Part shown: positions 1 through 64,000 of the stretch, piece after piece
How the letters are laid out: each line of letters opens with the position of its first letter
Numbering within the stretch: position 1 is the stretch's first letter
DNA from: Bradyrhizobium sp. NFR13
GTDB lineage: Bacteria; Pseudomonadota; Alphaproteobacteria; Rhizobiales; Xanthobacteraceae
DNA: 64,000 nt
Direction: 5' to 3'
NCBI RefSeq assembly: GCF_900114605.1
Contig: NZ_FOTP01000007.1
Location: 248,001 to 312,000, forward strand
The notes under the pieces: generated by a model
Seen by the model: the letters and a program-made list of their open reading frames with translations, nothing else
Database searches by the model: none
Told to the model about the DNA's origin: nothing
Program-made: the position numbers and the translations under genes

Positions 1-511
1 CGAAGCACCGATAGTCGCCACTAGTAACATGACAGCCGCCGTCAACTTATCCGAAAATTTGTCGACTGGCCCGCATGAGCTCAGTTCCAATAAAAACGCA
101 GCCGGTTTCGACGCCGGCTGCGTTTGCGCAACGTGGATGGCGAGACGGCGGGTGGTTGCCCGGTGGCCTCTCGAGAACGTGCACGCATAGATCGCCCTAG
201 GCTACTTCTGTCTTCGAGACCAACTTCTGTGCAGATCGTCGCTGCTGCACACGAGATTTGGATGCACGCATGCAGAGTTCGCAGTGCCGCCTCATCCAAC
301 ATGGTCTGGACCAAGCTAAGATTGAGAACGATACGCGTGAATGGCGGCTTTGCGCCATTAGGGGCCAGTAATAAAGTTTCCGGCACGATGCCTAGAAACG
401 AAAGTCATCGATTATGCTCACCGCGATAACCGCAAACGCCCGCCCTTGCAACTCCGATACACTTCGAGGTCGTTCCGATGCAGTTGCGCTACAGAGTTGG
501 GACGTGCCAGC
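1..511. other. no gene recognised at left edge
   Basis: Apart from the hairpin at 94-125 I see no supported gene here. The open frames on either strand lack a ribosome site and recognisable protein features, and they run over each other. The first bases read in frame 1 end in a stop after seven codons, so the tail of a plus-strand gene from outside the window is possible but cannot be shown. Confidence 0.4.
94..125. terminator. perfect 12-bp hairpin, likely bidirectional terminator
   Basis: AAACGCAGCCGG pairs exactly with CCGGCTGCGTTT across an 8-base loop. The arms end in A and T runs on either side, as in Rho-independent terminators usable in both directions. It lies about 390 bp beyond the stop of the minus-strand operon ending at 512, and would also stop any plus-strand gene entering from the left. 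Confidence 0.6.
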
Positions 512-1498
512 TCAATTGGCCTGCACGCCGGAATTCTTCACGATCGGCGTCCATTTGTTCACCTCGCTTGCGACAAAGGCCTTGAATGCCGCTGGCGTCG
601 ATCCTTGAACGACGAAACCCTGCGCCGCGAAAAAATCCTTGATGTCGGGAGATTGCATGGCCTTGATCACCTCAGCGCCCAGCTTTTCGACGATGTCGGG
701 CGGCGTGCCGGCCGGAGCAAACAAGCCCTGCCATGACGACGCCTCGAAACCCGGAAGTCCCGCTTCATCCAGGGTCGGCACGTCTGGCAGCAGGGGAAGC
801 CTCGTCTTCGAGGTAACGGCAAGTGCGCGCACCTTTCCGGCCTGGATCTGCGGCATCAGCACCAATACGTCACCGAATGCGGACTGGATCTGACCGCTCA
901 TGAGGTCGGTGAGCATGGCCGCGCTGCCGCGGTAAGGAATGTGCACCATCGAGACGCCAGCAACCTGCTTGTACATCTCGCCGGTGAGATGCATCGAGGT
1001 GCCGTTGCCGGGCGAGCCGAAACTCAGCGCGTCCGGTTTCGACTTGGCCAGAGCGAGAAACTCAGCCGCCGTAGTCGCCTTGACGTCGGGGTTGACGGCG
1101 AGCACGAGCGGCGCGCTCACCATGATCGACAATGGCGCGAAATCCTTGACCACGTCGTAGGGCAGTTTGGGGTACAGGGGCTGTGCGATGGCGTTGCTGC
1201 CAGTCACACCCGCCAGCAGAGTGTAGCCGTCGGGTGCAGATTTGGCCACGAAGTCGGCCCCGATGGTGCCGCCGGCACCCGGGCGATTATCGACCACGAC
1301 CGGCTGGCCCCAGCCGGCGGCGAGTTTTTCTCCGAGACGCCGCGCAAGCACGTCGGTGCTGCCGCCGGACGCGAAGGGCACAACGATATGGATCGGCTTG
1401 TTCGGGTAAGTTGCTTGCGCATAACCCGATACAGGCAGGAACACCGCGAGACTGGCCAACGCCAGCGTCGTGCGGAGTGACATCGGGAAGCGGATCAT
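512..1498 (-). CDS. Bug/TctC-family tripartite tricarboxylate transporter binding protein
   Basis: Periplasmic solute-binding protein of about 328 aa. Residues 1-28 form a signal peptide (basic start, hydrophobic core, cut after an AQA-like motif). The mature part opens with YPNKPIHIVVPFASGG, the hallmark of the Bug/TctC family, followed by the VVDNRPGAGG stretch typical of these carboxylate and amide binders. The start at 1498 is chosen because AAGGAG lies just upstream and its ATG overlaps the hydantoinase B stop (ATGA), indicating translational coupling. No TctA or TctB membrane subunit is nearby, so transport must use subunits encoded elsewhere, or the protein only senses. The ligand is probably the compound degraded by the neighbouring enzymes (inference). 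Confidence 0.9.
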   Translation of the reverse strand: MIRFPMSLRTTLALASLAVFLPVSGYAQATYPNKPIHIVVPFASGGSTDVLARRLGEKLAAGWGQPVVVDNRPGAGGTIGADFVAKSAPDGYTLLAGVTGSNAIAQPLYPKLPYDVVKDFAPLSIMVSAPLVLAVNPDVKATTAAEFLALAKSKPDALSFGSPGNGTSMHLTGEMYKQVAGVSMVHIPYRGSAAMLTDLMSGQIQSAFGDVLVLMPQIQAGKVRALAVTSKTRLPLLPDVPTLDEAGLPGFEASSWQGLFAPAGTPPDIVEKLGAEVIKAMQSPDIKDFFAAQGFVVQGSTPAAFKAFVASEVNKWTPIVKNSGVQAN

Positions 1499-3129
1499 AG
1501 GCAACTCCTTGCAAGTGGGGCGGCGGATCCAACTGGAGCCAGAGATCCCCAGCCACCACCGCCAGCGGTTTCGATGATCAGCACATCGCCTGCGGACCAC
1601 GCGATGCGGGCGCGCGCTGGCAAGAACTCCACCGCTCCGCCCACACGCAAAACCCGGGCCACCGAATTTGCGCCGGCGTCGCCGCCTTGCGCACCGCGGG
1701 CGCGGCCGACATGGCGCTCTCCGCGATAGGCGATCCAGCCCTCACCTTCGAGCAGACGATAGACGCGTCTTACGCCGTCACCGCCGCGTTGCATGCCGTC
1801 GCCGCCGCTACCGCGGCGGATCTCGTAGCATTCCACGCGCAGCGGCGCTTCGGTCTCGATCACCTCCAACGGCGTATTACGGGCATTGCCGACGTCGGTG
1901 GAAACGCCGGCGCGGCCAGACGCGTTGACGCTGGCGCCGGCGCCGCTCGCGATGATCTCGGTGAACATCCAGCGTTGCCCGTCCATCCGCGTGCCGCTGA
2001 GCGCGAGGACAGTGGCCACACCGGCGTGTGGCGCCACGCCCGTCCCGCCTGCCGACTGCGACCAGGCACCGAGGATCGCGTTGCAGGCCAGCTTCACGGT
2101 TGCCGTGCGCGCATTGACCGCTGCTGGCAACATCGGATTGACAAGGCTGCCCGGCGGAAGCTGCAGCGTCAGCGGCGCCAGGCAGCCCGCATTGTTCGGC
2201 GCATCCGGTGCTAGCGTGCGCATGAAGAACAGGGCTGCAGACAGCATGGCCGCCGGCGATGCGTTCAGCGGTCCACGGACCTGCGGCGCGCTTCCTTCGA
2301 AGTCGATGACCAGCGCATCACCCTGCTTGCGCAACGTCACAGCAATGGTCACCGGTGCGGTGTCGGTGTCGCTGCCGTCGAGCTGGTCGCGCCAGCTCCA
2401 CGCGCCATCGGGCGCTGCTGCGAGGGCTGCACGGGTCATGCGTTCGGTCTGCGCGAGCAAGGCATCGCAAACCTCCATGAAACGAGGTCCGGTGTGTCGC
2501 ACGATCTGCTGCAGTTCACGCGCGCCCTGTGTCAGCGCAATCCATTGCGCCTTGAGGTCACCGCGCAAATTATCGGGCATGCGCGAATTGGCCACCAGGA
2601 TGGCGTCAATGTCGGGCTGCACACCATCGGCGCTGCGCCAGCGCACGGGAGGAATGCGCAAGCCTTCCTGATACACTTCGGTGGCGTCAGGCGGGATGGA
2701 GCCGGCGGCCATGCCGCCCACATCCTGATGGTGTAAATTGGCTGCAGCCAAGGCAATCACCTCGCCATCGACGAAGATCGGGTGCACCAGCGCGAGATCG
2801 GGCAAATGTGTGCCGCCGGACCAGGGATCGTTGAGCAGATAGGCGTCTCCCTCGGACATCGCTGCGAGCGGGAAGCGCGCGAGCACACCGGCCACGGCCG
2901 GAATCAGCGATCCCAGCAACAGCGGTAGCGAGCGGGCCTGGGCGAGCAGGCGTCCGTCCGGCAGGAATAGCGCGGCGGCGCAGTCGCCGCCCTCGCGGGC
3001 GATGGACGATACGGCAGCGCGCATCATGCCAGCCTGCATGCGATCGGCGGTGCCTTGCAGCGCCATTCGCAGCGGCTCCATGCGCAGGGCGATTTCTGGA
3101 TCGGGTGCGTGCTCGTGCGGGGGCGGCAT
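1495..3129 (-). CDS. hydantoinase B/oxoprolinase family protein (copy 1)
   Basis: About 544 aa, close to the usual 520-590 aa of the HyuB/N-methylhydantoinase B/5-oxoprolinase-C family. The family partners with HyuA in ATP-dependent opening of cyclic amides, and relatives include acetone and acetophenone carboxylases. Family-typical stretches visible are DAYLLNDPWSGGTHLPD near residue 90, a glycine-rich HHQDVGG segment, and a C-terminal AGGGGWG motif. The ATG at 3129 shares one base with the HyuA stop (TGATG), and the stop overlaps the Bug protein start, so three genes are translationally coupled. An in-frame extension further upstream lies wholly inside hyuA and is rejected. The substrate cannot be fixed from sequence. 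Confidence 0.88.
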   Translation of the reverse strand: MPPPHEHAPDPEIALRMEPLRMALQGTADRMQAGMMRAAVSSIAREGGDCAAALFLPDGRLLAQARSLPLLLGSLIPAVAGVLARFPLAAMSEGDAYLLNDPWSGGTHLPDLALVHPIFVDGEVIALAAANLHHQDVGGMAAGSIPPDATEVYQEGLRIPPVRWRSADGVQPDIDAILVANSRMPDNLRGDLKAQWIALTQGARELQQIVRHTGPRFMEVCDALLAQTERMTRAALAAAPDGAWSWRDQLDGSDTDTAPVTIAVTLRKQGDALVIDFEGSAPQVRGPLNASPAAMLSAALFFMRTLAPDAPNNAGCLAPLTLQLPPGSLVNPMLPAAVNARTATVKLACNAILGAWSQSAGGTGVAPHAGVATVLALSGTRMDGQRWMFTEIIASGAGASVNASGRAGVSTDVGNARNTPLEVIETEAPLRVECYEIRRGSGGDGMQRGGDGVRRVYRLLEGEGWIAYRGERHVGRARGAQGGDAGANSVARVLRVGGAVEFLPARARIAWSAGDVLIIETAGGGGWGSLAPVGSAAPLARSCL

Positions 3130-4757
3130 CAGGCCTTCGCCTCCAGCGCCAGTGTTTGGTCCGGCATCAGCCGCCAGGACCAGCCTGCGGGCACCCATAC
3201 GGTGGTCATCGACGCGAATAGGGCATGCGGCCCCTCGCCTTGCGGCGGCAGCGAATCCCAGAGGCAATCGCTCGCCACCAATTGGACAAGTCCCTCGTCC
3301 GGATCGGACAGCATGCCCAGCGCCGCGATCACGCTGGCGTGCGGCATCACCAGCACACGGCGGATGCCGGCTGTTTCGGCCACTTCGGCCGCATGTTGCG
3401 CGCCGCCGCCGCCGATGGCGACAAGTACCGCGTTGGCAGGATCGAGGTTGCGCTGGAAGGCGTGGGTCTTGAGTGCTTCTGCCATTTCCGCAGCGGCCGC
3501 GCTCACGATGACCTCGGCTATTCGAGATACCGACAGACCGAGCGCAGCGGCAACGTCGCCGAGCGCGATCTCGGCCGCCGCACGGTCCAGCACGATCCCG
3601 CCTGCCAATCGCGGCGGCAGACGATCCAGCACGCATAACGCATCGCTTAGTGTCGGCAAATCACCACCCAGACCGAAGGCGGCTGGCCCTGGCCAGGCGC
3701 CTTGCGAGCGCGGCCCCAGGCGCAGTGCGCCGCCCGGTAGCACCGACACCACGCTGCCGCCGCCGATGCCGATGGAGGTAATGTCCACGCAGCGCTGGCG
3801 GATCGGCAAGCCGCCACATTCCAGCGCATCGGTGAATGTCGGCCTGCCCTCCAGGAGCAGACTGATGTCAGCGCTGGTGCCTCCGACATCCATGATGATC
3901 GCGGGTCCGGACGCGCATCTGCTGATGCTGGCGGCCACGCCCTGCAGCGCCGCGCAGGGACCGGACATCGCGAGGCCGATCGGCTGTTCCGCGAGGTCGC
4001 GCCATGGCGCGGTGCCGCCGGACGATCGCATCACGCGCGGTGCCGGCAGGCCGCGCGCCATCAACGCGTCGGCCAATGCATGCAGGTAATCTCCTGCCAG
4101 CGGCTTGGCATAGGCGTCCAGCGCTGTCGTCAGCCATCGCTCGAACTCCCGCGGTTGCGGATCGACCTCACTCGACAGTGAGACGTACAGGCTCGGAAGA
4201 CGCGCATGCAGCGCGGCGCGCACGGCACGCTCGTGGCTCGGATTGAGGTGCGAGAACAACAGGCCGACAGCCACGGCGCGCACACCGGCTGCGCTCACCG
4301 CATCCGCGATCGCGTCCAGCGCCGACAGGTCGAGCGGTTCGGCCTCGCGCCCGGCGGCATCGATCCGTCCGGAGATTTCGAAACGCAGCGGCCCCGGAAA
4401 CAGTTTTGCGTCGGGCAAGGCTGGCGCGATGACGGGCTCGTACAGCTCCTTGCGATCCTGCCGCGCCAGTACAGGCACATCGCGCATGCCGCGCGTGAGC
4501 ACAAGGGCGACCGGCGGCTCGTTCAATTCCAGCAACAGGTTGGTGATGACGGTCGAGCCGTGCACGACCCGTCTGACATCGCCTGCCCCGATGCCCGCCT
4601 GCGCGCGCAACAGATCGAGCGCTTCGACGACCGTCTCCGCCAGCGGGCCTCCGGCGCGCGGATGTTTGAGTGAGGCGATCTGTCCGTCGTGTCGCAAGGC
4701 CACTGCATCGATGAACGTGCCACCCATGTCCGCCGCAAGCGACCAGGGCGGGCTCAA
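3129..4757 (-). CDS. hydantoinase A/oxoprolinase family protein, short form (copy 1)
   Basis: ATPase-like partner of the preceding HyuB-type protein. It begins SPPWSLAADMGGTFIDAV, where DMGGTF is the phosphate-1 loop of the ASKHA fold. A second DVGGTSADISLL motif lies near residue 285, and IGGGG further on. The proposed start is TTG at 4757, overlapping the dehydrogenase stop as TTGA with GGAG 8 bases upstream. The next ATG falls inside the phosphate loop and is too late. At about 542 aa it is some 150 residues shorter than the other HyuA in this window (702 aa), missing the C-terminal part. The stop shares a base with the next gene. Whether the short form keeps full activity is unknown. Confidence 0.85.
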   Translation of the reverse strand: MSPPWSLAADMGGTFIDAVALRHDGQIASLKHPRAGGPLAETVVEALDLLRAQAGIGAGDVRRVVHGSTVITNLLLELNEPPVALVLTRGMRDVPVLARQDRKELYEPVIAPALPDAKLFPGPLRFEISGRIDAAGREAEPLDLSALDAIADAVSAAGVRAVAVGLLFSHLNPSHERAVRAALHARLPSLYVSLSSEVDPQPREFERWLTTALDAYAKPLAGDYLHALADALMARGLPAPRVMRSSGGTAPWRDLAEQPIGLAMSGPCAALQGVAASISRCASGPAIIMDVGGTSADISLLLEGRPTFTDALECGGLPIRQRCVDITSIGIGGGSVVSVLPGGALRLGPRSQGAWPGPAAFGLGGDLPTLSDALCVLDRLPPRLAGGIVLDRAAAEIALGDVAAALGLSVSRIAEVIVSAAAAEMAEALKTHAFQRNLDPANAVLVAIGGGGAQHAAEVAETAGIRRVLVMPHASVIAALGMLSDPDEGLVQLVASDCLWDSLPPQGEGPHALFASMTTVWVPAGWSWRLMPDQTLALEAKA

Positions 4758-5992
4758 CGGAATCGCTCCGGCGAAAACGGCGTGAGATCCACCTGCGTCG
4801 GGCGTCCCGCCACCAGATGCGCAATCTCGCGGCCGGTTGCCGCGCCCATGCACATGCCCATATGGCCGTGGCCGAAGGCGAGCCAGGCGTTATCGACCGC
4901 GCGGACCGGACCAACCACGGGCAGACTATCGGGATGACAGGGACGATGACCCATCCAGCGCGTATGGGACGACGTGTCGAGGTGCGGGAACAGCTGCTGC
5001 CCCTGACGTAACAGCGCATCGGCGCGCGCCATATTGGGCGCGGCTTTCAGGCCGGCGAATTCCACCGTGCCGGCCAGCCGAAGGCCCATGGCCATCGGGT
5101 TGACCATCAGATTGTGCTCCACCGCCATCACGGTGTGGCGCAGTGTCAGGTTCGAGCTCTGCACGGTGACGTGGTAACCGCGCTGTGTCTCCAGCATCAC
5201 CGGGCTGTCGAGCGATGCGGCCAACGCGCCCGACCATGCACCGGCCGCCACCACCACGCCATCCGCCGCCAGCGGCTCGCCGCGTTCCAGCCGCACGGCC
5301 GTGACGCGCTTGCCCTCACGCTCGAAGCCGCGGACGCGGTCGCGGACGTGGCGCGCGCCGTCCGTGATGCAGCGATTGTAAAGTACCTTGACGAGGGCAG
5401 ACGGGTCGGACGTGGAGCCGTTCTCGGGCGCCAGGATGCCGAAGCGGAAGCGTCCCTTGAGGTCTGGCTCGAGAGTTTCGAGCTCATCCTGATCGACGTC
5501 CTGCATCTTGACGCCCAACGATCGCCGCAGGTTCATGCCCCATGACCACTGCGTTGCGGTCTCCCGCGACGAAAAGACGTAGAGGCAACCGCTGCGCCGC
5601 ACGAGCTCCTGCGCATCGGCATGGGCGAGCAGCGGATCGTAGCAATCGAAGATTGGCTCCAGCAGTGTACGCAACGCGGTGGCGATACGCGTCACCTCTT
5701 CGCGTGACGAATGATGCAGCAAGCGCAGGAGCCACGGTGCCACCCGCGGCGCATAGGCCCAGCGCACCGTCAGCGGCCCCAATGGATCCAGCAGCCAGCG
5801 CGGAACCTTCTTCCACATGCCCGGCATACCCACCGGCAGGCAGGCGCTGGGCGATAGCGAGCCCGCATTGCCGAACGAGCAGGCTTCGCCCGCCTCCAGC
5901 GGATCGACGAACGTCACCGCATGTCCGTCGCGCTGCAGCCATGCGGCCGTGCAGGCGCCGACGATTCCAGTCCCTATGACGACAATGTGCAT
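4754..5992 (-). CDS. FAD-dependent D-amino acid dehydrogenase-like oxidoreductase (DadA type)
   Basis: 412 aa DAO-fold flavoprotein. The N-terminus has the dinucleotide motif VVIGTGIVGACTA (Gly7, Gly9, Gly12), followed by the acidic FVDP end of strand 2. The C-terminal WMGHRPCHPDSLPVVGP stretch and the closing FGHGHMG segment are typical of DadA enzymes, which oxidise D-amino acids (or sarcosine-like amines) to 2-oxo acids and pass electrons to the respiratory chain at the inner membrane. It is the first gene of the operon, divergent from a LysR gene. With the hydantoinase-type pair downstream, one reading is that a cyclic amide is opened and the resulting amino acid is oxidised; this order of steps is inferred. 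Confidence 0.88.
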   Translation of the reverse strand: MHIVVIGTGIVGACTAAWLQRDGHAVTFVDPLEAGEACSFGNAGSLSPSACLPVGMPGMWKKVPRWLLDPLGPLTVRWAYAPRVAPWLLRLLHHSSREEVTRIATALRTLLEPIFDCYDPLLAHADAQELVRRSGCLYVFSSRETATQWSWGMNLRRSLGVKMQDVDQDELETLEPDLKGRFRFGILAPENGSTSDPSALVKVLYNRCITDGARHVRDRVRGFEREGKRVTAVRLERGEPLAADGVVVAAGAWSGALAASLDSPVMLETQRGYHVTVQSSNLTLRHTVMAVEHNLMVNPMAMGLRLAGTVEFAGLKAAPNMARADALLRQGQQLFPHLDTSSHTRWMGHRPCHPDSLPVVGPVRAVDNAWLAFGHGHMGMCMGAATGREIAHLVAGRPTQVDLTPFSPERFR

Positions 5993-6051
5993 GGGGACGA
6001 ATTCTGGAAAATAACTCCCCCATCACACAAGCGAATTCTTCTAATACTCTC

Positions 6052-6066
6052 ATCAGGCTTTCTGAT
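6052..6066. promoter_or_regulatory. candidate LysR-type binding site in divergent promoter
   Basis: ATCAG-N5-CTGAT, a 15-bp dyad with the T-N11-A spacing of LysR-type regulator sites. It lies between the divergent dehydrogenase (5992) and LysR gene (6095), about 35 bp before the LysR start, which suits autoregulation and control of the operon. Confidence 0.5.
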
Positions 6067-6094
6067 ACCCGAACCACGCCAGCGGGAGACTCCC

Positions 6095-7009
6095 ATGCGG
6101 CCCGACGTTCTCTCCAATCTCAGCCTGCGCCAGATGCGGGCCTTCACCGCGGTTGCGCGGGCCGGCAGCTTCACGACGGCCGCGCGGCAGATCAACCTGA
6201 CGCAATCGGCCGTCAGCATGCTGGTCCAGCAGCTCGAGGAGACCCTCCACCTGAAGCTCTTTGACCGTGGCGCGGTCGTGCAGCTAACCGCCGCCGGCCA
6301 GCAATTGCTCCCTTTTGCGCGCCGCATCCTGGATGACGTTCAGCAGATCGCCGAGGGCGCTTCGGACCTTCGCCTGCTTCGTACCGGTCTGCTACGCGTG
6401 GCCGCCCCGCAGATGCTGGCATGTACATGGGTGGCGGCGGCGCTGGGCGAATTCGAACAGGCTCATCCCGACGTCGGCCTGCGGGTGACCGACGCGATGG
6501 CGGATGAGGTGGTGAGCATCGTGCGCCGGGGCGAGGCGGAACTGGGTGTCGGCCCCGAGCGCGCCACCGGCGATGATGTCACCAGTTCGTTCCTGATGGA
6601 TGTGCCGATCCGCCTGGTCTGCGCGGCGCGCAATCCGCTGGCGCGCCAACAGGCAGTCTCCTGGAAAAAACTGCGCGACGCGCGCTGGGTGATTTACTCC
6701 AGCGAGTTCAATCGGCATCTGGAACGCCTGCTGCACGAACACGATCGCTCACTGTCGATGCAGACCGCCGTAGAGGTCCAATATCTCACCACGGCGCTGG
6801 CGCTGGTGGGTGTTGGCACCGGCCTTGCCGCCGTTCCGGACTACGGGCAAATCTTCGCTGCGAATTTCGACGTGCGCTTCATCAAGCTCCGCGCCCCGGA
6901 AATCAATCGTCGCTACTACATCTACCAGCGACGCGGTCTCGTGCTCTCACCGCCTGCGGAAGCCTTCGTCAAGCTGCTGCGCCAGCGCGCGGCATGCAAC
7001 GGCGGATGA
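6095..7009 (+). CDS. LysR-family transcriptional regulator
   Basis: 304 aa. The N-terminal winged helix-turn-helix is clear: LRQMRAFTAVARAGSFTTAA followed by LTQSAVSMLVQQLEE and LKLFDRG. The rest fits the two-lobed LysR inducer-binding domain. The start at 6095 follows a GGGAGA ribosome site. It is divergent from the dehydrogenase/hydantoinase/Bug operon and most likely controls it in response to the substrate or an intermediate. A T-N11-A dyad lies between the two starts. Confidence 0.9.
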   Translation: MRPDVLSNLSLRQMRAFTAVARAGSFTTAARQINLTQSAVSMLVQQLEETLHLKLFDRGAVVQLTAAGQQLLPFARRILDDVQQIAEGASDLRLLRTGLLRVAAPQMLACTWVAAALGEFEQAHPDVGLRVTDAMADEVVSIVRRGEAELGVGPERATGDDVTSSFLMDVPIRLVCAARNPLARQQAVSWKKLRDARWVIYSSEFNRHLERLLHEHDRSLSMQTAVEVQYLTTALALVGVGTGLAAVPDYGQIFAANFDVRFIKLRAPEINRRYYIYQRRGLVLSPPAEAFVKLLRQRAACNGG

Positions 7010-7189
7010 AGCTGGGCGCACGGATTTACCGGGTGTCCGAGACAACAGCTGCTCGCAATGACGGAGTATGAGGCATCGGCCAAATACACTGTCACTCCTC
7101 ATGTAGGCGGGAATCCAATACGTCGCAGCTTCTTGAGCAAACCATAGCTATTTCGGATTACTAGATCGCTCGGTCAGCTCAACGCCCAA

Positions 7190-7214
7190 AGGCGCATCAC
7201 GTAGTGATGCGCCT
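7190..7214. repeat. 11-bp inverted repeat with 3-base loop
   Basis: GGCGCATCAC and GTGATGCGCC flank GTA, with one further A/T pair outside. It is a strong cruciform-type dyad between two converging genes. No T-run follows on either strand, so it is not a classical terminator, though it may still end transcripts or bind a protein. Confidence 0.6.
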
Positions 7215-7490
7215 CAGTGAGAATTTGGAGATCCGCGCCAACGGACTGAGCCCACCTTGCAGCCATTTCGTTTCTACGGCTACAGCTTGGCGTTGGCGCC
7301 GGGTTGACGTCACTCATTGCAAAATGGCGAAATCACACCGAGTTAGCTGATCGCCGATAACTGTATACGAAAATGCAGTTTCTTATGCAGTGGTTCGGTT
7401 TACGCCAAAAGGTCGCAGCCGAATGAAGAGGTCAGGAGAAGGCCACTTTTTGCGAGATCCCCGCTATCCGCATCTCGAGCCACACTAAGC

Positions 7491-7520
7491 ATATCCGCTT
7501 TGCGCCACCAAAAGTGCACG
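7491..7520. repeat. degenerate copy of TCCGCTT palindrome family
   Basis: The left arm ATATCCGCTTTGCGCCA matches the better-kept copies at 44804 and 48428, while the right arm has decayed. It lies in intergenic DNA. Confidence 0.45.
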
Positions 7521-7597
7521 TGCTCGAAAGGCAAAATCTCTTCGATGCTTGCCCCGGAATCCATTTCGGATTTCTTGCTAACCGCCATCACCGACAG

Positions 7598-8527
7598 CTA
7601 CGGGATCGTTTTCGCGTCTTGCTCCGGGCGGCTCAATAACACCAATCCGGTCAAGATCGCGGCAATCCCACCGGCTTGATACCAGGTTAGCTGCTCTCCC
7701 AGCCAGACGATGGAAAACATCGCTGTGCATAGCGGGCTGAGATACAGGAATCCTGCGGCACGCGTTGGGCCATTTGTGGCGACACCGTACAGATAGAACA
7801 CGTTGCCAAGCATGGTAGGTCCAAGTCCGGTATAAGCAATCGCCCCCAGAGCGGTGGGCATGTCGGCATCGGTCCAAGCGAACCAAGGCCCTCCGCGGGC
7901 GACCCAGATCACATAGACGGGGAACAGCACGACGACGAGACCCGCCCAGGCGGTCACCACTGTGAGGGGCAAGGTCTCGATCGTGCGCGACCATTCGCGC
8001 ACCCGAATTGAGAACCAGGCGAAGAAGGCTGCAGCCAGGAGTGACCAGAGATTTCCGAGGCTAAGCTGCAGCCCGGCCAGTCGTACTGGATCACCTTTGC
8101 TGATGATCAGGATCGTCCCGATGAAGGCCAGAGCCAGCCCACCGTAACCCGCGCGTGTGATCTGCCCTCCCCCCATCATCACGCCCAGCAATACGACCCA
8201 TACGGGCGTCGTGGCATTGATGAAACCGACTTCGATGGCCGGGCTCTGATAGGCACCACCGATCAGGAGATACGAGAACAAGCCCACCCCGAACACGCCG
8301 CCGATCGTCAATTCCCGTAGTCGCGGGCGAATATCAGGCCAGCCGCGTTGCAGCACCGGCCAGGCGATGACAGTGAGAATGATGACGGCGGGAAGCCAGC
8401 GCCAGAACACCAGCGCTGGCAAAGGCGCTGCGTCGCGTGCGGCACGGGCGACCACGTGGTTGCTGCCCCAGAGTGCTGCCGTCGCGATCAGCGCGAGTGT
8501 GCCGAGCGATCGCGACCCACCGGTCAT
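7598..8527 (-). CDS. EamA/DMT-family transporter
   Basis: 309 aa with about ten hydrophobic segments arranged as two EamA repeats. The first helix carries ALIATAALWGSNHVVAR, where other members have a similar WGS-N motif. DMT proteins usually export amino acids or other metabolites through the inner membrane. Its ATG overlaps the stop of the ABC permease gene (ATGA), making it the last gene of the long hydantoinase-2 operon. It may export an end product or relieve intermediate build-up (inference). Confidence 0.88.
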   Translation of the reverse strand: MTGGSRSLGTLALIATAALWGSNHVVARAARDAAPLPALVFWRWLPAVIILTVIAWPVLQRGWPDIRPRLRELTIGGVFGVGLFSYLLIGGAYQSPAIEVGFINATTPVWVVLLGVMMGGGQITRAGYGGLALAFIGTILIISKGDPVRLAGLQLSLGNLWSLLAAAFFAWFSIRVREWSRTIETLPLTVVTAWAGLVVVLFPVYVIWVARGGPWFAWTDADMPTALGAIAYTGLGPTMLGNVFYLYGVATNGPTRAAGFLYLSPLCTAMFSIVWLGEQLTWYQAGGIAAILTGLVLLSRPEQDAKTIP

Positions 8528-9333
8528 GCCCGATCAGGAGACGCCTGATGACGCCCCCGCTGCGAAACGTGCCACGGCAGGGAGAGCCGCTCGGCATAGT
8601 CGACCAGGAAGAAGAGAATGGTTCCAACGACACCCAGCAACAGCAGCGACACGAACACACGCACCGTGTCGAACTGCCCTTGCGCAACGAGGATTTGGAA
8701 TCCGATGCCACGACTGCCGGCGACGAACTCACCGACGATTGCGCCCACCAGCGCAAACGAAATCGCCACTTTCATGCCTGCAAACAGGCTGGGCAAAGCG
8801 CAGGGAAAGCGGATTTTGATCAATATGGCCCACGGCGGTGCCTTCGATACCTTGGCCAGCGCCAGCATATCGGGATCGACCGACCGCAGGCCCAGGACCA
8901 TGTCGATGACAATCGGAAAGATCGCCAGCATCAGTGCAATTGCAACCTTGGGCTCGGGACCGGTACCCATCCAGATCACGAACAGCGGGGCCAATGCAAC
9001 CTTCGGAATCGAGTTGAGCGCCACGAGAAGCGTATAGATGGTCCGTTCAAGAAACTTGGAATAGACGATACCGACTGCCAGCGCGACGCCGATGACGACC
9101 GCCAATACAAAGCCGAGGCATGTCATCCAGAGCGTAAAGCCGAGATGACGCAGGAACAGACCCGGTGTCTCCAGAAATGCAGCCAAGATCGCGGAGGGCG
9201 CCGGCAAGATGAGCGGCGATGGCTGAAACACGCGAACGCCGATCTCCCATAGAACAAGAGCCGCAACCAGCACGACGATGACGTCGCGCGTTTCGTTGTC
9301 CCCCAGAAACAAACGCCTTGCGAAACGCATCAT
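8524..9333 (-). CDS. ABC transporter permease (NitT/TauT/SsuC type)
   Basis: 269 aa, five to six membrane segments. The cytoplasmic EAA-type loop reads IRFPCALPSLFAGMKVA near residue 165, as in SsuC/TauC/NrtB importers. It overlaps the ATPase gene upstream by four bases and the EamA gene downstream by four bases, so all are co-translated. It forms the membrane channel of the importer with the ATPase at 9330 and the binding protein at 10129. Members carry sulfonates, nitrate, pyrimidine precursors or other small anions; the ligand here is unknown. Confidence 0.9.
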   Translation of the reverse strand: MMRFARRLFLGDNETRDVIVVLVAALVLWEIGVRVFQPSPLILPAPSAILAAFLETPGLFLRHLGFTLWMTCLGFVLAVVIGVALAVGIVYSKFLERTIYTLLVALNSIPKVALAPLFVIWMGTGPEPKVAIALMLAIFPIVIDMVLGLRSVDPDMLALAKVSKAPPWAILIKIRFPCALPSLFAGMKVAISFALVGAIVGEFVAGSRGIGFQILVAQGQFDTVRVFVSLLLLGVVGTILFFLVDYAERLSLPWHVSQRGRHQASPDRA

Positions 9334-10127
9334 TCCTTGACGATCCCCAACTCGGCGAAGTGATGGCGAATCCGGTGCACATAGGCCGCAAATTCCGGCG
9401 TGTCGCGCACGGCGAGCAGGCGCGGCCGCGGCAGATCAATGGTGATGATATCGACCACCATGCCCGGTGCCTTGCTCATCATGACGACGCGGTCTGACAG
9501 GAAGACGGCTTCCGCGATTGAATGTGTGATGAACAGCAGCGTTTTGCGCGTATCCTGCCAGATTTGCGCGAGCTCTATATTGAGGTCATCGCGGGTCATG
9601 GCATCAAGCGCGCCAAATGGCTCGTCCATCAGCAGCAGATCGGGATCGGCCATCAATGCACGGCAGATCGATGCGCGCTGACGCATGCCCCCCGATAGCT
9701 CCCAGGGATATCGATGTTCGAAACCGCCAAGACCGAAACGATTCAGCAACGCGACCGCGCGTGCGCGTTCATCGGCAGTCGGCTTGCGCGTGAATTCGAT
9801 CGACAGCAGGACATTGTCGAGAATGGTGCGCCAGTCCAGCAGGACATCGCGCTGGAATACGACACCAAGTCGATCCGGCGTGCCATCGAGCGGCTTGCCG
9901 CCGATGTCGATCATCCCGGATGTCGCGCCCTCGAGGCCGGCTACCAGCTTCAGCAACGTGCTCTTTCCGCAGCCGGACGGGCCGACCACGCTGACGAATT
10001 CCTGCGGCCGGATATCAAGGTTGATATCCACCAGGGCTGCGACCGGCCCGCGCGGGGAGGCGTAAGTCTTCCCCACGCGGCCGAGTGCGACATAGGCCGC
10101 CGTTTCTAATGAAGCGGGAGCAGTCAT
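9330..10127 (-). CDS. ABC transporter ATP-binding protein (NitT/TauT/SsuB type)
   Basis: 265 aa ATPase. Walker A GPSGCGKS at 49-56, signature LSGGMRQ at 144-150, Walker B LLLMDEP around 164-170 followed by the FGALD D-loop. The ITHSIAEAVFLSDRV switch region is typical of the TauB/SsuB branch. It ends four bases into the permease gene and starts one base after the binding-protein stop. It powers import for the adjacent permease and binding protein. Confidence 0.92.
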   Translation of the reverse strand: MTAPASLETAAYVALGRVGKTYASPRGPVAALVDINLDIRPQEFVSVVGPSGCGKSTLLKLVAGLEGATSGMIDIGGKPLDGTPDRLGVVFQRDVLLDWRTILDNVLLSIEFTRKPTADERARAVALLNRFGLGGFEHRYPWELSGGMRQRASICRALMADPDLLLMDEPFGALDAMTRDDLNIELAQIWQDTRKTLLFITHSIAEAVFLSDRVVMMSKAPGMVVDIITIDLPRPRLLAVRDTPEFAAYVHRIRHHFAELGIVKE

Positions 10128-10128
10128 G

Positions 10129-11109
10129 TTACTCGACGAGGCTGTTGGTGTAGAAGTCTGTCGCCTTCCAGCCTGCCGACAATACGCCTGCAGCTTCCAT
10201 CGATTTCCCTGCCGCTTCCCAATCCGCCTGTGCCTGCCAGCCGATCGGCTTGCCCTGCGAGGCCGGCGTGTCGAAATAATCCAGCGTCAGCTTGATCTGT
10301 CCCAGCAAAACAACGGGATCGAGCTTTGCATCCGGGCGCTCCGCGATCATCGCCTTCACGCCGTCTTCGGGATTGGTGCGCAGATGCTGCCAGGCGCGTT
10401 GCTGCACCTCGATCAGACGCTTCAACGCCGGTCCCTTGCTGGCGATCACTTCGTCGCGGGCGACCAGACCGTAGCTCGGGAATGCAATCCCCGCATCCGA
10501 TGCCAGCAGACACTTCGACGGGCGGGTCGCTTCCGCGAGCGGGAGCGCCGAGCCGACGGTCGACATCAGGCCATCGGACCGCTTGGCAATATAAGTGCCC
10601 CACAATGCAGCAGGATCGACAACCTCGACCTTGAGATCGTCGCGCGTCAGCCCGCCTGACTTCAGATAGACATCGATGAAGGGAGCCCACGGGCTCGCCG
10701 CAAAGACGACGACGCTCTTGCCGCGCAGATCAGCGACTTTCTGCATGGGTGAGGCCTTGTCGACCAGAATGCAGAGATCGGTCTTGCGCTGAAACGTCGC
10801 GATCGAACGGATGGTCGCGCCCTTGGCCCGTGCGGAGCCGACCAGCCCGACCTGAACCTGGCCGACGTCGGCCTGACCGGCATTCACCAGCTGGATCGTG
10901 TTGCCGGAGCCGCGACCGTCCTGAATATCGACGTCAAGCTTGGCTTCCTTGAACCAACCGCGGTTCTGCGCCAGATGCATGGCCGCCTGCACGCCCCATG
11001 GCGAGAAATCCAGCCGCACCGATAATTTATCCTGGGCCAGCGCGGGAGAAACACTCGCCCCGGCCGCAACACCTAGAAGCATCAGGGTCGATAGAAAAAG
11101 TCTTCTCAT
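10129..11109 (-). CDS. ABC transporter substrate-binding protein (SsuA/NMT1-like)
   Basis: 326 aa with a signal peptide (residues 1-25, cut after ALA). The mature start KLSVRLDFSPWGVQAAMHLA followed by NRGWFKEAKLDVDI fits the NMT1/SsuA periplasmic fold. The start at 11109 is preceded by GGAG at good distance, and an upstream in-frame ATG lacks one. It lies between the tetR gene and the cognate ATPase gene. NMT1-like proteins often bind pyrimidine, sulfonate or taurine-like ligands. Linkage to a hydantoinase pair suggests a cyclic ureide, imide or lactam ligand (inference). Confidence 0.88.
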   Translation of the reverse strand: MRRLFLSTLMLLGVAAGASVSPALAQDKLSVRLDFSPWGVQAAMHLAQNRGWFKEAKLDVDIQDGRGSGNTIQLVNAGQADVGQVQVGLVGSARAKGATIRSIATFQRKTDLCILVDKASPMQKVADLRGKSVVVFAASPWAPFIDVYLKSGGLTRDDLKVEVVDPAALWGTYIAKRSDGLMSTVGSALPLAEATRPSKCLLASDAGIAFPSYGLVARDEVIASKGPALKRLIEVQQRAWQHLRTNPEDGVKAMIAERPDAKLDPVVLLGQIKLTLDYFDTPASQGKPIGWQAQADWEAAGKSMEAAGVLSAGWKATDFYTNSLVE

Positions 11110-11128
11110 GTCCCAATCTCCGGTTTGA

Positions 11129-11809
11129 TTACTCTGTGTCGGCGCCATCCGCTTCTGCCGGCGAATTCTGCGTCAAATAGCTCAGCACCATCTCGACGAC
11201 GTGCTGGCGTCGCTTGAGCACCCGCCGGCGCGCCGCGAGATCGCGGTCAAGCAGCCAGGACAAGGTGTGCTGATTGGATAGGAAGAAGTAAGCAAGGCCA
11301 GAGATCGACATATAGAGATCGACCGCATCGACATTGGCGCGGAACACGCCTTCGGCCTGACCCCGCTTGAGCAGGATCTGGATCGTATCGAGCAGTCCGC
11401 GATAGAGCGGCTTGATGGTACTCGATCTTTTCAGGTTCTGCGCGTAGTGGATGTTCTCGATGCTCATCAGCCGGATCAGATCCGGCGTGTCCACGAAATG
11501 ATCGAACGTGCTGCTGACGAGCCGCTTCATGCCTTCGACCGGCGGCAGATCGCGCAGATCCTCGTCCTGCTGCTTGGCGCGCAGGTCCGAATAGATGCGT
11601 TCCAGCACGGCCAGATAGAGCTCATCCTTGGAGCCGAAATAATGATAGATCAGGTTCTTGTTGACGCCGGATTGCTCGGCGATGCGATCGACCCGCGCGC
11701 CGTTGAGCCCGTTCGACACGAATTCGATCCGCGCCGCATCGAGGATCTTGGCGCGGCTCGCTTCCGGATTGCGGGTGATCTTGCTGGGTGCCGCCACACT
11801 AAGCTCCAT
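11129..11809 (-). CDS. TetR/AcrR-family transcriptional regulator
   Basis: 226 aa. The N-terminal helix-turn-helix spans residues 15-60: RAKILDAARIEF, then ARVDRIAEQSGVNKNLIYHYFGSKDELY, a textbook TetR motif. The C-terminal half is the ligand-binding helical domain. The start at 11809 overlaps the hydantoinase B stop by 11 bases and has GGAAAGG upstream. As it is co-transcribed with hyuA/hyuB and the transporter, it is probably an autoregulated repressor. The perfect palindrome at 15654-15667 at the operon head is its likely operator. Confidence 0.9.
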   Translation of the reverse strand: MELSVAAPSKITRNPEASRAKILDAARIEFVSNGLNGARVDRIAEQSGVNKNLIYHYFGSKDELYLAVLERIYSDLRAKQQDEDLRDLPPVEGMKRLVSSTFDHFVDTPDLIRLMSIENIHYAQNLKRSSTIKPLYRGLLDTIQILLKRGQAEGVFRANVDAVDLYMSISGLAYFFLSNQHTLSWLLDRDLAARRRVLKRRQHVVEMVLSYLTQNSPAEADGADTE

Positions 11810-13547
11810 GGCGCCTTTCCGGTGTTGGCGAAGCGGCACGCTCGGATCGTAAAGCCGCAGTCGCCTCGACGTCTAGCACGTCAAGCGGGCCGAATGTCAC
11901 GGCATAATGCTTTCGCGCGAACTCCGCCGTGATCTTGCCGTCCAGAAAGTCCTCGCGCACGTCAAGGGGATCGCGCAGCAGCGGATTGCCAAAGCCGCCA
12001 GCGCCGGCCTGTTCGTGGATCAGCAGCGCGCCCTCGCTCACATTGCGCGTGATCTTGCCGGGAATGGCGGTACGCTCGTTGCCGATCTCGATGTAGTTGT
12101 TCGATCGGCCACCGGGCTCGCCGCCGTTGAGACCGTAAGGATGAAATTTGACGCGATCAGTGCGCAGCTGCAGCAGCGCTTCGGGGGCAAGAATGCGGTA
12201 GCTGCGGCGAATACCGACACCCCCGCGATATTGTCCTGCACCGCAACTGTCGGGCACGAACGAATAATCCTCGATCCGAACCGGATGTTCAGCCTCCATC
12301 ACCTCGACCGGCATGTTCGAGAGATTCTGCGAGGCATTGGTGACGGCTTCGAGCCCGTCCTTGTCGGGGCGACCACCCCAGGCGCCGCAGATCATATCGA
12401 CGATGATGAAGGGCTGTCGGTTGGGTCGCAGCCCGCTAATGCAAATGACACTATTGCCACCCTCGCCCGCTGCCGGCACTTTGTCCGGCACGATTTGCGC
12501 GAGCGCGCCAAGCATGGCGTCGAACACACGATAGCCGGTCAACGCGCGGGCTGCACAAGGCCCCGGCATGACGGGATTCAGCACAGACGCTTCCGGCGCC
12601 CTCACCTTGATGCAACGGAACAGGCCGACATTGTTCGGCACGTCCTTGGCCAAGACGCAGCGCACGCTGAGATAGGTCAGCGAATGGGTGAAGCTGAGCG
12701 TGGAGTTCAGCGCGCCCTTCACCTGCGGCGAAGAGCCGGTGTAGTCGACATCGAGCGTGCCGTCGCCATTGACCGTGATCGCGACCTTGATGGGGATCGG
12801 CGTATCTGAAAAGCCGTCATTGTCGATATAGTCGGTGAAGCTGTAGGTGCCCTTCGGCCAGGCCTTGATCTCCTGCCGCGTCAGCCGCTCCGCATAGTCG
12901 AGCAGCTCCTGCATATAGGCGTCGACATCGTCGGCGCCGTAACGCTGCATCAATTTTTCCAGCCCGCGCTTGCCGACCTGCGCTGCGGCGAATTGCGCCG
13001 AAAGATCGCCCCAGACCCGATCCGGCACCCGGACATTGATCTTGATCAGCGTCTCCAGCGTCGTGTTCAGCACACCGCGATCATAGAGCTTGAGCGGCGG
13101 GATCCGCAGACCTTCCTGATAGATCTCTGTCGAATCCGATGCATTGGAGCCGGGTACGCGGCCGCCGACGTCGGTGTGATGGCAGATCACAACCGCAAAG
13201 GCGCGTCGCTTGCCGCTGTGGAAGATCGGCACGAACATGAAGATATCCGGCAGATGCATGCCACCATGATAGGGATCGTTCATGATGACTACGTCGCCGT
13301 CATGCAGATCGCCTTCGTACTTCTCCAGCACGGACGCCATGGCTTCGGGAATCGCGCCGAGATGCTGGGCGATGGTTTTGGCCTGCGCCACCATCTGACC
13401 GTCGCCGGCGCAGATCGCTGCTGAGAAGTCCATCACGTCCTTGACGATTTCCGAGCGCGCGATGCGTACGACCGTATAGGCCATATCATCGGCGATGGAA
13501 TCCAGACCGCTCTTGATAACTGCGAAAGTGATCGGATCAACTTTCAT
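11799..13547 (-). CDS. hydantoinase B/oxoprolinase family protein (copy 2)
   Basis: 582 aa, full length for the family. It shows DGDVVIMNDPYHGGMHLPD near residue 100, VICHHTDVGGRVPGS near 135 and a C-terminal EQAGAGGFGNPL motif. The protein pairs with the HyuA-type ATPase encoded just upstream, whose stop overlaps this ATG (ATGA). Together they would open a cyclic amide or imide, or carboxylate a ketone, with ATP. It is clearly homologous to, but diverged from, the copy at 1495-3129, so a recent local duplication is unlikely. Confidence 0.9.
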   Translation of the reverse strand: MKVDPITFAVIKSGLDSIADDMAYTVVRIARSEIVKDVMDFSAAICAGDGQMVAQAKTIAQHLGAIPEAMASVLEKYEGDLHDGDVVIMNDPYHGGMHLPDIFMFVPIFHSGKRRAFAVVICHHTDVGGRVPGSNASDSTEIYQEGLRIPPLKLYDRGVLNTTLETLIKINVRVPDRVWGDLSAQFAAAQVGKRGLEKLMQRYGADDVDAYMQELLDYAERLTRQEIKAWPKGTYSFTDYIDNDGFSDTPIPIKVAITVNGDGTLDVDYTGSSPQVKGALNSTLSFTHSLTYLSVRCVLAKDVPNNVGLFRCIKVRAPEASVLNPVMPGPCAARALTGYRVFDAMLGALAQIVPDKVPAAGEGGNSVICISGLRPNRQPFIIVDMICGAWGGRPDKDGLEAVTNASQNLSNMPVEVMEAEHPVRIEDYSFVPDSCGAGQYRGGVGIRRSYRILAPEALLQLRTDRVKFHPYGLNGGEPGGRSNNYIEIGNERTAIPGKITRNVSEGALLIHEQAGAGGFGNPLLRDPLDVREDFLDGKITAEFARKHYAVTFGPLDVLDVEATAALRSERAASPTPERRHGA

Positions 13548-15652
13548 ACTTCGAACTCCAGCACGATGCAGCCGATCGCATCCTTGTGCACCCTGGCATC
13601 GGGCGGCACGATAATGGTTGCGTCAAACTCTTCGATGATGAGCGGCCCCTGCTGCGGTGACGATCCCACCGCGCTGCGATCCACGATATTGACGGCAACA
13701 GCGGCTTCACCGCGCGCAAACGAAACGTCGCGCGTTCCCGAGCGTGATGCGCCCTGTCGCGCCGCGATCTTCATGGCCGAAAAATCCAGGCGGTTTTCGC
13801 GTAAACCGCGGCCGGCGACGCGAACCTTCATCAGCTCGATCGGCGTGGCGTCGCGATAGCCATAGGTCTTGAAATACTCGGCGATGAAACGTTCGCGAAT
13901 CTGATCGAAATCTTCGCCCTCGAACGGCACAGTCAGTTCGGTTGCCTGACCTTCGTGACGCAGATCGGCCTCCCACAGGAACATCGTGCGTTCGGCCTGA
14001 TAGCCATCGCCGGCGAGCTGCCCGGCTACCTGTTGCTGCAGCTCGGACTTGATGGCCTTGAGATCGCTGACCTGCATCTTGTCGAGATACAGACTGACGG
14101 TCTTGAGCGCGGTGTGTTCGATATCGGAGGCCAGCATCCCCAGCGCACTGAAGATGCCCGACATCGGCGGCACCACCACGCGCGGAATGCCGAGCTGGCG
14201 CGCGAGATCGGGCGCATGCACGCCACCATTGCCGCCGAACGCCATCAGCGTGAGATCGCGCGGATCGCGGCCCCGCTCGACCGTAACGGCGCGCACTGCA
14301 CGCGCCATCGCCGCATTGGCGACGGCACGAATGCCATGAGCAGCGTCCAATAGCGACAGCTCAAGCGGATCGCCCACATGGGTACGAATGGCCGTCTCGC
14401 TCAGCTTGCGATCGATATTCAGATTGCCGCCGGCCAGCGAGGTCGCATTGATGAAGCCAAGCGCGACATTGGCGTCGGTCACTGTCGGCTTGTCGTTACC
14501 GAGCCCGTAACACGCCGGCCCCGGGACGGCGCCCGCGGATTGCGGGCCGACGACGAGCAGGCCACCTTTGTCGATGCCTGCGATGGAGCCGCCGCCGGCA
14601 CCGACTTCGGCGATATCGATAGCCGGCACTTTCAGCATATAGCCGCCGGCCTTTATGAAGCGGCTCGATGTCGAGATGCCATCGCGGAATTCATATTCCG
14701 ACGTCATGGTCGGACGGCCGTCCTCAATGATGACAGCCTTAGCCGTGGTGCCGCCCATGTCGAACACTATGACGTCGCGATCGTCGCGCGCGATACCGAG
14801 TCGCGCTGCGCCGATGACGCCGCCGGCGGGACCCGACGCCACCACCAGAACCGGTTTCTCGCAGGTGACATTGGCAGCCAGCATGCCGCCATTGGACGTC
14901 ATGACCAGAATGGGCGCGGCCACGCCGATCGAGCGCAGGCCGGATTCGAGTTTCTGCAAGTAGGTGCGCATCGCCGACAACAGATAGGCGTTCACGACTG
15001 TTGTGCTGGTCCGTTCATATTCCTTCATCTCGGGCAGCACCGCGCAGGATGTCGTCACCAGCAATTGCGGGAAGTTCGCTCGCAGGATCGCCTCAGCCTG
15101 CAATTCGTGAGCCGGATTGCGGTAGCTGTTGATGAACGCGATCGCGACGGCTTCGATATCCTCGGCGACCAGGGCCTTTCCGGCTGCGATCACACTGGCT
15201 TCGGACAGCGGCTCGACCGTCGTACCATCGGCCGCCATGCGTTCGGTGACCTCCATCCGATAGCGGCGCGGCACCAGTGGCTGCGGCTTCACCCATGCCA
15301 GGTCGAACATATCGGGCATCCGGATGCGTCCGATCTCGAGCACATCGCGGAAACCGCGAGTGGTGATCAACCCGGTCTTGGCACCAGATCTCTGCAGGAT
15401 GGTGTTGGAGCCAACGGTCGTGCCATGCAGCACTTCGGCCACGGCGGAAGGCTCAATCGACAGCTCCGCCAACAAGCTGCGCACGCCATCGACAACCGCC
15501 CGGCTGGGATCCTCAGGTGTCGAGGAGATCTTGCTCTGATGGATCAGGCCAGACTCAAGGAACAATGCGATGTCGGTGAATGTCCCACCAATATCGACCG
15601 CAACCCGGATTTTTCCGCCTGACGCTATAGCCACGACCGTCCATCCCGTCAT
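13544..15652 (-). CDS. hydantoinase A/oxoprolinase family protein (copy 2)
   Basis: 702 aa, the usual HyuA length. AVDIGGTFTDIALF near residue 18 is the phosphate-1 motif. HGTTVGSNTILQRSGAK near 75, FDMGGTTAKAVII near 300 and FGGNGGVHAPDLARQLG near 475 complete the ASKHA ATPase signature. It is the first gene of a seven-gene overlapping operon. No good ribosome site precedes ATG 15652, and the start abuts a perfect operator palindrome, so GTG at codon 7 is an alternative. It acts with the HyuB copy at 11799. Confidence 0.9.
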   Translation of the reverse strand: MTGWTVVAIASGGKIRVAVDIGGTFTDIALFLESGLIHQSKISSTPEDPSRAVVDGVRSLLAELSIEPSAVAEVLHGTTVGSNTILQRSGAKTGLITTRGFRDVLEIGRIRMPDMFDLAWVKPQPLVPRRYRMEVTERMAADGTTVEPLSEASVIAAGKALVAEDIEAVAIAFINSYRNPAHELQAEAILRANFPQLLVTTSCAVLPEMKEYERTSTTVVNAYLLSAMRTYLQKLESGLRSIGVAAPILVMTSNGGMLAANVTCEKPVLVVASGPAGGVIGAARLGIARDDRDVIVFDMGGTTAKAVIIEDGRPTMTSEYEFRDGISTSSRFIKAGGYMLKVPAIDIAEVGAGGGSIAGIDKGGLLVVGPQSAGAVPGPACYGLGNDKPTVTDANVALGFINATSLAGGNLNIDRKLSETAIRTHVGDPLELSLLDAAHGIRAVANAAMARAVRAVTVERGRDPRDLTLMAFGGNGGVHAPDLARQLGIPRVVVPPMSGIFSALGMLASDIEHTALKTVSLYLDKMQVSDLKAIKSELQQQVAGQLAGDGYQAERTMFLWEADLRHEGQATELTVPFEGEDFDQIRERFIAEYFKTYGYRDATPIELMKVRVAGRGLRENRLDFSAMKIAARQGASRSGTRDVSFARGEAAVAVNIVDRSAVGSSPQQGPLIIEEFDATIIVPPDARVHKDAIGCIVLEFEV

Positions 15653-15653
15653 T

Positions 15654-15667
15654 ACTAACTAGTTAGT
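15654..15667. promoter_or_regulatory. perfect 14-bp palindrome, probable TetR operator
   Basis: ACTAACT followed directly by AGTTAGT, an uninterrupted dyad next to the hyuA start at 15652. Such sites are typical of TetR-family repressors, and the operon carries its own tetR gene. I saw no second copy in the window. Confidence 0.65.
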
Positions 15668-16117
15668 CAATAATCTCGACGAGAGGATGCGGCGTGTCAA
15701 GCTGCTGTTTTCAGCGCCCAGCGCTCGAAAAACAGGCTAAAGGCTTAGTTTTGATCAAGAGGGGGGCTGGCGACACACGGACATGCGCGCAGGTCGGCTT
15801 TATTTCATGAGGAATTCGGCTTCTTGATATCCGCCTTCCGCCATCAGCTGTCATTCAGATCAACCGACGAACAGTATAAGACATTCATGTTTCTTATACA
15901 GGCGGTGCTTTCGGCTTATGCAATATTGGGCCGCCGATACCTCGTTCTAAGCGAGACTGCAGCCGATGCAGCATCGCACATTTGGGCAAGATCTACGATC
16001 TCAAATGGCGGGTCGTCACCTAGATGCCCGAAGATGGTTGAGCTCGCTGCGTCGGGACACATCCGTGAAGCCGCCGCATGCGCAGCGGTCCGTTTGGCCG
16101 GCAATTTCATGAGTTTT
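15668..16117. other. intergenic region between divergent units
   Basis: About 450 bp between the second hydantoinase operon and the phasin-like gene. It must hold the operon promoter near its left end. No coding frame with family features is visible. A half-site resembling a FixK box (TTAGTTTTGATCAA, 15745-15758) has only its right half intact and I do not count it. Confidence 0.45.
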
Positions 16118-16131
16118 TTGACTCACGTCAA
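16118..16131 (+). promoter_or_regulatory. FixK/FNR-type box upstream of phasin-like gene
   Basis: TTGACTCACGTCAA: both half sites are complete and symmetric, fitting TTG[AC]-N6-[TG]CAA. Its centre is about 80 bp before the start codon at 16204, consistent with class II activation and a leader of about 40 nt. Confidence 0.65.
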
Positions 16132-16203
16132 AGTCTCGGGATCCGCGCGGATCAACATGGCGCACAAGCTCATGATCAAACCAGGTCGCCCATGGAGGCA
16201 TCA

Positions 16204-16587
16204 ATGTCTGAAAGCAACGGCGTTCCACATAGCGTCCCCGCAATCGTAACCGCGCTGCGCCAGCGCGCCGCGCAGACGGCCGCAGTCCAATCCGAGCTCG
16301 CCAAGAAGGTGGGCGAGATCAACCAGCATTGGCTTGAGCGGATTCAGAAAGATTCGACCGAAGCCTGGCAGTTGCTGTTCAAGCTCGGTGGAACACCCGC
16401 AGTCGGCGAAAAGATCAAGCTTTGCGAACAATGGATCGAGGGCGCGATGAAGAACGCCGCCGACGATGCCAGCTACTCGTTGGACAGTGCGAGGGCTCTC
16501 GGCGAGCTTGAAATGCGCTTCTTCTCGCCGGTCGGCACTATGGAAACGAAAGCGTCGGAAAATGGTACCGAATTCGGTACCCCGTGA
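16204..16587 (+). CDS. phasin-like helical protein
   Basis: 127 aa, almost wholly helical and without signal peptide. It contains LRQRAAQTAAVQSELAKKVG, then WLERIQKDSTEAWQLLFKLG and CEQWIEGAMKNAADDASYSL, the amphipathic heptad-rich pattern of phasins, which coat polyhydroxyalkanoate granules. The start at 16204 is preceded by GGAGG, and a further upstream ATG at 16192 lacks one. A strong FixK-type box at 16118 suggests induction under low oxygen. The phasin assignment rests on pattern rather than a diagnostic motif, and a general stress helical protein is possible. Confidence 0.6.
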   Translation: MSESNGVPHSVPAIVTALRQRAAQTAAVQSELAKKVGEINQHWLERIQKDSTEAWQLLFKLGGTPAVGEKIKLCEQWIEGAMKNAADDASYSLDSARALGELEMRFFSPVGTMETKASENGTEFGTP

Positions 16588-16622
16588 GCACGAACAGCCT
16601 GCGGATACGACGGGAGGCGGAC

Positions 16623-16823
16623 ATGCCGATCGAACAGCAGTGGCAAGGCATCCAATCCGCTCCTGATGACTGCGATCTTGAGCTCGCAGTCATCGAGCGC
16701 GACATCGTTCATGCACTCGTCTTTCCCTGCCGTCGCCGACCGGGAGGTTGGATACACTCGGACACCCAAGCCGTCATTAAAGTTGAGCCGACCCATTGGC
16801 GATCTTGGCGAAGATCCGATTAA
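16623..16823 (+). CDS. small conserved-type hypothetical protein
   Basis: 66 aa, starting MPIEQQWQGIQSAP with GGAGG five bases upstream. The regular W-rich pattern (QWQGIQSAP, HALVFPCRR, GWIHSD, THWRSW) and clean ribosome site argue for a real gene. It lies 35 bp after the phasin-like gene and could share its transcript. A perfect 11-bp stem (16665-16675 with 16684-16694) lies inside the coding region. Its end overlaps the end of a minus-strand small gene by four bases. Function unknown. Confidence 0.6.
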   Translation: MPIEQQWQGIQSAPDDCDLELAVIERDIVHALVFPCRRRPGGWIHSDTQAVIKVEPTHWRSWRRSD

Positions 16824-16990
16824 CGGCCGGAAGCCTTGCCGGCAGGCGGTCCGGTGTCCGGCAATGCGGCAAGCTTGGCTTCTTCCTCGGCCAGCAATCG
16901 CGTGAGCAGCTCCCGCTTGTCGGCGTCCGTTTCGGTCTCGAGCAGGCGCTTGAAGTGCGCGATGTTCAGATCGGCTACGCTTTTATCCAT
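16820..16990 (-). CDS. 56-residue helical small protein
   Basis: Reads MDKSVADLNIAHFKRLL, then ETDADKRELLTRLLAEEEAK and a Pro/Gly-rich tail ending ASGR. Codon choice is strongly G/C in third positions and the sequence forms one amphipathic helix-rich unit, like small proteins common in Rhizobiales. It ends tail-to-tail with the plus-strand gene at 16823 and starts 158 bp before fixL on the opposite strand. No function can be given. Confidence 0.6.
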   Translation of the reverse strand: MDKSVADLNIAHFKRLLETETDADKRELLTRLLAEEEAKLAALPDTGPPAGKASGR

Positions 16991-17148
16991 AGCTTCAATT
17001 CCCGACCTGCCACGAAGGTCCTTTGATCATCGCACAGGAAGGATGTATGGGAAAGGAACTTTCAGGTGCCGTCGAACCAAGGTGTAGCAGCTGCGCCACA
17101 CTCGTATCGGCTGGGGTACGGGTCTGAGGTGGTCGGGGGAGACATGCA

Positions 17149-18591
17149 TTGAACAAAGAAGTGCGGCTCTTCATTCCGTATGCCGCGGCCGCGGCCGCGG
17201 CGGCCACGGCGATGACGTTGCACATGCTGCTCGAAAATTACTTCGAGGGCCGCACATTTACGGTCATCTACGTACCGGTCGTCGTCTTTGCCGCCTTCGT
17301 AGGTGGCCGCGGCCCCGCTATTCTCGCCACCTTGCTGTGCATCATTGGTAGTTTGGCAATCGTCGGCGGTAGAGAACTTCTGTTGCATCCGGCCAACGTC
17401 ATCGATCTTTCGTTTTTCGCGGTGGTCGGCCCCGTGCTGGGATTGATGGGAGACCGCTTGTTGAAGGAGTCCGATCGCGCGCGCGAGCGGCAGGCGCACC
17501 TCCAATCGATCTTGGACACGGTGCCGGAGGCCATGATCGTCATTGACGAAGAAGGCATCATGCGATCCTTCAGCGCCGCAGCTATCCGGCTGTTCGGATG
17601 GAACGCCACCGAAGCCATCGGCAGGAACGTCTCAATGTTGATGCCGTCTCCATACCGCTCGGAGCACGATGGCTATCTCGGCCGCTACCGACGAACTGGT
17701 GAGCGCCGCATCATCGGCATCGGCCGCATCGTCGTCGGAGAGCGCAAGGACGGATCAACGTTCCCGATGGAGCTCTCCGTCGGCGAGGCGAAGATCGGCG
17801 ACGCCCGGTTCTTTACCGGTTTCGTTCGCGACCTCACCGAGAGGCGGACGCAGGAACGCCGCGTTCAGGAACTCCAGTCGGAGCTCGTCCACGTCTCTCG
17901 TCTGACCGCGATGGGCGAAATGGCATCGTCGCTGGCGCATGAACTCAATCAGCCGCTGTCCGCGATCACTAACTATGTGCGCGGCGCCAAGACGTTGCTC
18001 AAGCAGCCGGATCCGGACCGGTCCCGGATAGCGGATGCGCTCGATCGGACAGCCGAACAGGCGCTACGCGCAGGGGAGATCATCGCCAGGCTACGGGAGT
18101 TCGTGGCCAAGGGCGAAACGCAGTCAGCACTGGAGAATCCTGGCACTCTGCTGGAAGAGGCGGCGGCGCTTGCCCTTTTCGGAGCGCGGGATCTCGGCAT
18201 CCACGTGACTCTGCGTGCCGAACCGGACATGCCGCTGGTTCTTGTCGACAGTATCCAGATCCAGCAGGTGGCTCTCAATCTCATCCGCAACGCAATCGAA
18301 GCAATGGCGACTCAGGATCGACGCGATCTCGGCATCACCGTCCGCCGCGACGGCGATGCCGCGTTGTTTGAAATCTCGGACACCGGGGACGGCATCGGCG
18401 AGGAGATCCGAGGCCGCCTGTTCCAGCCTTTCGTCAGTACCAAGCCGGACGGCATGGGCGTCGGCCTCTCGATCTGCCGCACGATCGTCGAGGCCCATGG
18501 CGGCCGCATCTGGGCCGAGCCGGTGCGAGAGGGCGGCACCCGGTTCCAGTTCACTTTGCCCTTTGCAGAACAGGTCCCGCGACATGAATGA
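17149..18591 (+). CDS. fixL: oxygen-sensing histidine kinase FixL
   Basis: 480 aa. Residues 8-100 hold four membrane segments. A haem-binding PAS domain spans about 118-230: [26 protein letters not shown] with the proximal haem His173, and IIGIGR with Arg193 matching the O2-stabilising arginine of known FixL. HisKA follows with phospho-acceptor His264 in [14 protein letters not shown], then an ATPase domain with [10 protein letters not shown] (N box) and [10 protein letters not shown] (G box). O2 bound to haem blocks autokinase activity; low O2 releases it to phosphorylate FixJ. The start is TTG at 17149 with GGGGGA upstream, because the nearer ATG runs into a stop. It overlaps fixJ by eight bases. 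Confidence 0.93.
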
Positions 18592-19189
18592 TAGACCTAC
18601 GGTCGACATCATCGACGACGATCCGGCCATGCGCGATTCCCTGGCCTTCCTGCTCGATGTCAACGGATTCAAGGCGCGTGCGCACGCGACCGCCGCGGCG
18701 TTCCTCGAGCATATCCGAACATCCGCGCCCGATTGCGTCGTCTCCGACATCCGCATGCCCGGCATGAGCGGGCTGGATCTTGTCCGCAAACTCAAGGCGG
18801 ACGGCGTGCCCTGTCCCGTCGTCGCCATCACCGGTCACGGTGATATCGCGCTGGCCGTCGAGGCCATGAAGGCCGGTGCGGCCGATTTTATCGAGAAGCC
18901 GTTCGACGACGATGCGCTACTTTCGGCCGTGCGATCGGCCATGGCAGCAAAACCGAGCACTGGCTCGGACGCCGGACGTGACGGCGCGATGGCGCGTCTT
19001 GCGGACCTGTCGCCGCGCGAGCGCGACGTGCTGCAGGGCTTGGTATCCGGGAAGATCAACAAGGTGATCGCACACGATCTCGGGATCAGTCCGCGCACCG
19101 TCGAGGTTTACCGGGCCAACCTGATGGCGAAGACCGGCGCGCGGAGCATGTCGGAGCTCATGCGACTGGCGCTCGCGGCGGGACTGTAA
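18584..19189 (+). CDS. fixJ: response regulator FixJ
   Basis: 201 aa. The receiver domain (1-125) has acidic DDD at 11-13, phospho-acceptor Asp55 in VVSDIRMPG, Thr83 and Lys105 in EKPF. The C-terminal LuxR-type helix-turn-helix (140-200) reads [20 protein letters not shown], then [13 protein letters not shown]. Phosphorylated by FixL at low O2, it dimerises and activates promoters, classically fixK. Here fixK is 15 kb away at 34453, inside the same island. The start overlaps the FixL stop by eight bases. It converges on the mce gene 24 bp away. Confidence 0.93.
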
Positions 19190-19213
19190 GATCCCAGCGC
19201 GGCTCTTGCCGTC

Positions 19214-20320
19214 CTATTGCGATTCCCGCGCCGTCCATCGTACCAGATCGCGCGCGAGAGACTGGAAGGCCTTGTTGAAGGCGGCCGCAGCCTCGGCCGG
19301 ATCCATAGCACCGATCGGCTGCGATACGCTGAAGATCCGAGCCGCCGTCACCTTGTTCGACTCATCTAGAATTTTCGCCGACATCACGATGATGGCCTTG
19401 GCATCGGCCGACGGTTCGATCTCGAATCTGCGAATATCCAGCAAGACCCGCACTCCCCCCTGCCCTGCATTGTCGGGACGCAGCGGGGGATGATCGACGT
19501 CGTAGTTCTCGAAGCTCTGAAGCAGCTTCGCCTGCAGGAGGGCCGGCAGACTGTCGCTCCATTGCGCCGCCGCGAAGCCGGGTCGGTCCTCACCCGATGG
19601 AAACAGGAAGCGTTGCGTCTGCAGCCGCGCGATCGCTGTGGGTTCGCCGATGGTGATCTGCCCCTTCATGCGGGGCTGTCCCGGTTCGAATGGAGGAGCT
19701 TCGAGGTCGTAGGTCGTCTTGGCCTGCGGCGTCTGGCCGCCACCCATCGTCCGGTCCAGCCCGGCCAGGATGCTGTCCACGCGCGGCGTATTGCGCGCCA
19801 GACCCTCCGCGAAGATCTTCAGGTTGGCGACCGTATCGCGGAGCGGGTCCGCGTTCTCTGACAGGACGGCGTCCACACGCCGCAGCGCATCCCGCGCCGC
19901 CTGCGTCATGCTCTGGCCCGCGCCCGGGCCGGCCTGCAGGACGTCGCCGGGATTTAGACCCGCGGTGTCGCTACCACCTTCCAGCGCAACGACCGGCACG
20001 CCGGTGAGCCCCTGGAAGTCCAGTCCGATTCTGGTGTCCTTGCGGACGGGGGTCTCGATGGACACCGCTACGGTCGCGGCCACGGCCCGCGGACGCGCAG
20101 GGTCGAGACGCAGCGACGTGACTTCTCCGACGCGTATCCCGTTGAAAAGGACAGCCGCTCCGGTCAACAGCCCGGGAACGGGACCGTCGAAGGCGATCTG
20201 ATAGGTCGCTCGGCGTCCGACGGCGCCGGCGTTTTTCAGCCAATAGACGAAACCGAACACGCCGACGATCACGGCGAGTACGAACGCTCCGACGATCACG
20301 AATGGCGCGCGCGTTTCCAT
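19214..20320 (-). CDS. MCE/MlaD-family protein fused to ABC transport auxiliary domain
   Basis: 368 aa. One N-terminal membrane anchor (about 8-28) is followed by an MCE domain (40-120: VLFNGIRVGEVTSLRLDP, then LDFQGLTGVPVVALEGG). The C-terminal 150 residues (from the TYDLEAPPF segment) look like the ABC-type transport auxiliary domain that is normally a separate lipoprotein of PqiC type. The protein would sit in the periplasm, handing phospholipids between membranes for the adjacent MlaE/MlaF. AGGAG precedes ATG 20320. It lies 9 bp after the ATPase stop and forms one operon with it. Confidence 0.85.
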   Translation of the reverse strand: METRAPFVIVGAFVLAVIVGVFGFVYWLKNAGAVGRRATYQIAFDGPVPGLLTGAAVLFNGIRVGEVTSLRLDPARPRAVAATVAVSIETPVRKDTRIGLDFQGLTGVPVVALEGGSDTAGLNPGDVLQAGPGAGQSMTQAARDALRRVDAVLSENADPLRDTVANLKIFAEGLARNTPRVDSILAGLDRTMGGGQTPQAKTTYDLEAPPFEPGQPRMKGQITIGEPTAIARLQTQRFLFPSGEDRPGFAAAQWSDSLPALLQAKLLQSFENYDVDHPPLRPDNAGQGGVRVLLDIRRFEIEPSADAKAIIVMSAKILDESNKVTAARIFSVSQPIGAMDPAEAAAAFNKAFQSLARDLVRWTARESQ

Positions 20321-20329
20321 GTTCTTCTC

Positions 20330-21079
20330 CTAGGCGGCAGGGCTGTGGATCATCTTGGCGCGTACGCCGTGGAAGTAGCTCCTGACCCACGGATGATCCG
20401 AGGCCCGGACGTCGTCGAGGGAGCCCAGCGCGGCGATCTTTCCGTCGGCGAGTGCGGCGACGCGGTCACAGATCGATGCGAGACTGCTGAGGTCGTGGGT
20501 GACCATGAACACCGTCAGGTCGAGCGTCTTCTGCAGCACGGTGATAAGAGAGTCGAACTCACCCGCAGCGATGGGGTCGAGCCCCGACGTGGGTTCATCG
20601 AGAAACAGGATCGCCGGATCCAGCGCAAGCGCGCGCGCAAGCGCGACGCGCTTGGTCATTCCGCCCGATAGTTCGGAGGGAAACTTTTCGCCGTCGGCCG
20701 CCGTCAGGCCCACCATTTCGAGCTTGGCATTGGCGATCTCGTCCAACAATTCGTCCGAGATGTTGACGTTCTCGCGCAACGGAAACTGCACGTTCTGGCG
20801 GGCGTTTAACGACGAAAATAGCGCTCCCTGCTGGAAAAGGACGCCTAGGCGGCTGACCGGGCGACGTTCGATCTGCGGATCGATGCGTATCTCGCCGCTC
20901 CGCTTCGGCAGCAACCCGATCATCGCGCGCATGAGGACGGACTTGCCGCCTCCGGAGGCGCCGACCAGCCCCATCGTCTCGCCCCGGCGGACGGTGAGTG
21001 ACAGGTGATCGATAACCACGTGGCGACCAAAGCCGACCACCAGATCGTCGATTTGGATGGCTGAATCGGGCTCGGACAT
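20330..21079 (-). CDS. MlaF-like ABC ATPase of lipid transporter
   Basis: 249 aa. It starts MSEPDSAIQIDDLVVGFGRH. Walker A GASGGGKS at 40-47, signature ELSGGMTKRVALARAL, Walker B AILFLDEPTSGLDP and switch His in VTHDLSSL are all present. The GGM-TKR form of the signature is characteristic of the Mkl/MlaF branch that energises MCE lipid transporters. Longer in-frame extensions upstream are antisense to MlaE and rejected. Two bases separate it from the MlaE stop. Confidence 0.9.
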   Translation of the reverse strand: MSEPDSAIQIDDLVVGFGRHVVIDHLSLTVRRGETMGLVGASGGGKSVLMRAMIGLLPKRSGEIRIDPQIERRPVSRLGVLFQQGALFSSLNARQNVQFPLRENVNISDELLDEIANAKLEMVGLTAADGEKFPSELSGGMTKRVALARALALDPAILFLDEPTSGLDPIAAGEFDSLITVLQKTLDLTVFMVTHDLSSLASICDRVAALADGKIAALGSLDDVRASDHPWVRSYFHGVRAKMIHSPAA

Positions 21080-21081
21080 CA

Positions 21082-22233
21082 CTACATTCCGATCGAGGCG
21101 AAGAACACGGCGAAGATGCCGTCGATGACGATGACGAGAAAGATCGATTTCACGACCGAGGCAGTGGTCTGACGGCCAAGCGACTCGGCGCTTCCCTTCA
21201 CGCGCAAGCCTTCCACCGCTGCGACAATGCCGATGACCAGAGCCATGAACGGTGCCTTGATGAGACCGACCTCGAAATGCGTCACGGAAACCGCCTCGCG
21301 AAGCCGCGCGATGAAAATCGCCGGGCTCATTCCGCCGTAGAGCCATGCGACGAGACCGCCGCCGTAGAGCGCTGCCAGCGAGCCGAGGAAGGCGAGGATC
21401 GGCAATGCTATGATCAGCGCCAGTACGCGTGGCACGATTAGCACTTCGATGGGGTCCCGCTCCATGGTGATCAGGGCGTCGATCTCCTCGCGCATCTTCA
21501 TGGAACCAATCTCGGCAGTGTAGGCGCTCCCGGAGCGGCCAGCGACCATGATGGCGACGATCAGAACTCCGATCTCGCGCAGCACCAGAATGCCGACCAT
21601 ATCGACCACATAGGATTCCGCGCCGAAGCGCCTGAAGTGGAAGATACCCTGCTGGGCGATGATCGCGCCGATCAGGAAGGTGATGAGCAGCATGATCGGA
21701 ATGGCCTGCCAACCGACCCGAAACAACTGATAGACGGTTGAGGTCAGGCGCAGCCGCGCAGGTCGCAGCATGATGAGTCCGAGGCTGGCACTGACCGCCC
21801 CGAGCAGATGCAGAAACGCCACGACATCACGGGACATGCTTGCCATGTAGTCCGCTGCGCGCTCGATCTGTACTTGCGGCCAGGCCTTTCGCGGTTCGAT
21901 GTCCGAAGGCCGCCTGTTGAGGCCATGTGCCTGCGCGAGCAGCCCTGACAGGGATGTCGTAAGGCCGTGGACTTCCACGGCGGCGCCACCGGCGGACTCA
22001 CGGGTCAATTTCTCGAGAACCCAGGCACCGGACGTATCCAGGGCCGTCACGGCCGTCAGATCGAGTTCGCCGCCAGACGCCGGGTGGAGACGCAATTCCG
22101 CCTCGCGGAGCAGCCGTTCCATCAACTCGGCATGCTCCACTGTCCAAGAGCCACCAGCGACGAAGGCTAGTGGTCGCCCAGGCTGTGCTGTCAGCGTCGG
22201 AAGTGGATCAGGCGGGCTCATGGCGTCTTGCAT
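21082..22233 (-). CDS. MlaE-family lipid transporter permease with N-terminal STAS domain
   Basis: About 383 aa. A STAS-like region (residues 15-115, with LDTSGAWVLEKL) precedes the MlaE permease: VGWQAIPIMLLITFLIGAII, GSAYTAEIGSMKMREEIDAL and ITMERDPIEVLIVPRV are family marks. It would form the membrane channel for retrograde or anterograde phospholipid movement with the ATPase and MCE protein. The frame stays open to 22323, but a perfect FixK box occupies 22310-22323 and another lies at 22268-22281. Start 22233 (or 22221) downstream of them is therefore preferred. No strong ribosome site is seen for either. Confidence 0.85.
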   Translation of the reverse strand: MQDAMSPPDPLPTLTAQPGRPLAFVAGGSWTVEHAELMERLLREAELRLHPASGGELDLTAVTALDTSGAWVLEKLTRESAGGAAVEVHGLTTSLSGLLAQAHGLNRRPSDIEPRKAWPQVQIERAADYMASMSRDVVAFLHLLGAVSASLGLIMLRPARLRLTSTVYQLFRVGWQAIPIMLLITFLIGAIIAQQGIFHFRRFGAESYVVDMVGILVLREIGVLIVAIMVAGRSGSAYTAEIGSMKMREEIDALITMERDPIEVLIVPRVLALIIALPILAFLGSLAALYGGGLVAWLYGGMSPAIFIARLREAVSVTHFEVGLIKAPFMALVIGIVAAVEGLRVKGSAESLGRQTTASVVKSIFLVIVIDGIFAVFFASIGM

Positions 22234-22267
22234 GAGCGCAGATAGAAGGATCGCCCCCTGCCGCGCC

Positions 22268-22281
22268 TTGATCAAACGCAA
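22268..22281 (-). promoter_or_regulatory. FixK/FNR-type box (second of a pair)
   Basis: TTGATCAAACGCAA on plus, TTGCGTTTGATCAA on minus; fits TTG[AC]-N6-[TG]CAA. Its centre lies exactly 42 bp from that of the neighbouring box, so each box falls on the expected start site driven by the other. Confidence 0.55.
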
Positions 22282-22309
22282 TGTGGCCGCCCTATCGATG
22301 TGGGTGAGT

Positions 22310-22323
22310 TTGACGTGGGTCAA
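22310..22323. promoter_or_regulatory. FixK/FNR-type box between mla operon and divergent small genes
   Basis: TTGACGTGGGTCAA, perfectly symmetric TTGAC-N4-GTCAA. For the minus-strand mla operon it predicts a transcript start near 22275, ahead of the preferred MlaE start. For the plus strand it predicts one near 22358, just before 22371. Confidence 0.7.
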
Positions 22324-22370
22324 TCGGCAGAACGGAAATAGGCATACTCTGCGGATGGTGAGGGAGCAGG

Positions 22371-22634
22371 ATGCCAGGACACGTCGGACAGCAGGATCGA
22401 TACACGGCTCCGCAATACGAGCTTGCCTCGGGCGTCGCCCGAAGTTGGTCGGCCATACAGAAGATTCTGACCGATCGTCGGCGTCCTCTCGAGAGAAGGG
22501 TGATCGAGCAATCCGCCTCCGCTGTCGTCTCCGCCGTCATGATAGGCATTCTGGTCGGCGCGGCACTGCGTGCGACCACCGAACGGGAGGTCGGGATCGG
22601 CCTCGCCGACCGGCATGACCATTACCGATCCTGA
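22371..22634 (+). CDS. small protein with one membrane segment
   Basis: 87 aa. A charged N-terminal half (SAIQKILTDRRRPLERRV) is followed by a hydrophobic helix SAVVSAVMIGILVGAALR and a short polar tail. The layout resembles small membrane-anchored, ribosome- or stress-associated proteins but no family is certain. AGGGAG precedes the ATG. It lies divergent from the mla operon across a FixK box pair and 15 bp before the next gene, so it is probably induced at low oxygen. Confidence 0.6.
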   Translation: MPGHVGQQDRYTAPQYELASGVARSWSAIQKILTDRRRPLERRVIEQSASAVVSAVMIGILVGAALRATTEREVGIGLADRHDHYRS

Positions 22635-22649
22635 CCAAAGGGACATCCC

Positions 22650-23060
22650 ATGCAGCAGCACTCCTTCCAGCCCATCCGCAACAGCAGTCTCCCCGCGACC
22701 TTCCGCAGAATCCGCCTTGAGCTTGCGCGCAGTGCCAAGCATCCGGAGGGAGACCCCGAGATCGGCTACGTGATCGCCGCGCCGCTCGACAGAAACGATC
22801 GAATCGATGCTACGTCGTGGAAGTCGCACCGCGAGGCTTGCCGCGTCACGCGCCTGCGCCCAGGCGGAGATGACATCCGCGGCCATCTCGTTCATCGGCC
22901 CGGCGGAAGCTGGGCGTTCCACTACGACGTGGCCGGAGCGGCGGAGGACGAGGTGGGATTCCATTTCGAGGAGGAAGCGTTCCGGCAGGGCGAATACATT
23001 TCGCTCCGCGAGGCCGACGCGATCCATACCTATCGGGTGGCGTCTGTCACCCCGCTTTAA
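22650..23060 (+). CDS. hypothetical soluble protein
   Basis: 136 aa, no signal or membrane segment. Recognisable stretches are FRRIRLELARSAKHPEGD, GYVIAAPLDRNDRID, SHREACRVTRLRPGGDD and a C-terminal EADAIHTYRVASV. AAAGGGAC precedes the start. Together with the 87-residue gene upstream it forms a two-gene unit in the FixK-box promoter region. I do not recognise the family well enough to name it. Confidence 0.65.
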   Translation: MQQHSFQPIRNSSLPATFRRIRLELARSAKHPEGDPEIGYVIAAPLDRNDRIDATSWKSHREACRVTRLRPGGDDIRGHLVHRPGGSWAFHYDVAGAAEDEVGFHFEEEAFRQGEYISLREADAIHTYRVASVTPL

Positions 23061-23238
23061 CTGACCGCGCTTCAAGCTGCTCTGATGTTTTCGGAATAGA
23101 AACTGAGCCATGCGTCCGAGATCGGTCCTCGCGTCGGGCAGGTTTGGCAGCGAAGGCATGGCCCGTAATCTTGTCCGATCCATATAGCGGACGTTTCCGA
23201 GCGATTGTCTCAGGCACATCGGGAGGCAAAAAGGTCGA

Positions 23239-25935
23239 TCATTGCGCCCGCAGATCCAGCGAAACCAGTGCGATGGCTGGATCCTCTGGATCGCTCCCGA
23301 CTTGGAAGCCCAAAGCCCGGCACATCTGCAGCATGCCGTCGTTCGATTGCAGCACGTCGCCATGCAGTTCGAGAAGACCTTCGCTCTTCGCGTAGCGGAT
23401 CAGTTCGGTCATCAGGGCCCAGCCGAGGCCATGGCCCTTCCTGTCGGAGCGGACCAGAACGGCATATTCCGCCGTCCTGTACTGGGAATCCGAATGCAGA
23501 CGCGAGACCCCGAGTATTTCGCCGCTGCCGGGAGCCACGGCGGCGAAAGCCATGGCGCGCGCGTAATCGAGTTGCGTCAGCCGGGCGACGAACGGGTGCG
23601 GGAATTCCTTGATCGCCCCGAGAAACCTCGAATGCAAGTCGCCGGCATCGGTGTGGTCAAGCAGATGCTTGATGGCGGCCTCGTCCTCCGGCACGACAGG
23701 ACGCAGGCGGACGGTCTCGCCGTCCTGCAGAACGACGTCGCGCTGCCATACTGCGGGAAACGGCCGGATGGCCAGCCGCGTCTGTCCTGCGAAAAGGCGC
23801 TCCGGTACGGCCACCGCGATCCGCGCATCCAGCGCCAGAACGCCGGCTTCGTCCGCAAGCAACGGATTGATGTCGAGTTCGCGGATCAGCGGAAGGTCGA
23901 TCGCCATCTGCGATAATTTCAGCAGCGTCATCTGGACGGCGTCTTCCTTGACGGCGGGGACATCGCGGTAGCCAGCCAGTTGCCGCGCGACCGCGGTGCG
24001 CTTCACCAGATCGTCCGCCAGCTTCATGTCGAGCGGCGGCAATGCGAGCGCCTTGTCGTTGATGATTTCGACGGCAGTTCCGCCACGACCGAAAGCGACC
24101 ACCGGTCCGAACGTCGAATCGTCGGCAAGGCCAGCGATCAATTCCCGCGCGCGCGGCCGCATGATCATCGGCTGGACGATAACGCCGGCAATGCGGGCGT
24201 CTGGACACTTGGCTGTCACCGCCTCCATCATCGCACCGTGGGCAAGGCGGACAGCGTCGGCGTCCCGCAGGCCAAGCACCACGCCTCCGACATCGGACTT
24301 GTGCACGATGTCGCGCGACAGAATCTTCATAACTACCGCATGGCCCTTCCGGAAGAAGCCTTCCGATAGTGATACGGCTTCGTCCACATTCGCCGCCATC
24401 CGCGTCGGGACGATCGGGATGTCGTAGGCGTCGAACACCGCCGCGATTTCCAACGGGTCGAGCCAACCGCGCCCCTCCCCGATGGCTTGGTCCAGGACGC
24501 GTTGCGCAGCGGCACGATCGACCTTGACGCCCGCCATAACTCCAGGAGGTGTCGCCATCAGCGTTTGCATCGACTCATGATGATGCACGCCGTAAATGAA
24601 AGCGCGTATGGCATCGTCCTCCGTCGGGAAATTCGGAATGCCAGCGGAGTCGAGGGGCGCCGACACCGCCGCGTCGGCACCGACGAAGGCGGCCAACACC
24701 GGTTTCGGCAGTGATCCGGACCCGTTGCCCCTGTGCTCCGATACGGTATCGGCTACCGCACGGGCGATGGCGACGGGATCCGCCACGGCGGTCTGGACAT
24801 TCATTACCAGGACGGCATCGTTGTCGGCGTCGTCAAGCAGGGCATCCAGCGCCGCCCGGTAGACGTCAGCACCCGCATCGCCGCCGACATCCACCGGGTT
24901 AGACCCTGACCATCCGCCAAGTGCATCGTCCAGCCGCGATCTGACGGCCCTCCCAAGGTCCGCCGGAACGCCACCGAGTTCGACCAACCGATCGACTGCC
25001 AGGATGCCCAGACCCCCGCCGTTGGTGAGGATGGCGAGACGCCGCCCGCGAGGCTCGACGCCCCCTGCCAGCACCTCGGCGCAGTCGAACAACTCCCTGA
25101 GGTCGAACACGCGCAGTAGGCCTGCGCGGCGAAAGGCGGCGTCGTAGACAGCGTCGGCGCCCGCCAGCGCTCCGGTATGCGTGACCGCCGCCTTGGCGCC
25201 CTGCGCCATGCGGCCCGCCTTGACCACAACTACGGGCTTCACGCGCGCCGCAGCACGCGCCGCCGACATAAACTTTCGCGCATCCGGGATCGCCTCCAGA
25301 TAGAGTAAGATGGCCCGGGTGCCCGGATCCGACGCGAAGTAGTCAAGACAATCGGCAAGATCGACGTCGAGTTGATCCCCGATCGAGACGATTCCTGAGA
25401 AGCCAACGGGCCGCCGCGCCGCCCAGTCGACCATGGCGGCTACAATCGCACCTGACTGTGAAATCAGAGCCAATGATCCTTCGCTTGGCATGTGCGCGGC
25501 GAAGCTCGCGTTCAGGCGATGCTGCGGCACAAGTAGACCCAGGCAGTTCGGCCCGATCAACCGTAGTCCGCCCTTCTTCGCCGCATCGAGTGCAGCTGCG
25601 GCGAAAGAATTCGCGCCGTGACCCAGACCGGCACTAAGGATGACGGCTCCTGCCGCGCCCTTGATGGCAGCTGCGGCAATGATCCCCGGTACGGCCGCCG
25701 CCGGCGCCGTGACGACGACGAGATCCGGCGTGAAAGGCAGAGCGTCGAGGGACGCAAACGTCTTGTGGCCCTCGATGTCCGGATGCACGGGATTGACGAC
25801 CCCGAATTTGCCAGCGTATCCCGCCGCGCGGATGTTGCGCAGAACGGCGGCTCCCAATGATCTTGGACGGGGACTCGCGCCGACGAGGGCGAGTGCCTGG
25901 GGAGCCAGCAGCTTCTCTAACCTGTACGTTGACAT
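23239..25935 (-). CDS. ADP-forming acyl-CoA synthetase-like protein with C-terminal GNAT domain (Pat type)
   Basis: 898 aa. It has a CoA-binding Rossmann domain (10-130), ligase-CoA domain, ATP-grasp region (about 490-700) and C-terminal GNAT acetyltransferase (about 730-898, with RKGHGLG near 832). This is the architecture of Pat/YfiQ, the acyl-CoA-responsive protein lysine acetyltransferase that inactivates AMP-forming acyl-CoA synthetases. Unlike enteric Pat, which lacks it as far as I recall, the phospho-His of active ADP-forming ligases appears kept (His253 in VTHTGALAG). The protein may therefore still make or use acyl-CoA with ATP. The start at 25935 lies inside the end of the CBS gene, indicating coupling. 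Confidence 0.85.
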   Translation of the reverse strand: MSTYRLEKLLAPQALALVGASPRPRSLGAAVLRNIRAAGYAGKFGVVNPVHPDIEGHKTFASLDALPFTPDLVVVTAPAAAVPGIIAAAAIKGAAGAVILSAGLGHGANSFAAAALDAAKKGGLRLIGPNCLGLLVPQHRLNASFAAHMPSEGSLALISQSGAIVAAMVDWAARRPVGFSGIVSIGDQLDVDLADCLDYFASDPGTRAILLYLEAIPDARKFMSAARAAARVKPVVVVKAGRMAQGAKAAVTHTGALAGADAVYDAAFRRAGLLRVFDLRELFDCAEVLAGGVEPRGRRLAILTNGGGLGILAVDRLVELGGVPADLGRAVRSRLDDALGGWSGSNPVDVGGDAGADVYRAALDALLDDADNDAVLVMNVQTAVADPVAIARAVADTVSEHRGNGSGSLPKPVLAAFVGADAAVSAPLDSAGIPNFPTEDDAIRAFIYGVHHHESMQTLMATPPGVMAGVKVDRAAAQRVLDQAIGEGRGWLDPLEIAAVFDAYDIPIVPTRMAANVDEAVSLSEGFFRKGHAVVMKILSRDIVHKSDVGGVVLGLRDADAVRLAHGAMMEAVTAKCPDARIAGVIVQPMIMRPRARELIAGLADDSTFGPVVAFGRGGTAVEIINDKALALPPLDMKLADDLVKRTAVARQLAGYRDVPAVKEDAVQMTLLKLSQMAIDLPLIRELDINPLLADEAGVLALDARIAVAVPERLFAGQTRLAIRPFPAVWQRDVVLQDGETVRLRPVVPEDEAAIKHLLDHTDAGDLHSRFLGAIKEFPHPFVARLTQLDYARAMAFAAVAPGSGEILGVSRLHSDSQYRTAEYAVLVRSDRKGHGLGWALMTELIRYAKSEGLLELHGDVLQSNDGMLQMCRALGFQVGSDPEDPAIALVSLDLRAQ

Positions 25936-26393
25936 GCTGCAGCATCCGGGCCGAGGGTGGGCACGCTGGCGGGGAGCGTGCATTTTCGCAAGGCTCGGAA
26001 TATGTCTCCGCGGCCCACGATACCGATGAGCTTGTTCTCGCAATCGAGTACCGGCACGCTCTTGATCCGGTGCTGCACCATGGTCTGCAGGACGCGGGTC
26101 AGGCGGGTACCGCTATTCGCAGAGATCACGTCGCGTGACATGATTTCCTCGACCATGGTTCCCATGATCTCGTCATAATGCGGCAGAATCTGATCCGTAC
26201 CGAGAGCGAAGGGCCGCAGAGAATCGAACTTCGAAACGATTCCGATGACTTCGCCGTTCCGGACCACGGGATAGGACTCGACGTCATCCATAGCGAACAA
26301 CCGGTGCAGGTCGCCGACGGTCGTCTCTGGAGAGACCTGCCTGCAAGGCCTGGTCATTACATCGCCAGCAGTCTCTTCAAGAAACTCATACAT
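25917..26393 (-). CDS. two-CBS-domain protein
   Basis: 158 aa. CBS1 runs from GDVMTRPCRQVSPETTVGD to GEVIGIVSKFD; CBS2 from VEEIMSRDVISANSGTRL to LIGIVGRGDIF. CBS pairs bind AMP, ATP or S-adenosyl ligands and report energy state. GGGAG lies 6 bases before ATG 26393. The gene overlaps the Pat gene by 19 bases and follows hsp20, giving an Hsp20-CBS-Pat operon. The CBS protein may gate the acetyltransferase/ligase by adenylate level (inference). Confidence 0.88.
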   Translation of the reverse strand: MYEFLEETAGDVMTRPCRQVSPETTVGDLHRLFAMDDVESYPVVRNGEVIGIVSKFDSLRPFALGTDQILPHYDEIMGTMVEEIMSRDVISANSGTRLTRVLQTMVQHRIKSVPVLDCENKLIGIVGRGDIFRALRKCTLPASVPTLGPDAAACQRTG

Positions 26394-26413
26394 GGTTCGC
26401 TCCCGGGCGGCCG

Positions 26414-26445
26414 GAGACGTGCCGCGGATCAGCACGGCACGTCTC
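26414..26445 (-). terminator. 11-bp hairpin between hsp20 and CBS genes
   Basis: GAGACGTGCCG (26414-26424) pairs perfectly with CGGCACGTCTC (26435-26445), loop of 10. No T-run follows, so partial termination or mRNA-end protection that lets hsp20 exceed the downstream genes seems likelier than full termination. Confidence 0.5.
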
Positions 26446-26453
26446 GTATCGGA

Positions 26454-26930
26454 TCAGGCTGCGCTCTTGATCTCGATCTGCTTCGAGACCTTGGGTGCCG
26501 GCTTCTGAACCGTCACCTTCAGGATTCCCTTGGCTATCTCGGCCGAGATGTCTTCCGACTTCACGCCCGCAGGTAGTTCGATGGACCGGGAGAACGAACC
26601 GTAGCTACGTTCAACGAGATGATAGTCCTTCTCCTTTTCCTCGCGCTCGTTCTTCTTTTCGCCGCGGATGGTCAGGATGTTGTCGGCGACGTTGAGCGTG
26701 ACGTCCTTCTTTTCAAGACCGGGAAGTTCAGCCGTGATCTCGATCACCTTGTCGGTCTCGCTCAAATCCATGTTCGGGACCACGCCCGCATGGGTGACGA
26801 AGCCGGGAAAACCGCGCGTGAAACCGTCGAACAGTCGGTCGATCTCCTGTTGCAGAAAAGACAGCGGATTGGACTCACGGCGCAGTATCTGACGTTCGGC
26901 GCCGACTGGAACAACAGATTGCTTGGACAT
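26454..26930 (-). CDS. Hsp20/alpha-crystallin small heat shock protein
   Basis: 158 aa. The N-terminal arm (LSFLQQEIDRLFDGFTRGF) precedes an alpha-crystallin domain (about 45-150: PNMDLSETDKVIEITAELPG, ILTIRGEKKNE, SYGSFSRSIELPAGV, GILKVTV). It is an ATP-independent holdase that keeps denatured proteins soluble in the cytoplasm. AGGAGG lies just ahead of ATG 26930. A FixK box centred 70 bp upstream (26994-27007) predicts hypoxic induction. No ROSE-like thermometer is obvious in the short leader. Confidence 0.93.
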   Translation of the reverse strand: MSKQSVVPVGAERQILRRESNPLSFLQQEIDRLFDGFTRGFPGFVTHAGVVPNMDLSETDKVIEITAELPGLEKKDVTLNVADNILTIRGEKKNEREEKEKDYHLVERSYGSFSRSIELPAGVKSEDISAEIAKGILKVTVQKPAPKVSKQIEIKSAA

Positions 26931-26993
26931 GTACTTGCCTCCTGTTTGAGCCTTGATACCGACAGAACGATATTCCACGGCAGATTGTCGGCT

Positions 26994-27007
26994 TTGCGCA
27001 AAATCAA
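26994..27007 (-). promoter_or_regulatory. FixK/FNR-type box upstream of hsp20
   Basis: TTGCGCAAAATCAA. The identical 14-mer recurs at 32951-32964 before another island gene. Its centre is 70 bp from the hsp20 start, fitting a transcript start near 26960. Confidence 0.65.
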
Positions 27008-27150
27008 AAAACCGCTCGTTGATGGGGCAAAATGTACATAATCGGCAAACCAGTGGGATCAGCCAGAGGTCGGGAACTTGTGTTACGCGCAGGAATGTCG
27101 TTGTGTTTGACGCGGTTCAAGGCCCTGAAGAAAACCCATGAAAAGCCGTG

Positions 27151-27240
27151 ATGAACGGCTGGCTCAGACAGGACATCATCGACGATTTCGATCCGACGTT
27201 CGAAGAAGAGCATATCGGCTGCCGAGGCCGGCACCGATGA
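27151..27240 (+). pseudogene. remnant of a BON-domain protein
   Basis: A 29-codon frame reads WLRQDIIDDFDPTFEEEHIG, close to the opening of BON domains (LRQxVxxELxxDPxxxxxxIGV), then stops. In another frame the next bases give SAAEAGTDDQ, as a BON domain might continue after a frameshift. Nothing else of the gene is visible. BON-containing genes occur elsewhere in the island (27702, 33021), so this looks like a decayed relative. Short length makes this tentative. Confidence 0.35.
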
Positions 27241-27341
27241 CCAGCGGACGATCGACTGAGAAAGGTAGTCGACCTTTTCTGCAGAAGGATCCCGAGCGAA
27301 TGACCTTCAACGCCTGAGCGTTTTTGCACCACGCCGGAATA

Positions 27342-27560
27342 TTAAAGAGGAGCGAAGATCATTCTCTCCCTCAAGGCCTGCACCGTGTCGCAGATCTGTT
27401 TCTGAAGCCCGGCTACGTCTTTCAGAATCTCTGCTTCCTTATCAGTCGACGTATGTACTTCGAGCAACGCACCGGTGCAGTGCCGGCTCGCCTGCTGGAT
27501 GGCATCCAGCACCTCATCCGCCGTGAAATTGACCAATTGCAGCCAAGCTAATCCGCGCAA
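27342..27560 (-). CDS. possible small hypothetical protein
   Basis: An open frame of up to 72 codons with charged, helical composition: DEVLDAIQQASRHCTGALLE, KEAEILKDVAGLQKQICD, LRERMIFAPL. Third positions favour G/C and cysteines are unusually frequent for its size. The first codon is TTG and no clear ribosome site is seen, so the start is uncertain. A FixK box lies just upstream (27573-27586), which would place the true start further inside. Function unknown. Confidence 0.35.
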   Translation of the reverse strand: MRGLAWLQLVNFTADEVLDAIQQASRHCTGALLEVHTSTDKEAEILKDVAGLQKQICDTVQALRERMIFAPL

Positions 27561-27572
27561 AGCTCTTTATCT

Positions 27573-27586
27573 TTGAGGAAGATCAA
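27573..27586 (+). promoter_or_regulatory. FixK/FNR-type box upstream of CBS gene
   Basis: TTGAGGAAGATCAA, fitting TTG[AC]-N6-[TG]CAA. It lies 116 bp before the CBS-BON gene at 27702, giving a leader of about 80 nt. It is 13 bp from the possible minus-strand small gene. Confidence 0.55.
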
Positions 27587-27701
27587 AGCAGGCTTGCCGC
27601 GTCATGCGATGTTTCGTCCCGCTGGATGAGGCGGTGCCATCCTACTTCATATCCGTGGAACATCGGGCGATCGTCGGAAAGCACGCTTTGGAGGACATGC
27701 C

Positions 27702-28295
27702 ATGAGGGCACGTGATCTAATGACTTCACCGGTCATCTGCGTCGGGCTCGACGCGACGGTTCGAGATGTCGCAAAACTGATAGTTGAGAAGCGCATAAGT
27801 GCAGTGCCCATCTTGGACGGCGCGGGCAAGCTGGCCGGAATCGTGACCGAAGGCGACCTGCTGCGCCGGGTCGAGTCCGGGACCGAGAATCGTTATTCCT
27901 GGTGGGTGCACATGCTTGCGGGAAGTCACGCTGTGGCCGCAGACTATGTGAAATCGCATAGCGTCAAGGTCAGTGACGTTATGACCCGCGACGTCGTGAC
28001 TGCGGCACCTGAAACATCTGTTTACGACATTGCCGGCCTGATCGAGGAGAAACACGTCAAACGCATTCCGATCCTGGATGCGGACGGAGCCACTGTCGGG
28101 ATAATCAGCCGATCGAACATTGTGCAACTCGTCGCGGGCGCGCGGCCATGGATCGAAGTCACCCTTGCCGACGAGACAATCAGGAGCGATCTCATGAGCA
28201 AGCTCAAGGCAATGCCTTGGGCGCATCCTCACCACCTGAGCATCACTGTCAGCAACGGCATCGTCGACATCTGGGGGGGGCGTGGAATCGAATGA
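27702..28295 (+). CDS. CBS-CBS-BON protein, frameshifted in the BON domain
   Basis: 197 codons as read. CBS1 starts at ARDLMTSPVICVGLDATVRD, CBS2 at VSDVMTRDVVTAAPETSVYD, then a BON start (HHLSITVSNGIVDIWGG). The frame then runs through eight G's (28273-28280) and stops after RGIE. Removing one G restores ESNDERNAIRVAAEAQPGVS and SVNDHLLEMPIF to a stop at 28389, giving about 228 residues like the intact 240-aa paralogue at 33021. GGAGG precedes ATG 27702 and a FixK box lies upstream. The CBS pair would sense adenylates and BON would bind membranes or ligands. The shift may be a sequencing error, recent mutation or slippage switch. Confidence 0.8.
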   Translation: MRARDLMTSPVICVGLDATVRDVAKLIVEKRISAVPILDGAGKLAGIVTEGDLLRRVESGTENRYSWWVHMLAGSHAVAADYVKSHSVKVSDVMTRDVVTAAPETSVYDIAGLIEEKHVKRIPILDADGATVGIISRSNIVQLVAGARPWIEVTLADETIRSDLMSKLKAMPWAHPHHLSITVSNGIVDIWGGRGIE

Positions 28296-28389
28296 CGAGC
28301 GAAACGCCATCCGCGTCGCCGCTGAGGCGCAGCCCGGTGTCTCATCGGTTAACGATCATCTGCTGGAGATGCCCATTTTCGGTACCTGA
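28296..28389 (+). pseudogene. out-of-frame BON tail of the preceding CBS protein
   Basis: In the +2 frame relative to the upstream gene, these bases continue the BON domain (NAIRVAAEAQPGVSSVNDHL) and end in TGA at 28387-28389. They have no start of their own and make sense only as the displaced end of the gene at 27702. Confidence 0.65.
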
Positions 28390-28427
28390 CCACGCTCCAG
28401 TGCGACCTTTCGAGAGGAGAAGCAGCA

Positions 28428-29411
28428 GTGTACGCGATGGTGCTCGAGGCTCCGGGGACGCCGCTGGTCTGGCGGGAGCGGCCCGCCCCCGTTCCAAAAG
28501 CGGGACAGGTCCGGATCGTGGTCGACGCTTGCGGCGTCTGCCGCACAGACCTTCACGTAGTTGACGGAGATCTGCCGAGCATCCGTTATCCTATCGTCCC
28601 CGGCCATGAGATCGTCGGCCGGATCGACGAGGTCGGTACCGACGTCGAAAATCTGAAGCCGGGGGACCGCGTCGGCGTCCCGTGGCTTGGATCGACCTGC
28701 GGCACGTGTCCCTATTGTCGCCGGCATGCCGAGAACCTTTGCGATCATCCGGAGTTCACCGGCTATACGCGGGATGGCGGCTTCGCGACCCACGTCATTG
28801 CCGAAGCGCGCTATTGCTTCGAACTTGGAGAGGCTGGCGATAGTGACAAGATCGCGCCATTGATGTGCGCCGGTCTGATCGGCTGGCGCGCTCTAAAAAT
28901 GGCGGGGGGACCGAAGGTTCTGGGACTTTACGGCTTCGGCGCCGCCGCACATATCATCGCTCAGGTCGCGGTAAGGCAGCAGTGCCGCGTATATGCCTTC
29001 ACGCGCAGCGGCGATTCCGCAGCACAGGACTTCGCCCTGTCTCTCGGCGTCGTCTGGGCAGGGGCAGCAGCAGCAACGCTACCGGAGGAACTCGACGCGG
29101 CAATCATCTTCGCTCCCGCAGGCGAGTTGGTACCTATCGCGCTGCGCGCCGTGCGAAAGGGCGGCCGCGTCGTCTGTGCCGGAATCCATATGTCCAACAT
29201 TCCATCATTTCCCTATCGCAATCTCTGGGGGGAGAGGCAGATCGCTTCGGTTGCCAATTTGACCAGGGCCGACGGAGATGAATTCCTCAAGCTGGTTCGC
29301 CAGATCCCGGTCGAAACCCATACGACCACCTATCCGCTTGCTGAAGCAAACACCGCGTTAAACGCCCTGCGCAGCGGGACGCTCGTCGGCGCTGCGGTAT
29401 TGTTGCCATGA
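28428..29411 (+). CDS. zinc-dependent alcohol dehydrogenase family protein
   Basis: 327 aa MDR enzyme. Catalytic zinc ligands are in ACGVCRTDLHVVDG (Cys37) and PGHEIVG (His60, Glu61). The structural zinc lobe is CGTCPYCRRHAENLCDHP with four cysteines. The NAD(P) fold opens GLYGFGAAAHI. It interconverts alcohols and aldehydes, plausibly as a redox valve when O2 is short. Start GTG at 28428 has GAGGAG ten bases upstream; ATG three codons later is an alternative. Its stop overlaps the next gene (ATGA). Homologues are often found in hypoxia gene clusters beside Usp and CBS genes. Confidence 0.9.
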   Translation: MYAMVLEAPGTPLVWRERPAPVPKAGQVRIVVDACGVCRTDLHVVDGDLPSIRYPIVPGHEIVGRIDEVGTDVENLKPGDRVGVPWLGSTCGTCPYCRRHAENLCDHPEFTGYTRDGGFATHVIAEARYCFELGEAGDSDKIAPLMCAGLIGWRALKMAGGPKVLGLYGFGAAAHIIAQVAVRQQCRVYAFTRSGDSAAQDFALSLGVVWAGAAAATLPEELDAAIIFAPAGELVPIALRAVRKGGRVVCAGIHMSNIPSFPYRNLWGERQIASVANLTRADGDEFLKLVRQIPVETHTTTYPLAEANTALNALRSGTLVGAAVLLP

Positions 29412-30964
29412 CCAACGATCAAGATAGGAGCTCGCAGGCTTCCGCACAGGACGTGATCGTCGCATTCTTGAGTTCGATCGAACCGGGCATCAAACGCATC
29501 GACACTCACGCATCGATCGTCTTTCTCGGCGCTGAGCGTGTCTGGAAGATCAAGCGTCCCGTTCGCCTTCCATTTCTCGACTATTCAAGCCTTGAGAAAC
29601 GACGGACCGCCTGCGAGGCGGAGCTCAATGTCAACAAGCCCTTCGCGCCAGACCTCTATCGGCGCATCGTTCCGATCACAGAGGGGACGGACGGGCTCGC
29701 CATCGACGGACAGGGAACACCGGTGGAATGGGCGGTGGAGATGAAGCGATTCGACGAAAACGCGGGCCTGGACCGTATTGCCGCGGCGATCGGCATCGCG
29801 CCTGCGCTGGCTGAAGAGATCGCGGACGCAATACTGGCCTCGCATCATCGTGCGAAGCCGGCCGATGGGAGCGCTTGGCTGGCCTCGATCGGGACGTTGA
29901 TCGCCCGCAACACTGCCAGATTTCGCGAAGTCAGCGGACTGGAGCGGCAGGCCATCGAAAACCTTCACAACTCCAGCCTTGCCATGCTCGACGCCCAGAG
30001 ACCTTGCCTCGAGCGCCGCGCCGCGGAGGGCTTTGTGCGCCGATGCCATGGCGACCTGCATCTCGGGAATATCACGACGATCGACGGGAAACCCGTTCTG
30101 TTCGATGCCATCGAGTTCGATCCCGCAATAGCCACGACCGATGTTCTATATGACCTGAGCTTCGTACTTATGGACATGCTTCATCACGAGCAGCGGACCG
30201 CGGCAAATGTGTCGTTCAATCGATACCTCGCGCGTAGCGCTCCTGTTGATCTCGACGCCCTCGCCCTGTTTCCGCTTTTCCTGTCGATCCGTGCCGCGAT
30301 CAGGGCGCATGTCCTTTTCACGAAAGCGGAGCAGAACGACGGCGATCGACAGGTCGTTGACGAAGCCGGAAAGTATTTCGAACTCGCAGTCCAGCTCATC
30401 AATCCGCCGCCCGGTGGTTTAGTTGCGGTTGGTGGGATGTCCGGTACGGGCAAGAGTGTCCTCGCACGCGCGATAGCCCCCTTTCTCGGGCCGGCTCCGG
30501 GCGCCGTCGTCATCCGGTCGGATGCCGTTCGGAAGGCGATATTCGATGTGCCCGAGCATCACCGTCTCCCCGCGTCCGCCTATACCGCGGAGGTAACGCA
30601 GCAGGTCTACGATGCGCTCATGACGAAGGCTCACCGTATCGCGTCGCAGGGCCATTGCGCTATCATTGATGCCGCTTTCCTGAGCCCCGAGGAACGACGC
30701 GCATTCGCCGAGATAGAGCCGGCTTCGTCGACCCACCTCGGTCTGTTCTTGCGGGCGGATCTCAATGTACGAGTCACGCGGATCGCGGGGCGGCGCAACG
30801 ACGCCTCGGATGCGACAGCAACTGTCGCTCTCATGCAGGAAGGTCACGATTCCGGCAATATGGATTGGCCTGTCATCGATGCCGGCGGTACACCAGAGGA
30901 AACGCGCACGAAGGTCATGCCGTATCTGGTGCCGCTCATCGCACAACGTGCGTATGAACCGTGA
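29408..30964 (+). CDS. APH-like kinase/P-loop ATPase fusion protein
   Basis: 518 aa, two catalytic modules. Residues 1-325 resemble aminoglycoside/choline kinases: HGDLHLGN with catalytic Asp near 216, then FDAIEFDP for metal binding. Residues 338-518 form a zeta-toxin/gluconate-kinase-like P-loop domain: GGMSGTGKSVLARAIAP with Walker A near 343-351, VIRSDAVRK, and IIDAAFLSPEER. Such fusions recur beside universal stress genes but have no settled substrate. It overlaps the alcohol dehydrogenase by ATGA, so both are made from one message. Aminoglycoside resistance is not implied. Confidence 0.85.
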   Translation: MTNDQDRSSQASAQDVIVAFLSSIEPGIKRIDTHASIVFLGAERVWKIKRPVRLPFLDYSSLEKRRTACEAELNVNKPFAPDLYRRIVPITEGTDGLAIDGQGTPVEWAVEMKRFDENAGLDRIAAAIGIAPALAEEIADAILASHHRAKPADGSAWLASIGTLIARNTARFREVSGLERQAIENLHNSSLAMLDAQRPCLERRAAEGFVRRCHGDLHLGNITTIDGKPVLFDAIEFDPAIATTDVLYDLSFVLMDMLHHEQRTAANVSFNRYLARSAPVDLDALALFPLFLSIRAAIRAHVLFTKAEQNDGDRQVVDEAGKYFELAVQLINPPPGGLVAVGGMSGTGKSVLARAIAPFLGPAPGAVVIRSDAVRKAIFDVPEHHRLPASAYTAEVTQQVYDALMTKAHRIASQGHCAIIDAAFLSPEERRAFAEIEPASSTHLGLFLRADLNVRVTRIAGRRNDASDATATVALMQEGHDSGNMDWPVIDAGGTPEETRTKVMPYLVPLIAQRAYEP

Positions 30965-31205
30965 CGAAGGCTCTCTCCAAGAAACGCCCCCGACTTGTGA
31001 ATGTCCCTTCCAGCGGGTCGCGCACGCATGCCTTGGGGACATCGAGCGAGGCCATCAAGTTGCGCGAGACCCCGCTCGAACGGTTCGCCCCGCATCGGTT
31101 CAGGCGATGGTCGCATCGACTCGCCCGGTGCAAAGACCGTCCGAGACGCCGACCTACGTGTTTTCCCCAAATGGACCCGGCATCGGGAAATACACATGAT
31201 GGGCC

Positions 31206-31481
31206 ATGAAACAGACTTCGATCATATCTCGCCTTACCCTGCTGACGGTGACGGCCACCGCTCTGGCTTTGCTGCTGTTGTGGATATTCCAGATTTATTT
31301 TTCCGACATCCTGCCGCTTGCCGTCGCTGAAACAATGCCGCCAAGCTGGCGTTTCCAAGGCGCCTACCTGCTCACCATTCTCATCTACTTGTTGATTGCC
31401 ATCGCATTCATGTCTGTCCTCGGATTGATCGCGCTGATCGGCAGGCGCTATCTACCTGAACGTCGGCAGAACTCCCGATAA
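31206..31481 (+). CDS. small two-helix membrane protein
   Basis: 91 aa. Hydrophobic segments at about 10-33 (LTLLTVTATALALLLLWIF) and 50-78 (GAYLLTILIYLLIAIAFMSV) flank a periplasmic loop, and a basic tail (GRRYLPERRQ) remains inside. It sits between the kinase fusion and a Usp gene in the island. The ribosome site is weak. No family is recognised. Confidence 0.65.
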   Translation: MKQTSIISRLTLLTVTATALALLLLWIFQIYFSDILPLAVAETMPPSWRFQGAYLLTILIYLLIAIAFMSVLGLIALIGRRYLPERRQNSR

Positions 31482-31645
31482 AGAGATCGCCATTCCATCT
31501 TGATGAACGTAGCTCCCCGGCGCTTCCGGACGCGGATCGGCTGTCGCCGGATAGGCTGGCGGCGCGTACCGCCCGATACCGCCACTCTTGCCATCGTCAT
31601 CTCCCGATCAAACGCAGTCGGGAACTCGCTCGCCTGCACCTCTTC

Positions 31646-31659
31646 TTGCGTTAGATCAA
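31646..31659 (+). promoter_or_regulatory. FixK/FNR-type box upstream of Usp gene
   Basis: TTGCGTTAGATCAA, fitting TTG[AC]-N6-[TG]CAA. Its centre is 76 bp before the Usp start codon at 31729, matching a transcript start near 31694. Confidence 0.65.
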
Positions 31660-31728
31660 AACAGCCGGCCGCGAACTGCTGTTTGCTGGGACATCAGAGG
31701 CGCACCGCCAAGGGGCAGGAGTACGGCC

Positions 31729-32556
31729 ATGAAGAGCATTCTCGCGAGCATTCCGACCGAACGAGGCTTCCAGGGTCTCATCGACGCAGCGGCCTCACTG
31801 GCCAAGATGTTCGACACGCGGCTCGACGCCGTCGCCATCGGCTATGAAACGACGAGCATCGGTCTGGCGGTCGAAGGCGGCACGGCCGTCGCGGCCATCT
31901 ACGAAATCGAGCGCGAACGCGCCCAGGCGAGAGCCGAGGCAGCGCTGTCGATTGTCGTGGCAGAGGCACAGCGCAGGTCGTTTCAATGCAAATGCATCCC
32001 GATGACGGCGACGCCGTTCGAAGCTGCTGTCATGATCGGCGCGCGTGCGCGGCTCTACGACCTGACGATCGTGCCTCAGCCGGAGGTCGAGTTCGACTCG
32101 TACGACAACACACTGCCACAGGAGATCCTTTTCGAGGCGGGGGGCCCGGTCCTCTTCGTGCCCTACACCTTTCGCGGCCCGCTCAAGATATCCAACATCG
32201 GCATCGCCTGGGACGGCAGCCGTCTGGCGGCGCGCGCCGCGCGGGAAGCGATGCCGTTCCTGAAAAATGCAGAAAATATTACCCTGATCACCGTGAACGA
32301 TACGGTTCATCCCGAAGCATCTGCCCAGGCGCTCCAGTCGCGCCTGACGCACCAGGGATTACGAGCAACCATCAGCCGTAGTGTCGCCGCGCCGGCTGAC
32401 ATCCAGCCAATGTTGCTGTCGATCGCCGCGGACACCGGTCTCGATCTCATTGTGATGGGCGGTTATGGCCATTCACGACTGAAGGAACGCATCCTCGGAG
32501 GCGTGACGCGCGGCATGCTCGAGTCGATGACGGTCCCGACCTTGATGTCGCACTGA
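31729..32556 (+). CDS. tandem universal stress protein (UspA)
   Basis: 275 aa with two Usp folds. Domain 1 (1-140) is degenerate. Domain 2 (155-275) keeps IGIAWDGSRLAARAAREA and the ATP-binding loop VMGGYGHSRLKERILGGVTR. Tandem Usp proteins bind ATP and act in growth arrest and hypoxia. AGGAG precedes the ATG at 31729; an upstream frame extension covers the FixK box and is rejected. It is followed 56 bp on by a cytochrome c gene. Confidence 0.88.
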   Translation: MKSILASIPTERGFQGLIDAAASLAKMFDTRLDAVAIGYETTSIGLAVEGGTAVAAIYEIERERAQARAEAALSIVVAEAQRRSFQCKCIPMTATPFEAAVMIGARARLYDLTIVPQPEVEFDSYDNTLPQEILFEAGGPVLFVPYTFRGPLKISNIGIAWDGSRLAARAAREAMPFLKNAENITLITVNDTVHPEASAQALQSRLTHQGLRATISRSVAAPADIQPMLLSIAADTGLDLIVMGGYGHSRLKERILGGVTRGMLESMTVPTLMSH

Positions 32557-32612
32557 CGACAAGGCGGTCGGAAACATGGCAAAACAGCTTCGGGGTGAGG
32601 AAAGAAGAGATC

Positions 32613-32939
32613 ATGCGTCCATCGATCATCGCGCGCTCCACAATCATCGCGCTCACTCTCGTTATGATGGGATCGTCCGCGGCATCCGCGGCGAGCGTTG
32701 AGCAAGGCAGGCGCCTCGCGGTCGTCTATTGCATGAAGTGTCATGCGATCGACAAGGTCAGCCCGAGCCCTCTGCGGATCGCGCCCCCCTTCCGGAGCCT
32801 CCACGAGCGATACCCGGTCGAGACGCTCCAGGAAGCACTAGCTGAGGGGATCGTGACGGGGCATCCGACCATGCCGGAATTTAGATTCGACCCGGATCAG
32901 ATCAGCGATTTCCTCACATATCTGAAATCCCTCGAGTGA
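32613..32939 (+). CDS. small periplasmic class I cytochrome c
   Basis: 108 aa. The signal peptide (1-27, cut after ASA) is followed by one haem site CMKCH near residues 44-48. A likely axial Met is in HPTMPEF near 89, and the ISDFLTYLKSLE helix closes the fold, as in small c-type cytochromes. It would carry electrons in the periplasm. GAAGAGA precedes ATG 32613. It probably shares the Usp transcript and FixK box. Confidence 0.88.
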   Translation: MRPSIIARSTIIALTLVMMGSSAASAASVEQGRRLAVVYCMKCHAIDKVSPSPLRIAPPFRSLHERYPVETLQEALAEGIVTGHPTMPEFRFDPDQISDFLTYLKSLE

Positions 32940-32950
32940 ATCTGGTCAGT

Positions 32951-32964
32951 TTGCGCAAAATCAA
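32951..32964 (+). promoter_or_regulatory. FixK/FNR-type box upstream of CBS-CBS-BON gene
   Basis: TTGCGCAAAATCAA, identical to the box at 26994-27007. Its centre is 63 bp before ATG 33021, predicting a 20-25 nt leader with its ribosome site. Confidence 0.68.
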
Positions 32965-33020
32965 AGGCAAGCGACAACACAGCGCTATGTTTCAGGATCG
33001 GTAAAAAAGGGAGAACTGAG

Positions 33021-33743
33021 ATGCGCGCCCATCAGATCATGACCAAGAACGTCCTGACTGTATCGCCGGCCACGTCAGTGGAGACGGCGGCCAAGACGAT
33101 GCTGGACCACCATATCAGCGGGCTTCCGGTGCTCAACATGTCCGGCGACCTTGTCGGCATCGTGTCCGAGCGCGACTTCCTTCGCCGCGCCGAGATCGGC
33201 ACTCAGCGCAAGCGGCCTCGCTGGCTTCAGTTCTTCATGAGCCCTGGCGCGATCGCGGAGGATTTCGTCCGCGAGCGGGGGCGCTCGGTCTCCGATGTTA
33301 TGACGCCGGATCCAGTGACGGTCAGCGAAGACGACACGCTGGATGACATCGTGACCTTGATGGAAGAGAAGAACATCAAGCGTCTGCCCGTCACGCGCGG
33401 GCGCCAATTGGTTGGGATTATCACTCGAGCCAACCTAATGCGAGCTGTCGCGAGCATGGCCCGCGATGTCCCGGATCCGACGGCCGACGACGATCACGTG
33501 CGGGAACGGATCATCCGAACGATCGAAGTTCAGGATTGGCGCCCCATCGGTCTACAGGTCACCGTCCGGCGTGGCATCGCTCATCTGCACGGATTGATCG
33601 TGGACGACCGCGCGCGGGAGGCTTCACTCGTCGCAGCTCGGAATGTCGCCGGCGTCAAGGAAGTCCATGATCACCTCTGCTTCGTGGACACTTGGTCCGG
33701 CTTCTATCTGGAATCCGCCGAGGACAGGAAGGCGGCGGGTTGA
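33021..33743 (+). CDS. CBS-CBS-BON domain protein
   Basis: 240 aa, intact. CBS1 from AHQIMTKNVLTVSPATSVET, CBS2 from VSDVMTPDPVTVSEDDTLDD to GRQLVGIITRANLM, then a BON domain (about 155-225: LQVTVRRGIAHLHGLIVDD, NVAGVKEVHDHL). CBS pairs bind adenine nucleotides; BON domains bind membranes or small ligands. GGGAGAA precedes the start and a FixK box lies 63 bp upstream. It is the full-length reference for the frameshifted paralogue at 27702. Confidence 0.9.
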   Translation: MRAHQIMTKNVLTVSPATSVETAAKTMLDHHISGLPVLNMSGDLVGIVSERDFLRRAEIGTQRKRPRWLQFFMSPGAIAEDFVRERGRSVSDVMTPDPVTVSEDDTLDDIVTLMEEKNIKRLPVTRGRQLVGIITRANLMRAVASMARDVPDPTADDDHVRERIIRTIEVQDWRPIGLQVTVRRGIAHLHGLIVDDRAREASLVAARNVAGVKEVHDHLCFVDTWSGFYLESAEDRKAAG

Positions 33744-33762
33744 TGCCATCGGAAGGGCTTAC

Positions 33763-33930
33763 GTGGCTTGGATTTTTCGCATTCTATCGGTAGCAGCAGC
33801 AACGATCACTTCGCTTTTCGTCGCGGGGGACGCCTTGAATTTCAGCATCGTCCAGACGTTCGTGACCATTACCCTGATCGTCGGTTTCGGCATCGCGGCC
33901 GTTGGGTGGAGCATGAGGCGCGACATCTAG
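33763..33930 (+). CDS. 55-residue two-helix membrane protein
   Basis: Starts GTG at 33763 with GGAAGGG eight bases upstream. It reads VAWIFRILSVAAATITSLFV, then NFSIVQTFVTITLIVGFGIA and ends WSMRRDI. Two membrane helices with an acidic turn (AGDAL) and a basic C-terminus are clear. It follows the CBS-CBS-BON gene by 19 bp, so it is probably co-induced. No function known. Confidence 0.6.
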   Translation: MAWIFRILSVAAATITSLFVAGDALNFSIVQTFVTITLIVGFGIAAVGWSMRRDI

Positions 33931-34027
33931 ACCTGATTCCAGCGCTCTTCGGATCGGGACATTCTTCCCCGTCGCACGACATCGCGGTATCCACCGCGAC
34001 GATGGGCGACCTGCACCGGAGGTCACC

Positions 34028-34345
34028 ATGACCCGCTTTCATATTCGATTTCTGAAGAAAATCTGCAACGACACAGGGCACGAATGCGTGACCTGCCAAG
34101 GCGAGTTCCTCGTCGATAGCGCGTCGGCTGGCCAAGCGCTAGAAGAAGCCGAAACCGCATTCTGCGAAGCGCGCAAGACGGATCGTTGGGATCTGTTCGC
34201 AGACACCGCCGAATTGCGGATCATAGGCGGGCGCGAGATCTTTGCGCCCCGTCTTGCCAGAGCAGGGCATTCCCCCCGCGGGCAGTCCAAGGTCGGGCGG
34301 CGTGATCCCGGCCGAAATCCAGCTGCCATTGCACAATGCTGGTGA
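34028..34345 (+). CDS. small hypothetical protein
   Basis: 105 aa, GGAGG seven bases before the ATG. The first 70 residues look constrained (MTRFHIRFLKKICNDTGHE, CQGEFLVDSASAGQALEEAE, WDLFADTAELRI). The Arg/Pro-rich last 35 residues do not, and may be read-through after loss of an original stop. It lies just before fixK. No family recognised with certainty. Confidence 0.6.
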   Translation: MTRFHIRFLKKICNDTGHECVTCQGEFLVDSASAGQALEEAETAFCEARKTDRWDLFADTAELRIIGGREIFAPRLARAGHSPRGQSKVGRRDPGRNPAAIAQCW

Positions 34346-34358
34346 CGATCGTCGCGAC

Positions 34359-34387
34359 TACGTAATAATACCTAGGGGAAACATCCC
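34359..34387 (+). promoter_or_regulatory. candidate FixJ-responsive promoter element of fixK
   Basis: The segment runs from TACGTAATAATACC through CTAGGGGAAACATCCC, 65-95 bp before the fixK ATG. TAGGGGAAAC on this strand reads GTTTCCCCTA on the other, similar to the TTTCCC core I recall from FixJ sites at rhizobial fixK promoters. The match is by memory, not alignment. Confidence 0.4.
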
Positions 34388-34452
34388 AATATCCGGGCGG
34401 CACGAGCCGGCGCACAGTCTGACCGACAAAATCGGACACAGAGGAGCCGTCC

Positions 34453-35121
34453 ATGCTGAGCCAGACCACGCACGCAGCCGCACTCCCCTCAATGCCTTTC
34501 GGGGCCATACCACAACAGCTGCGGGAGGGTCGGCCGCATCTCGGTGCCACAAAATGCTTCGCGCGCAATGCCGAGATCTTCGGAGAAGACGAGCCTGCGA
34601 CGCACATTTATCGTGTCGTCTCCGGCGCAGTACGGGCCTATAGAATTCTGCACGACGGCCGCCGACAGATCACGGCCTTTTATCTGCCGGGGGATTTGTT
34701 CGGATTCGAGGGCGGTAGCAACCACCTCAATTCTTGCGAAGCGATCTGCGAAAGTCAGATATGCGTCATCAGACTGAACGCCGCCTCGGGCACCATGACA
34801 GGACCGGTCGATACGACGCGCGATCTCTGGCCTATGGTGAAGGAAGAACTTCGCCGCATGCAGGATCATATGGTCCTCCTCGTTCGCAGCGCCGAAGAAC
34901 GGGTCGCCCACTTTTTGCTCGAGATGTCACACCGTGGCGGCAATCCAGGCAGTGTAAACCTACAGATGTCGCGTCAGGATATCGCTGACTACCTAGGCAT
35001 TACAATCGAGACGGTGTCACGCACCTTGACCCATTTCGAGCAGGCCGGCCTCATCTCGCTGCGCACGTCGAGACAAATCGATCTTTGCAGGCGCTCCGCC
35101 CTCGCCCGACTTAACGCTTGA
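34453..35121 (+). CDS. fixK: Crp/Fnr-family regulator FixK
   Basis: 222 aa. A cyclic-nucleotide-like beta barrel (about 35-130, IYRVVSGAVRAYRILHDGRR, YLPGDLFGFEGG) and dimer helix are followed by a winged helix (about 165-220) with recognition helix ITIETVSRTLTHFEQAGLI. The E-T-V-S-R contact pattern predicts TTGA/TCAA half sites, matching the boxes across this region. It lacks the N-terminal cysteine cluster of true Fnr, so it should depend on FixJ for expression rather than sense O2 itself. GAGGAG precedes the start. It ends tail-to-tail with the metal ATPase gene, overlapping 11 bp. Confidence 0.88.
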   Translation: MLSQTTHAAALPSMPFGAIPQQLREGRPHLGATKCFARNAEIFGEDEPATHIYRVVSGAVRAYRILHDGRRQITAFYLPGDLFGFEGGSNHLNSCEAICESQICVIRLNAASGTMTGPVDTTRDLWPMVKEELRRMQDHMVLLVRSAEERVAHFLLEMSHRGGNPGSVNLQMSRQDIADYLGITIETVSRTLTHFEQAGLISLRTSRQIDLCRRSALARLNA

Positions 35122-36991
35122 CGGGGACAGCTGAAACTTCGGCGACAGGCAACACGTTCGCCGCCGGCCCGCGAAGCGCTCGCAGCGCGTTTGCGATAGC
35201 GGCGACGTCAATCGCCTCCTGTAAGAGCGCGCCCTGGACCGGGGCCAGATACCCAAAAGCAGCCGCGATCATCCCAATGAGGGATAGGCCAGTCCCCAAC
35301 AGAACGCTCTGATAGGCGATCACCCTGGATCGCTTCGCGATGTCGATCGACACCAAAACGCGATTGAGACGATCAACGAGAAGCACGACGTCCGCGGCCT
35401 CCGAAGAGGCGGCGGCACCTCTCGCCCCCATAGCGACACCTATGTCCGCAGCCGCCAGGGCTGGCGCGTCGTTAATCCCGTCGCCGACCATCATGACGCG
35501 CCCGCCCTTACGTTCAGCCCGCACGATCTCCGTCTTCTGGTCCGGGCTCAGCTCGGCGTGGACCGCATCGAAACCCAATCCGGTCACTGTCGCCTCGGCG
35601 ATATCCCTGCGATCTCCCGTTGCGAGGACGATGCGTTGGATTCCCCTGCGTCTAAGATCGTCCAGCAGGCCCGACATGCCGCGGCGGATCCGGTCTCCAA
35701 GAACGATCTCGCCGACCGCCCGCCCGTCCAGCCCGACCATCACCACCAGCGATCCGGCATCCGGATGGGCGCTCATCGGAGAGACGCCGCAGATCGTATT
35801 CCGCGAGACGAAGCCCGATCCCCCGACTACGACGCGCCTGCCGTCCACCCGCCCGATGATGCCATCACCCGGTGTCTCGACCACCTCTGTGGGCAAGGAT
35901 AACTCTAATCCGCGCCGGCGCGCCTCTTCAACGATGGTGCCGGCGACGACATGTTTCGACACCTGGTCGAGCGACGCCGCGAGACGGAATACTTCGAGGT
36001 CTGAAACCCCATTGGCATGGATCGCAAGGACGTTCGGACGCCCGTCGGTGAGAGTTCCAGTCTTGTCCAAAACCAGTCGCTGGATTCTAGCTAGACCTTC
36101 AATGGCGCTTCCCCCCTTGATCAGGATGCCATGCCGGGCCGCGCGCGACAGCCCCGCGATGAATGCGATCGGGACGGCGAGAATCAACGGGCACGGTGTC
36201 GCCACGACAAGAACCGCGACGACGCGAATAACGTCACCGCTGAAGTACCAGGCAAGACCCGCGATGCCGGCTGTCAGCAACAGGAATGCCATCGCGAAGC
36301 GGTCGGCGAGTCTCGACATCGGCGCTTTCGATTGCTGCGCCGCCTCGACCAAGCGGACGATCCCGGCGAACGTGCTTTCGGCGGCCGGACGCGAAGCCAC
36401 CATGGTGAATGTGTCACCTGCATTGTAGACGCCGCTCGACACGCTTTCCCCTGCGCTTCGCCGCACCGGCATCGCTTCGCCGGTCAACGCGGATTCGTCC
36501 AGGATGGCAACTCCGTCCGTTACGGTCCCGTCGGTCGGGACCGGATCGCCCTGACGGATCAGCAGGTGATCGCCGGACGCGAGCGCGTCGACGGGAACCT
36601 CCTCCAGACGACCATCGTGCAGCCGCATCGCGACCAGCGGTACGCGGGACAGCAGCGCTGTCATTTCGCGCCGCGCACTGCGGTCGGCGTAGGCTTCGAG
36701 GAATTGCCCGCCGGCATACATGAGCGCCACGACCACCGCGGCAAGCTGCTCGCCGGTGCTCAGGGCGGCAATCATCGAAAATGCTGCCACGATGTCGAGC
36801 CCGAACTCGCCGCGTCGCAGGCCTGTCACGATCTGTGCCAAGAGCGCGACCAGAACCGGAATCGCACTTACTGTCCAGACGGTTGCGCGCCATGCAGATA
36901 GCCCGATCCAAGGCGAGGCGAGCCCTGCACAAAGCCCCAAAGCTGTGGCTCCAATGAGAGCGCCGCGCATCCAGAAGATTGGGTTTTTCAA
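35111..36991 (-). CDS. P1B-type metal ATPase with TPCP motif (P1B-5 like)
   Basis: About 626 aa. It has eight or so membrane helices, no N-terminal metal-binding domain, transport motif TPCP (about 265-268) in a core helix, phosphorylation site DKTGTLTDG (about 309), TGEAMPV in the actuator, and GDGINDAPALAAADIGVAMG in the hinge. TPCP marks the P1B-5 group, whose Sinorhizobium member Nia exports Ni2+/Fe2+ in nodules. This one lacks a C-terminal haemerythrin domain. TTG at 36991 is chosen as start: GGAGG lies six bases upstream, and ATG 37033 would lie ahead of the transcript start expected from the FixK box at 37060. Start uncertain. Confidence 0.85.
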   Translation of the reverse strand: MKNPIFWMRGALIGATALGLCAGLASPWIGLSAWRATVWTVSAIPVLVALLAQIVTGLRRGEFGLDIVAAFSMIAALSTGEQLAAVVVALMYAGGQFLEAYADRSARREMTALLSRVPLVAMRLHDGRLEEVPVDALASGDHLLIRQGDPVPTDGTVTDGVAILDESALTGEAMPVRRSAGESVSSGVYNAGDTFTMVASRPAAESTFAGIVRLVEAAQQSKAPMSRLADRFAMAFLLLTAGIAGLAWYFSGDVIRVVAVLVVATPCPLILAVPIAFIAGLSRAARHGILIKGGSAIEGLARIQRLVLDKTGTLTDGRPNVLAIHANGVSDLEVFRLAASLDQVSKHVVAGTIVEEARRRGLELSLPTEVVETPGDGIIGRVDGRRVVVGGSGFVSRNTICGVSPMSAHPDAGSLVVMVGLDGRAVGEIVLGDRIRRGMSGLLDDLRRRGIQRIVLATGDRRDIAEATVTGLGFDAVHAELSPDQKTEIVRAERKGGRVMMVGDGINDAPALAAADIGVAMGARGAAASSEAADVVLLVDRLNRVLVSIDIAKRSRVIAYQSVLLGTGLSLIGMIAAAFGYLAPVQGALLQEAIDVAAIANALRALRGPAANVLPVAEVSAVPVKR

Positions 36992-37059
36992 AAGACGCCT
37001 CCGGCAGGGTCCGCCTCGCTCGATGCACGGCATCTTCCGCTCAAATCGGCCTCAGTCGG

Positions 37060-37073
37060 TTGATACGGATCAA
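37060..37073. promoter_or_regulatory. perfect FixK/FNR box between metal ATPase and phosphoketolase units
   Basis: TTGATACGGATCAA, the textbook TTGAT-N4-ATCAA dyad. Its centre is 75 bp from the ATPase start, and it points the other way toward the CBS remnant and phosphoketolase gene. Confidence 0.75.
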
Positions 37074-37186
37074 TACACGGGCCAAGGACCCGACCCATGA
37101 TGGACGTTGCCGCTCGACGGGTGTCCGAGATTGCGAGCGGCGATCAGCAAGGCCAACTCAGCGAGGGCCGGTCCTGAGAGGACGTT

Positions 37187-37306
37187 ATGAAATTGATGAA
37201 GCGTCATCGGATCAAACGTATCCTCATCGCCCGGGATCTTAGGCTCATCGGGATCGTGTCACGTCGCGACCTGCTCCGTGGCGCCGTCGATGCGTCTTCT
37301 GTTTGA
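37187..37306 (+). pseudogene. CBS-domain remnant
   Basis: A 39-codon frame reads MKLMKRHRIKRILIARDLRL then IGIVSRRDLLRGAVD, which is the second half of a CBS domain (compare HRIKxLPVVxxGxLVGIVSRxDLL). The N-terminal CBS half and partner domain are missing. A preceding short frame (37098-37178) shows no CBS match. It sits in the leader region of the phosphoketolase gene. Confidence 0.6.
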
Positions 37307-37332
37307 AGACACGCACATAGGGAAGATATCTG

Positions 37333-39708
37333 ATGTTGAACGCACACGATATCGAGCTTATCGACCGCTACTGGCGGGCCGCAAATTATCTTTCGGTGGG
37401 ACAAATCTATCTGCTCGGCAATGTCCTTCTTCGAGAGCCGCTGCGCGCCGATCATATCAAGCCGAGACTGCTCGGACATTGGGGGACCACGCCGGGCCTG
37501 AATTTCATCTACGCACACCTGAACAGGGCCATCCGCGAGCGCGATCTCGACATGATCTACGTCTGCGGTCCCGGTCACGGCGGCCCCGGCATGGTTGCCA
37601 ACACCTATCTCGAGGGCAGCTACAGCGAGGTTTATCCGGAGATCACGCGGGATGCCGACGGGCTTCAAAAGCTATTCCGGCAGTTTTCCTTTCCCGGAGG
37701 CATTCCAAGCCACGCTGCCCCGGAGACGCCTGGGTCCATTCACGAAGGTGGCGAACTCGGCTACGCGTTGGTTCATGCCTTCGGCGCTGCGTTCGACAAT
37801 CCCGATCTGATCGTCGCCTGCGTTGTCGGAGACGGTGAAGCCGAGACGGGTCCGCTGGCGGCTTCGTGGCATTCGAACAAATTTCTCGATCCTGCCCATG
37901 ACGGCGCCGTGCTGCCGATCCTACACCTCAATGGCTACAAGATCGCCAATCCCACGGTGCTCGGTCGTCTCGAAGTCGGCGAGCTTCGGAGTTTGTTCGT
38001 AGGCTACGGCTACGACCCGATCTTCGTCGAAGGCAGCGTTCCGAACGAGATGCATCGCGAAATGGCAGCGGCGCTGGACGACGCCTTCGATCGTATCCGC
38101 GCCATTCAGGAGCGTTCCCGCGGCGGCTCCGCTAGCGGGCGCCCGAAATGGCCGATGATTGTCCTGCGAAGCCCGAAGGGCTGGACCGGGCCGAAGGAAA
38201 TCGACGGGAAAAAAGTCGAGGGCTTCTGGCGTTCGCACCAGGTTCCGATCGCAGACCCGCGAACCGACGCTGGCCACCTTGCCTTGCTCGAAGAATGGAT
38301 GCGCAGTTATCAGCTAGACACGCTGTTCGACGAAGCAGGCCGATTGCTCCCCGATCTTCAGGCTTTAGCACCTGAAAACGAGCGCCGCATGGGATCCAAT
38401 CCGCACGCGAACGGCGGCCTTCTGAAGCGCGAACTGAAACTGCCGGACTTCCGGTCTCATGCGGTAGACGTTCCCGAGCCGGGTGCGATCGACGGCGAAG
38501 CAACACGAGTCATGGGAGCATATCTGCGCGACGTCATTATCCTGAATTCCGAGGCCAGGAACTTCCGCATCATGGGCCCCGACGAAACCGCGTCCAACCG
38601 GCTCGACGCCGTCTTCGACGTCACGGAGCGGGTCTGGATGGAGGACATCAAGCCCTACGACGTTCATCTTGCGCGTGACGGCCGCATAATGGAGATACTG
38701 AGCGAGCACCTCTGCCAAGGCTGGCTCGAAGGCTATCTGTTGACCGGCCGGCACGGGCTGATGTCCTGCTATGAAGCCTTCATCCACATCGTCGACTCGA
38801 TGTTCAATCAGCACGCGAAATGGCTCAAGGTCTCGCGGGCGTTGCCTTGGCGTCAGTCGATAGCGTCACTGACCTATCTGCTGACATCCCACGTCTGGCG
38901 GCAGGATCACAACGGCTTCAGCCATCAGGATCCCGGCTTCGTTGATATGGTCGCCAATAAGAAGGCAGACGTTGTTCGCATCTATTACCCGCCGGATGCC
39001 AATACGCTGCTATGGGTCACCGACCATTGCCTGCGCACCTACGACCGGATTAACGTGATCGTTGCCGGCAAGCAGCCCGCACCGCAGTGGCTCACAATGC
39101 GCGAGGCCATCACCCATTGTGAGGCTGGCGTCGGCATCTGGCCATGGGCAGGAACTGAGGAGGCCGGCTGCGAGCCAGATATCGTAATGGCCTGCTGCGG
39201 AGATGTTCCGACATTGGAGACGCTTGCCGCGGTGGATCTTCTGCAACAAGACTTCCCGGACTTGCGGATTCGGGTCGTCAACGTCGTCGATCTGATGACG
39301 CTCCAAGACCAGACGCAGCATCCGCACGGACTTGGCAGCCGGGATTACGAGAGCATCTTCACCCGCGACCGTCCGGTGGTCTTCGCCTATCACGGCTATC
39401 CAAGTCTGATCCACCGCCTCGCCTATCGCCGCAGCAATCATCACAATCTGCACGTCCATGGCTTTCAGGAAGAAGGCACGACCACAACCCCGTTCGACAT
39501 GGTAGTTCTGAATCACCTGGATCGCTTCCATCTGGCCATCAAAGCGATCGATTCGCTCCCAGCACTGGCAACCGCTGGCGCGCTGGCCAAGCAGCGACAT
39601 CGCGATCGCCTGATCCAACATGGTCGCTACATCCGCGAGTATGGAGAAGACATGGCTGAAATCCTCGAATGGCGATGGACCGCTCGATCGCGCACCGGAG
39701 CACACTAG
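37333..39708 (+). CDS. xfp: phosphoketolase (Xfp)
   Basis: 791 aa, full length. The thiamine-diphosphate enzyme cleaves xylulose-5-P or fructose-6-P with phosphate to acetyl-P plus a sugar phosphate. Family marks are [62 protein letters not shown] (ThDP/Mg site) and [18 protein letters not shown]. Acetyl-P can yield ATP through acetate kinase, useful when respiration stalls; no ackA is next to it here. GGGAAG precedes the ATG. A FixK box lies 260 bp upstream, separated by a CBS remnant. Confidence 0.95.
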
Positions 39709-39750
39709 GGAGTCGACATTGGGTAATAGTTTCCGTGCCAGCGTCGATAT

Positions 39751-39945
39751 ATGTCCCGCGACGACGTTTTCCGCGTCTTGGTGGTTCAGATCGCAGTGGC
39801 GCAGCGAACCGCATCTGAACTGACGCTGCCCGTCCTGCAACACATCCTATCTATGGCGATGCTTGAAGCAGTTGAGTCCTTTCAGGACAACCGACCACCA
39901 TTGAAAGCCTCGTTTCCTGCAACGAGCCAACCGCAGGACAGTTGA
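39751..39945 (+). CDS. possible small protein after phosphoketolase
   Basis: 64 codons: MSRDDVFRVLVVQIAVAQRT, then LTLPVLQHILSMAMLEAVES and a polar tail. The first 45 residues form a plausible amphipathic helix bundle with G/C-rich third positions. No good ribosome site is visible. It may be a real small gene of the phosphoketolase transcript or chance; unknown function. Confidence 0.35.
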   Translation: MSRDDVFRVLVVQIAVAQRTASELTLPVLQHILSMAMLEAVESFQDNRPPLKASFPATSQPQDS

Positions 39946-40041
39946 TTCCCCCGTGCTCATCGAGATCCCTCTCGCGCACTCGGCATGCTTCGCCCACACC
40001 TCGCTTGCCGCGCGCCTCCTACAGATGGTGAGCCGCGGTCT

Positions 40042-40055
40042 TTGAACACAAGCAA
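40042..40055 (+). promoter_or_regulatory. possible FixK/FNR-type box upstream of PQQ dehydrogenase
   Basis: TTGAACACAAGCAA fits TTG[AC]-N6-[TG]CAA but the right half is GCAA rather than TCAA. Its centre is 68 bp before the GTG start at 40117, the same spacing as at hsp20 and the 33021 gene. Confidence 0.42.
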
Positions 40056-40116
40056 TAGAGGCAATATGATCTCCGGCAATCTGCGAGTCGCAATCTCGGC
40101 AGTTGAGGAGGATTCC

Positions 40117-42174
40117 GTGACGGATGCACACCGCGGGATGTGCGCGATTTTCGCGTTTGCAGCGATCGCCTTGTGGGCACCGCCAGCCTGGCCAGCCGAA
40201 CCGGAAAGAAAGAGCGGATACGCAATCGGCGCTGAGCAATGCGGCAACCGGGACATGTCTTTTCCAAGGCTCAGGATCGACATGAAGAAAGGGTTCTGCG
40301 CCGGTCTGGTGCTGAGCGAACTGGACGGGCTAAGATTTCCGCGCTCCATCGTGCAGATCCCGGGTCATGAGCAGTTTGTGATTTCCGACATGGGAGGATG
40401 GAATCGAGCGGATGGGCGGTTGCTGCTGCTCGATCCGCGCGCGGCGGAGGGCAAGCGGATCCGGGAAATCGTCACCGGCCTCGAGTATCCGTTCGGTCTC
40501 GCCGTCGGCCCCGACAAGAAGGTGTATGCATCAACCGCGGAGACGATCTTCCGCTTCGACCCGCTGGCGGCGGATCCACAGCGCACGATCGAAACGATCG
40601 TTCTGAACCTTCCGGGACGCCACGTCACCCTGTCGGACGGCACCAAGGTCAACGAGAGCAGCCATTCGCTCAAGCACTTCATTTTCGACCGCACGGGGCG
40701 CATCTTCGTCAATGTCGGATCGCACAGCGACGACTGCATCACAAAGGCCCCTATCACCAAGCCATGCGCGGCCGGCGAAGGATCATCCCCGCTTGCCTCG
40801 ATCTGGATGTTCACGCCGAGAGCCGGAAGCGTTTTCGCTGCTCTCGGGCCGAACGATGTCAATCCGCCACGCGAGATTTACGCGCGCGGCCTGCGCAATT
40901 CCATGGCGCTTGCGGTCCACCCCCGCTTCCCCGATGCGGGCTACGCCTTCTTGCAGGGAGAGAATGCGAGAGACTTGCAGGACATCTTCAAACCTAACGA
41001 GGAACTGAACGCAATCGAGAAAGGCAAGCATTACGGCTGGCCGTATTGCTACGACCTTTCGACCCAGAGCCCCGAGTTCAGGACCGTCCTGCAAGCCGGG
41101 CCCTACAAGGACCTTTGCAACAACGGTGCGATTTACAGGCCGCCGCATTCGCTGCTGCCGCCACACGGCGCACCGCTCGGGATGCTATACTACCACGGCA
41201 GCAAGTTCCCCGAACTGGACGGCAAACTTCTCGTCGGCCTACACGGCTATCGGCCGACCGGCAGCCGCCTGCTGATCTACGACGTGGACGGCCGTGGTTT
41301 CCCGAAAGTGAGCGCGGCGCCTGTGCGCTTTCAGGTAAGCTGCGGTGCGGAGCCGAGCCGCGCCTTTCAGACCGACGCCGGTAACGCTCCTGCGGCACCG
41401 TACGAGGAGCTGATATCGGGCTGGTATCGGGTGAACGGCGCGCGGCCGCAAGGCGCACCGGTCGGAATGACCGTGGCCGCCGATGGTGCGATATGGATTG
41501 TCGAGGACAAGAACAAGTCCGTCATCCGCATTGATCGGGCATCCGGCAATCTGCCTGAAGCGCTGCCATGTGGCATGCGAACGCCCGAGCAGATCGATGA
41601 GCTTGCCGGGTTCGTAGCGAACGATCCCAAGAACAAGGCGCGGCTGACGGCCGTTAGGACCAAGCTTGTCGAAAAGCACTGCCTCGGCTGCCACTCGGAT
41701 TTCGGCCTGAGGGCGGGACAGCCGGAAGCGGAGAAGGATCAGACGGTCCTGCGCTTTATGCTGTCGCAGGACGGCTGGATTTATCCCGGCGACCCGGACT
41801 CCGGGAAGCTGCGCACGCGGCTGCGCGGATTCGGGGCGGAGAAGTTGATGCCGCCGGGCGGGGAGAAGCTGCCCCAGACGGAGCCGGGCTACGCGCAGAT
41901 TCTGAACCTTGCCGACTATCTCGCCGGGACGATGGTTCCCGGCACGAGAATGAAGATCAAACCCGGTCCGGTGCAGAGAATGTTCGTAAGCAGGAATGAC
42001 AGAGAATGCGGCGAAATCCCGACCACTAAGGTCGTCGTGGTGACACAAAAGAACGCGGTAGGTAAGCCGGGCTTCAGCCGGTTCTATCGACCGGCCGACA
42101 TCTTCCTTAACGGCGAGTGCAGCGACGCAGATGGCTATTATATACGGCAAGATTTTCTCGTGCCTTTGCTGTAG
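40117..42174 (+). CDS. periplasmic PQQ-type sugar dehydrogenase with C-terminal cytochrome c site
   Basis: 685 aa. GTG 40117 is used because GAGGAGG sits directly upstream and the protein then begins with a signal peptide (1-27, cut after WPA). Residues 60-500 form a six-bladed glucose/sorbosone dehydrogenase-like propeller (SDMGGWNRADGRLLLLDP, YPFGLAVGPDKKVYAST, IYARGLRNSMALAVHP). A haem c site CLGCH lies near 523. It would oxidise a sugar or alcohol in the periplasm and feed electrons to its own haem. A lactonase-like gene overlaps its end by 44 bases. Confidence 0.82.
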   Translation: MTDAHRGMCAIFAFAAIALWAPPAWPAEPERKSGYAIGAEQCGNRDMSFPRLRIDMKKGFCAGLVLSELDGLRFPRSIVQIPGHEQFVISDMGGWNRADGRLLLLDPRAAEGKRIREIVTGLEYPFGLAVGPDKKVYASTAETIFRFDPLAADPQRTIETIVLNLPGRHVTLSDGTKVNESSHSLKHFIFDRTGRIFVNVGSHSDDCITKAPITKPCAAGEGSSPLASIWMFTPRAGSVFAALGPNDVNPPREIYARGLRNSMALAVHPRFPDAGYAFLQGENARDLQDIFKPNEELNAIEKGKHYGWPYCYDLSTQSPEFRTVLQAGPYKDLCNNGAIYRPPHSLLPPHGAPLGMLYYHGSKFPELDGKLLVGLHGYRPTGSRLLIYDVDGRGFPKVSAAPVRFQVSCGAEPSRAFQTDAGNAPAAPYEELISGWYRVNGARPQGAPVGMTVAADGAIWIVEDKNKSVIRIDRASGNLPEALPCGMRTPEQIDELAGFVANDPKNKARLTAVRTKLVEKHCLGCHSDFGLRAGQPEAEKDQTVLRFMLSQDGWIYPGDPDSGKLRTRLRGFGAEKLMPPGGEKLPQTEPGYAQILNLADYLAGTMVPGTRMKIKPGPVQRMFVSRNDRECGEIPTTKVVVVTQKNAVGKPGFSRFYRPADIFLNGECSDADGYYIRQDFLVPLL

Positions 42175-43078
42175 CGCCGCCGCTTTCCTGGCGGCGGCAA
42201 CACCGGCGCCTGCGGGAGAAAAACTGTTCGAAAGCGTCCAAGTTACGCCCGCAGGTGAGTACACTTCGGGCATCGAAGGGCCTGCCGTTGATCTCGACGG
42301 AAATCTCTATGTCGTGAATTTTGGACGACAGGGCACGATTGGCATGCTCGCGCCCGGAAGCCTTGCGTCGGACAATTTCATCGAACTTCCGGAAGGCAGC
42401 GTCGGCAATTCAATCCGCTTCGCCCGAGACGGAACGATGTTCATCGCGGACTACAAGAAGCACAACATCTTCGCGATCAAGAAGGGCAGCCGTGTGGCAG
42501 AGGTCTGGTTTCACTCCGACCAAATGCACCAGCCCAATGACATGACGATTGCGCGCGACGGCACGATCTACGCTAGTGATCCGAACTGGAAAGAACACAG
42601 CGGCCAGATCTGGCGGATCTGGAAAGGGCTGGATGGATCGGTGCAGGGCCAGGTCATGACTGCACCGCGGACGATGGGCACGACCAACGGGATCGATCTC
42701 AGCCCCGATGAGAAGACCCTGTATGTCGGGGAGTCAGGAAGCGGCCAGATCTGGTCCTATAGCATTCACGGCAGCGCACTTGGTGACGCAAAGCTGATCA
42801 AGACGTTCGAGCGCAACACTATCGACGGGATCCGTACAGACATGACCGGAAAGCTGCTCATTGCTCGCATTCTGAACGGGACAATTGCGGTCGTGACGCC
42901 CGGCGGCCTCCTTCAGCGAGAGATCGCCCTTAAGAACAAAGAGCCCTCGAACCTCGCCTTTGGCGGCAACGACGGCAGGACAGTCTTTGTCACCCAAAGA
43001 CAAGGCGGCTTCATCGAGTCTTTCCGCTCGGACAACAAAGGACGCGAGTACTGTCTTCAGAAGACCGATTGCCGCTAA
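42131..43078 (+). CDS. secreted SMP-30/gluconolactonase-like protein
   Basis: 315 aa with signal peptide (1-28, cut after APA). The propeller repeats contain GIEGPAVDLDGNLYVVNFG, MHQPNDMTIARDGTIYASDP and TNGIDLSPDEKTLYVGES, typical of SMP-30/gluconolactonases, which hydrolyse sugar lactones using a divalent metal. It overlaps the PQQ dehydrogenase gene by 44 bases in another frame, so both are co-translated. Together they would turn an aldose into its acid in the periplasm. Confidence 0.85.
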   Translation: MAIIYGKIFSCLCCSAAAFLAAATPAPAGEKLFESVQVTPAGEYTSGIEGPAVDLDGNLYVVNFGRQGTIGMLAPGSLASDNFIELPEGSVGNSIRFARDGTMFIADYKKHNIFAIKKGSRVAEVWFHSDQMHQPNDMTIARDGTIYASDPNWKEHSGQIWRIWKGLDGSVQGQVMTAPRTMGTTNGIDLSPDEKTLYVGESGSGQIWSYSIHGSALGDAKLIKTFERNTIDGIRTDMTGKLLIARILNGTIAVVTPGGLLQREIALKNKEPSNLAFGGNDGRTVFVTQRQGGFIESFRSDNKGREYCLQKTDCR

Positions 43079-43491
43079 CGCCTTTCGCTCCACAACACGC
43101 CAGATGTTCCTGTCTCGCACGGGTGTCGAGAAAGCAACGCTGACCTCCACTTTCGTTTTGCCAACCATCGCGTCGAGATCTCTCCACGTACCGCAACTCG
43201 ACAGAGCCCCCCTCCGCGCACTAGTCCTTCATCGCCCCAACTATTACGACGAGCCTCGCAGCAACGACAGAAGAATAGCAGAGACGAACATTGCGTCTCG
43301 CTTTGTCATCGCCGCGACATTACGTCGAAAGACGTATCGTCCATAGCGTCTTGGCCGGCTTAAACAGCCTGTCATCAGTTCGGCTAGGCGCGCTGGCGAG
43401 CACCGTTTGGTGTCGCATCGCTAGGCACGAAGCCTCTCGTCGAGTTCTTCGCGTGCATCGTCGAATAAAATCATGATTGGCATCATCGCGT
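43079..43491. other. intergenic stretch without recognised gene
   Basis: About 410 bp past the lactonase gene with lower G/C bias in any third position and no ribosome site. I see no gene, repeat or clear terminator. It ends at the CaiB remnant. Confidence 0.45.
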
Positions 43492-43539
43492 TCAGGTCAT
43501 ATCGATAACCTTGATGCCCGAAAGCGGCAGAGCCGGCAT
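43492..43539 (-). pseudogene. 5' stub of a CaiB/BaiF CoA-transferase gene
   Basis: A strong ribosome site (AGGAGG, five bases spacing) leads into ATG and the 15 codons MPALPLSGIKVIDMT, then TGA. PLSGIKVIDxT is the invariant opening of CaiB/BaiF (formyl-CoA/carnitine CoA-) transferases. The remaining ~380 codons are absent. The start region is well kept while the body is gone, pointing to deletion rather than slow drift. Confidence 0.55.
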
Positions 43540-43716
43540 GCATTCCTCCTGTTATGTTGGTTCGGCACGTCGACCACGGCAAACGTGTAAAGCGAGCGCT
43601 TACAGGAAAATCCCCCGAATGCACTGCATTGCGCAGCATAAGGGTTCGCTCGCACGACATTGCGAATTTCCGGCGCATCGTGGTAGCGGCCCGTACCGAT
43701 CGCGGAGAGGCGCCAG

Positions 43717-44667
43717 TTAGGCCACCGCAACCTGCACGATCCAGGACGCGATCATCAAATCCAGATGCGCGCCGCCACCATTCTTGAAAAGCGTGACTTC
43801 ATCATCCGACTGTCGCCTGCGGGCTTCGCGACGCACAAGATCGTATAAATCGCCCAATACGCTGTCGGCGGTGATCGCGCCCGAGGCGATCGGCTGGATC
43901 AACTCTCCAATATGGCCGAGCGTAGTCTCCCGGCTGTCCACAAACAAAGCCGCCTTGGCCATCAGCACGTCATCGGCCTCGCGCATGTCGGCTTTGAAAG
44001 CACCAATCAGATCGACATGGGTGCCAGGCCGAACCCAATCGCCCAGAATCACAGGCTGTCGTGCCATCGTTGCGGAGCTGACGATATCTGCCCACCCGAC
44101 CGCGGCCTGCAGATCGGAGACCGCCGCTACATTGATGCCGCGGTCATCGAACCCAGCAACTAGTTTCTGCGCCTGTTCCGGCCTGCGCGACCACACCGAG
44201 ATGCGCTCGATCCCAGGCAGCGCCGACGCATAGGCTTTCACAAGGCTTGTCGCGACCGTTCCCGCGCCGACGATCAATAGGTGCTTGCTGTCGGGACGTG
44301 CCAAAAGGCTGGCACCGAGCACGGAATCCGCGGCCGTCTTGAATTCGGTGACCAAGGCGCTGTCAACGATGGCCCGGAGCCCGCCGTCATCCTTATCGAA
44401 AACCAGCATTGCGCCCTGCACGGTAGGGAGGCCCCGTGCCGCGTTTGCGTCAAGGACTGTGAAGGTCTTGGCGCCATATCCCAGCCCTTCGATGTAAGCC
44501 GAGCGGCTCACCATCGTTCCAGTTGGCGGGCCAAGAAAGGCGTCTTTGATCTGAGCCACGGGCAAGTCATGGCCCTTCCTTAGCGCCTCCACTGCACCGG
44601 CCCAGTCCAGTCGCTCGATCGTAGCGTCATAGCTCAAGAAGGGAGGGACGCGGAATTTGCTAGTCAT
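43717..44667 (-). CDS. ornithine cyclodeaminase/mu-crystallin family protein
   Basis: 316 aa. The NAD-binding motif LLIVGAGTVATSLVKAY follows an N-terminal substrate domain (GTMVSRSAYIEGLGYGAKTF), then DIVSSATMARQPVILGDWV and LIGAFKADMREADD, all family-typical. Members include ornithine cyclodeaminase, ketimine reductase, alanine dehydrogenase and opine-like enzymes; the substrate is not evident. The start at 44667 lacks a strong ribosome site; a longer in-frame extension is not protein-like. It is transcribed alone toward the CaiB stub. Confidence 0.85.
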   Translation of the reverse strand: MTSKFRVPPFLSYDATIERLDWAGAVEALRKGHDLPVAQIKDAFLGPPTGTMVSRSAYIEGLGYGAKTFTVLDANAARGLPTVQGAMLVFDKDDGGLRAIVDSALVTEFKTAADSVLGASLLARPDSKHLLIVGAGTVATSLVKAYASALPGIERISVWSRRPEQAQKLVAGFDDRGINVAAVSDLQAAVGWADIVSSATMARQPVILGDWVRPGTHVDLIGAFKADMREADDVLMAKAALFVDSRETTLGHIGELIQPIASGAITADSVLGDLYDLVRREARRRQSDDEVTLFKNGGGAHLDLMIASWIVQVAVA

Positions 44668-44803
44668 GGAATGAAAACGCCTTCCAGGGCTTGGGTGTCG
44701 CGGTAACAAGAGTAGACTTGAGAACGACCTCGATAGGTGGTCGAACTTCTTCCGTAAACTTTGGGCGAGATTGAGAGTGGGAGATCTTTCCCAACAACTG
44801 CGG

Positions 44804-44831
44804 ATGTCCGCTTTGCGCTTTGAGCGGACAT
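44804..44831. repeat. copy of TCCGCTT palindrome family
   Basis: ATGTCCGCT and AGCGGACAT flank a 10-base centre TTGCGCTTTG. It is the same family as 48428-48457, in intergenic DNA upstream of the cyclodeaminase-like gene. Confidence 0.65.
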
Positions 44832-44919
44832 GGACCTTGCAAGCGAATAAGTGACATTCCTTTGTCTCGCAAGCCGCCGGATCGGCGGATGTGACCGCAC
44901 ATGTTGCGGCGAAAACAAT

Positions 44920-44949
44920 GCGTGCCACCCTATCTTCTCGGTGGCACGC
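44920..44949. repeat. 10-bp inverted repeat, possible terminator or operator
   Basis: GCGTGCCACC (44920-44929) pairs with GGTGGCACGC (44940-44949). It lies 220 bp past the end of the minus-strand SDR gene and 250 bp before the cyclodeaminase-like start; no T-run follows. Confidence 0.5.
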
Positions 44950-45168
44950 GAGACCCAGCGTTGCCGTGGGTGGCGCAGTGCAGATTCACCACGTCCTACA
45001 GGCGATCAGTGCCATGAACGGTCATTGCGAGAAGTCGGTCTGCGAGATGGACGCAATGCCATCGAGCACGTGTTTTTCCGCTTCGGAACTGCCGAGCTCG
45101 CTATCCGCTACGACCGCCCTTGGCTCCAACTATCTCCGCAGGTGTATCTCACCGCCGTACATTGTTGC

Positions 45169-45930
45169 TCACTTACCACCAGTGACATCGAGGAACGTGC
45201 CGGTCACGAAGGAAGCCTCGGCGCTTGCCAGCCACAGGATCGCTCGCGCGACCTCTTCAGGCTGACCGCCTCTGCCCATCGGGATAGAGTCCTTGACGCG
45301 ATCCACTCGTCCCGGCTCTCCGCCGCTGGCATGCATGTCAGTGTAGATGTGCCCCGGGCGGATGCAGTTGACGCGTATACCATCCCGCGCGACTTCCTTG
45401 GCGAAGCCGGTCGTGAATGTCTCGACGGCGCCCTTCGACGCGGCGTAGTCGATATATTCGCCCGGGCTGCCGAGCCGGGCCGATGCCGATGAGATGTTGA
45501 TCACGGAGCCGCCCCGCCCGTTGTGACGATAGGACATCCGCTTCGCGGCTTGCTGTGCACAAAGGATGGGACCAATCGCGTTGACCGCAAAGATGCGCTG
45601 CATCCGCTCGAATCCGAGATCCTCCAGCCGGGACTGCCGCGCAAGCATTGCGGCGTTGTTCACCAGCACGTCGATCCGACCGAACTTTCGGTCGATCGCG
45701 GCGAATAATTGAGCGACCTGCTCTGGATCCGCGCCGTCTGCGCGCACGGGCAAAGCCCGACGCCCAACCGCTTCGACATCAGCCGCCACCGCGAGGGCGG
45801 CAGCTTCGTTGGAGACGAAGCTGATCGCGACATCGTAACCTTGCGCGGCAGCAAGCCGCGCAGTCGCGGCGCCTACTCCACGACTTCCACCCGTGATCAG
45901 AATCAGCGGCGTCTCTGAGGCTGTCGTCAT
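45169..45930 (-). CDS. short-chain dehydrogenase/reductase
   Basis: 253 aa classical SDR. Cofactor motif TGGSRGVG at 13-20, NNAA at 91-94, catalytic Ser148, Tyr162 and Lys166 (YAASK), and a C-terminal FVTGTFLDVTGGK. The ARADG segment after strand 3 does not settle NAD versus NADP. It oxidises an alcohol or reduces a ketone; close families include glucose dehydrogenase- and FabG-like enzymes. AAGG precedes the start. It lies 67 bp after the MFS gene in the same direction. Confidence 0.88.
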   Translation of the reverse strand: MTTASETPLILITGGSRGVGAATARLAAAQGYDVAISFVSNEAAALAVAADVEAVGRRALPVRADGADPEQVAQLFAAIDRKFGRIDVLVNNAAMLARQSRLEDLGFERMQRIFAVNAIGPILCAQQAAKRMSYRHNGRGGSVINISSASARLGSPGEYIDYAASKGAVETFTTGFAKEVARDGIRVNCIRPGHIYTDMHASGGEPGRVDRVKDSIPMGRGGQPEEVARAILWLASAEASFVTGTFLDVTGGK

Positions 45931-45997
45931 CTAGCGAACCTTCATGTGGTGGTAAGATAAAAATTGATCGACATTCCCGGCGAAAGACGGATGACGC

Positions 45998-47239
45998 TCA
46001 TGCCTTCTGTCCGGACGACTGCGACGCCGCATCGATGTCGACGTCGTCGCGGAGATGTCGCGAGAGCGCGATCATGAACGGGCAGATCGCCAGCGCCGTC
46101 ATCGCGGTCGCGGCCGTTGCCGTCACGGGTCCGAACGCGTCGCCCAGAAAACCATAGAGAACCGGGGCACCGGCGCCCGCGCCGATGGTGCCGGTATAGA
46201 ACAAAGCGAATGCACGTTCGGTGCGATGGGGTGAGGTCAGTTCGGGAACCGTTCCATACAGCACAGATGATGTACCGTTGAGCATCACCCCCAGCGCCGG
46301 CAGAAGCACGATGGCCGGGACGAGGGGCAGCACCAGAACGCTGACAATCAGAACGGCCGTAGCAATCTCGGTGAAGAGGACGGTGCGCCGGGTACCGACC
46401 TTGTCGCCCAGCCAGCCGCAGGCAAACTTGCCGGCGGCTCCGCCGACGAAGACAAGTGCCAGCGCAAAGCCGATGGTGGGAAGCGTCGCTCCTTTGCCAA
46501 TCAGGAGGAATGGCAGAAAGGCGAGGAAGCCCATTCTGACGGCGCTATCGAGCATGCCGATCGCCAGCAGCCAATAGAACCCGCCCCGGTTTTGACCTGT
46601 CTGGCTGGCTCGTTCCTTCGCATCGGTTGCATGTCTTTTGCCGACGGCGGGCATCCACACAGCCATGGCGACGGACACCGCGATGCCCGCGACAGCGAGC
46701 GTGAAGACGGCGTGTTGCCATACGACGCTGACAAGCAGCAGGGACATGAGCGCCGGGATCGCCGCCTTTCCGAGATCACCTGTGAAATTGTAGATGCCAA
46801 GCGGCCCGCGCGCAGCGCGCCCATAGGCGCGTGACACGGCGGCGGACGCCAGAGGGTGTTGGGTGCTCGAGCCTGCGCCTGCGATTGCCAGCGCAAAGCT
46901 CAATCCGACGATGCCGCCGGAAATGCCCGCGAACGCGTAGCCCAGTGCCGCTAGCGCCGTGCCGCAACAGAGAATGATCTTGGCGTCGATGCGCTCAGCA
47001 AGATGCCCTGCCGGAATTTGCAGACACGCCATGGTGCCGGAATAGAGCCCGCGAAAAATGGCGAGGAGACTGTAGCTCAATGCGAATTCGGCCTGCCAGA
47101 TCGGCAGCAGCACGTAGATCGTATCGGTGAAGCCGTCGTGCAGGGCGTGATTGAGCCCGGTGAGCGCAAGCGTTCGCGTGGCGCGTGTGGGGGGCGAAGG
47201 AGCCGAGGGGGGGAGTGTCGTGGTCTCGTGCTGTGTCAT
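45998..47239 (-). CDS. MFS transporter
   Basis: 413 aa, about twelve membrane helices in two halves with a central polar loop (residues 205-225). The first helix region GLNHALHDGFTDTIYVLLPI and the loop GHLAERIDAKIILC resemble the fosmidomycin-resistance-like branch of drug/metabolite transporters. It is divergent from a LysR gene, and the SDR gene follows, so uptake and first oxidation of a metabolite is plausible (inference). Confidence 0.87.
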   Translation of the reverse strand: MTQHETTTLPPSAPSPPTRATRTLALTGLNHALHDGFTDTIYVLLPIWQAEFALSYSLLAIFRGLYSGTMACLQIPAGHLAERIDAKIILCCGTALAALGYAFAGISGGIVGLSFALAIAGAGSSTQHPLASAAVSRAYGRAARGPLGIYNFTGDLGKAAIPALMSLLLVSVVWQHAVFTLAVAGIAVSVAMAVWMPAVGKRHATDAKERASQTGQNRGGFYWLLAIGMLDSAVRMGFLAFLPFLLIGKGATLPTIGFALALVFVGGAAGKFACGWLGDKVGTRRTVLFTEIATAVLIVSVLVLPLVPAIVLLPALGVMLNGTSSVLYGTVPELTSPHRTERAFALFYTGTIGAGAGAPVLYGFLGDAFGPVTATAATAMTALAICPFMIALSRHLRDDVDIDAASQSSGQKA

Positions 47240-47396
47240 GGGTCTTCCGGCGCTGGCGCAGCAGTCGCAGAAAATCTGAAGATTGACGTGCCGGAGCTGG
47301 AGCCTGGCGCGCGAACGCTGCTAATAGTCACCATGAACGAGACTTGAGATCGTCACAAATCAGTAATATTCAAACTTGGGTTAGAAATTCTCAATC

Positions 47397-48320
47397 ATGT
47401 CCACCTTTGTCCCACGCCGTAGCCTGCCGCCGCTGAATGCGGTCCGCGCCTTCGAGGCTGCTGCCCGTCTCGGCAGTCTGAAGGAGGCGGCCGTCGAGCT
47501 GAGCGTGACCGATGGTGCCGTCAGTCAACAGATACGGCACCTGGAAGACTGGCTGGGAGCCCCGGCACTGTTTCGACGCTCGGTCCGGCGGGTCGTGCTG
47601 ACGCCAGCCGGCGCCGCGCTACTGGCCGAATTCGGGCCGGCCCTCGATCGCATCTCGGCGGCCGTGCAGCAGCATCGAACCAGACGGCATGACGCGCCGT
47701 CCATCGTGCTGCATGTCAACGCGCTCGCGACCTTCAGTCTGCGATGGCTGTTGCGACGCATGGGCGCGTTTCGTGCGGAGCATCCCGACATCGAGGTACG
47801 TTTGAGTACGTCGAATGAGACGATCGACGCTCTGGCCGAGTCATTCGACGTCGTGATCAGAGGTGGCCCGGACACCTTTCCCGGTTACACATCGCGTTTC
47901 CTCTTCGGGGAACGACGGCTGCCCGTGTGCAGTCCGGCCATCCTGGATCGGGCGCCGCTGACCGATATCCGCGATCTGTCGCACCACACTCTGCTTCACG
48001 TCTCTTCGATGGCGCGGCTATGGCGCGACTGGCTGGCTGAGGCCGGAGAGCCCACCCTTCGCCCAGAAGCATCCCTGACCTTCGATCATTTCTATCTGAC
48101 CATACAGGCAGCGATCGACGGACTCGGCGTGGCGATGGGTCCGACCGCATTGGTCGCCGATGATCTCGCGGCCGGGCGATTGATGACGCCGTTTCCAGAC
48201 ATCAGTCTCTCGGCGCGAAGCTACTTCGCCTATCTACCGGAAGCGCGACGGACCGATCCACATATCGCCGTGTTCTGCGACTGGCTCGAGCAACAAGGCC
48301 GCGATCTTGGTCGCAGCTAG
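47397..48320 (+). CDS. LysR-family regulator (GcvA type)
   Basis: 307 aa. It opens RRSLPPLNAVRAFEAAARLG, followed by VTDGAVSQQIRHLEDWLG and LFRRSVRRVVLTPAG, the GcvA-like helix-turn-helix. The C-terminal part fits the inducer-binding fold. It is divergent from the MFS-SDR unit across 157 bp and most likely controls it. Confidence 0.9.
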   Translation: MSTFVPRRSLPPLNAVRAFEAAARLGSLKEAAVELSVTDGAVSQQIRHLEDWLGAPALFRRSVRRVVLTPAGAALLAEFGPALDRISAAVQQHRTRRHDAPSIVLHVNALATFSLRWLLRRMGAFRAEHPDIEVRLSTSNETIDALAESFDVVIRGGPDTFPGYTSRFLFGERRLPVCSPAILDRAPLTDIRDLSHHTLLHVSSMARLWRDWLAEAGEPTLRPEASLTFDHFYLTIQAAIDGLGVAMGPTALVADDLAAGRLMTPFPDISLSARSYFAYLPEARRTDPHIAVFCDWLEQQGRDLGRS

Positions 48321-48427
48321 CAGTCTAAGATCGTCGATGGCAGGATCGCAACTTTGGTAATGATAATTCCTTAGACCTGAGCAGCGCATTTCTGGAGAAG
48401 CGCCGCGTCAACCGGCACGTCGTGCAG

Positions 48428-48457
48428 AATGTCCGCTTTGCGCCAGAAGCGGACATT
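48428..48457. repeat. best copy of TCCGCTT palindrome family
   Basis: AATGTCCGCTT and AAGCGGACATT, perfect 11-bp arms around TGCGCCAG. It lies between convergent LysR and aldehyde dehydrogenase genes. Confidence 0.7.
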
Positions 48458-48491
48458 TGAGCCTGCTACGCGATAACAGCGATCCTTTTCG

Positions 48492-49931
48492 TCATTCCGC
48501 ACGCTGGCTCACATACTTGACTGTCTGGAATTCCTGCAGCCCTTCAATGCCGCCTTCCGAGCCGATACCGCTATCCTTGTAACCACCGAATGGCGTCTCC
48601 GGCAGCGAGGCCTGCCAGTGATTGACGATGACATTGCCGCTCTGGATCGCCTCGGTGATCGCTGACGCATTGCGCATGTCGTGGGTCATCACATAGGAGG
48701 CGAGACCGAACGGCAAACGGTTAGCGAGACGGACGGCATCATCCATGGTCCGGAACGGCGCGGTTGCCGCGAGCGGCCCGAACGGCTCGACATTCGAAGC
48801 CATGCAGTCGTCGTCCACATGCGACAGCACGGTCGGGCGATAGAAGAAGCCCTGATTGCCACAGCGCTCGCCGCCGGCGGACACAGCGATGTTGCGCGAG
48901 CGCGCGTCATCCACGAAACGCTCCATGCTCTCGATGCGGCGCGCATGCGCCAGCGGACCCATCTTCGTCGTCGCCGCGAAACCGTCGCCAACGGCGATGG
49001 CATTGGCGAGTTCGGCAAGTTTGGCGGCGAAGCGATCGTGGATCGATTCATGTACGAAGAAGCGCGTCGGCGAGGTGCAGACCTGGCCGGAATTGCGGAA
49101 CTTGGCCGTCACAGCAGAGATCGCAGCGGCTTCCGGATCGACATCGCCAAAGATCACGACCGGCGCGTGGCCACCGAGTTCCAGCGTCATTTTCTTCATG
49201 GTCTGCACAGCCAGTGCACCAAGCTGCTTGCCGACCTCGGTCGAACCCGTGAAGGTCAGGCCGCGGGTGACCGGCGACGCGAGCAGCTTCTGCGAAATCA
49301 AAGTGGGATTGCCGAACACCACATTGAGCACGCCCGCAGGAAGACCGGCGTCTTCCAGCGCGGCGGCGATGGCGAGCGCCGTGGCTGGCGTTTCCTCGGC
49401 CGGTTTGATGATGACCGAACAACCGGCCGCCAGCGCGCTCGATATCTTGCGTGCCGGCGTGATGGCCGGTGCATTCCACGGCGCGAAGGCGGCGATAGGA
49501 CCGAGCGGTTCGCGGATCGCGATCTGCTGGATGGCGCGGCTGCGCGACGGGATCACGCGGCCATAGGCGCGTCGGCCCTCCTCCGCATTCCAGGCGAAAA
49601 TGCCGGCGGCGGTGTCCAGCTCGACGCGAGACTCCGCGATCGGCTTGCCGAGTTCCAGCGTGATCAGGCTGGCGATCGCCTCCTTGCGCTCTACGATCAG
49701 CGCCGCAGCGCGCTGCAGGATCGTCCCGCGATCGACCGCCGACATCTTGCGCCATTGCTCGAAGCCACGCGCTGATGACGCCAGCGCCTCGTCAAGATCC
49801 GCCGCGCTCGCATGCGGCAACTCGCCGAGCACGCTGCCAGTCGCTGGATTGAGCACCGGCTCGCTCGCGCGGCCCTCGCCGCTTCGCCATTGGCCATCTA
49901 TGAAAAGTCTGAGCGCTGGATAGTCGATCAT
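48492..49931 (-). CDS. aldehyde dehydrogenase (succinate-semialdehyde type)
   Basis: 479 aa NAD(P)-dependent ALDH. PWNAPA with Asn153, TFTGSTEVGKQLG near 227, general base Glu251 in LELGGHAP, nucleophile Cys285 in SGQVCTSPTRFFV, and C-terminal FGGYKDSGIGSEGG. The LELGGHAP and SGQVCTSPTR forms are those of succinate-semialdehyde/lactaldehyde-like branches. The start at 49931 is set by AAGGGA upstream and the family N-terminus (LRLFIDGQW). A hairpin terminator separates it from the binding-protein gene upstream. Confidence 0.92.
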   Translation of the reverse strand: MIDYPALRLFIDGQWRSGEGRASEPVLNPATGSVLGELPHASAADLDEALASSARGFEQWRKMSAVDRGTILQRAAALIVERKEAIASLITLELGKPIAESRVELDTAAGIFAWNAEEGRRAYGRVIPSRSRAIQQIAIREPLGPIAAFAPWNAPAITPARKISSALAAGCSVIIKPAEETPATALAIAAALEDAGLPAGVLNVVFGNPTLISQKLLASPVTRGLTFTGSTEVGKQLGALAVQTMKKMTLELGGHAPVVIFGDVDPEAAAISAVTAKFRNSGQVCTSPTRFFVHESIHDRFAAKLAELANAIAVGDGFAATTKMGPLAHARRIESMERFVDDARSRNIAVSAGGERCGNQGFFYRPTVLSHVDDDCMASNVEPFGPLAATAPFRTMDDAVRLANRLPFGLASYVMTHDMRNASAITEAIQSGNVIVNHWQASLPETPFGGYKDSGIGSEGGIEGLQEFQTVKYVSQRAE

Positions 49932-49950
49932 CACAAGATCCCTTGGTAAG

Positions 49951-49978
49951 CAAAACGGGCACGGCAACGCCGTGCCCG
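49951..49978 (-). terminator. Rho-independent terminator after binding-protein gene
   Basis: On the minus strand CGGGCACGGC-GTT-GCCGTGCCCG is followed by TTTTG. Ten perfect pairs with a three-base loop lie 34 bp past the stop at 50012, so this probably ends or attenuates transcription before the aldehyde dehydrogenase gene. Confidence 0.7.
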
Positions 49979-50011
49979 CGAGTTGGGGACAGGTTTATTG
50001 AAGCTCGGCTC

Positions 50012-51226
50012 TTACTTGGCCGCGCTGACCAGCGGGCAGTTGCCGTCCTTGAGCGGGCGGAACGCCTTGTCACCGGGAACGGTGTCGAGGATCTTGTAGT
50101 AGTCCCACGGATACTTCGATTCCTTGGGATCCTTGACCTGCAGCAGATACATGTCACGGATCACGCGGCCATCTTCGCGGATCGAGGCATTGGTGGTGTA
50201 GAAGTCGTTGATCGGCAGCTTCTTCATCTCTGGCACGACCACCGAGCCGACATCGCTCTTGGTCGCCTCGACCGCCTTGAGATAATGCGTCACCGCGCCA
50301 TAGACAGCGGCCTGCAGGCTGCCGGGCGCCTTGCCGTTGAAACGCTCCATGAAGCGCTTGCTCCATGCCCGGGTCTTGTCATTGGCATCCCAATAGAAAC
50401 TGTCGGCGAAGATCAGATCCTTGGCGCTGGCAAGGCCGAGCGCGTGGATATCCGGCAGATTGACCAGAAGCGCCGCCATGCTCTGGCCACCCGAGGTGAG
50501 ACCGAATTCGTTGGCCTGCTTCAGCGCCGTCATCATGTCCGAACCGGCATTGGCGAGACCGACGACCTGCGCCTTCGAGGCCTGCGCCTGCAGCAGGAAG
50601 GACGAGAAGTCCGACGAATTGAGCGGATGCTTGCTCGAGCCCAGCACCTTGCCGCCATTGGCGAGAACGACCTTGGAAGCTTCCGCCTCTAGCGCCTGAC
50701 CGAAACTGTAGTCCGCGGTCAGGAAGTACCAGCTCTTCAAGCCCTTCTGCACCAGCGGCGCAGTGGCGACATTGGCAAGTGCGTAATTGTCGTAGGCCCA
50801 GTGCACGCCATTCGGCGAACAGGCCTTTCCGGTGAGATCAGGCGTGCCGGGGCCGGTGGCCAGGAACACCTTGTCCTTCTCGCGTGACAGCTGCTGCACG
50901 GCGAGTGCCACACCCGACGACACCACTTCGGTGATCGTGTCGACGCCTTCGGTGTCGTACCACTTCCGCGCCAGCGCGAGACCGATATCGGCCTTGTTCT
51001 GGTGGTCGGCCGAGATCACCTCGACCGGCATGCCGGCGACCTTGCCGCCGAAATCCTCCGCCGCCATCTTCGCGGCAAGCACCGAACCGGCGCCGACATT
51101 GTCGGCATACGGGCCGGACATGTCGGTGAGCACGCCGATCTTGACGGTGCCGTTGGAGATTTCAGCAGACGCAGACGTGACGAATGACAGCATCGCAGCC
51201 GTCACGAGCAGCTTGTTGATCTTCAC
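50012..51226 (-). CDS. LivK-type ABC substrate-binding protein
   Basis: 404 aa. The signal peptide (1-21, cut after ASA) is followed by VKIGVLTDMSGPYADNVG, the family-typical start, and DHQNKADIGLALARKWYD. The periplasmic-binding fold of type I serves amide, branched-chain amino acid and aromatic acid uptake. No Liv permease or ATPase is adjacent. It is encoded with a hydrolase, SCP2-like protein, acyl-CoA ligase and acyl-CoA dehydrogenase, so the ligand is likely an organic acid (inference). Confidence 0.9.
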   Translation of the reverse strand: MKINKLLVTAAMLSFVTSASAEISNGTVKIGVLTDMSGPYADNVGAGSVLAAKMAAEDFGGKVAGMPVEVISADHQNKADIGLALARKWYDTEGVDTITEVVSSGVALAVQQLSREKDKVFLATGPGTPDLTGKACSPNGVHWAYDNYALANVATAPLVQKGLKSWYFLTADYSFGQALEAEASKVVLANGGKVLGSSKHPLNSSDFSSFLLQAQASKAQVVGLANAGSDMMTALKQANEFGLTSGGQSMAALLVNLPDIHALGLASAKDLIFADSFYWDANDKTRAWSKRFMERFNGKAPGSLQAAVYGAVTHYLKAVEATKSDVGSVVVPEMKKLPINDFYTTNASIREDGRVIRDMYLLQVKDPKESKYPWDYYKILDTVPGDKAFRPLKDGNCPLVSAAK

Positions 51227-51261
51227 GCGTTTCCCCTCTCGAGTTTATTGTCAGGCTTGGT

Positions 51262-52104
51262 TCACTTGATCTGTTCGAGCACCGGCAGCAGATAGCTGAG
51301 GAATTTTTCGGGATCCTCGCTCATTGGGAAATGACCGAGGCCCTTCATGATGGTGACGTGGCTGCCCTTGACGCTGTTGGCAACGGCCATCGTCTCTTCC
51401 GGCGTGCAGGAATAGTCGTATTCGCCTGACAGCAGGAACAGCGGGCATTTCGACGTGTCGATCTGCGCGACGCGTGCGCGGATATCGCCGTCGAGTTTGT
51501 AGAAATGCAGGTCGCCCTTGAACACGCCGGGACCGCCCTGCATGTAGTGCCACAGCGTCTCCCAGCGATCGGCATCCGGCGCATCAGGACCGACGAGGCC
51601 CGATACGATGGCCGCGCAAACCTCACCGCCATGCACGTCTGGTCGATGCAGGAAGTTGAGATCGTAATAGGGATCGACATGCGCGCCGGCCTGCAGGCCG
51701 ATAATGGCGCGGAAGCGCTCCGGATGTTCGAGCGCGAGATGCAGCACGATGCGGCCACCGATTGAGCAGCCCATTACAATGGGCTTGTCGAGATCGAGCG
51801 CGGATGACACCGCGAGGATCATCTCGGTATATTGCGCCGAAGTGAGCTGATATTCTTCATTGTGCCAGCCCGCCGGCGGCGACGACTTGCCGTGCCAGGG
51901 CATGTCGAAGGCGATGACACGATGCTTTGCCGTGACGCGCTCGTCATTCATCAGTGCGCGATACTGGCGGCCATCGGCACCTGCGGTGTGCAGGCACAAC
52001 AGCGGCGTGCCCTTGCCGGCTTCCTCGACATAGATGCGGTGCTTGCGACCGAACAGATCGAGATGCATGTAGCGGCCGACGGTGTTTTCAAAGCGGGCGG
52101 TCAT
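51262..52104 (-). CDS. alpha/beta-hydrolase
   Basis: 280 aa. Oxyanion region LLCLHTAGADGRQYR, nucleophile Ser114 in GCSIGGRI, acid Asp in LLSGEYDYSCTP near 227 and His in GLGHFPMSED near 256. The elbow GCSIGG differs from the common GxSxGG only at the second residue. It would hydrolyse an ester or a ring-cleavage intermediate. Its ATG overlaps the stop of the SCP2-like gene (ATGA). A long in-frame extension upstream is antisense-like and rejected. Confidence 0.88.
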   Translation of the reverse strand: MTARFENTVGRYMHLDLFGRKHRIYVEEAGKGTPLLCLHTAGADGRQYRALMNDERVTAKHRVIAFDMPWHGKSSPPAGWHNEEYQLTSAQYTEMILAVSSALDLDKPIVMGCSIGGRIVLHLALEHPERFRAIIGLQAGAHVDPYYDLNFLHRPDVHGGEVCAAIVSGLVGPDAPDADRWETLWHYMQGGPGVFKGDLHFYKLDGDIRARVAQIDTSKCPLFLLSGEYDYSCTPEETMAVANSVKGSHVTIMKGLGHFPMSEDPEKFLSYLLPVLEQIK

Positions 52105-52466
52105 GCGGCGGCTCCTGCGCGCAGTTTCACCAGCGCTTCCTTGAAGTAACGCAGATTGGCCATGAAGATCTGCAGATTGCCTTCGGCCTTCAGGGTGCGA
52201 CACTTGATCAGCGCCATCAGGTCGTGCGAACCCGGCTGCGGCCTCGCGCTCCAGAACTTGTTCCATTCGTCGTCGGATGCGCGCAGCGCGAACGACCATG
52301 AGGGCATTACGAACGGGCCTTTGGTGACCGAGACGACCTTGCCTTCTGCAATGGCGATCAACCATGCGGTCGCGCCGACTTCGAGCAGGAAGGTGGTGGT
52401 GAGGAAGCGCCCGCGCTTCACCAGCATCTCATCCGCATTGACCCTGTTTTTCAGGTCTTCAATCAT
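52101..52466 (-). CDS. SCP2-sterol-binding-like small protein
   Basis: 121 aa. LEVGATAWLIAIAEGKV, SFALRASDDEWNKFW, SHDLMALIKC and GNLQIFMANLRYFKE follow the SCP2 pattern of a lipid- or acyl-CoA-binding cavity. GGGAGG precedes the start. It sits between the acyl-CoA ligase and hydrolase genes, and could present a hydrophobic acyl substrate. The family call is from pattern only. Confidence 0.65.
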   Translation of the reverse strand: MIEDLKNRVNADEMLVKRGRFLTTTFLLEVGATAWLIAIAEGKVVSVTKGPFVMPSWSFALRASDDEWNKFWSARPQPGSHDLMALIKCRTLKAEGNLQIFMANLRYFKEALVKLRAGAAA

Positions 52467-52477
52467 GTTGCCTCCCT

Positions 52478-54580
52478 TCAGGCGAGCGCGACCAGCGCGT
52501 CCACGGCGACGACGCCCTCGCCCACCCGATTGATAATCAGCGGATTGATTTCGGCATCCACGACGACCGCACTTTCATTCACCGCAAACTGCGACATCGC
52601 CACGATTGCCTGCGCCAGCGCTTCCATATCGCCGCGCGGCTTGTTGCGGAATCCCTGGAAGACACGACTGATTGACAGCTCCATGATCATGCTCCACGCG
52701 GTGTCGAGCGTGACCGGTGCGAGGCGAATGCTGCGATCGCGATAGATTTCGGTATAGATGCCGCCAGCCGCGAGCAGCACAATCGGACCAGCTTCTGGAT
52801 CGACGCGATAGCCGAGCAGCATCTCGCCAAGACCGGAGGTCATCGGCTGCACCAGCACCTGCGATATGTTCGCGCCCGGCCGATGCGTGCGGCCATTGTC
52901 GGCAATCTTGCGCATCGCCGCCCTGAGTTGGGACTCACCGGCGACATTGAGCACGACGCCGCCGACTTCGGTCTTGTGTGCAACCTCCGCCGACAGCAGC
53001 TTCACCGCAACGGGATAGGCGAACGGTAGAGTGATCGACGCGGCGTCGATATCGAGGGCCACGGCGGCTGCGTGCGGCACGCCGATCGTCTCGAACAATT
53101 TGTACGCCGCCATTTCGTCAAGCTGTCTCGTGGCGACAGCCCTGGTGTCATGCAAGGGCTTCGCCAGGGCCGTCGGCTGCCGCCGTAACAAGGCGGCCGC
53201 GACCGCATCGGCGCAGGATTCGGGCGTACGGAAGTTCGGCACGCCTGCCCTCGTCAGCATGTCCAGTGCATCCGGCGCATCGGGCACCAGGAATGTCACC
53301 AGCGGCTTGGCCGAGGATGCGCTGTCGATCACCGGCTTGACCGCAAGTTCCGGCTTGAACCGCGCTGATGAGCCGATCACAGCGACCACCACATCGAATT
53401 CCGGCGCCGACAGCATGGTGTCAACCGCAGCTTTCATCACGTCATAGCGCGTACCGGCCAAGGTCAGATCGGTGATGCGCTCGTGATTGGCCCGGACACC
53501 GGCTTGCCCGAGACGCGCGAAAGTCTCGTCGCTCGGCCTCACCACATCGATGCCGCGCATCGAGAGTTCATCAACCACCATCGCTGCGCCGCCGCCGGTC
53601 GTCGTCACCACGCCGACGCGTTTGCTGCACGCTGCGGCCGGACGCGCCGGCATCCGTTGCAGCAGCGGCAGGCTTTCCAGCAAGGTCTCGAAATTGAACA
53701 CGCGGGCAATGCCGCAATCGGCGAGGAACGCCGCGGCGACATCGTCCTCGCCGGCCAGCGCACCTGTATGCGACAGCGCAAGTTCCGCAGCAGCGGCGGA
53801 ACGTCCGAGCTTGTAGCCGACCACTGGCTTGCCACGTTCGGCAGCGGCGAGCGCGAAGCTGCGCAGATCCTGCGCGTGACGAATGCTTTCGAGGAACAGC
53901 ATGTAGCCGGTCACATCGGGATCATCGAGCGTCGCCGAGCAGACCTCACCGAGACTGAGATCGATCTCGTTGCCCACCGAAACAAGACCGGCAAAGCCGA
54001 CATTGCGGCTCTTGCCACGCGAAATCAGACCACCAAGCAGGCTGCCGCTATGCGACGCCACGAAGATGCCGCCAGTCGGCAGGTCCGGCTCGGCGAAGGC
54101 CGCATTGGCGGTGATAATGGTCTTGTGACGCAGATTGATGGCGCCGAGGCTCGACGGGCCGAGAATACGCAAGCCGGTGTCGGCGCAGATTTTCTGCAGG
54201 CGCGCAACGAGCTTTTGACCTTCTTCGCCGCCCTCCGAAAAGCCGGAGGCAAGAATGGTGACCACGGGGACACCGAGCCGCGCGCATTCGGCGGCAGCAT
54301 CCACAGCGTCTTCCGTGGGCGTCAGGATAAAGGCGTGATCCGGCACCGTCGGAAGCTCGGCGAGCGACGGCCACGCGATCTCACCAAGGACTGTCGATCG
54401 GCGCGGATTGATCGGATAGACCGTGCCCTCATAGCCGGCACGCCGCAGATATTGCAGCGGCCGTGCCGACGTCTTCGACACGTCATCGGACGCACCGACC
54501 AGCGCGATGCTGCGCGGCGCGAGCAGCGCCTGTCCGAGCGACGGCTTTGTCGTCCTAGCTTGCACGTGCGGCCTGTCCAC
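52478..54580 (-). CDS. ADP-forming acyl-CoA synthetase
   Basis: 700 aa, alpha and beta modules fused. CoA-binding domain (20-150, LLAPRSIALVGASDD), ligase with phospho-His271 in LSHTGALAGEDD, and ATP-grasp beta part (about 480-700, AVKLLSAEVAHKTEVGGVVL). No GNAT domain follows, in contrast to the Pat-type protein at 23239. It would form acyl-CoA from an organic acid, or the reverse with ATP gain. The start is GTG 54580, inside the end of the acyl-CoA dehydrogenase gene (26-base overlap); ribosome site weak. Confidence 0.88.
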   Translation of the reverse strand: MDRPHVQARTTKPSLGQALLAPRSIALVGASDDVSKTSARPLQYLRRAGYEGTVYPINPRRSTVLGEIAWPSLAELPTVPDHAFILTPTEDAVDAAAECARLGVPVVTILASGFSEGGEEGQKLVARLQKICADTGLRILGPSSLGAINLRHKTIITANAAFAEPDLPTGGIFVASHSGSLLGGLISRGKSRNVGFAGLVSVGNEIDLSLGEVCSATLDDPDVTGYMLFLESIRHAQDLRSFALAAAERGKPVVGYKLGRSAAAAELALSHTGALAGEDDVAAAFLADCGIARVFNFETLLESLPLLQRMPARPAAACSKRVGVVTTTGGGAAMVVDELSMRGIDVVRPSDETFARLGQAGVRANHERITDLTLAGTRYDVMKAAVDTMLSAPEFDVVVAVIGSSARFKPELAVKPVIDSASSAKPLVTFLVPDAPDALDMLTRAGVPNFRTPESCADAVAAALLRRQPTALAKPLHDTRAVATRQLDEMAAYKLFETIGVPHAAAVALDIDAASITLPFAYPVAVKLLSAEVAHKTEVGGVVLNVAGESQLRAAMRKIADNGRTHRPGANISQVLVQPMTSGLGEMLLGYRVDPEAGPIVLLAAGGIYTEIYRDRSIRLAPVTLDTAWSMIMELSISRVFQGFRNKPRGDMEALAQAIVAMSQFAVNESAVVVDAEINPLIINRVGEGVVAVDALVALA

Positions 54581-55715
54581 GCTGATCGAAGCGGCGGTCG
54601 AACACGTCTTCCGCGATCCGGTTCTTGAGAATTTCCGTCGAGCCGCCGGCGATCATCCAACCGCGGGTGCGACGCATGCAATATTCGGCGAGCGATTCCT
54701 GACTGTAGCCGAGGCCGCCCATCACCTGCACCGCCTCATTGGCGACCTCGAAACCGGCCTGATTGCAGGCGAGCTTGGCGATCGCCGTCTGATAGGGCGA
54801 TGGCAGGCCTTCGGTGACACTGGCCGCGCGATAGAGCAGCATCTGCGCGGATTCCAGCTTCAGCGCCATGTCGGCGAATTTCCACTGCAAACCCTGAAAT
54901 TCGCAGAGCGGGCGACCGAACTGCTTGCGGATCAGTGCATGCTCGCGTGCGAGATTGAAGGCGTAGCGGCCGAGGGCGAGCGAGCGCGACGAATTGCCGA
55001 GACGCTCCACGTTGAAGCCGGCGATCTGTTTCTTGAAGCCGCCGACGCCGAGCAGCACGTTGCGCGCGGGAATGCGGCAATTCTCGAAATAGAGTTGGCT
55101 CCACTGCTCGCCGCTCATGAAGGGCGTCGGCTTGCCGATGGTGAAGCCGGGTGTGTCGCGCTCGATGATCACCGAGCCAATGCCGTTCACGCCAGGCCCG
55201 AAGCGCACATAAACGAGATAGATCGCTGCATCCGGGCTGTGGGTGCCGAATACCTTGCTGCCATTGATGACGAAGTCGTCACCGTCCTGCGTCGCCGTTG
55301 TCTTGAGTTCGGTCACCGCCGAGCCGGCATCGGGTTCGCTCATGCCGAGGCTGATGCAGATATTGCCGGCCAGGAGATCCGGCAACCAGCGCGCCTTCTG
55401 CTCCGGCGTCGCATATTCGACAAAGGTGCGGATCGGACCAAAATTGCCGGCCTGCACCACATCGGCGCTGCGCGGACACACCGAAGCGATTTGCTCAATG
55501 GCGATCACGCTGTCGAACAGCGTGCCGCCCTGGCCGCCATCAGCCGGATCGAATGAGATGCCCATCAGCCCCTGCTTGCCGAGCATCTGCGCAACCCCGC
55601 GGGGAAAATGCGGATCATGCGCACGCTCCAGAGCGCCGTCCTTCAGGTTCGCCTCGGCGAAACGACGCACGGAATCTGCGAATGCCTGCTGCTCTTCGTT
55701 GAGTTCGAAATTCAT
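54555..55715 (-). CDS. acyl-CoA dehydrogenase
   Basis: 386 aa FAD enzyme. ISLGMSEPDAGSA near 121 binds FAD/substrate; RKQFGRPLCEFQGLQWKFAD near 270 and QVMGGLGYSQES near 335 are family marks. The usual catalytic Glu of the YEGTSEI motif is Gly here (IAGGSTEILKNRI). The base may instead be Glu237 in NVERLG, matching the position used by isovaleryl- and long-chain enzymes. It introduces a double bond into an acyl-CoA made by the neighbouring ligase. First gene of the operon, divergent from a LysR gene. Confidence 0.9.
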   Translation of the reverse strand: MNFELNEEQQAFADSVRRFAEANLKDGALERAHDPHFPRGVAQMLGKQGLMGISFDPADGGQGGTLFDSVIAIEQIASVCPRSADVVQAGNFGPIRTFVEYATPEQKARWLPDLLAGNICISLGMSEPDAGSAVTELKTTATQDGDDFVINGSKVFGTHSPDAAIYLVYVRFGPGVNGIGSVIIERDTPGFTIGKPTPFMSGEQWSQLYFENCRIPARNVLLGVGGFKKQIAGFNVERLGNSSRSLALGRYAFNLAREHALIRKQFGRPLCEFQGLQWKFADMALKLESAQMLLYRAASVTEGLPSPYQTAIAKLACNQAGFEVANEAVQVMGGLGYSQESLAEYCMRRTRGWMIAGGSTEILKNRIAEDVFDRRFDQRGQAARAS

Positions 55716-55796
55716 CTGTCTGGCGCACCTGCTGAATTACAGGCTCTGTTTCCCAGCGCAGACTTTGACGGACAACTGCAGATCGGTTATACGGTC

Positions 55797-55811
55797 ATTA
55801 CATAATGTAAT
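55797..55811. promoter_or_regulatory. 15-bp palindrome, candidate LysR-type site
   Basis: ATTACATAATGTAAT is a perfect dyad with T-N11-A spacing, between the divergent acyl-CoA dehydrogenase and LysR genes. It overlaps the first base of the proposed LysR start. Confidence 0.55.
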
Positions 55812-56719
55812 TGCCCGACTGGACCGTGATCCCGCCGCTCAACCCACTGCACGTATTCGACGTGGCTGCGCGCCATCTCAGTTTTACACGCGCGGCGGCG
55901 GAGCTGCGCGTGACGCAACCGGCGATCTCACGGCAGATCAACACACTGGAAGGTTTTCTAGGCGTCAGGTTGTTCGAGCGCGACAAGCATGGATTGCGGC
56001 TGACATCAGAAGGCGAGGAATTCCAGCGCCAGATCGCGCCGGCCTTCCGCATCATCGCCAATGCCACCGCGAGCCTCACCGCCACCGGGAAGGCCGAGCC
56101 GCTGAAGATCCGGGTCTACACGACCTTCGCCGCAAAATGGCTGATCCCTCGCCTGCCGTCCTTCTATGTCGCCTATCCGCAGATCAAGCTGAACATCAGC
56201 AATGTCGTGACTCCAATCGATTTCGAGAAGGACAAGGTCGATCTGGCATTACAGTTCGGAGATGGTAACTGGCCCGGTGTGGAAACCGAATTGCTTTTCA
56301 AGGATCTGATCCAGCCGGTCTGCAGCCCCAAATTGCTGAAGCGAACACGCGTCGTCGAACTCGACGATCTCCGCAAGGTGCAACTGCTGCATTCGCATTA
56401 TCGTCGCGCCGACTGGCCGGACTGGCTGATGGCGGTGAAGCGGCCGGACCTGCTCACCGATGCCGGGATCAGTTTCCCGAGTTCGGTGCTGACCTATCAG
56501 GCCGCCGTCGAGGGCGTCGGTGTTGCGGTGGGACAGCTCTTTCTGCTGCGCAACGAGATCCAGGACGGCACGCTCGTCCCATTGTTCAATGCGCCGTTCG
56601 AGCGACCGATGGCCCATTATGTTGCGTGGCCGAAGAACCGCCCGCTCGGCCGCAAGGCGCGCAGTTTTGTCCATTGGCTGAAGACGCAGATCGCGGAATT
56701 TCTGGAGGAGCAAGGCTGA
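55811..56719 (+). CDS. LysR-family regulator (GcvA type)
   Basis: 302 aa if the TTG at 55811 is used. The helix-turn-helix reads LNPLHVFDVAARHLSFTRAA, then VTQPAISRQINTLEGFLG and LFERDKHGLRLTSEG. Inducer-binding domain follows. No ATG or ribosome site is clear; GTG at 55826 is an alternative start, which would leave the palindromic site fully upstream. It is divergent from, and probably controls, the acyl-CoA operon at 50-55.7 kb. Confidence 0.88.
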   Translation: MPDWTVIPPLNPLHVFDVAARHLSFTRAAAELRVTQPAISRQINTLEGFLGVRLFERDKHGLRLTSEGEEFQRQIAPAFRIIANATASLTATGKAEPLKIRVYTTFAAKWLIPRLPSFYVAYPQIKLNISNVVTPIDFEKDKVDLALQFGDGNWPGVETELLFKDLIQPVCSPKLLKRTRVVELDDLRKVQLLHSHYRRADWPDWLMAVKRPDLLTDAGISFPSSVLTYQAAVEGVGVAVGQLFLLRNEIQDGTLVPLFNAPFERPMAHYVAWPKNRPLGRKARSFVHWLKTQIAEFLEEQG

Positions 56720-57034
56720 GGATTGTCGCTATCCGCTTAACGCCAGAAGCGGCCCGCCGAAGCTAAGCTAAGGACTCCTTAATTCGCCGATCACCTGTAG
56801 CTGACGTATCATCAGCCCCATTGCCGCCGTTATGGCGAGCATTGACCTGTGTTTTCGGGAAGAGCGTCGGTGCCAGCCTGGGCTTAGCTTGCGGGGCCGA
56901 TAAATTATTGGACCACTGACTGGTTGAAAAGAAGACTAAATCGGTCGCCCGCGATCGCCTACGTGGTCCGTAGTTCACAAGCGTTTATTCGACGCATATT
57001 CGATCGATCGAATACCATAAGTCGTTGATTTTAC
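56720..57034. other. intergenic stretch with partial palindrome copy
   Basis: About 315 bp between the LysR gene and the tRNA. It contains the shortened TCCGCTT palindrome at 56731-56752. The base composition is more A/T-rich than its surroundings. No gene is supported. Confidence 0.45.
56731..56752. repeat. shortened copy of TCCGCTT palindrome family
   Basis: ATCCGCTTAACGCCAGAAGCGG keeps the CCGCTT/AAGCGG arms and the CGCCAG centre of the 48428 copy, but the outer bases have diverged. Confidence 0.5.
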
Positions 57035-57109
57035 TGGCGCTCCCTAGGGGAATCGAACCCCTGTTTCAGCCTTGAGAGGGCCGCGTCCTAACCGCTAGAC
57101 GAAGGGAGC
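57035..57109 (-). tRNA. tRNA-Glu (anticodon CTC)
   Basis: 75 nt on the minus strand, including an encoded CCA end (57035-57037). Acceptor GCTCCCT pairs with AGGGAGC; D arm GTCT/GGAC; anticodon stem CGGCC/GGCTG around loop CTCTCAA, anticodon CTC for GAG codons; T arm AGGGG/CCCCT with TTCGATT loop. All stems pair, except one G-C/T mismatch at the anticodon stem end. Confidence 0.92.
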
Positions 57110-57200
57110 GTATGGGCAGGGAATAGCCGCGAATGGAGCCGGCTGCAAGGTGCAGACGTCATTCCGGTCCCCATATGTTGAAGACTGGTCCGGGACGAGC

Positions 57201-57542
57201 CTAGGGCTCGCTGGCGAATTTCAGCGTTCCCGCGGGTTTCAGGCTCTTGGCGTCGAAAGTGCGGATTTCGGTGCTGCCACCGACATCCAGGGTCAGCACG
57301 ATCCGGTCTCCGGCCACCCCGGTGGAGAGGATTTTGGCGCCTTTCGGCAGGGTCGCCGTGGTGGCTGATGTCACGGTGCTTCCATCCGTGCGGAAAAGGC
57401 GGTAGCCGATCACGACGAGCAGCGCGCCGACGCCCAGAGCGGTGGTCAGGCCGGCGATCAGCATCATGCGGCGCACGCGCGCAATCATGGCGGCCTGCTC
57501 AAGGGTCGGTTCGGGCGCACTATCGGCGGCGGGCTGGGTCAT
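57201..57542 (-). CDS. small membrane-anchored protein upstream of rluD
   Basis: 113 aa. A cytoplasmic head (EQAAMIARVRRMM) is followed by one membrane helix (about 27-50, LIAGLTTALGVGALLVVIG) and a periplasmic domain with TATLPKGAKILSTGVAGDRI and IRTFDAKSLKPAG, a beta-strand-rich pattern. Divergent from rluD. ATG 57542 is used; a GTG eight codons earlier is possible. The family is unnamed to me; it looks conserved rather than accidental. Confidence 0.7.
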   Translation of the reverse strand: MTQPAADSAPEPTLEQAAMIARVRRMMLIAGLTTALGVGALLVVIGYRLFRTDGSTVTSATTATLPKGAKILSTGVAGDRIVLTLDVGGSTEIRTFDAKSLKPAGTLKFASEP

Positions 57543-57609
57543 GCAAACACTCGTCTCTTGATTCACGGCTCTCGAAGCAACACGCTTCTGTCAGGTAAGG
57601 CTTTACGGA

Positions 57610-58620
57610 ATGAACGATCAACGGCTGGATGTCACGGTGCAGGGCGACGAAGGCTCGACCCGGCTCGATCGCGTGCTCGCCGTGCGCAGCCCGGCTCTGT
57701 CGCGGTCGCGGCTGAAGGCGCTGATCCTTGCCGGCCAAGTGGCGATCACCCGGTCGTCGCAGGACCCCACACCCGTGCGCGACCCCGCTTATCACGTCGC
57801 TGCCGGCGATACGATCACAATCGACGTGCCGCCCGCCATCGCACCGGAACCGGAAGGCGAGGATATCGCCCTCGATATCGTGTTCGAGGATGAGGACATC
57901 ATCGTCATCAACAAACCGAAGGGCCTCGTCGTGCATCCCGCCGCCGGCCACGAGACCGGCACGCTGGTGAATGCGCTGATCGCCCATTGCGGGGCGTCGC
58001 TGTCGGGAATCGGCGGCGTCAAACGGCCGGGCATCGTCCACCGTCTGGACAAGGACACTACCGGCCTGATGGTAGTCGCCAAGAACGACGCCGCTCACCA
58101 GTCCCTGACCGCGCAATTCGCCGACCACGGCCGCACCAACGAGATGCGGCGCGGCTATATGGCCTTTGCCTGGGGCGTTCCGAACCGGCCGCGCGGCACC
58201 ATCGAGGCGCCGATCGACCGACATCCCCACGCCCGCGAGAAAATGGCGGTCCGCGAAGGCGGCCGCGATGCCGTCACCCATTGGGAAGTGCTGCAGGAAT
58301 TCCCCGATCGCCACGGCAAGCCGATCGCCACCCTCTTGGCCTGCCAGCTCGAGACCGGCCGGACCCACCAGATCCGCGTGCATCTGGCCCATATCCAGCA
58401 TCCGCTGATGGGGGATTCGGTTTATGGCTCGCATTTCAAGACCAAGGCATCATCGCTCGGCGTCAAGAGCCGCGCCGCGCTGGACGCCCTCGACCGGCAG
58501 GCGCTTCACGCCTATTTGCTCGCTCTGGAGCACCCTCGCACGGGCGAGATTCTGGAGTGGACCAGCGAACTTCCTCACGATTTGGCGGTTTTGCGGGCCC
58601 ATATGGCCGTGCCAGAATGA
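57610..58620 (+). CDS. rluD: RluA-family 23S rRNA pseudouridine synthase
   Basis: 336 aa. An N-terminal S4 RNA-binding domain (15-75, TRLDRVLAVRSPALSRSRLK) precedes the synthase domain with catalytic Asp147 in HRLDKDTTGLMVV and the RTHQIRVHLAHI motif near 255. RluD isomerises uridines in helix 69 of 23S rRNA and matters for ribosome assembly. The RluD assignment (over RluC/RluA) rests on length plus S4 domain and its place beside rpoH, so it is probable. Confidence 0.88.
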   Translation: MNDQRLDVTVQGDEGSTRLDRVLAVRSPALSRSRLKALILAGQVAITRSSQDPTPVRDPAYHVAAGDTITIDVPPAIAPEPEGEDIALDIVFEDEDIIVINKPKGLVVHPAAGHETGTLVNALIAHCGASLSGIGGVKRPGIVHRLDKDTTGLMVVAKNDAAHQSLTAQFADHGRTNEMRRGYMAFAWGVPNRPRGTIEAPIDRHPHAREKMAVREGGRDAVTHWEVLQEFPDRHGKPIATLLACQLETGRTHQIRVHLAHIQHPLMGDSVYGSHFKTKASSLGVKSRAALDALDRQALHAYLLALEHPRTGEILEWTSELPHDLAVLRAHMAVPE

Positions 58621-58833
58621 CGCAGATGCATATAAAAAAGTAAGCTTTTCCAAACGCTTATATGGGCCCCACGGGAACGTGACAGGGAATTCACTTTCAA
58701 TACGCTTGTAGTAGGGTGTATGTTGCACCTGCGTCAAATGAGACGCGGAACATCGCAGCCAGGGCGGCTTTAACAAAGCGCTCGCTGCCTGGCCCGCCGC
58801 TATCGGGGGTCTGAACCACTGGAGGGCATCATA
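58621..58833 (+). promoter_or_regulatory. rpoH leader region
   Basis: 213 bp between rluD and rpoH. The last 90 bases are GC-rich and can fold (GCCAGG near 58758 with CCTGGC near 58788), which may shape heat-dependent translation. I could not fix a promoter confidently. Confidence 0.35.
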
Positions 58834-59733
58834 ATGGCCCGTACAGCTACCCTTCCGGTTCTCAATGGAGAATCCGGCCTCTCGCATTACCTCGCCGAGA
58901 TCCGCAAGTTTCCGATGTTGGAACCTCAGCAGGAATATATGTTTGCCAAGCGTTGGCGCGAGCACGACGATCGCGACGCGGCACATCACCTTGTGACCAG
59001 CCATCTGCGACTCGTTGCCAAGATTGCCATGGGCTATCGCGGCTACGGTCTGCCGATCTCCGAGGTTGTCTCGGAAGGCAACGTCGGTCTGATGCAGGCT
59101 GTGAAGCGCTTCGAGCCGGAGAAAGGCTTCCGCCTGGCCACCTACGCCATGTGGTGGATCAAGGCGTCGATTCAAGAGTACATCCTGCGTTCGTGGTCGC
59201 TCGTGAAGATGGGCACCACCGCGAACCAGAAGAAGCTGTTCTTCAACCTGCGCAAGGCGAAGAGCAAGATTTCCGCCCTGGACGAAGGCGATCTCCGCCC
59301 CGACCAGGTGAAGCTGATCGCCACGCGTCTCGGCGTGACGGAACAGGACGTTGTCGACATGAACCGCCGCCTCGGTGGCGACGCGTCGCTCAACGCACCG
59401 ATCCGTGACGACGGCGAAGCCGGCGAATGGCAGGACTGGCTGGTCGATACCGCGCCCAACCAGGAAGCCATCATGGCGGAACACGAGGAGTTCGATCATC
59501 GCCGTCAGGCGCTGAACGGCGCCATCGGTGTGCTCAACCCGCGCGAACGGCGCATCTTCGAGGCGCGTCGCCTCGCTGATGAACCGATGACGCTGGAAGA
59601 TCTCGCTTCGGAGTTCGGCGTCTCGCGCGAGCGCGTCCGTCAGATCGAAGTCCGTGCCTTTGAAAAGGTGCAGACCGCGGTCAAGGGCACCATCGCCAAG
59701 CAGGAAGCTGCGGCGCTGGAAGCTGCGCACTAA
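58834..59733 (+). CDS. rpoH: heat-shock sigma factor RpoH
   Basis: 299 aa sigma-70 family protein. Region 2 contains HHLVTSHLRLVAKIAMGYRG and FRLATYAMWWIKASIQEYIL. The RpoH box QKKLFFNLRK near 131 identifies sigma-32. Region 4 ends TLEDLASEFGVSRERVRQIEV. It directs RNA polymerase to heat-shock and envelope-stress promoters. GGAGGG precedes ATG 58834. A strong terminator follows at 59763. Alphaproteobacteria often have two or more RpoH paralogues. Confidence 0.95.
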   Translation: MARTATLPVLNGESGLSHYLAEIRKFPMLEPQQEYMFAKRWREHDDRDAAHHLVTSHLRLVAKIAMGYRGYGLPISEVVSEGNVGLMQAVKRFEPEKGFRLATYAMWWIKASIQEYILRSWSLVKMGTTANQKKLFFNLRKAKSKISALDEGDLRPDQVKLIATRLGVTEQDVVDMNRRLGGDASLNAPIRDDGEAGEWQDWLVDTAPNQEAIMAEHEEFDHRRQALNGAIGVLNPRERRIFEARRLADEPMTLEDLASEFGVSRERVRQIEVRAFEKVQTAVKGTIAKQEAAALEAAH

Positions 59734-59762
59734 CAAGCGCAGTTGAGCGTACAAGGAATGCG

Positions 59763-59789
59763 AAAGCCGGCGGAAACGCCGGCTTTTTT
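59763..59789 (+). terminator. Rho-independent terminator after rpoH
   Basis: AAAGCCGGC-GGAAAC-GCCGGCTTT followed by TTT. Nine perfect pairs and six T's lie 30 bp past the rpoH stop. Confidence 0.9.
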
Positions 59790-59848
59790 GTTGGGTGAAG
59801 CGAGCCAGTTGCTCTGACGCCCCACCTTCGACCGGCGGCTGGAATCGA

Positions 59849-61498
59849 CTATCTGATCGGCTTCGCCAGCGCTTCCGTCCGGTCGCGCTCGGTCATGTCG
59901 ATCACCGTCTCGACCGGTGCCGTCAATTCATAGACATAGGACACATCGGTGAAGTAGCGCTTCGCCGTACCACCCAGCGCTTCCGGCGCCACGCGATCGA
60001 GCAGCACCAGACCGAAATCGCTATCCGGCCGCCGCGTTGCCTGACTGGTGTTGAACTCTTCCCAGCGGAAATTGAACTGCGCATCCGGCTCGCTGCCCGT
60101 AATCTCCCAATGCGCAACGATATGCGGATGTTTGCCCACCAGCGACAGGCCCTCGTCGGAATGCGAGGCCAATTCAAAGAACAGCAGCGACAGGCTCTGC
60201 GCGGCGCGCGCGCTGACAATGATGTCCGGACCTTCCAGTGCGATACGGTCGGCATGCGGGATCGCACGCGCCTCGAACAGGCCCTTGAGCTGCACACCCT
60301 GCCACTGACTCTCGCTCAGCAGCGACACGACATTCGACATCGCGTGAATGCGGCCGATCAGGAGATCGCGCGCGCTGTCCACATCGGAGCCATGGCGCAG
60401 CGTGCGCGTCACGATGGACTGGATCACCGCCAGGATGTTCTTCACGCGATGATTGAGCTCGTCGATGACGGCAGTCAGGCGACGTTCGAAGCCGATACGG
60501 GTCTCGACCTCGCGCCGCAGCCGCAGATTGGCGTAGGAGACATAGCCGAACAGTCCGCAAACGATCGCCGTCAGCGCGAGGCCGAACCCGCCGACGATGA
60601 TCGCGGTGCGCTGCGCGCGCAGCTCGGTATTGACCTTCGGATAATAACCCAGCGACCAGTCACGCCCGCCGAACGAAACCGTGCGCAGGACTGCCAGCGC
60701 AGGACCATTCCCCACCAACGGGCGCGCCGTTACCTTGCCGTCGTCGTCGGCGACGATTTCGCCATCGGCGACACGCGGATCTTTCAGCGCTACCGAGAAC
60801 AATGACATCTCGTCATTGGCCAGCATCAGCGGCCCGAGTTCATAGGAGAATGACACGAAGCCGGCCGGCGCGGGATTGCCCTCGGACACAACCGGCGTCA
60901 CCAGTACCAATCCCAATTGTCCATCAGGCTGCTGCAGCGGCGTGGGATTGGAGGCGACCGGCTTGCCCTCGTTCAGGGCGCGCGCCAGCGTTGGCCCTGT
61001 GACGGGAGAGAAATTCAGGACGCGACCGACAAAGCCTTCAGTGACGGAATTGCGCGGCTCGACATCCATCAGCACGTCAAGCGGCTGCTCCAGCGCCTTG
61101 GTATCGAGGCGCTCGTCATTGTAGTTGCGGATCGTGGGATTGCGGTAGCCGGCACTGGCGAGCTCCGTGCTGGCGGCCGGCAATTCGTTCGGTTGCAGGC
61201 GAGCGATCCAGCCGGCGATGGCGAAATCGGTCTTGAAGGCGTAGATCGAAGCCCGCAACGGCTGCAGCATATTGGCCCGCATGACCGTGGGGGAGCGAAA
61301 CAGCCCGGCTGCAACCCGGGCCAGCAATTCGCGTTCGGTCAGACGCTCCTGAACCAGGCTGGCATGGATATCCACGGCCCGACCCAGCGCGATATTCTCG
61401 ATCGCAAGTTCCTGATCATGCACGCGAAACGCGGCGAGGCCGGAGAGCAGAACTCCGACCAGTGCCAGTAGTGCGATGATGAAGCCAAGCCGGACCAC
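59849..61498 (-). CDS. CHASE-domain HWE/HisKA_2-type histidine kinase with degenerate ATP domain
   Basis: 549 aa. Membrane helix 5-25, periplasmic CHASE-like sensor (40-290), second helix 298-322, then VIDELNHRVKNILAVIQSIV with phospho-acceptor His350 of the HisKA_2/HWE class. The ATP-binding part is unusual. The N box, normally ELATNAxKYGALS, reads FELASHSDEGLSLVG with the key Asn missing, and the G box is reduced to SDFGLVLLDRV. It may bind ATP poorly or act as an inactive scaffold. In alphaproteobacteria such kinases often feed the general stress response. Start is GTG 61498; no clear ribosome site. Divergence from other HWE kinases is seen directly; loss of activity is inferred. Confidence 0.78.
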   Translation of the reverse strand: MVRLGFIIALLALVGVLLSGLAAFRVHDQELAIENIALGRAVDIHASLVQERLTERELLARVAAGLFRSPTVMRANMLQPLRASIYAFKTDFAIAGWIARLQPNELPAASTELASAGYRNPTIRNYNDERLDTKALEQPLDVLMDVEPRNSVTEGFVGRVLNFSPVTGPTLARALNEGKPVASNPTPLQQPDGQLGLVLVTPVVSEGNPAPAGFVSFSYELGPLMLANDEMSLFSVALKDPRVADGEIVADDDGKVTARPLVGNGPALAVLRTVSFGGRDWSLGYYPKVNTELRAQRTAIIVGGFGLALTAIVCGLFGYVSYANLRLRREVETRIGFERRLTAVIDELNHRVKNILAVIQSIVTRTLRHGSDVDSARDLLIGRIHAMSNVVSLLSESQWQGVQLKGLFEARAIPHADRIALEGPDIIVSARAAQSLSLLFFELASHSDEGLSLVGKHPHIVAHWEITGSEPDAQFNFRWEEFNTSQATRRPDSDFGLVLLDRVAPEALGGTAKRYFTDVSYVYELTAPVETVIDMTERDRTEALAKPIR

Positions 61499-61744
61499 GC
61501 GGTTACTCGGAATAAGAGACGTTGCTGCCGGTTCAGCGGCTCAGGAGTATGCCAATCACGCCGGAATGAATTGGTTCCCAGCCTTCTGGAAATAACTCCG
61601 GACCGGGATAAATCTAGAGAAACAGGCTTAACGAAATGACTGAACGCGCAATGCCCGTCGGGGTACCGGGCGGTTCGCCGTTATAGCCAACGAGATATGC
61701 AGGGCTCAAGTCCAGGCCTCGGACCCAGATCCGCAGCTGAAGCG

Positions 61745-62374
<630 letters not shown>

Positions 62375-62410
62375 GTCAAATGCTCTCTGGGTTGAAGGTA
62401 TCGTTGCAAA

Positions 62411-63151
62411 TCATGACCTGAACAGCCGCGTATACTGCGTCTCGTGACGCATGCTGGCGATGTCAGAGCGGAATGTGGCCCCGCCGAGATCGTCGAGGGA
62501 TGCGGCCATGGCGCGATGGCCGGTGGTCACGACGACGGGCTCCAGCGCTGCAAGCACGCGCTGGCTGTCGGTCTGACCGAGCGGCACCAGCCGCGCGCCA
62601 GCGGAAATCCAGTTCGAGACCACCGCGTGGAAAAAACCATGCATGGTTGCCGACAGCGGCACACCATGGGCGGCGCTCACAAGTCCGACGGCAACAGGAT
62701 AGACGATCGGGCTGTCGCAACTCGCGATCAGTCGCTCCATCCCCTCATGCGACCAGGCATTGCGCGCGATCTCGATGAAGGCCCTGCCCTGCGTGGTCGT
62801 CTCGAGCTGACGTTCCCTTGATGGCACGAAGGCGCTGGCGAGTTCGGCAATCTCGCGCAGTGCCTTGTCGTCGCCGTCAGATGCCGCACGGTGCACATGC
62901 GCGAGAAACACGCCATCGCAAAACCCTGCGCCATCGGACAGCATCGCCGACAACCAGTCCTGCAGACTGGCAGCATCGGTGATGTCGCCTGCTTCCACCG
63001 CCCATTCGATACCGCTGGAATAGGAAAACGCGCCGACAGGAAAAGCCGGCGACAGCCAGGTCATCAGCCGGTACAGCGCAGCGCCTTCGTCGGCAGACAA
63101 GGCGGGAGAGTCGTTCAGCGAACTATCCTTCGCCGGTCTATTTGTGGTCAT
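62411..63151 (-). CDS. ureF: urease accessory protein UreF
   Basis: 246 aa all-helical protein. [21 protein letters not shown] near residue 30 and the [14 protein letters not shown] and [13 protein letters not shown] stretches are UreF marks. UreF bridges UreG and urease during nickel insertion. Start ATG 63151 lies within the end of ureE (14-base overlap). The open frame continues upstream only through the antiphase of the His-coding repeat, where it would give a meaningless Met/Ile/Thr-rich extension. ATG two codons earlier (63157) is equally possible. Confidence 0.9.
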
Positions 63152-63836
63152 GAGCATGAGAGTGACGATGGTGGTCGTGCGTGCTGTCGTGATCATGATG
63201 ATGGTCGTGGTGATCATGATCGTGACCGCAATGCTCGTCATGGACATGCTGGTCATGACCATGACCGGCATGACCGTGCGCGTCGCGGCCATGGCCATGG
63301 TGGTTGTGCCCATGATGATCATGCCCGTGGTGGTCGTGACCGTGTCCATGATCGTGATGGGCATGATCATGATGGCCGTGATGCCCATGACCGGCCGGCT
63401 CATGCGCAGCGGCATAGGCGCCGCCTTCGGGATCGAACGGCGCCTCGATCTCGATCACGCGCGCGCCGAGGCCCTTGACCATCTCCTCGATCACATGGTC
63501 GCTGCGGATACGCAGCCCCTTGGCCATGATCTGCGTCGGCAGATGGCGGTTGCCGAGATGCCAGGCGAGCCGCACCAGATGGCCGGGATCGGTGCCGCGG
63601 ATCTCAATCAACGGCTCCGGCGCTGCGACCACCTCGATCAGGCGGCCGTCTTCCAGCACCAGCGCATCGCCGCCGCGCAAGGCGACGGCGTTTTCGAGAT
63701 CGAGCAGGAATTCCAGTCCACGCGTCCCCGTCATCGCCATGCGGCGACGATGACGATCGTCGAAGTCGAGAACGACGGTGTCCACCGCCGCCTCTGTCCA
63801 GTTGTATTGGCCTTTGACCTCAGTCGCGCGGATCAT
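63138..63836 (-). CDS. ureE: urease nickel metallochaperone UreE with very long His-rich tail
   Basis: 232 aa. Residues 1-140 are the standard UreE fold ([18 protein letters not shown], ending [17 protein letters not shown] [13 protein letters not shown] with the inter-subunit His). Residues from about 145 to the end contain some 43 histidines among about 88 residues, mixed with Gly and Asp and one Cys, much longer than common UreE tails. The tail probably stores Ni2+ and feeds urease and perhaps hydrogenase. It overlaps ureF. The next gene outward on this strand is cut by the window edge. Confidence 0.93.
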
Positions 63837-63852
63837 GGAATCTCTCGTTTGG

Positions 63853-64000
63853 TTAGCGCACCACGACGTCAGCCGGGGTGATGATTTCGATCTTCGGCGG
63901 CGCGCTGAAGCATTTCACCGCGACGCGGCCGAAGGTCTTCATATGCTCCTGCGTCCGGTGCGGCACCAGCGCCTCGGCATTCTCCCACTGTTCGACGAAT
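63853..64000 (-). CDS. C-terminal fragment of an unidentified protein in urease cluster
   Basis: The last 48 codons of a minus-strand gene cut by the window: [20 protein letters not shown], then [20 protein letters not shown] and ADVVVR before TAA. It does not match the end of UreC. It ends 17 bp before ureE, so it is part of the urease operon. Product not recognised. Confidence 0.65.

Follow-up and report, generated by a model that had tools for sequence, protein, structure and literature searches.

Positions 16118-43078 of the window (the whole stretch analysed here, 64,000 nt of contig NZ_FOTP01000007.1 from the soil bacterium Bradyrhizobium sp. NFR13) very probably form, judging from their sequence, a compact microoxic island of the Nitrobacteraceae type, run by its own FixLJ-FixK circuit. 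This reading is favoured by a complete FixL-FixJ-FixK chain, by the concentration of FixK boxes within the block and by the occurrence of the block as a unit, and to this extent the earlier sequence-only reading of the island holds. Its qualification 'self-contained' does not, given further Crp/Fnr proteins that share the recognition residues of FixK, boxes outside the island and a second FixK island in the same genome. The gene arrangement is real, yet part of a regulon already described in relatives, to which it adds a compact FixLJ-FixK island from a genome resembling Tardiphaga. The features are listed below, where P9-11 stands for Tardiphaga sp. P9-11, x/14 gives the box letters kept there, and boxes carry no strand.

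16118..16131, FixK box centred 79.5 bp ahead of ATG 16204, matrix score 20.4 (scores below likewise); 13/14
16204..16587, +, small conserved protein of 127 aa without a Pfam family at E<=0.001; 73% identity in P9-11
17149..18591, +, FixL: DUF4118 membrane domain, haem PAS, HisKA, HATPase_c
18584..19189, +, FixJ: receiver and LuxR-type DNA-binding domain (NCBIfam NF006900)
19214..20320, -, MlaD/MCE-type substrate-binding protein
20330..21082, -, MlaF-type ABC ATPase (ABC_tran), its Mla role suggested by the MlaE and MlaD neighbours
21082..22140, -, MlaE permease, candidate start; ATG 22221 or 22233 also in frame
22268..22281, FixK box before mlaE, score 12.3; 12/14
22310..22323, FixK box before mlaE, score 19.4; 11/14
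23239..25857, -, Pat-like protein, CoA-ligase-like domains and GNAT acetyltransferase
25917..26435, -, CBS-pair protein
26454..26930, -, Hsp20 small heat-shock protein, ATG 26930 preceded by AGGAGG
26994..27007, FixK box, score 14.3, centre 70.5 bp before hsp20; 13/14, the P9-11 counterpart preceding CBS-Pat genes
27107..27120, extra FixK-like box, absent from the earlier list, score 14.4; none there in P9-11
27573..27586, FixK box, score 20.9, centre 122.5 bp before ATG 27702; 14/14
27702..28295, +, CBS-pair protein
28428..29411, +, zinc alcohol dehydrogenase (TIGR02822)
29408..30964, +, APH-like/AAA two-domain protein, probable kinase
31646..31659, FixK box, score 14.6, centre 76.5 bp before usp; 14/14
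31729..32556, +, universal stress protein, Usp
32595..32939, +, small c-type cytochrome
32951..32964, FixK box, score 12.9, centre 63.5 bp before CBS-BON; none there in P9-11
33021..33743, +, CBS-BON protein
34358..34385, fixK promoter, candidate FixJ box; a similar one in Xanthobacter loci L035 and L036, a partly similar one in P9-11
34453..35121, +, FixK, activator of the Crp/Fnr type that lacks the Fnr cysteine cluster and has Ser where FixK2 has C183
35111..36991, -, P-type ATPase of the heavy-metal (P1B) subfamily, probably starting at TTG 36991; absent from the P9-11 island
37060..37073, FixK box centred 75.5 bp ahead of the ATPase start and 266.5 bp ahead of phosphoketolase, score 19.4
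37333..39708, +, phosphoketolase (Xfp), 87% in P9-11, there directly after fixK
40042..40055, weak box, score 6.3, 17.5 bp before ATG 40066, probably spurious
40066..42174, +, GSDH/sorbosone-dehydrogenase-like; absent from the P9-11 island, doubtful member
42131..43078, +, SMP-30/gluconolactonase-like; absent from the P9-11 island, doubtful member

The genes at 40-43 kb are thus doubtful members of the island. The ATPase, which had been called P1B-5, belongs to the heavy-metal P1B-type subfamily, the narrower label not being established: the hallmarks of P1B-5 ATPases are a TPC motif and a C-terminal haemerythrin domain, and the sequence contains ATPCPL with no haemerythrin domain at E<=0.001.

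Sensor, relay and activator

That the block encodes FixL, FixJ and FixK is borne out by domain content, haem residues, the FixJ cut-off and kinship to FixK2. The PAS domain of FixL aligns with the B. japonicum FixL structures 1dp6, 2cmn and 1y28, with H200, R206 and R220 kept and Arg in place of H214, and it holds both the proximal haem His and the FG-loop Arg by which a haem sensor is recognised; the residue numbers were verified on the positions mutated in 2cmn and 1y28. At E<=1e-60 it is the genome's sole match, with 26 of the 72 candidates from a first look scored. Matched from residue 96 on, it remains below the cut-off of the rhizobial FixL model NCBIfam NF041777 (532.5 versus 850 bits), which is set for close rhizobial orthologues. 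FixJ reaches 279.3 bits with NF006900, above the cut-off of 255.

The best solved relative of FixK is FixK2 (4i2o, E 2e-50; the best chain labelled 'FNR type regulator' gives 3e-24), and in a tree the island FixK stands apart from the proteins of contigs C8 and C14, while its score with the Caulobacter FixK model NCBIfam NF050806 lies below the cut-off (206 versus 300 bits). The absence of an Fnr cysteine cluster was read correctly, cysteines occurring only at 35, 95, 99, 104 and 212, with no N-terminal cluster; FixK proteins are told apart by the loss of at least one of the four cysteines that make up the Fnr cluster (PMC2908626). The redox-sensitive Cys183 is absent as well, Ser occupying the column of C183 of B. 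diazoefficiens FixK2. The Cys183 subtype is that of Nitrobacter, Bradyrhizobium and Rhodopseudomonas (PMC2908626), and FixK2 C183S is active and insensitive to oxidation (PMC9104804); the island FixK naturally carries the Ser of this oxidation-insensitive variant.

Upstream of fixK, the block CCCCT(T)AGGTAnTATTACGTAG is common to the window promoter and to its counterparts in Xanthobacter L035 and L036; among 34 fixK upstream stretches (duplicates included), no locus but these two repeats the longer block. Similarity of the candidate FixJ box to the S. meliloti site is weak (10/16 letters, equalled by 25 of 100 shuffles).

FixK boxes and the proposed circuit

All nine 14-mers of the form TTGM-N6-KCAA reported previously were recovered in place. 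The window has 12 matches in total, namely, these nine, 27107 (intergenic), and 29897 and 45841 (both coding), and since dinucleotide shuffles (n=100) give 3.43 with a maximum of 9, the earlier estimate of about four by chance in 64 kb was right. Genome-wide, the pattern occurs 409 times in 6.22 Mb, versus 216 for a letter-reversed control. Intergenic matches number 10 in 5501 bp of the island versus 18 in 133527 bp sampled from 40 other 20-kb stretches (0.8 of the 6.22 Mb), none of which has more than 4; at the outside rate, 0.74 would fall in the island. Changing the spacer from N6, with 10 island matches, leaves 1 for N4 and 0 for eight other spacers within 2-11, and 11 other half-site orders yield 0 or 1 each; in the P9-11 island there are 6 matches for the true order and no more than 2 (0 to 2) for any other.

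A FixK matrix trained on 52 sites from other genomes, the check named beforehand, separated the island from background in the 0.8-Mb sample: at scores >=6 there are 10 sites in 5618 bp versus 56 in 132767 bp elsewhere (4.2-fold, Poisson P 1.8e-4), and at >=12 there are 9 versus 11 (19-fold, P 1.9e-9). Boxes thus precede target genes above background. Their expected position, mostly 60-80 bp before starts, applies to five of the nine, and not to the CBS box at 27573, to 40042 or to the mlaE boxes, which lie at 42 to 177 bp depending on the start chosen; all distances depend on the chosen start codons, each of which is preceded by a purine-rich stretch. No FixK box was found between the 127-aa gene and fixL.

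The same gene order and most boxes occur in P9-11 at another chromosomal place, where 6/9 boxes are kept at syntenic positions and much flanking DNA has diverged. Among 21 loci of other genomes, nine combine FixL, FixJ or FixK with at least three of the same output gene classes, and the other 12 have fewer than three or could not be resolved. Within the genus, the island (FixK >70% identical) was present in 1 of 17 congeners searched.

Under low oxygen, deoxy-haem FixL would phosphorylate FixJ, which in turn would activate fixK. FixK would then act at about seven promoters, with boxes mostly 60-120 bp before start codons, serving the 127-aa protein, mlaEFD, hsp20-CBS-pat, CBS-adh-kinase, usp-cytochrome c, CBS-BON and the P-type ATPase, and perhaps also phosphoketolase. 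While oxygen is scarce, their products may shield proteins, spare ATP and redirect the metabolism of acetyl-phosphate and CoA.

A second FixK island and alternative readings

The genome encodes a further FixK, on contig C7 (46%), and another Crp/Fnr protein on contig C8 (43%), both with the same recognition-helix Glu, Ser and Arg as the island FixK; the C7 FixK likewise has Ser at the Cys183 column (both by eye). Strict boxes number 97 genome-wide. One lies some 340 bp ahead of a ccoN match; both ccoN matches are on contigs other than that of the island. The C7 FixK belongs to a second FixK island of roughly 40 kb on another contig (G000:C7:326-366 kb), with a LuxR-type response regulator divergent to its FixK and, about 10 kb from this FixK, a histidine kinase in which Pfam recognises no sensor domain. 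It has 12 strict boxes near TTGATCTRGATCAA, which precede, among others, pyruvate formate-lyase, a cation exchanger and apparent operons of PPK2 and sulfate permease. The second island is kept at about 91% in one congener (G016), in which no FixL was found at E<=1e-60. It is tempting, if doubtful, to regard the FixK islands of this genus as exchangeable cassettes with a swappable sensor.

Were the boxes real and yet used mainly by another Crp/Fnr protein, either that on C8 or the C7 FixK, the island would be a target cluster of a general anaerobic network and not of its own FixK. The shared recognition-helix residues, and the single box used by Fnr, FixK and Dnr (PMC2908626), are compatible with this; however, the box-bearing genes accompany this FixK in P9-11, where no C7-type FixK is listed, and comparative work places such gene classes under FixK and not under Fnr (PMC2908626), which makes such a usage distinctly unlikely. 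That a short degenerate motif clustered merely by chance in the intergenic DNA, as the genome-wide abundance of matches might suggest, is hardly credible in view of the spacer and letter-order controls, the matrix enrichment and the conservation of boxes in P9-11. For the single site 40042, with its low score and position, chance is likely.

The DosR regulon of M. tuberculosis includes CBS proteins and a P-type ATPase, and is governed by the GAF-haem sensors DosS/DosT and the regulator DosR, of other families than FixL and FixK. Membership in it was rejected for the island, whose sensor is a PAS-haem FixL and whose boxes are expected to bind a Crp/Fnr-type regulator; the likeness, of functional classes only, is an analogy. 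A functional counterpart of DosR, that is, a self-contained dormancy regulon letting non-growing cells persist, could still be proposed from the classes in common (Hsp20, Usp, CBS and P-type ATPase). The DosR regulon also includes alpha-crystallin and Usp, the lxa locus of Burkholderia has been likened to it in a published account (PMC6127331), and FixLJ controls fixK in B. dolosa (PMC6127331, PMC5234846). Nevertheless, there are boxes and Crp/Fnr proteins outside the island, and published work on Bradyrhizobium and Rhodopseudomonas found genes of such classes raised in microoxic or anaerobic growth. We therefore consider this reading unlikely, and a 'dormancy programme' is at most inferred.

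Relation to published regulons

The FixLJ-FixK island, as preferred here, has the gene classes of the core FixK regulon that was described for Bradyrhizobiaceae in 2010 (PMC2908626, Table 1): FixL, FixJ, an ABC transporter ATPase, permease and substrate protein, Hsp20, phosphoketolase, a CBS protein, cytochrome c, a kinase and Zn alcohol dehydrogenase, several of these classes being FixK-dependent in B. japonicum and R. palustris. In that regulon FixLJ are themselves core FixK targets, whereas the island fixL lacks a direct box; the island also differs in the Ser of its FixK, in the added P1B-type ATPase and in having most genes in one 27-kb block with the regulators. Since R. palustris RPA4235-4239 and fixJ RPA4249 are close by locus number (PMC2908626), clustering itself is not new. 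As a system, the island confirms the published core regulon rather than extending it.

In B. diazoefficiens, fixLJ-fixK2 lie, by locus number, near fixNOQP and away from bll6060-blr6074. The latter region of its FixLJ-FixK2 network contains MCE/Mla, GNAT, Usp and CBS genes that have neighbouring locus numbers and are raised in microoxia, as is phosphoketolase bll2518; fixO is blr2764 and fixP blr2766 (PMC6515984). The betaproteobacterial lxa locus of Burkholderia cenocepacia (BCAM0275-BCAM0323), which is large, linked to low oxygen and rich in genes for Usp, heat-shock proteins, BON proteins and cytochrome c, resembles the island by gene classes and has a FixK homologue as proposed regulator; unlike those of the island, its fixK (BCAM0049) and fixLJ (BCAL2210/2211) homologues are outside the locus (PMC6127331).

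The island offers, outside the model rhizobia, a compact module in which 27 kb bring together a sensor, its relay, an activator and about seven probable target promoters. Alongside the second island, which lacks FixL, it could show one box fed by two sensors, and if the cassette reading were true, FixK would serve two different inputs in one cell through one box.

FixK boxes and genes of the island

All nine 14-mers of the form TTGM-N6-KCAA listed by the sequence-only reading are present in the window (C16:248001-312000), where the pattern occurs 12 times against 3.43 expected, 11 of these 12 inside 16118-43078 (the island). Before the intergenic counts, the matrix counts and the spacer and letter-order controls, we took out a minus-strand ORF called by the gene finder (22320-23027), which was taken as false because the frame conserved in Tardiphaga sp. 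P9-11 (G002), a congener with the same island, sits on the opposite strand. The plus-strand frame 22650-23060 is conserved and divergent from mlaE, with a G002 counterpart of 120 aa and no Pfam family.

The island has 10 intergenic matches in 5501 bp, compared with 18 in 133527 bp elsewhere in the same genome (6.22 Mb, 17 contigs), this background being 40 other 20-kb stretches, or 0.8 of the 6.22 Mb, none with an intergenic count above 4. Within the block, half-sites pair at a spacer of 6 (10 matches) and once at 4; the remaining eight spacers between 2 and 11 give no match. Eleven alternative letter orders of the half-sites give 0 or 1 match each, and in the G002 block the true order gives 6 and the 11 alternatives 0 to 2.

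The sequence-only reading had proposed scoring a FixK matrix, and on this 0.8-Mb sample the expected enrichment was found. The matrix was trained on 52 strict TTGA-N6-TCAA sites from 27 loci of other genomes (G002 and the window's own genome left out), which makes it independent of the window yet dependent on the motif, since only strict sites were used; at two training loci (L031, L071) the gene finder gave no usable genes and the sites are possibly not intergenic. At score 6 there are 10 positions in the island, while the intergenic background has 56 in 132767 bp (4.2-fold, Poisson P 1.8e-4), and at score 12 it has 9 against 11 (19-fold, P 1.9e-9), background coding DNA having 26 at score 12 in 666473 bp. 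Three of the 40 background stretches were chosen near oxygen genes (L099 and L119 at ccoN, L117 at a Crp/Fnr gene on contig C8), so that any bias runs against enrichment in the island. Chance clustering of the boxes was rejected on the strength of the shuffles, the comparison with background stretches, the controls for spacer and letter order, and footprinting.

Boxes of the island and the operons assigned to them by position
16118: 127-aa gene, ahead of fixLJ
22268 and 22310: mlaEFD
26994: hsp20-CBS-pat
27573: CBS-adh-kinase
31646: usp-cytochrome c
32951: CBS-BON
37060: ATPase, perhaps also phosphoketolase

The nine island positions at score 12 are eight of the nine 14-mers plus 27107. This tenth intergenic FixK-like box (27107-27120, score 14.4), absent from the earlier list, lies between hsp20 and the CBS gene. 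Box 40042 scores 6.3 and lies 17.5 bp before the ATG at 40066, and the genes at 40-43 kb (GSDH-like, SMP-30-like), which had been counted in the block, are without a convincing box. Judged by sequence, the protein families of the island are clear and the output gene names proposed earlier generally hold, but the label P1B-5 for the ATPase was not established. Our initial guess that the 127-aa protein (gene at 16204) is a phasin was dropped, there being no Pfam match at E<=0.001.

The FixL-FixJ-FixK circuit and the fixK promoter

FixL has a DUF4118 membrane domain followed by PAS, HisKA and HATPase_c. Its PAS domain aligns with B. japonicum FixL over 130 residues, with H200, R206 and R220 kept and Arg at H214; this numbering is consistent with the residues mutated in entries 2cmn and 1y28. 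FixJ scores above the curated cut-off. The nearest solved relative of FixK is B. japonicum FixK2 (4i2o), and FixK indeed is without the Fnr cysteines, as had been claimed. Both the window FixK (34453-35121) and a second FixK on contig C7 (C7:342412-342978) have Ser in the column that the redox-sensitive Cys183 occupies in B. diazoefficiens FixK2; part of the text of one study describes FixK2 C183S as active and oxidation-insensitive (PMC9104804).

In the proposed mechanism, low oxygen would activate FixL, phosphorylated FixJ would switch on fixK, and FixK would activate transcription from boxes mostly 60-120 bp upstream of start codons. TTGM-N6-KCAA is absent from the fixK promoter, whose candidate FixJ box, 34358-34385, reads CTACGTAATAATACCTAGGGGAAACATC. 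The complement of this box has the block CCCCT(T)AGGTAnTATTACGTAG in common with the promoters of fixK at two Xanthobacter loci (L035 and L036), and the G002 promoter has a shorter part of the block, which has no further match among 34 fixK upstream stretches (duplicates included). When 29 fixK promoters were scored against the S. meliloti FixJ site with 100 shuffles each, several relatives gave strong matches (in L006, L010, L013 and L039, for instance, no shuffle was as good). The match is weak in the window (25 of 100 shuffles as good) and in G002 (22), as it is at L017 (32), L018 (49) and L031 (47). Thus FixJ control of fixK, although likely, remains putative. The SELEX FixJ motif GTAMGTAG has one window match, at 17268, which is uninformative because it sits within fixL. 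The island gene list (16118-43078) holds no single-domain FixT-like receiver gene; at several family loci a receiver-like gene adjoins fixK.

Conservation and origin of the block

Among 17 congeners searched, only G002 has an island-type FixK above 70% identity. Its order is 127-aa gene, fixL, fixJ, mlaDFE, pat, CBS, CBS, kinase, usp, cytochrome c, CBS-BON, fixK and phosphoketolase, with a few intervening genes of its own; hsp20, adh, the P-ATPase gene and both genes at 40-43 kb are missing from it. For six of the nine boxes there are same-place counterparts in G002, matching at 11 to 14 of 14 letters, in DNA much of which is poorly aligned. There is no box at the place of 32951, boxes 37060 and 40042 lie upstream of genes absent from the G002 block, and box 27107 is without a counterpart.

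Insertion of the block was considered, and proof was not obtained. A hydantoinase/transporter block on its left side has counterparts of about 87% identity in G002 (window 7592-15763) and in a further genome, G009 (7596-15779), the homology ending there. In G002 this block and the island are on different contigs and hence are not adjacent. On the right about 1.2 kb around one gene aligned (43496-44702 with G010, 43719-44696 with G012), which establishes no right edge, and no genome examined has both flanks joined. Island G+C (0.613) does not differ from that of the flanks (0.625 and 0.618), so composition lends no support to a foreign origin.

Reach of the circuit and related systems

The programme had been called self-contained, which is not supported in that form: strict boxes, and other Crp/Fnr proteins with the same recognition residues, lie outside the island. 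The genome has 97 strict boxes compared with 20 for the reversed control, one of them (C6:1560983) about 340 bp upstream of a ccoN match, and the island FixK has its recognition residues in common with Crp/Fnr relatives encoded on C7 and C8. With 26 of 72 candidates scored, the window FixL is the sole match in this genome at E<=1e-60, and it may therefore also feed targets outside the island.

At the same threshold FixL was found in 34 of 61 genomes searched, and in 7 of 18 of the same genus, own included; phosphoketolase was found in 14 of these 18. Twenty-one loci were annotated (16 from 15 genomes, plus 5 of 11 named loci), and by our count FixL, FixJ or FixK is accompanied by at least three output gene classes in nine: G021 (twice), G032, G025, G007, G022, G036, G017 and L032. 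Fewer than three classes were found in ten (G029, G030, G035, G051, G023, G014, G005, L034, L035, L039), and the gene finder could not read two (G026, L031).

A predicted core FixK regulon, best defined in Bradyrhizobiaceae, has among its members, in part of the published text, FixJ, FixL, ABC transporter parts, Hsp20, phosphoketolase, CBS, cytochrome c, a kinase and a Zn alcohol dehydrogenase (PMC2908626). The same part gives blr6070, blr6071, blr4637, blr0497 and blr6074 as FixK2-dependent, and RPA4235, RPA4236, 'RSP4237' (as printed), RPA4238, RPA4239, RPA4249, RPA1672 and RPA1673 as FixK-dependent in R. palustris; these last are mostly neighbours by locus number, so clustering is not new either. 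B. diazoefficiens proteins raised in microoxia include, in an excerpt, Mla, GNAT, Usp, CBS and phosphoketolase (PMC6515984), and an excerpt of a third paper, naming FixLJ and FixK, compares a low-oxygen locus with DosR (PMC6127331). Judging from these portions, the kind of system is already known. None of the PMC papers listed in a search for Tardiphaga together with this circuit mentions Tardiphaga, and the island itself may thus not have been described before.

A second FixK island, C7:326555-365773 (C7:326-366 kb; L052-L054), has 12 strict boxes in 40 kb, near TTGATCTRGATCAA. It encodes FixK, a LuxR-type response regulator, a histidine kinase, PFL (pyruvate formate-lyase), PPK2, a cation exchanger and a sulfate permease. 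There is no FixL in it, Pfam recognises no sensor domain in its histidine kinase, and its fixK promoter has no FixJ-like site (100 of 100 shuffles as good as the S. meliloti-site match). Almost the whole of this island can be aligned, at about 91% identity, with congener G016, in which no FixL was found at E<=1e-60. Its FixK falls in a different clade of the tree from the window FixK, and this island, outside the window, is the most interesting lead.
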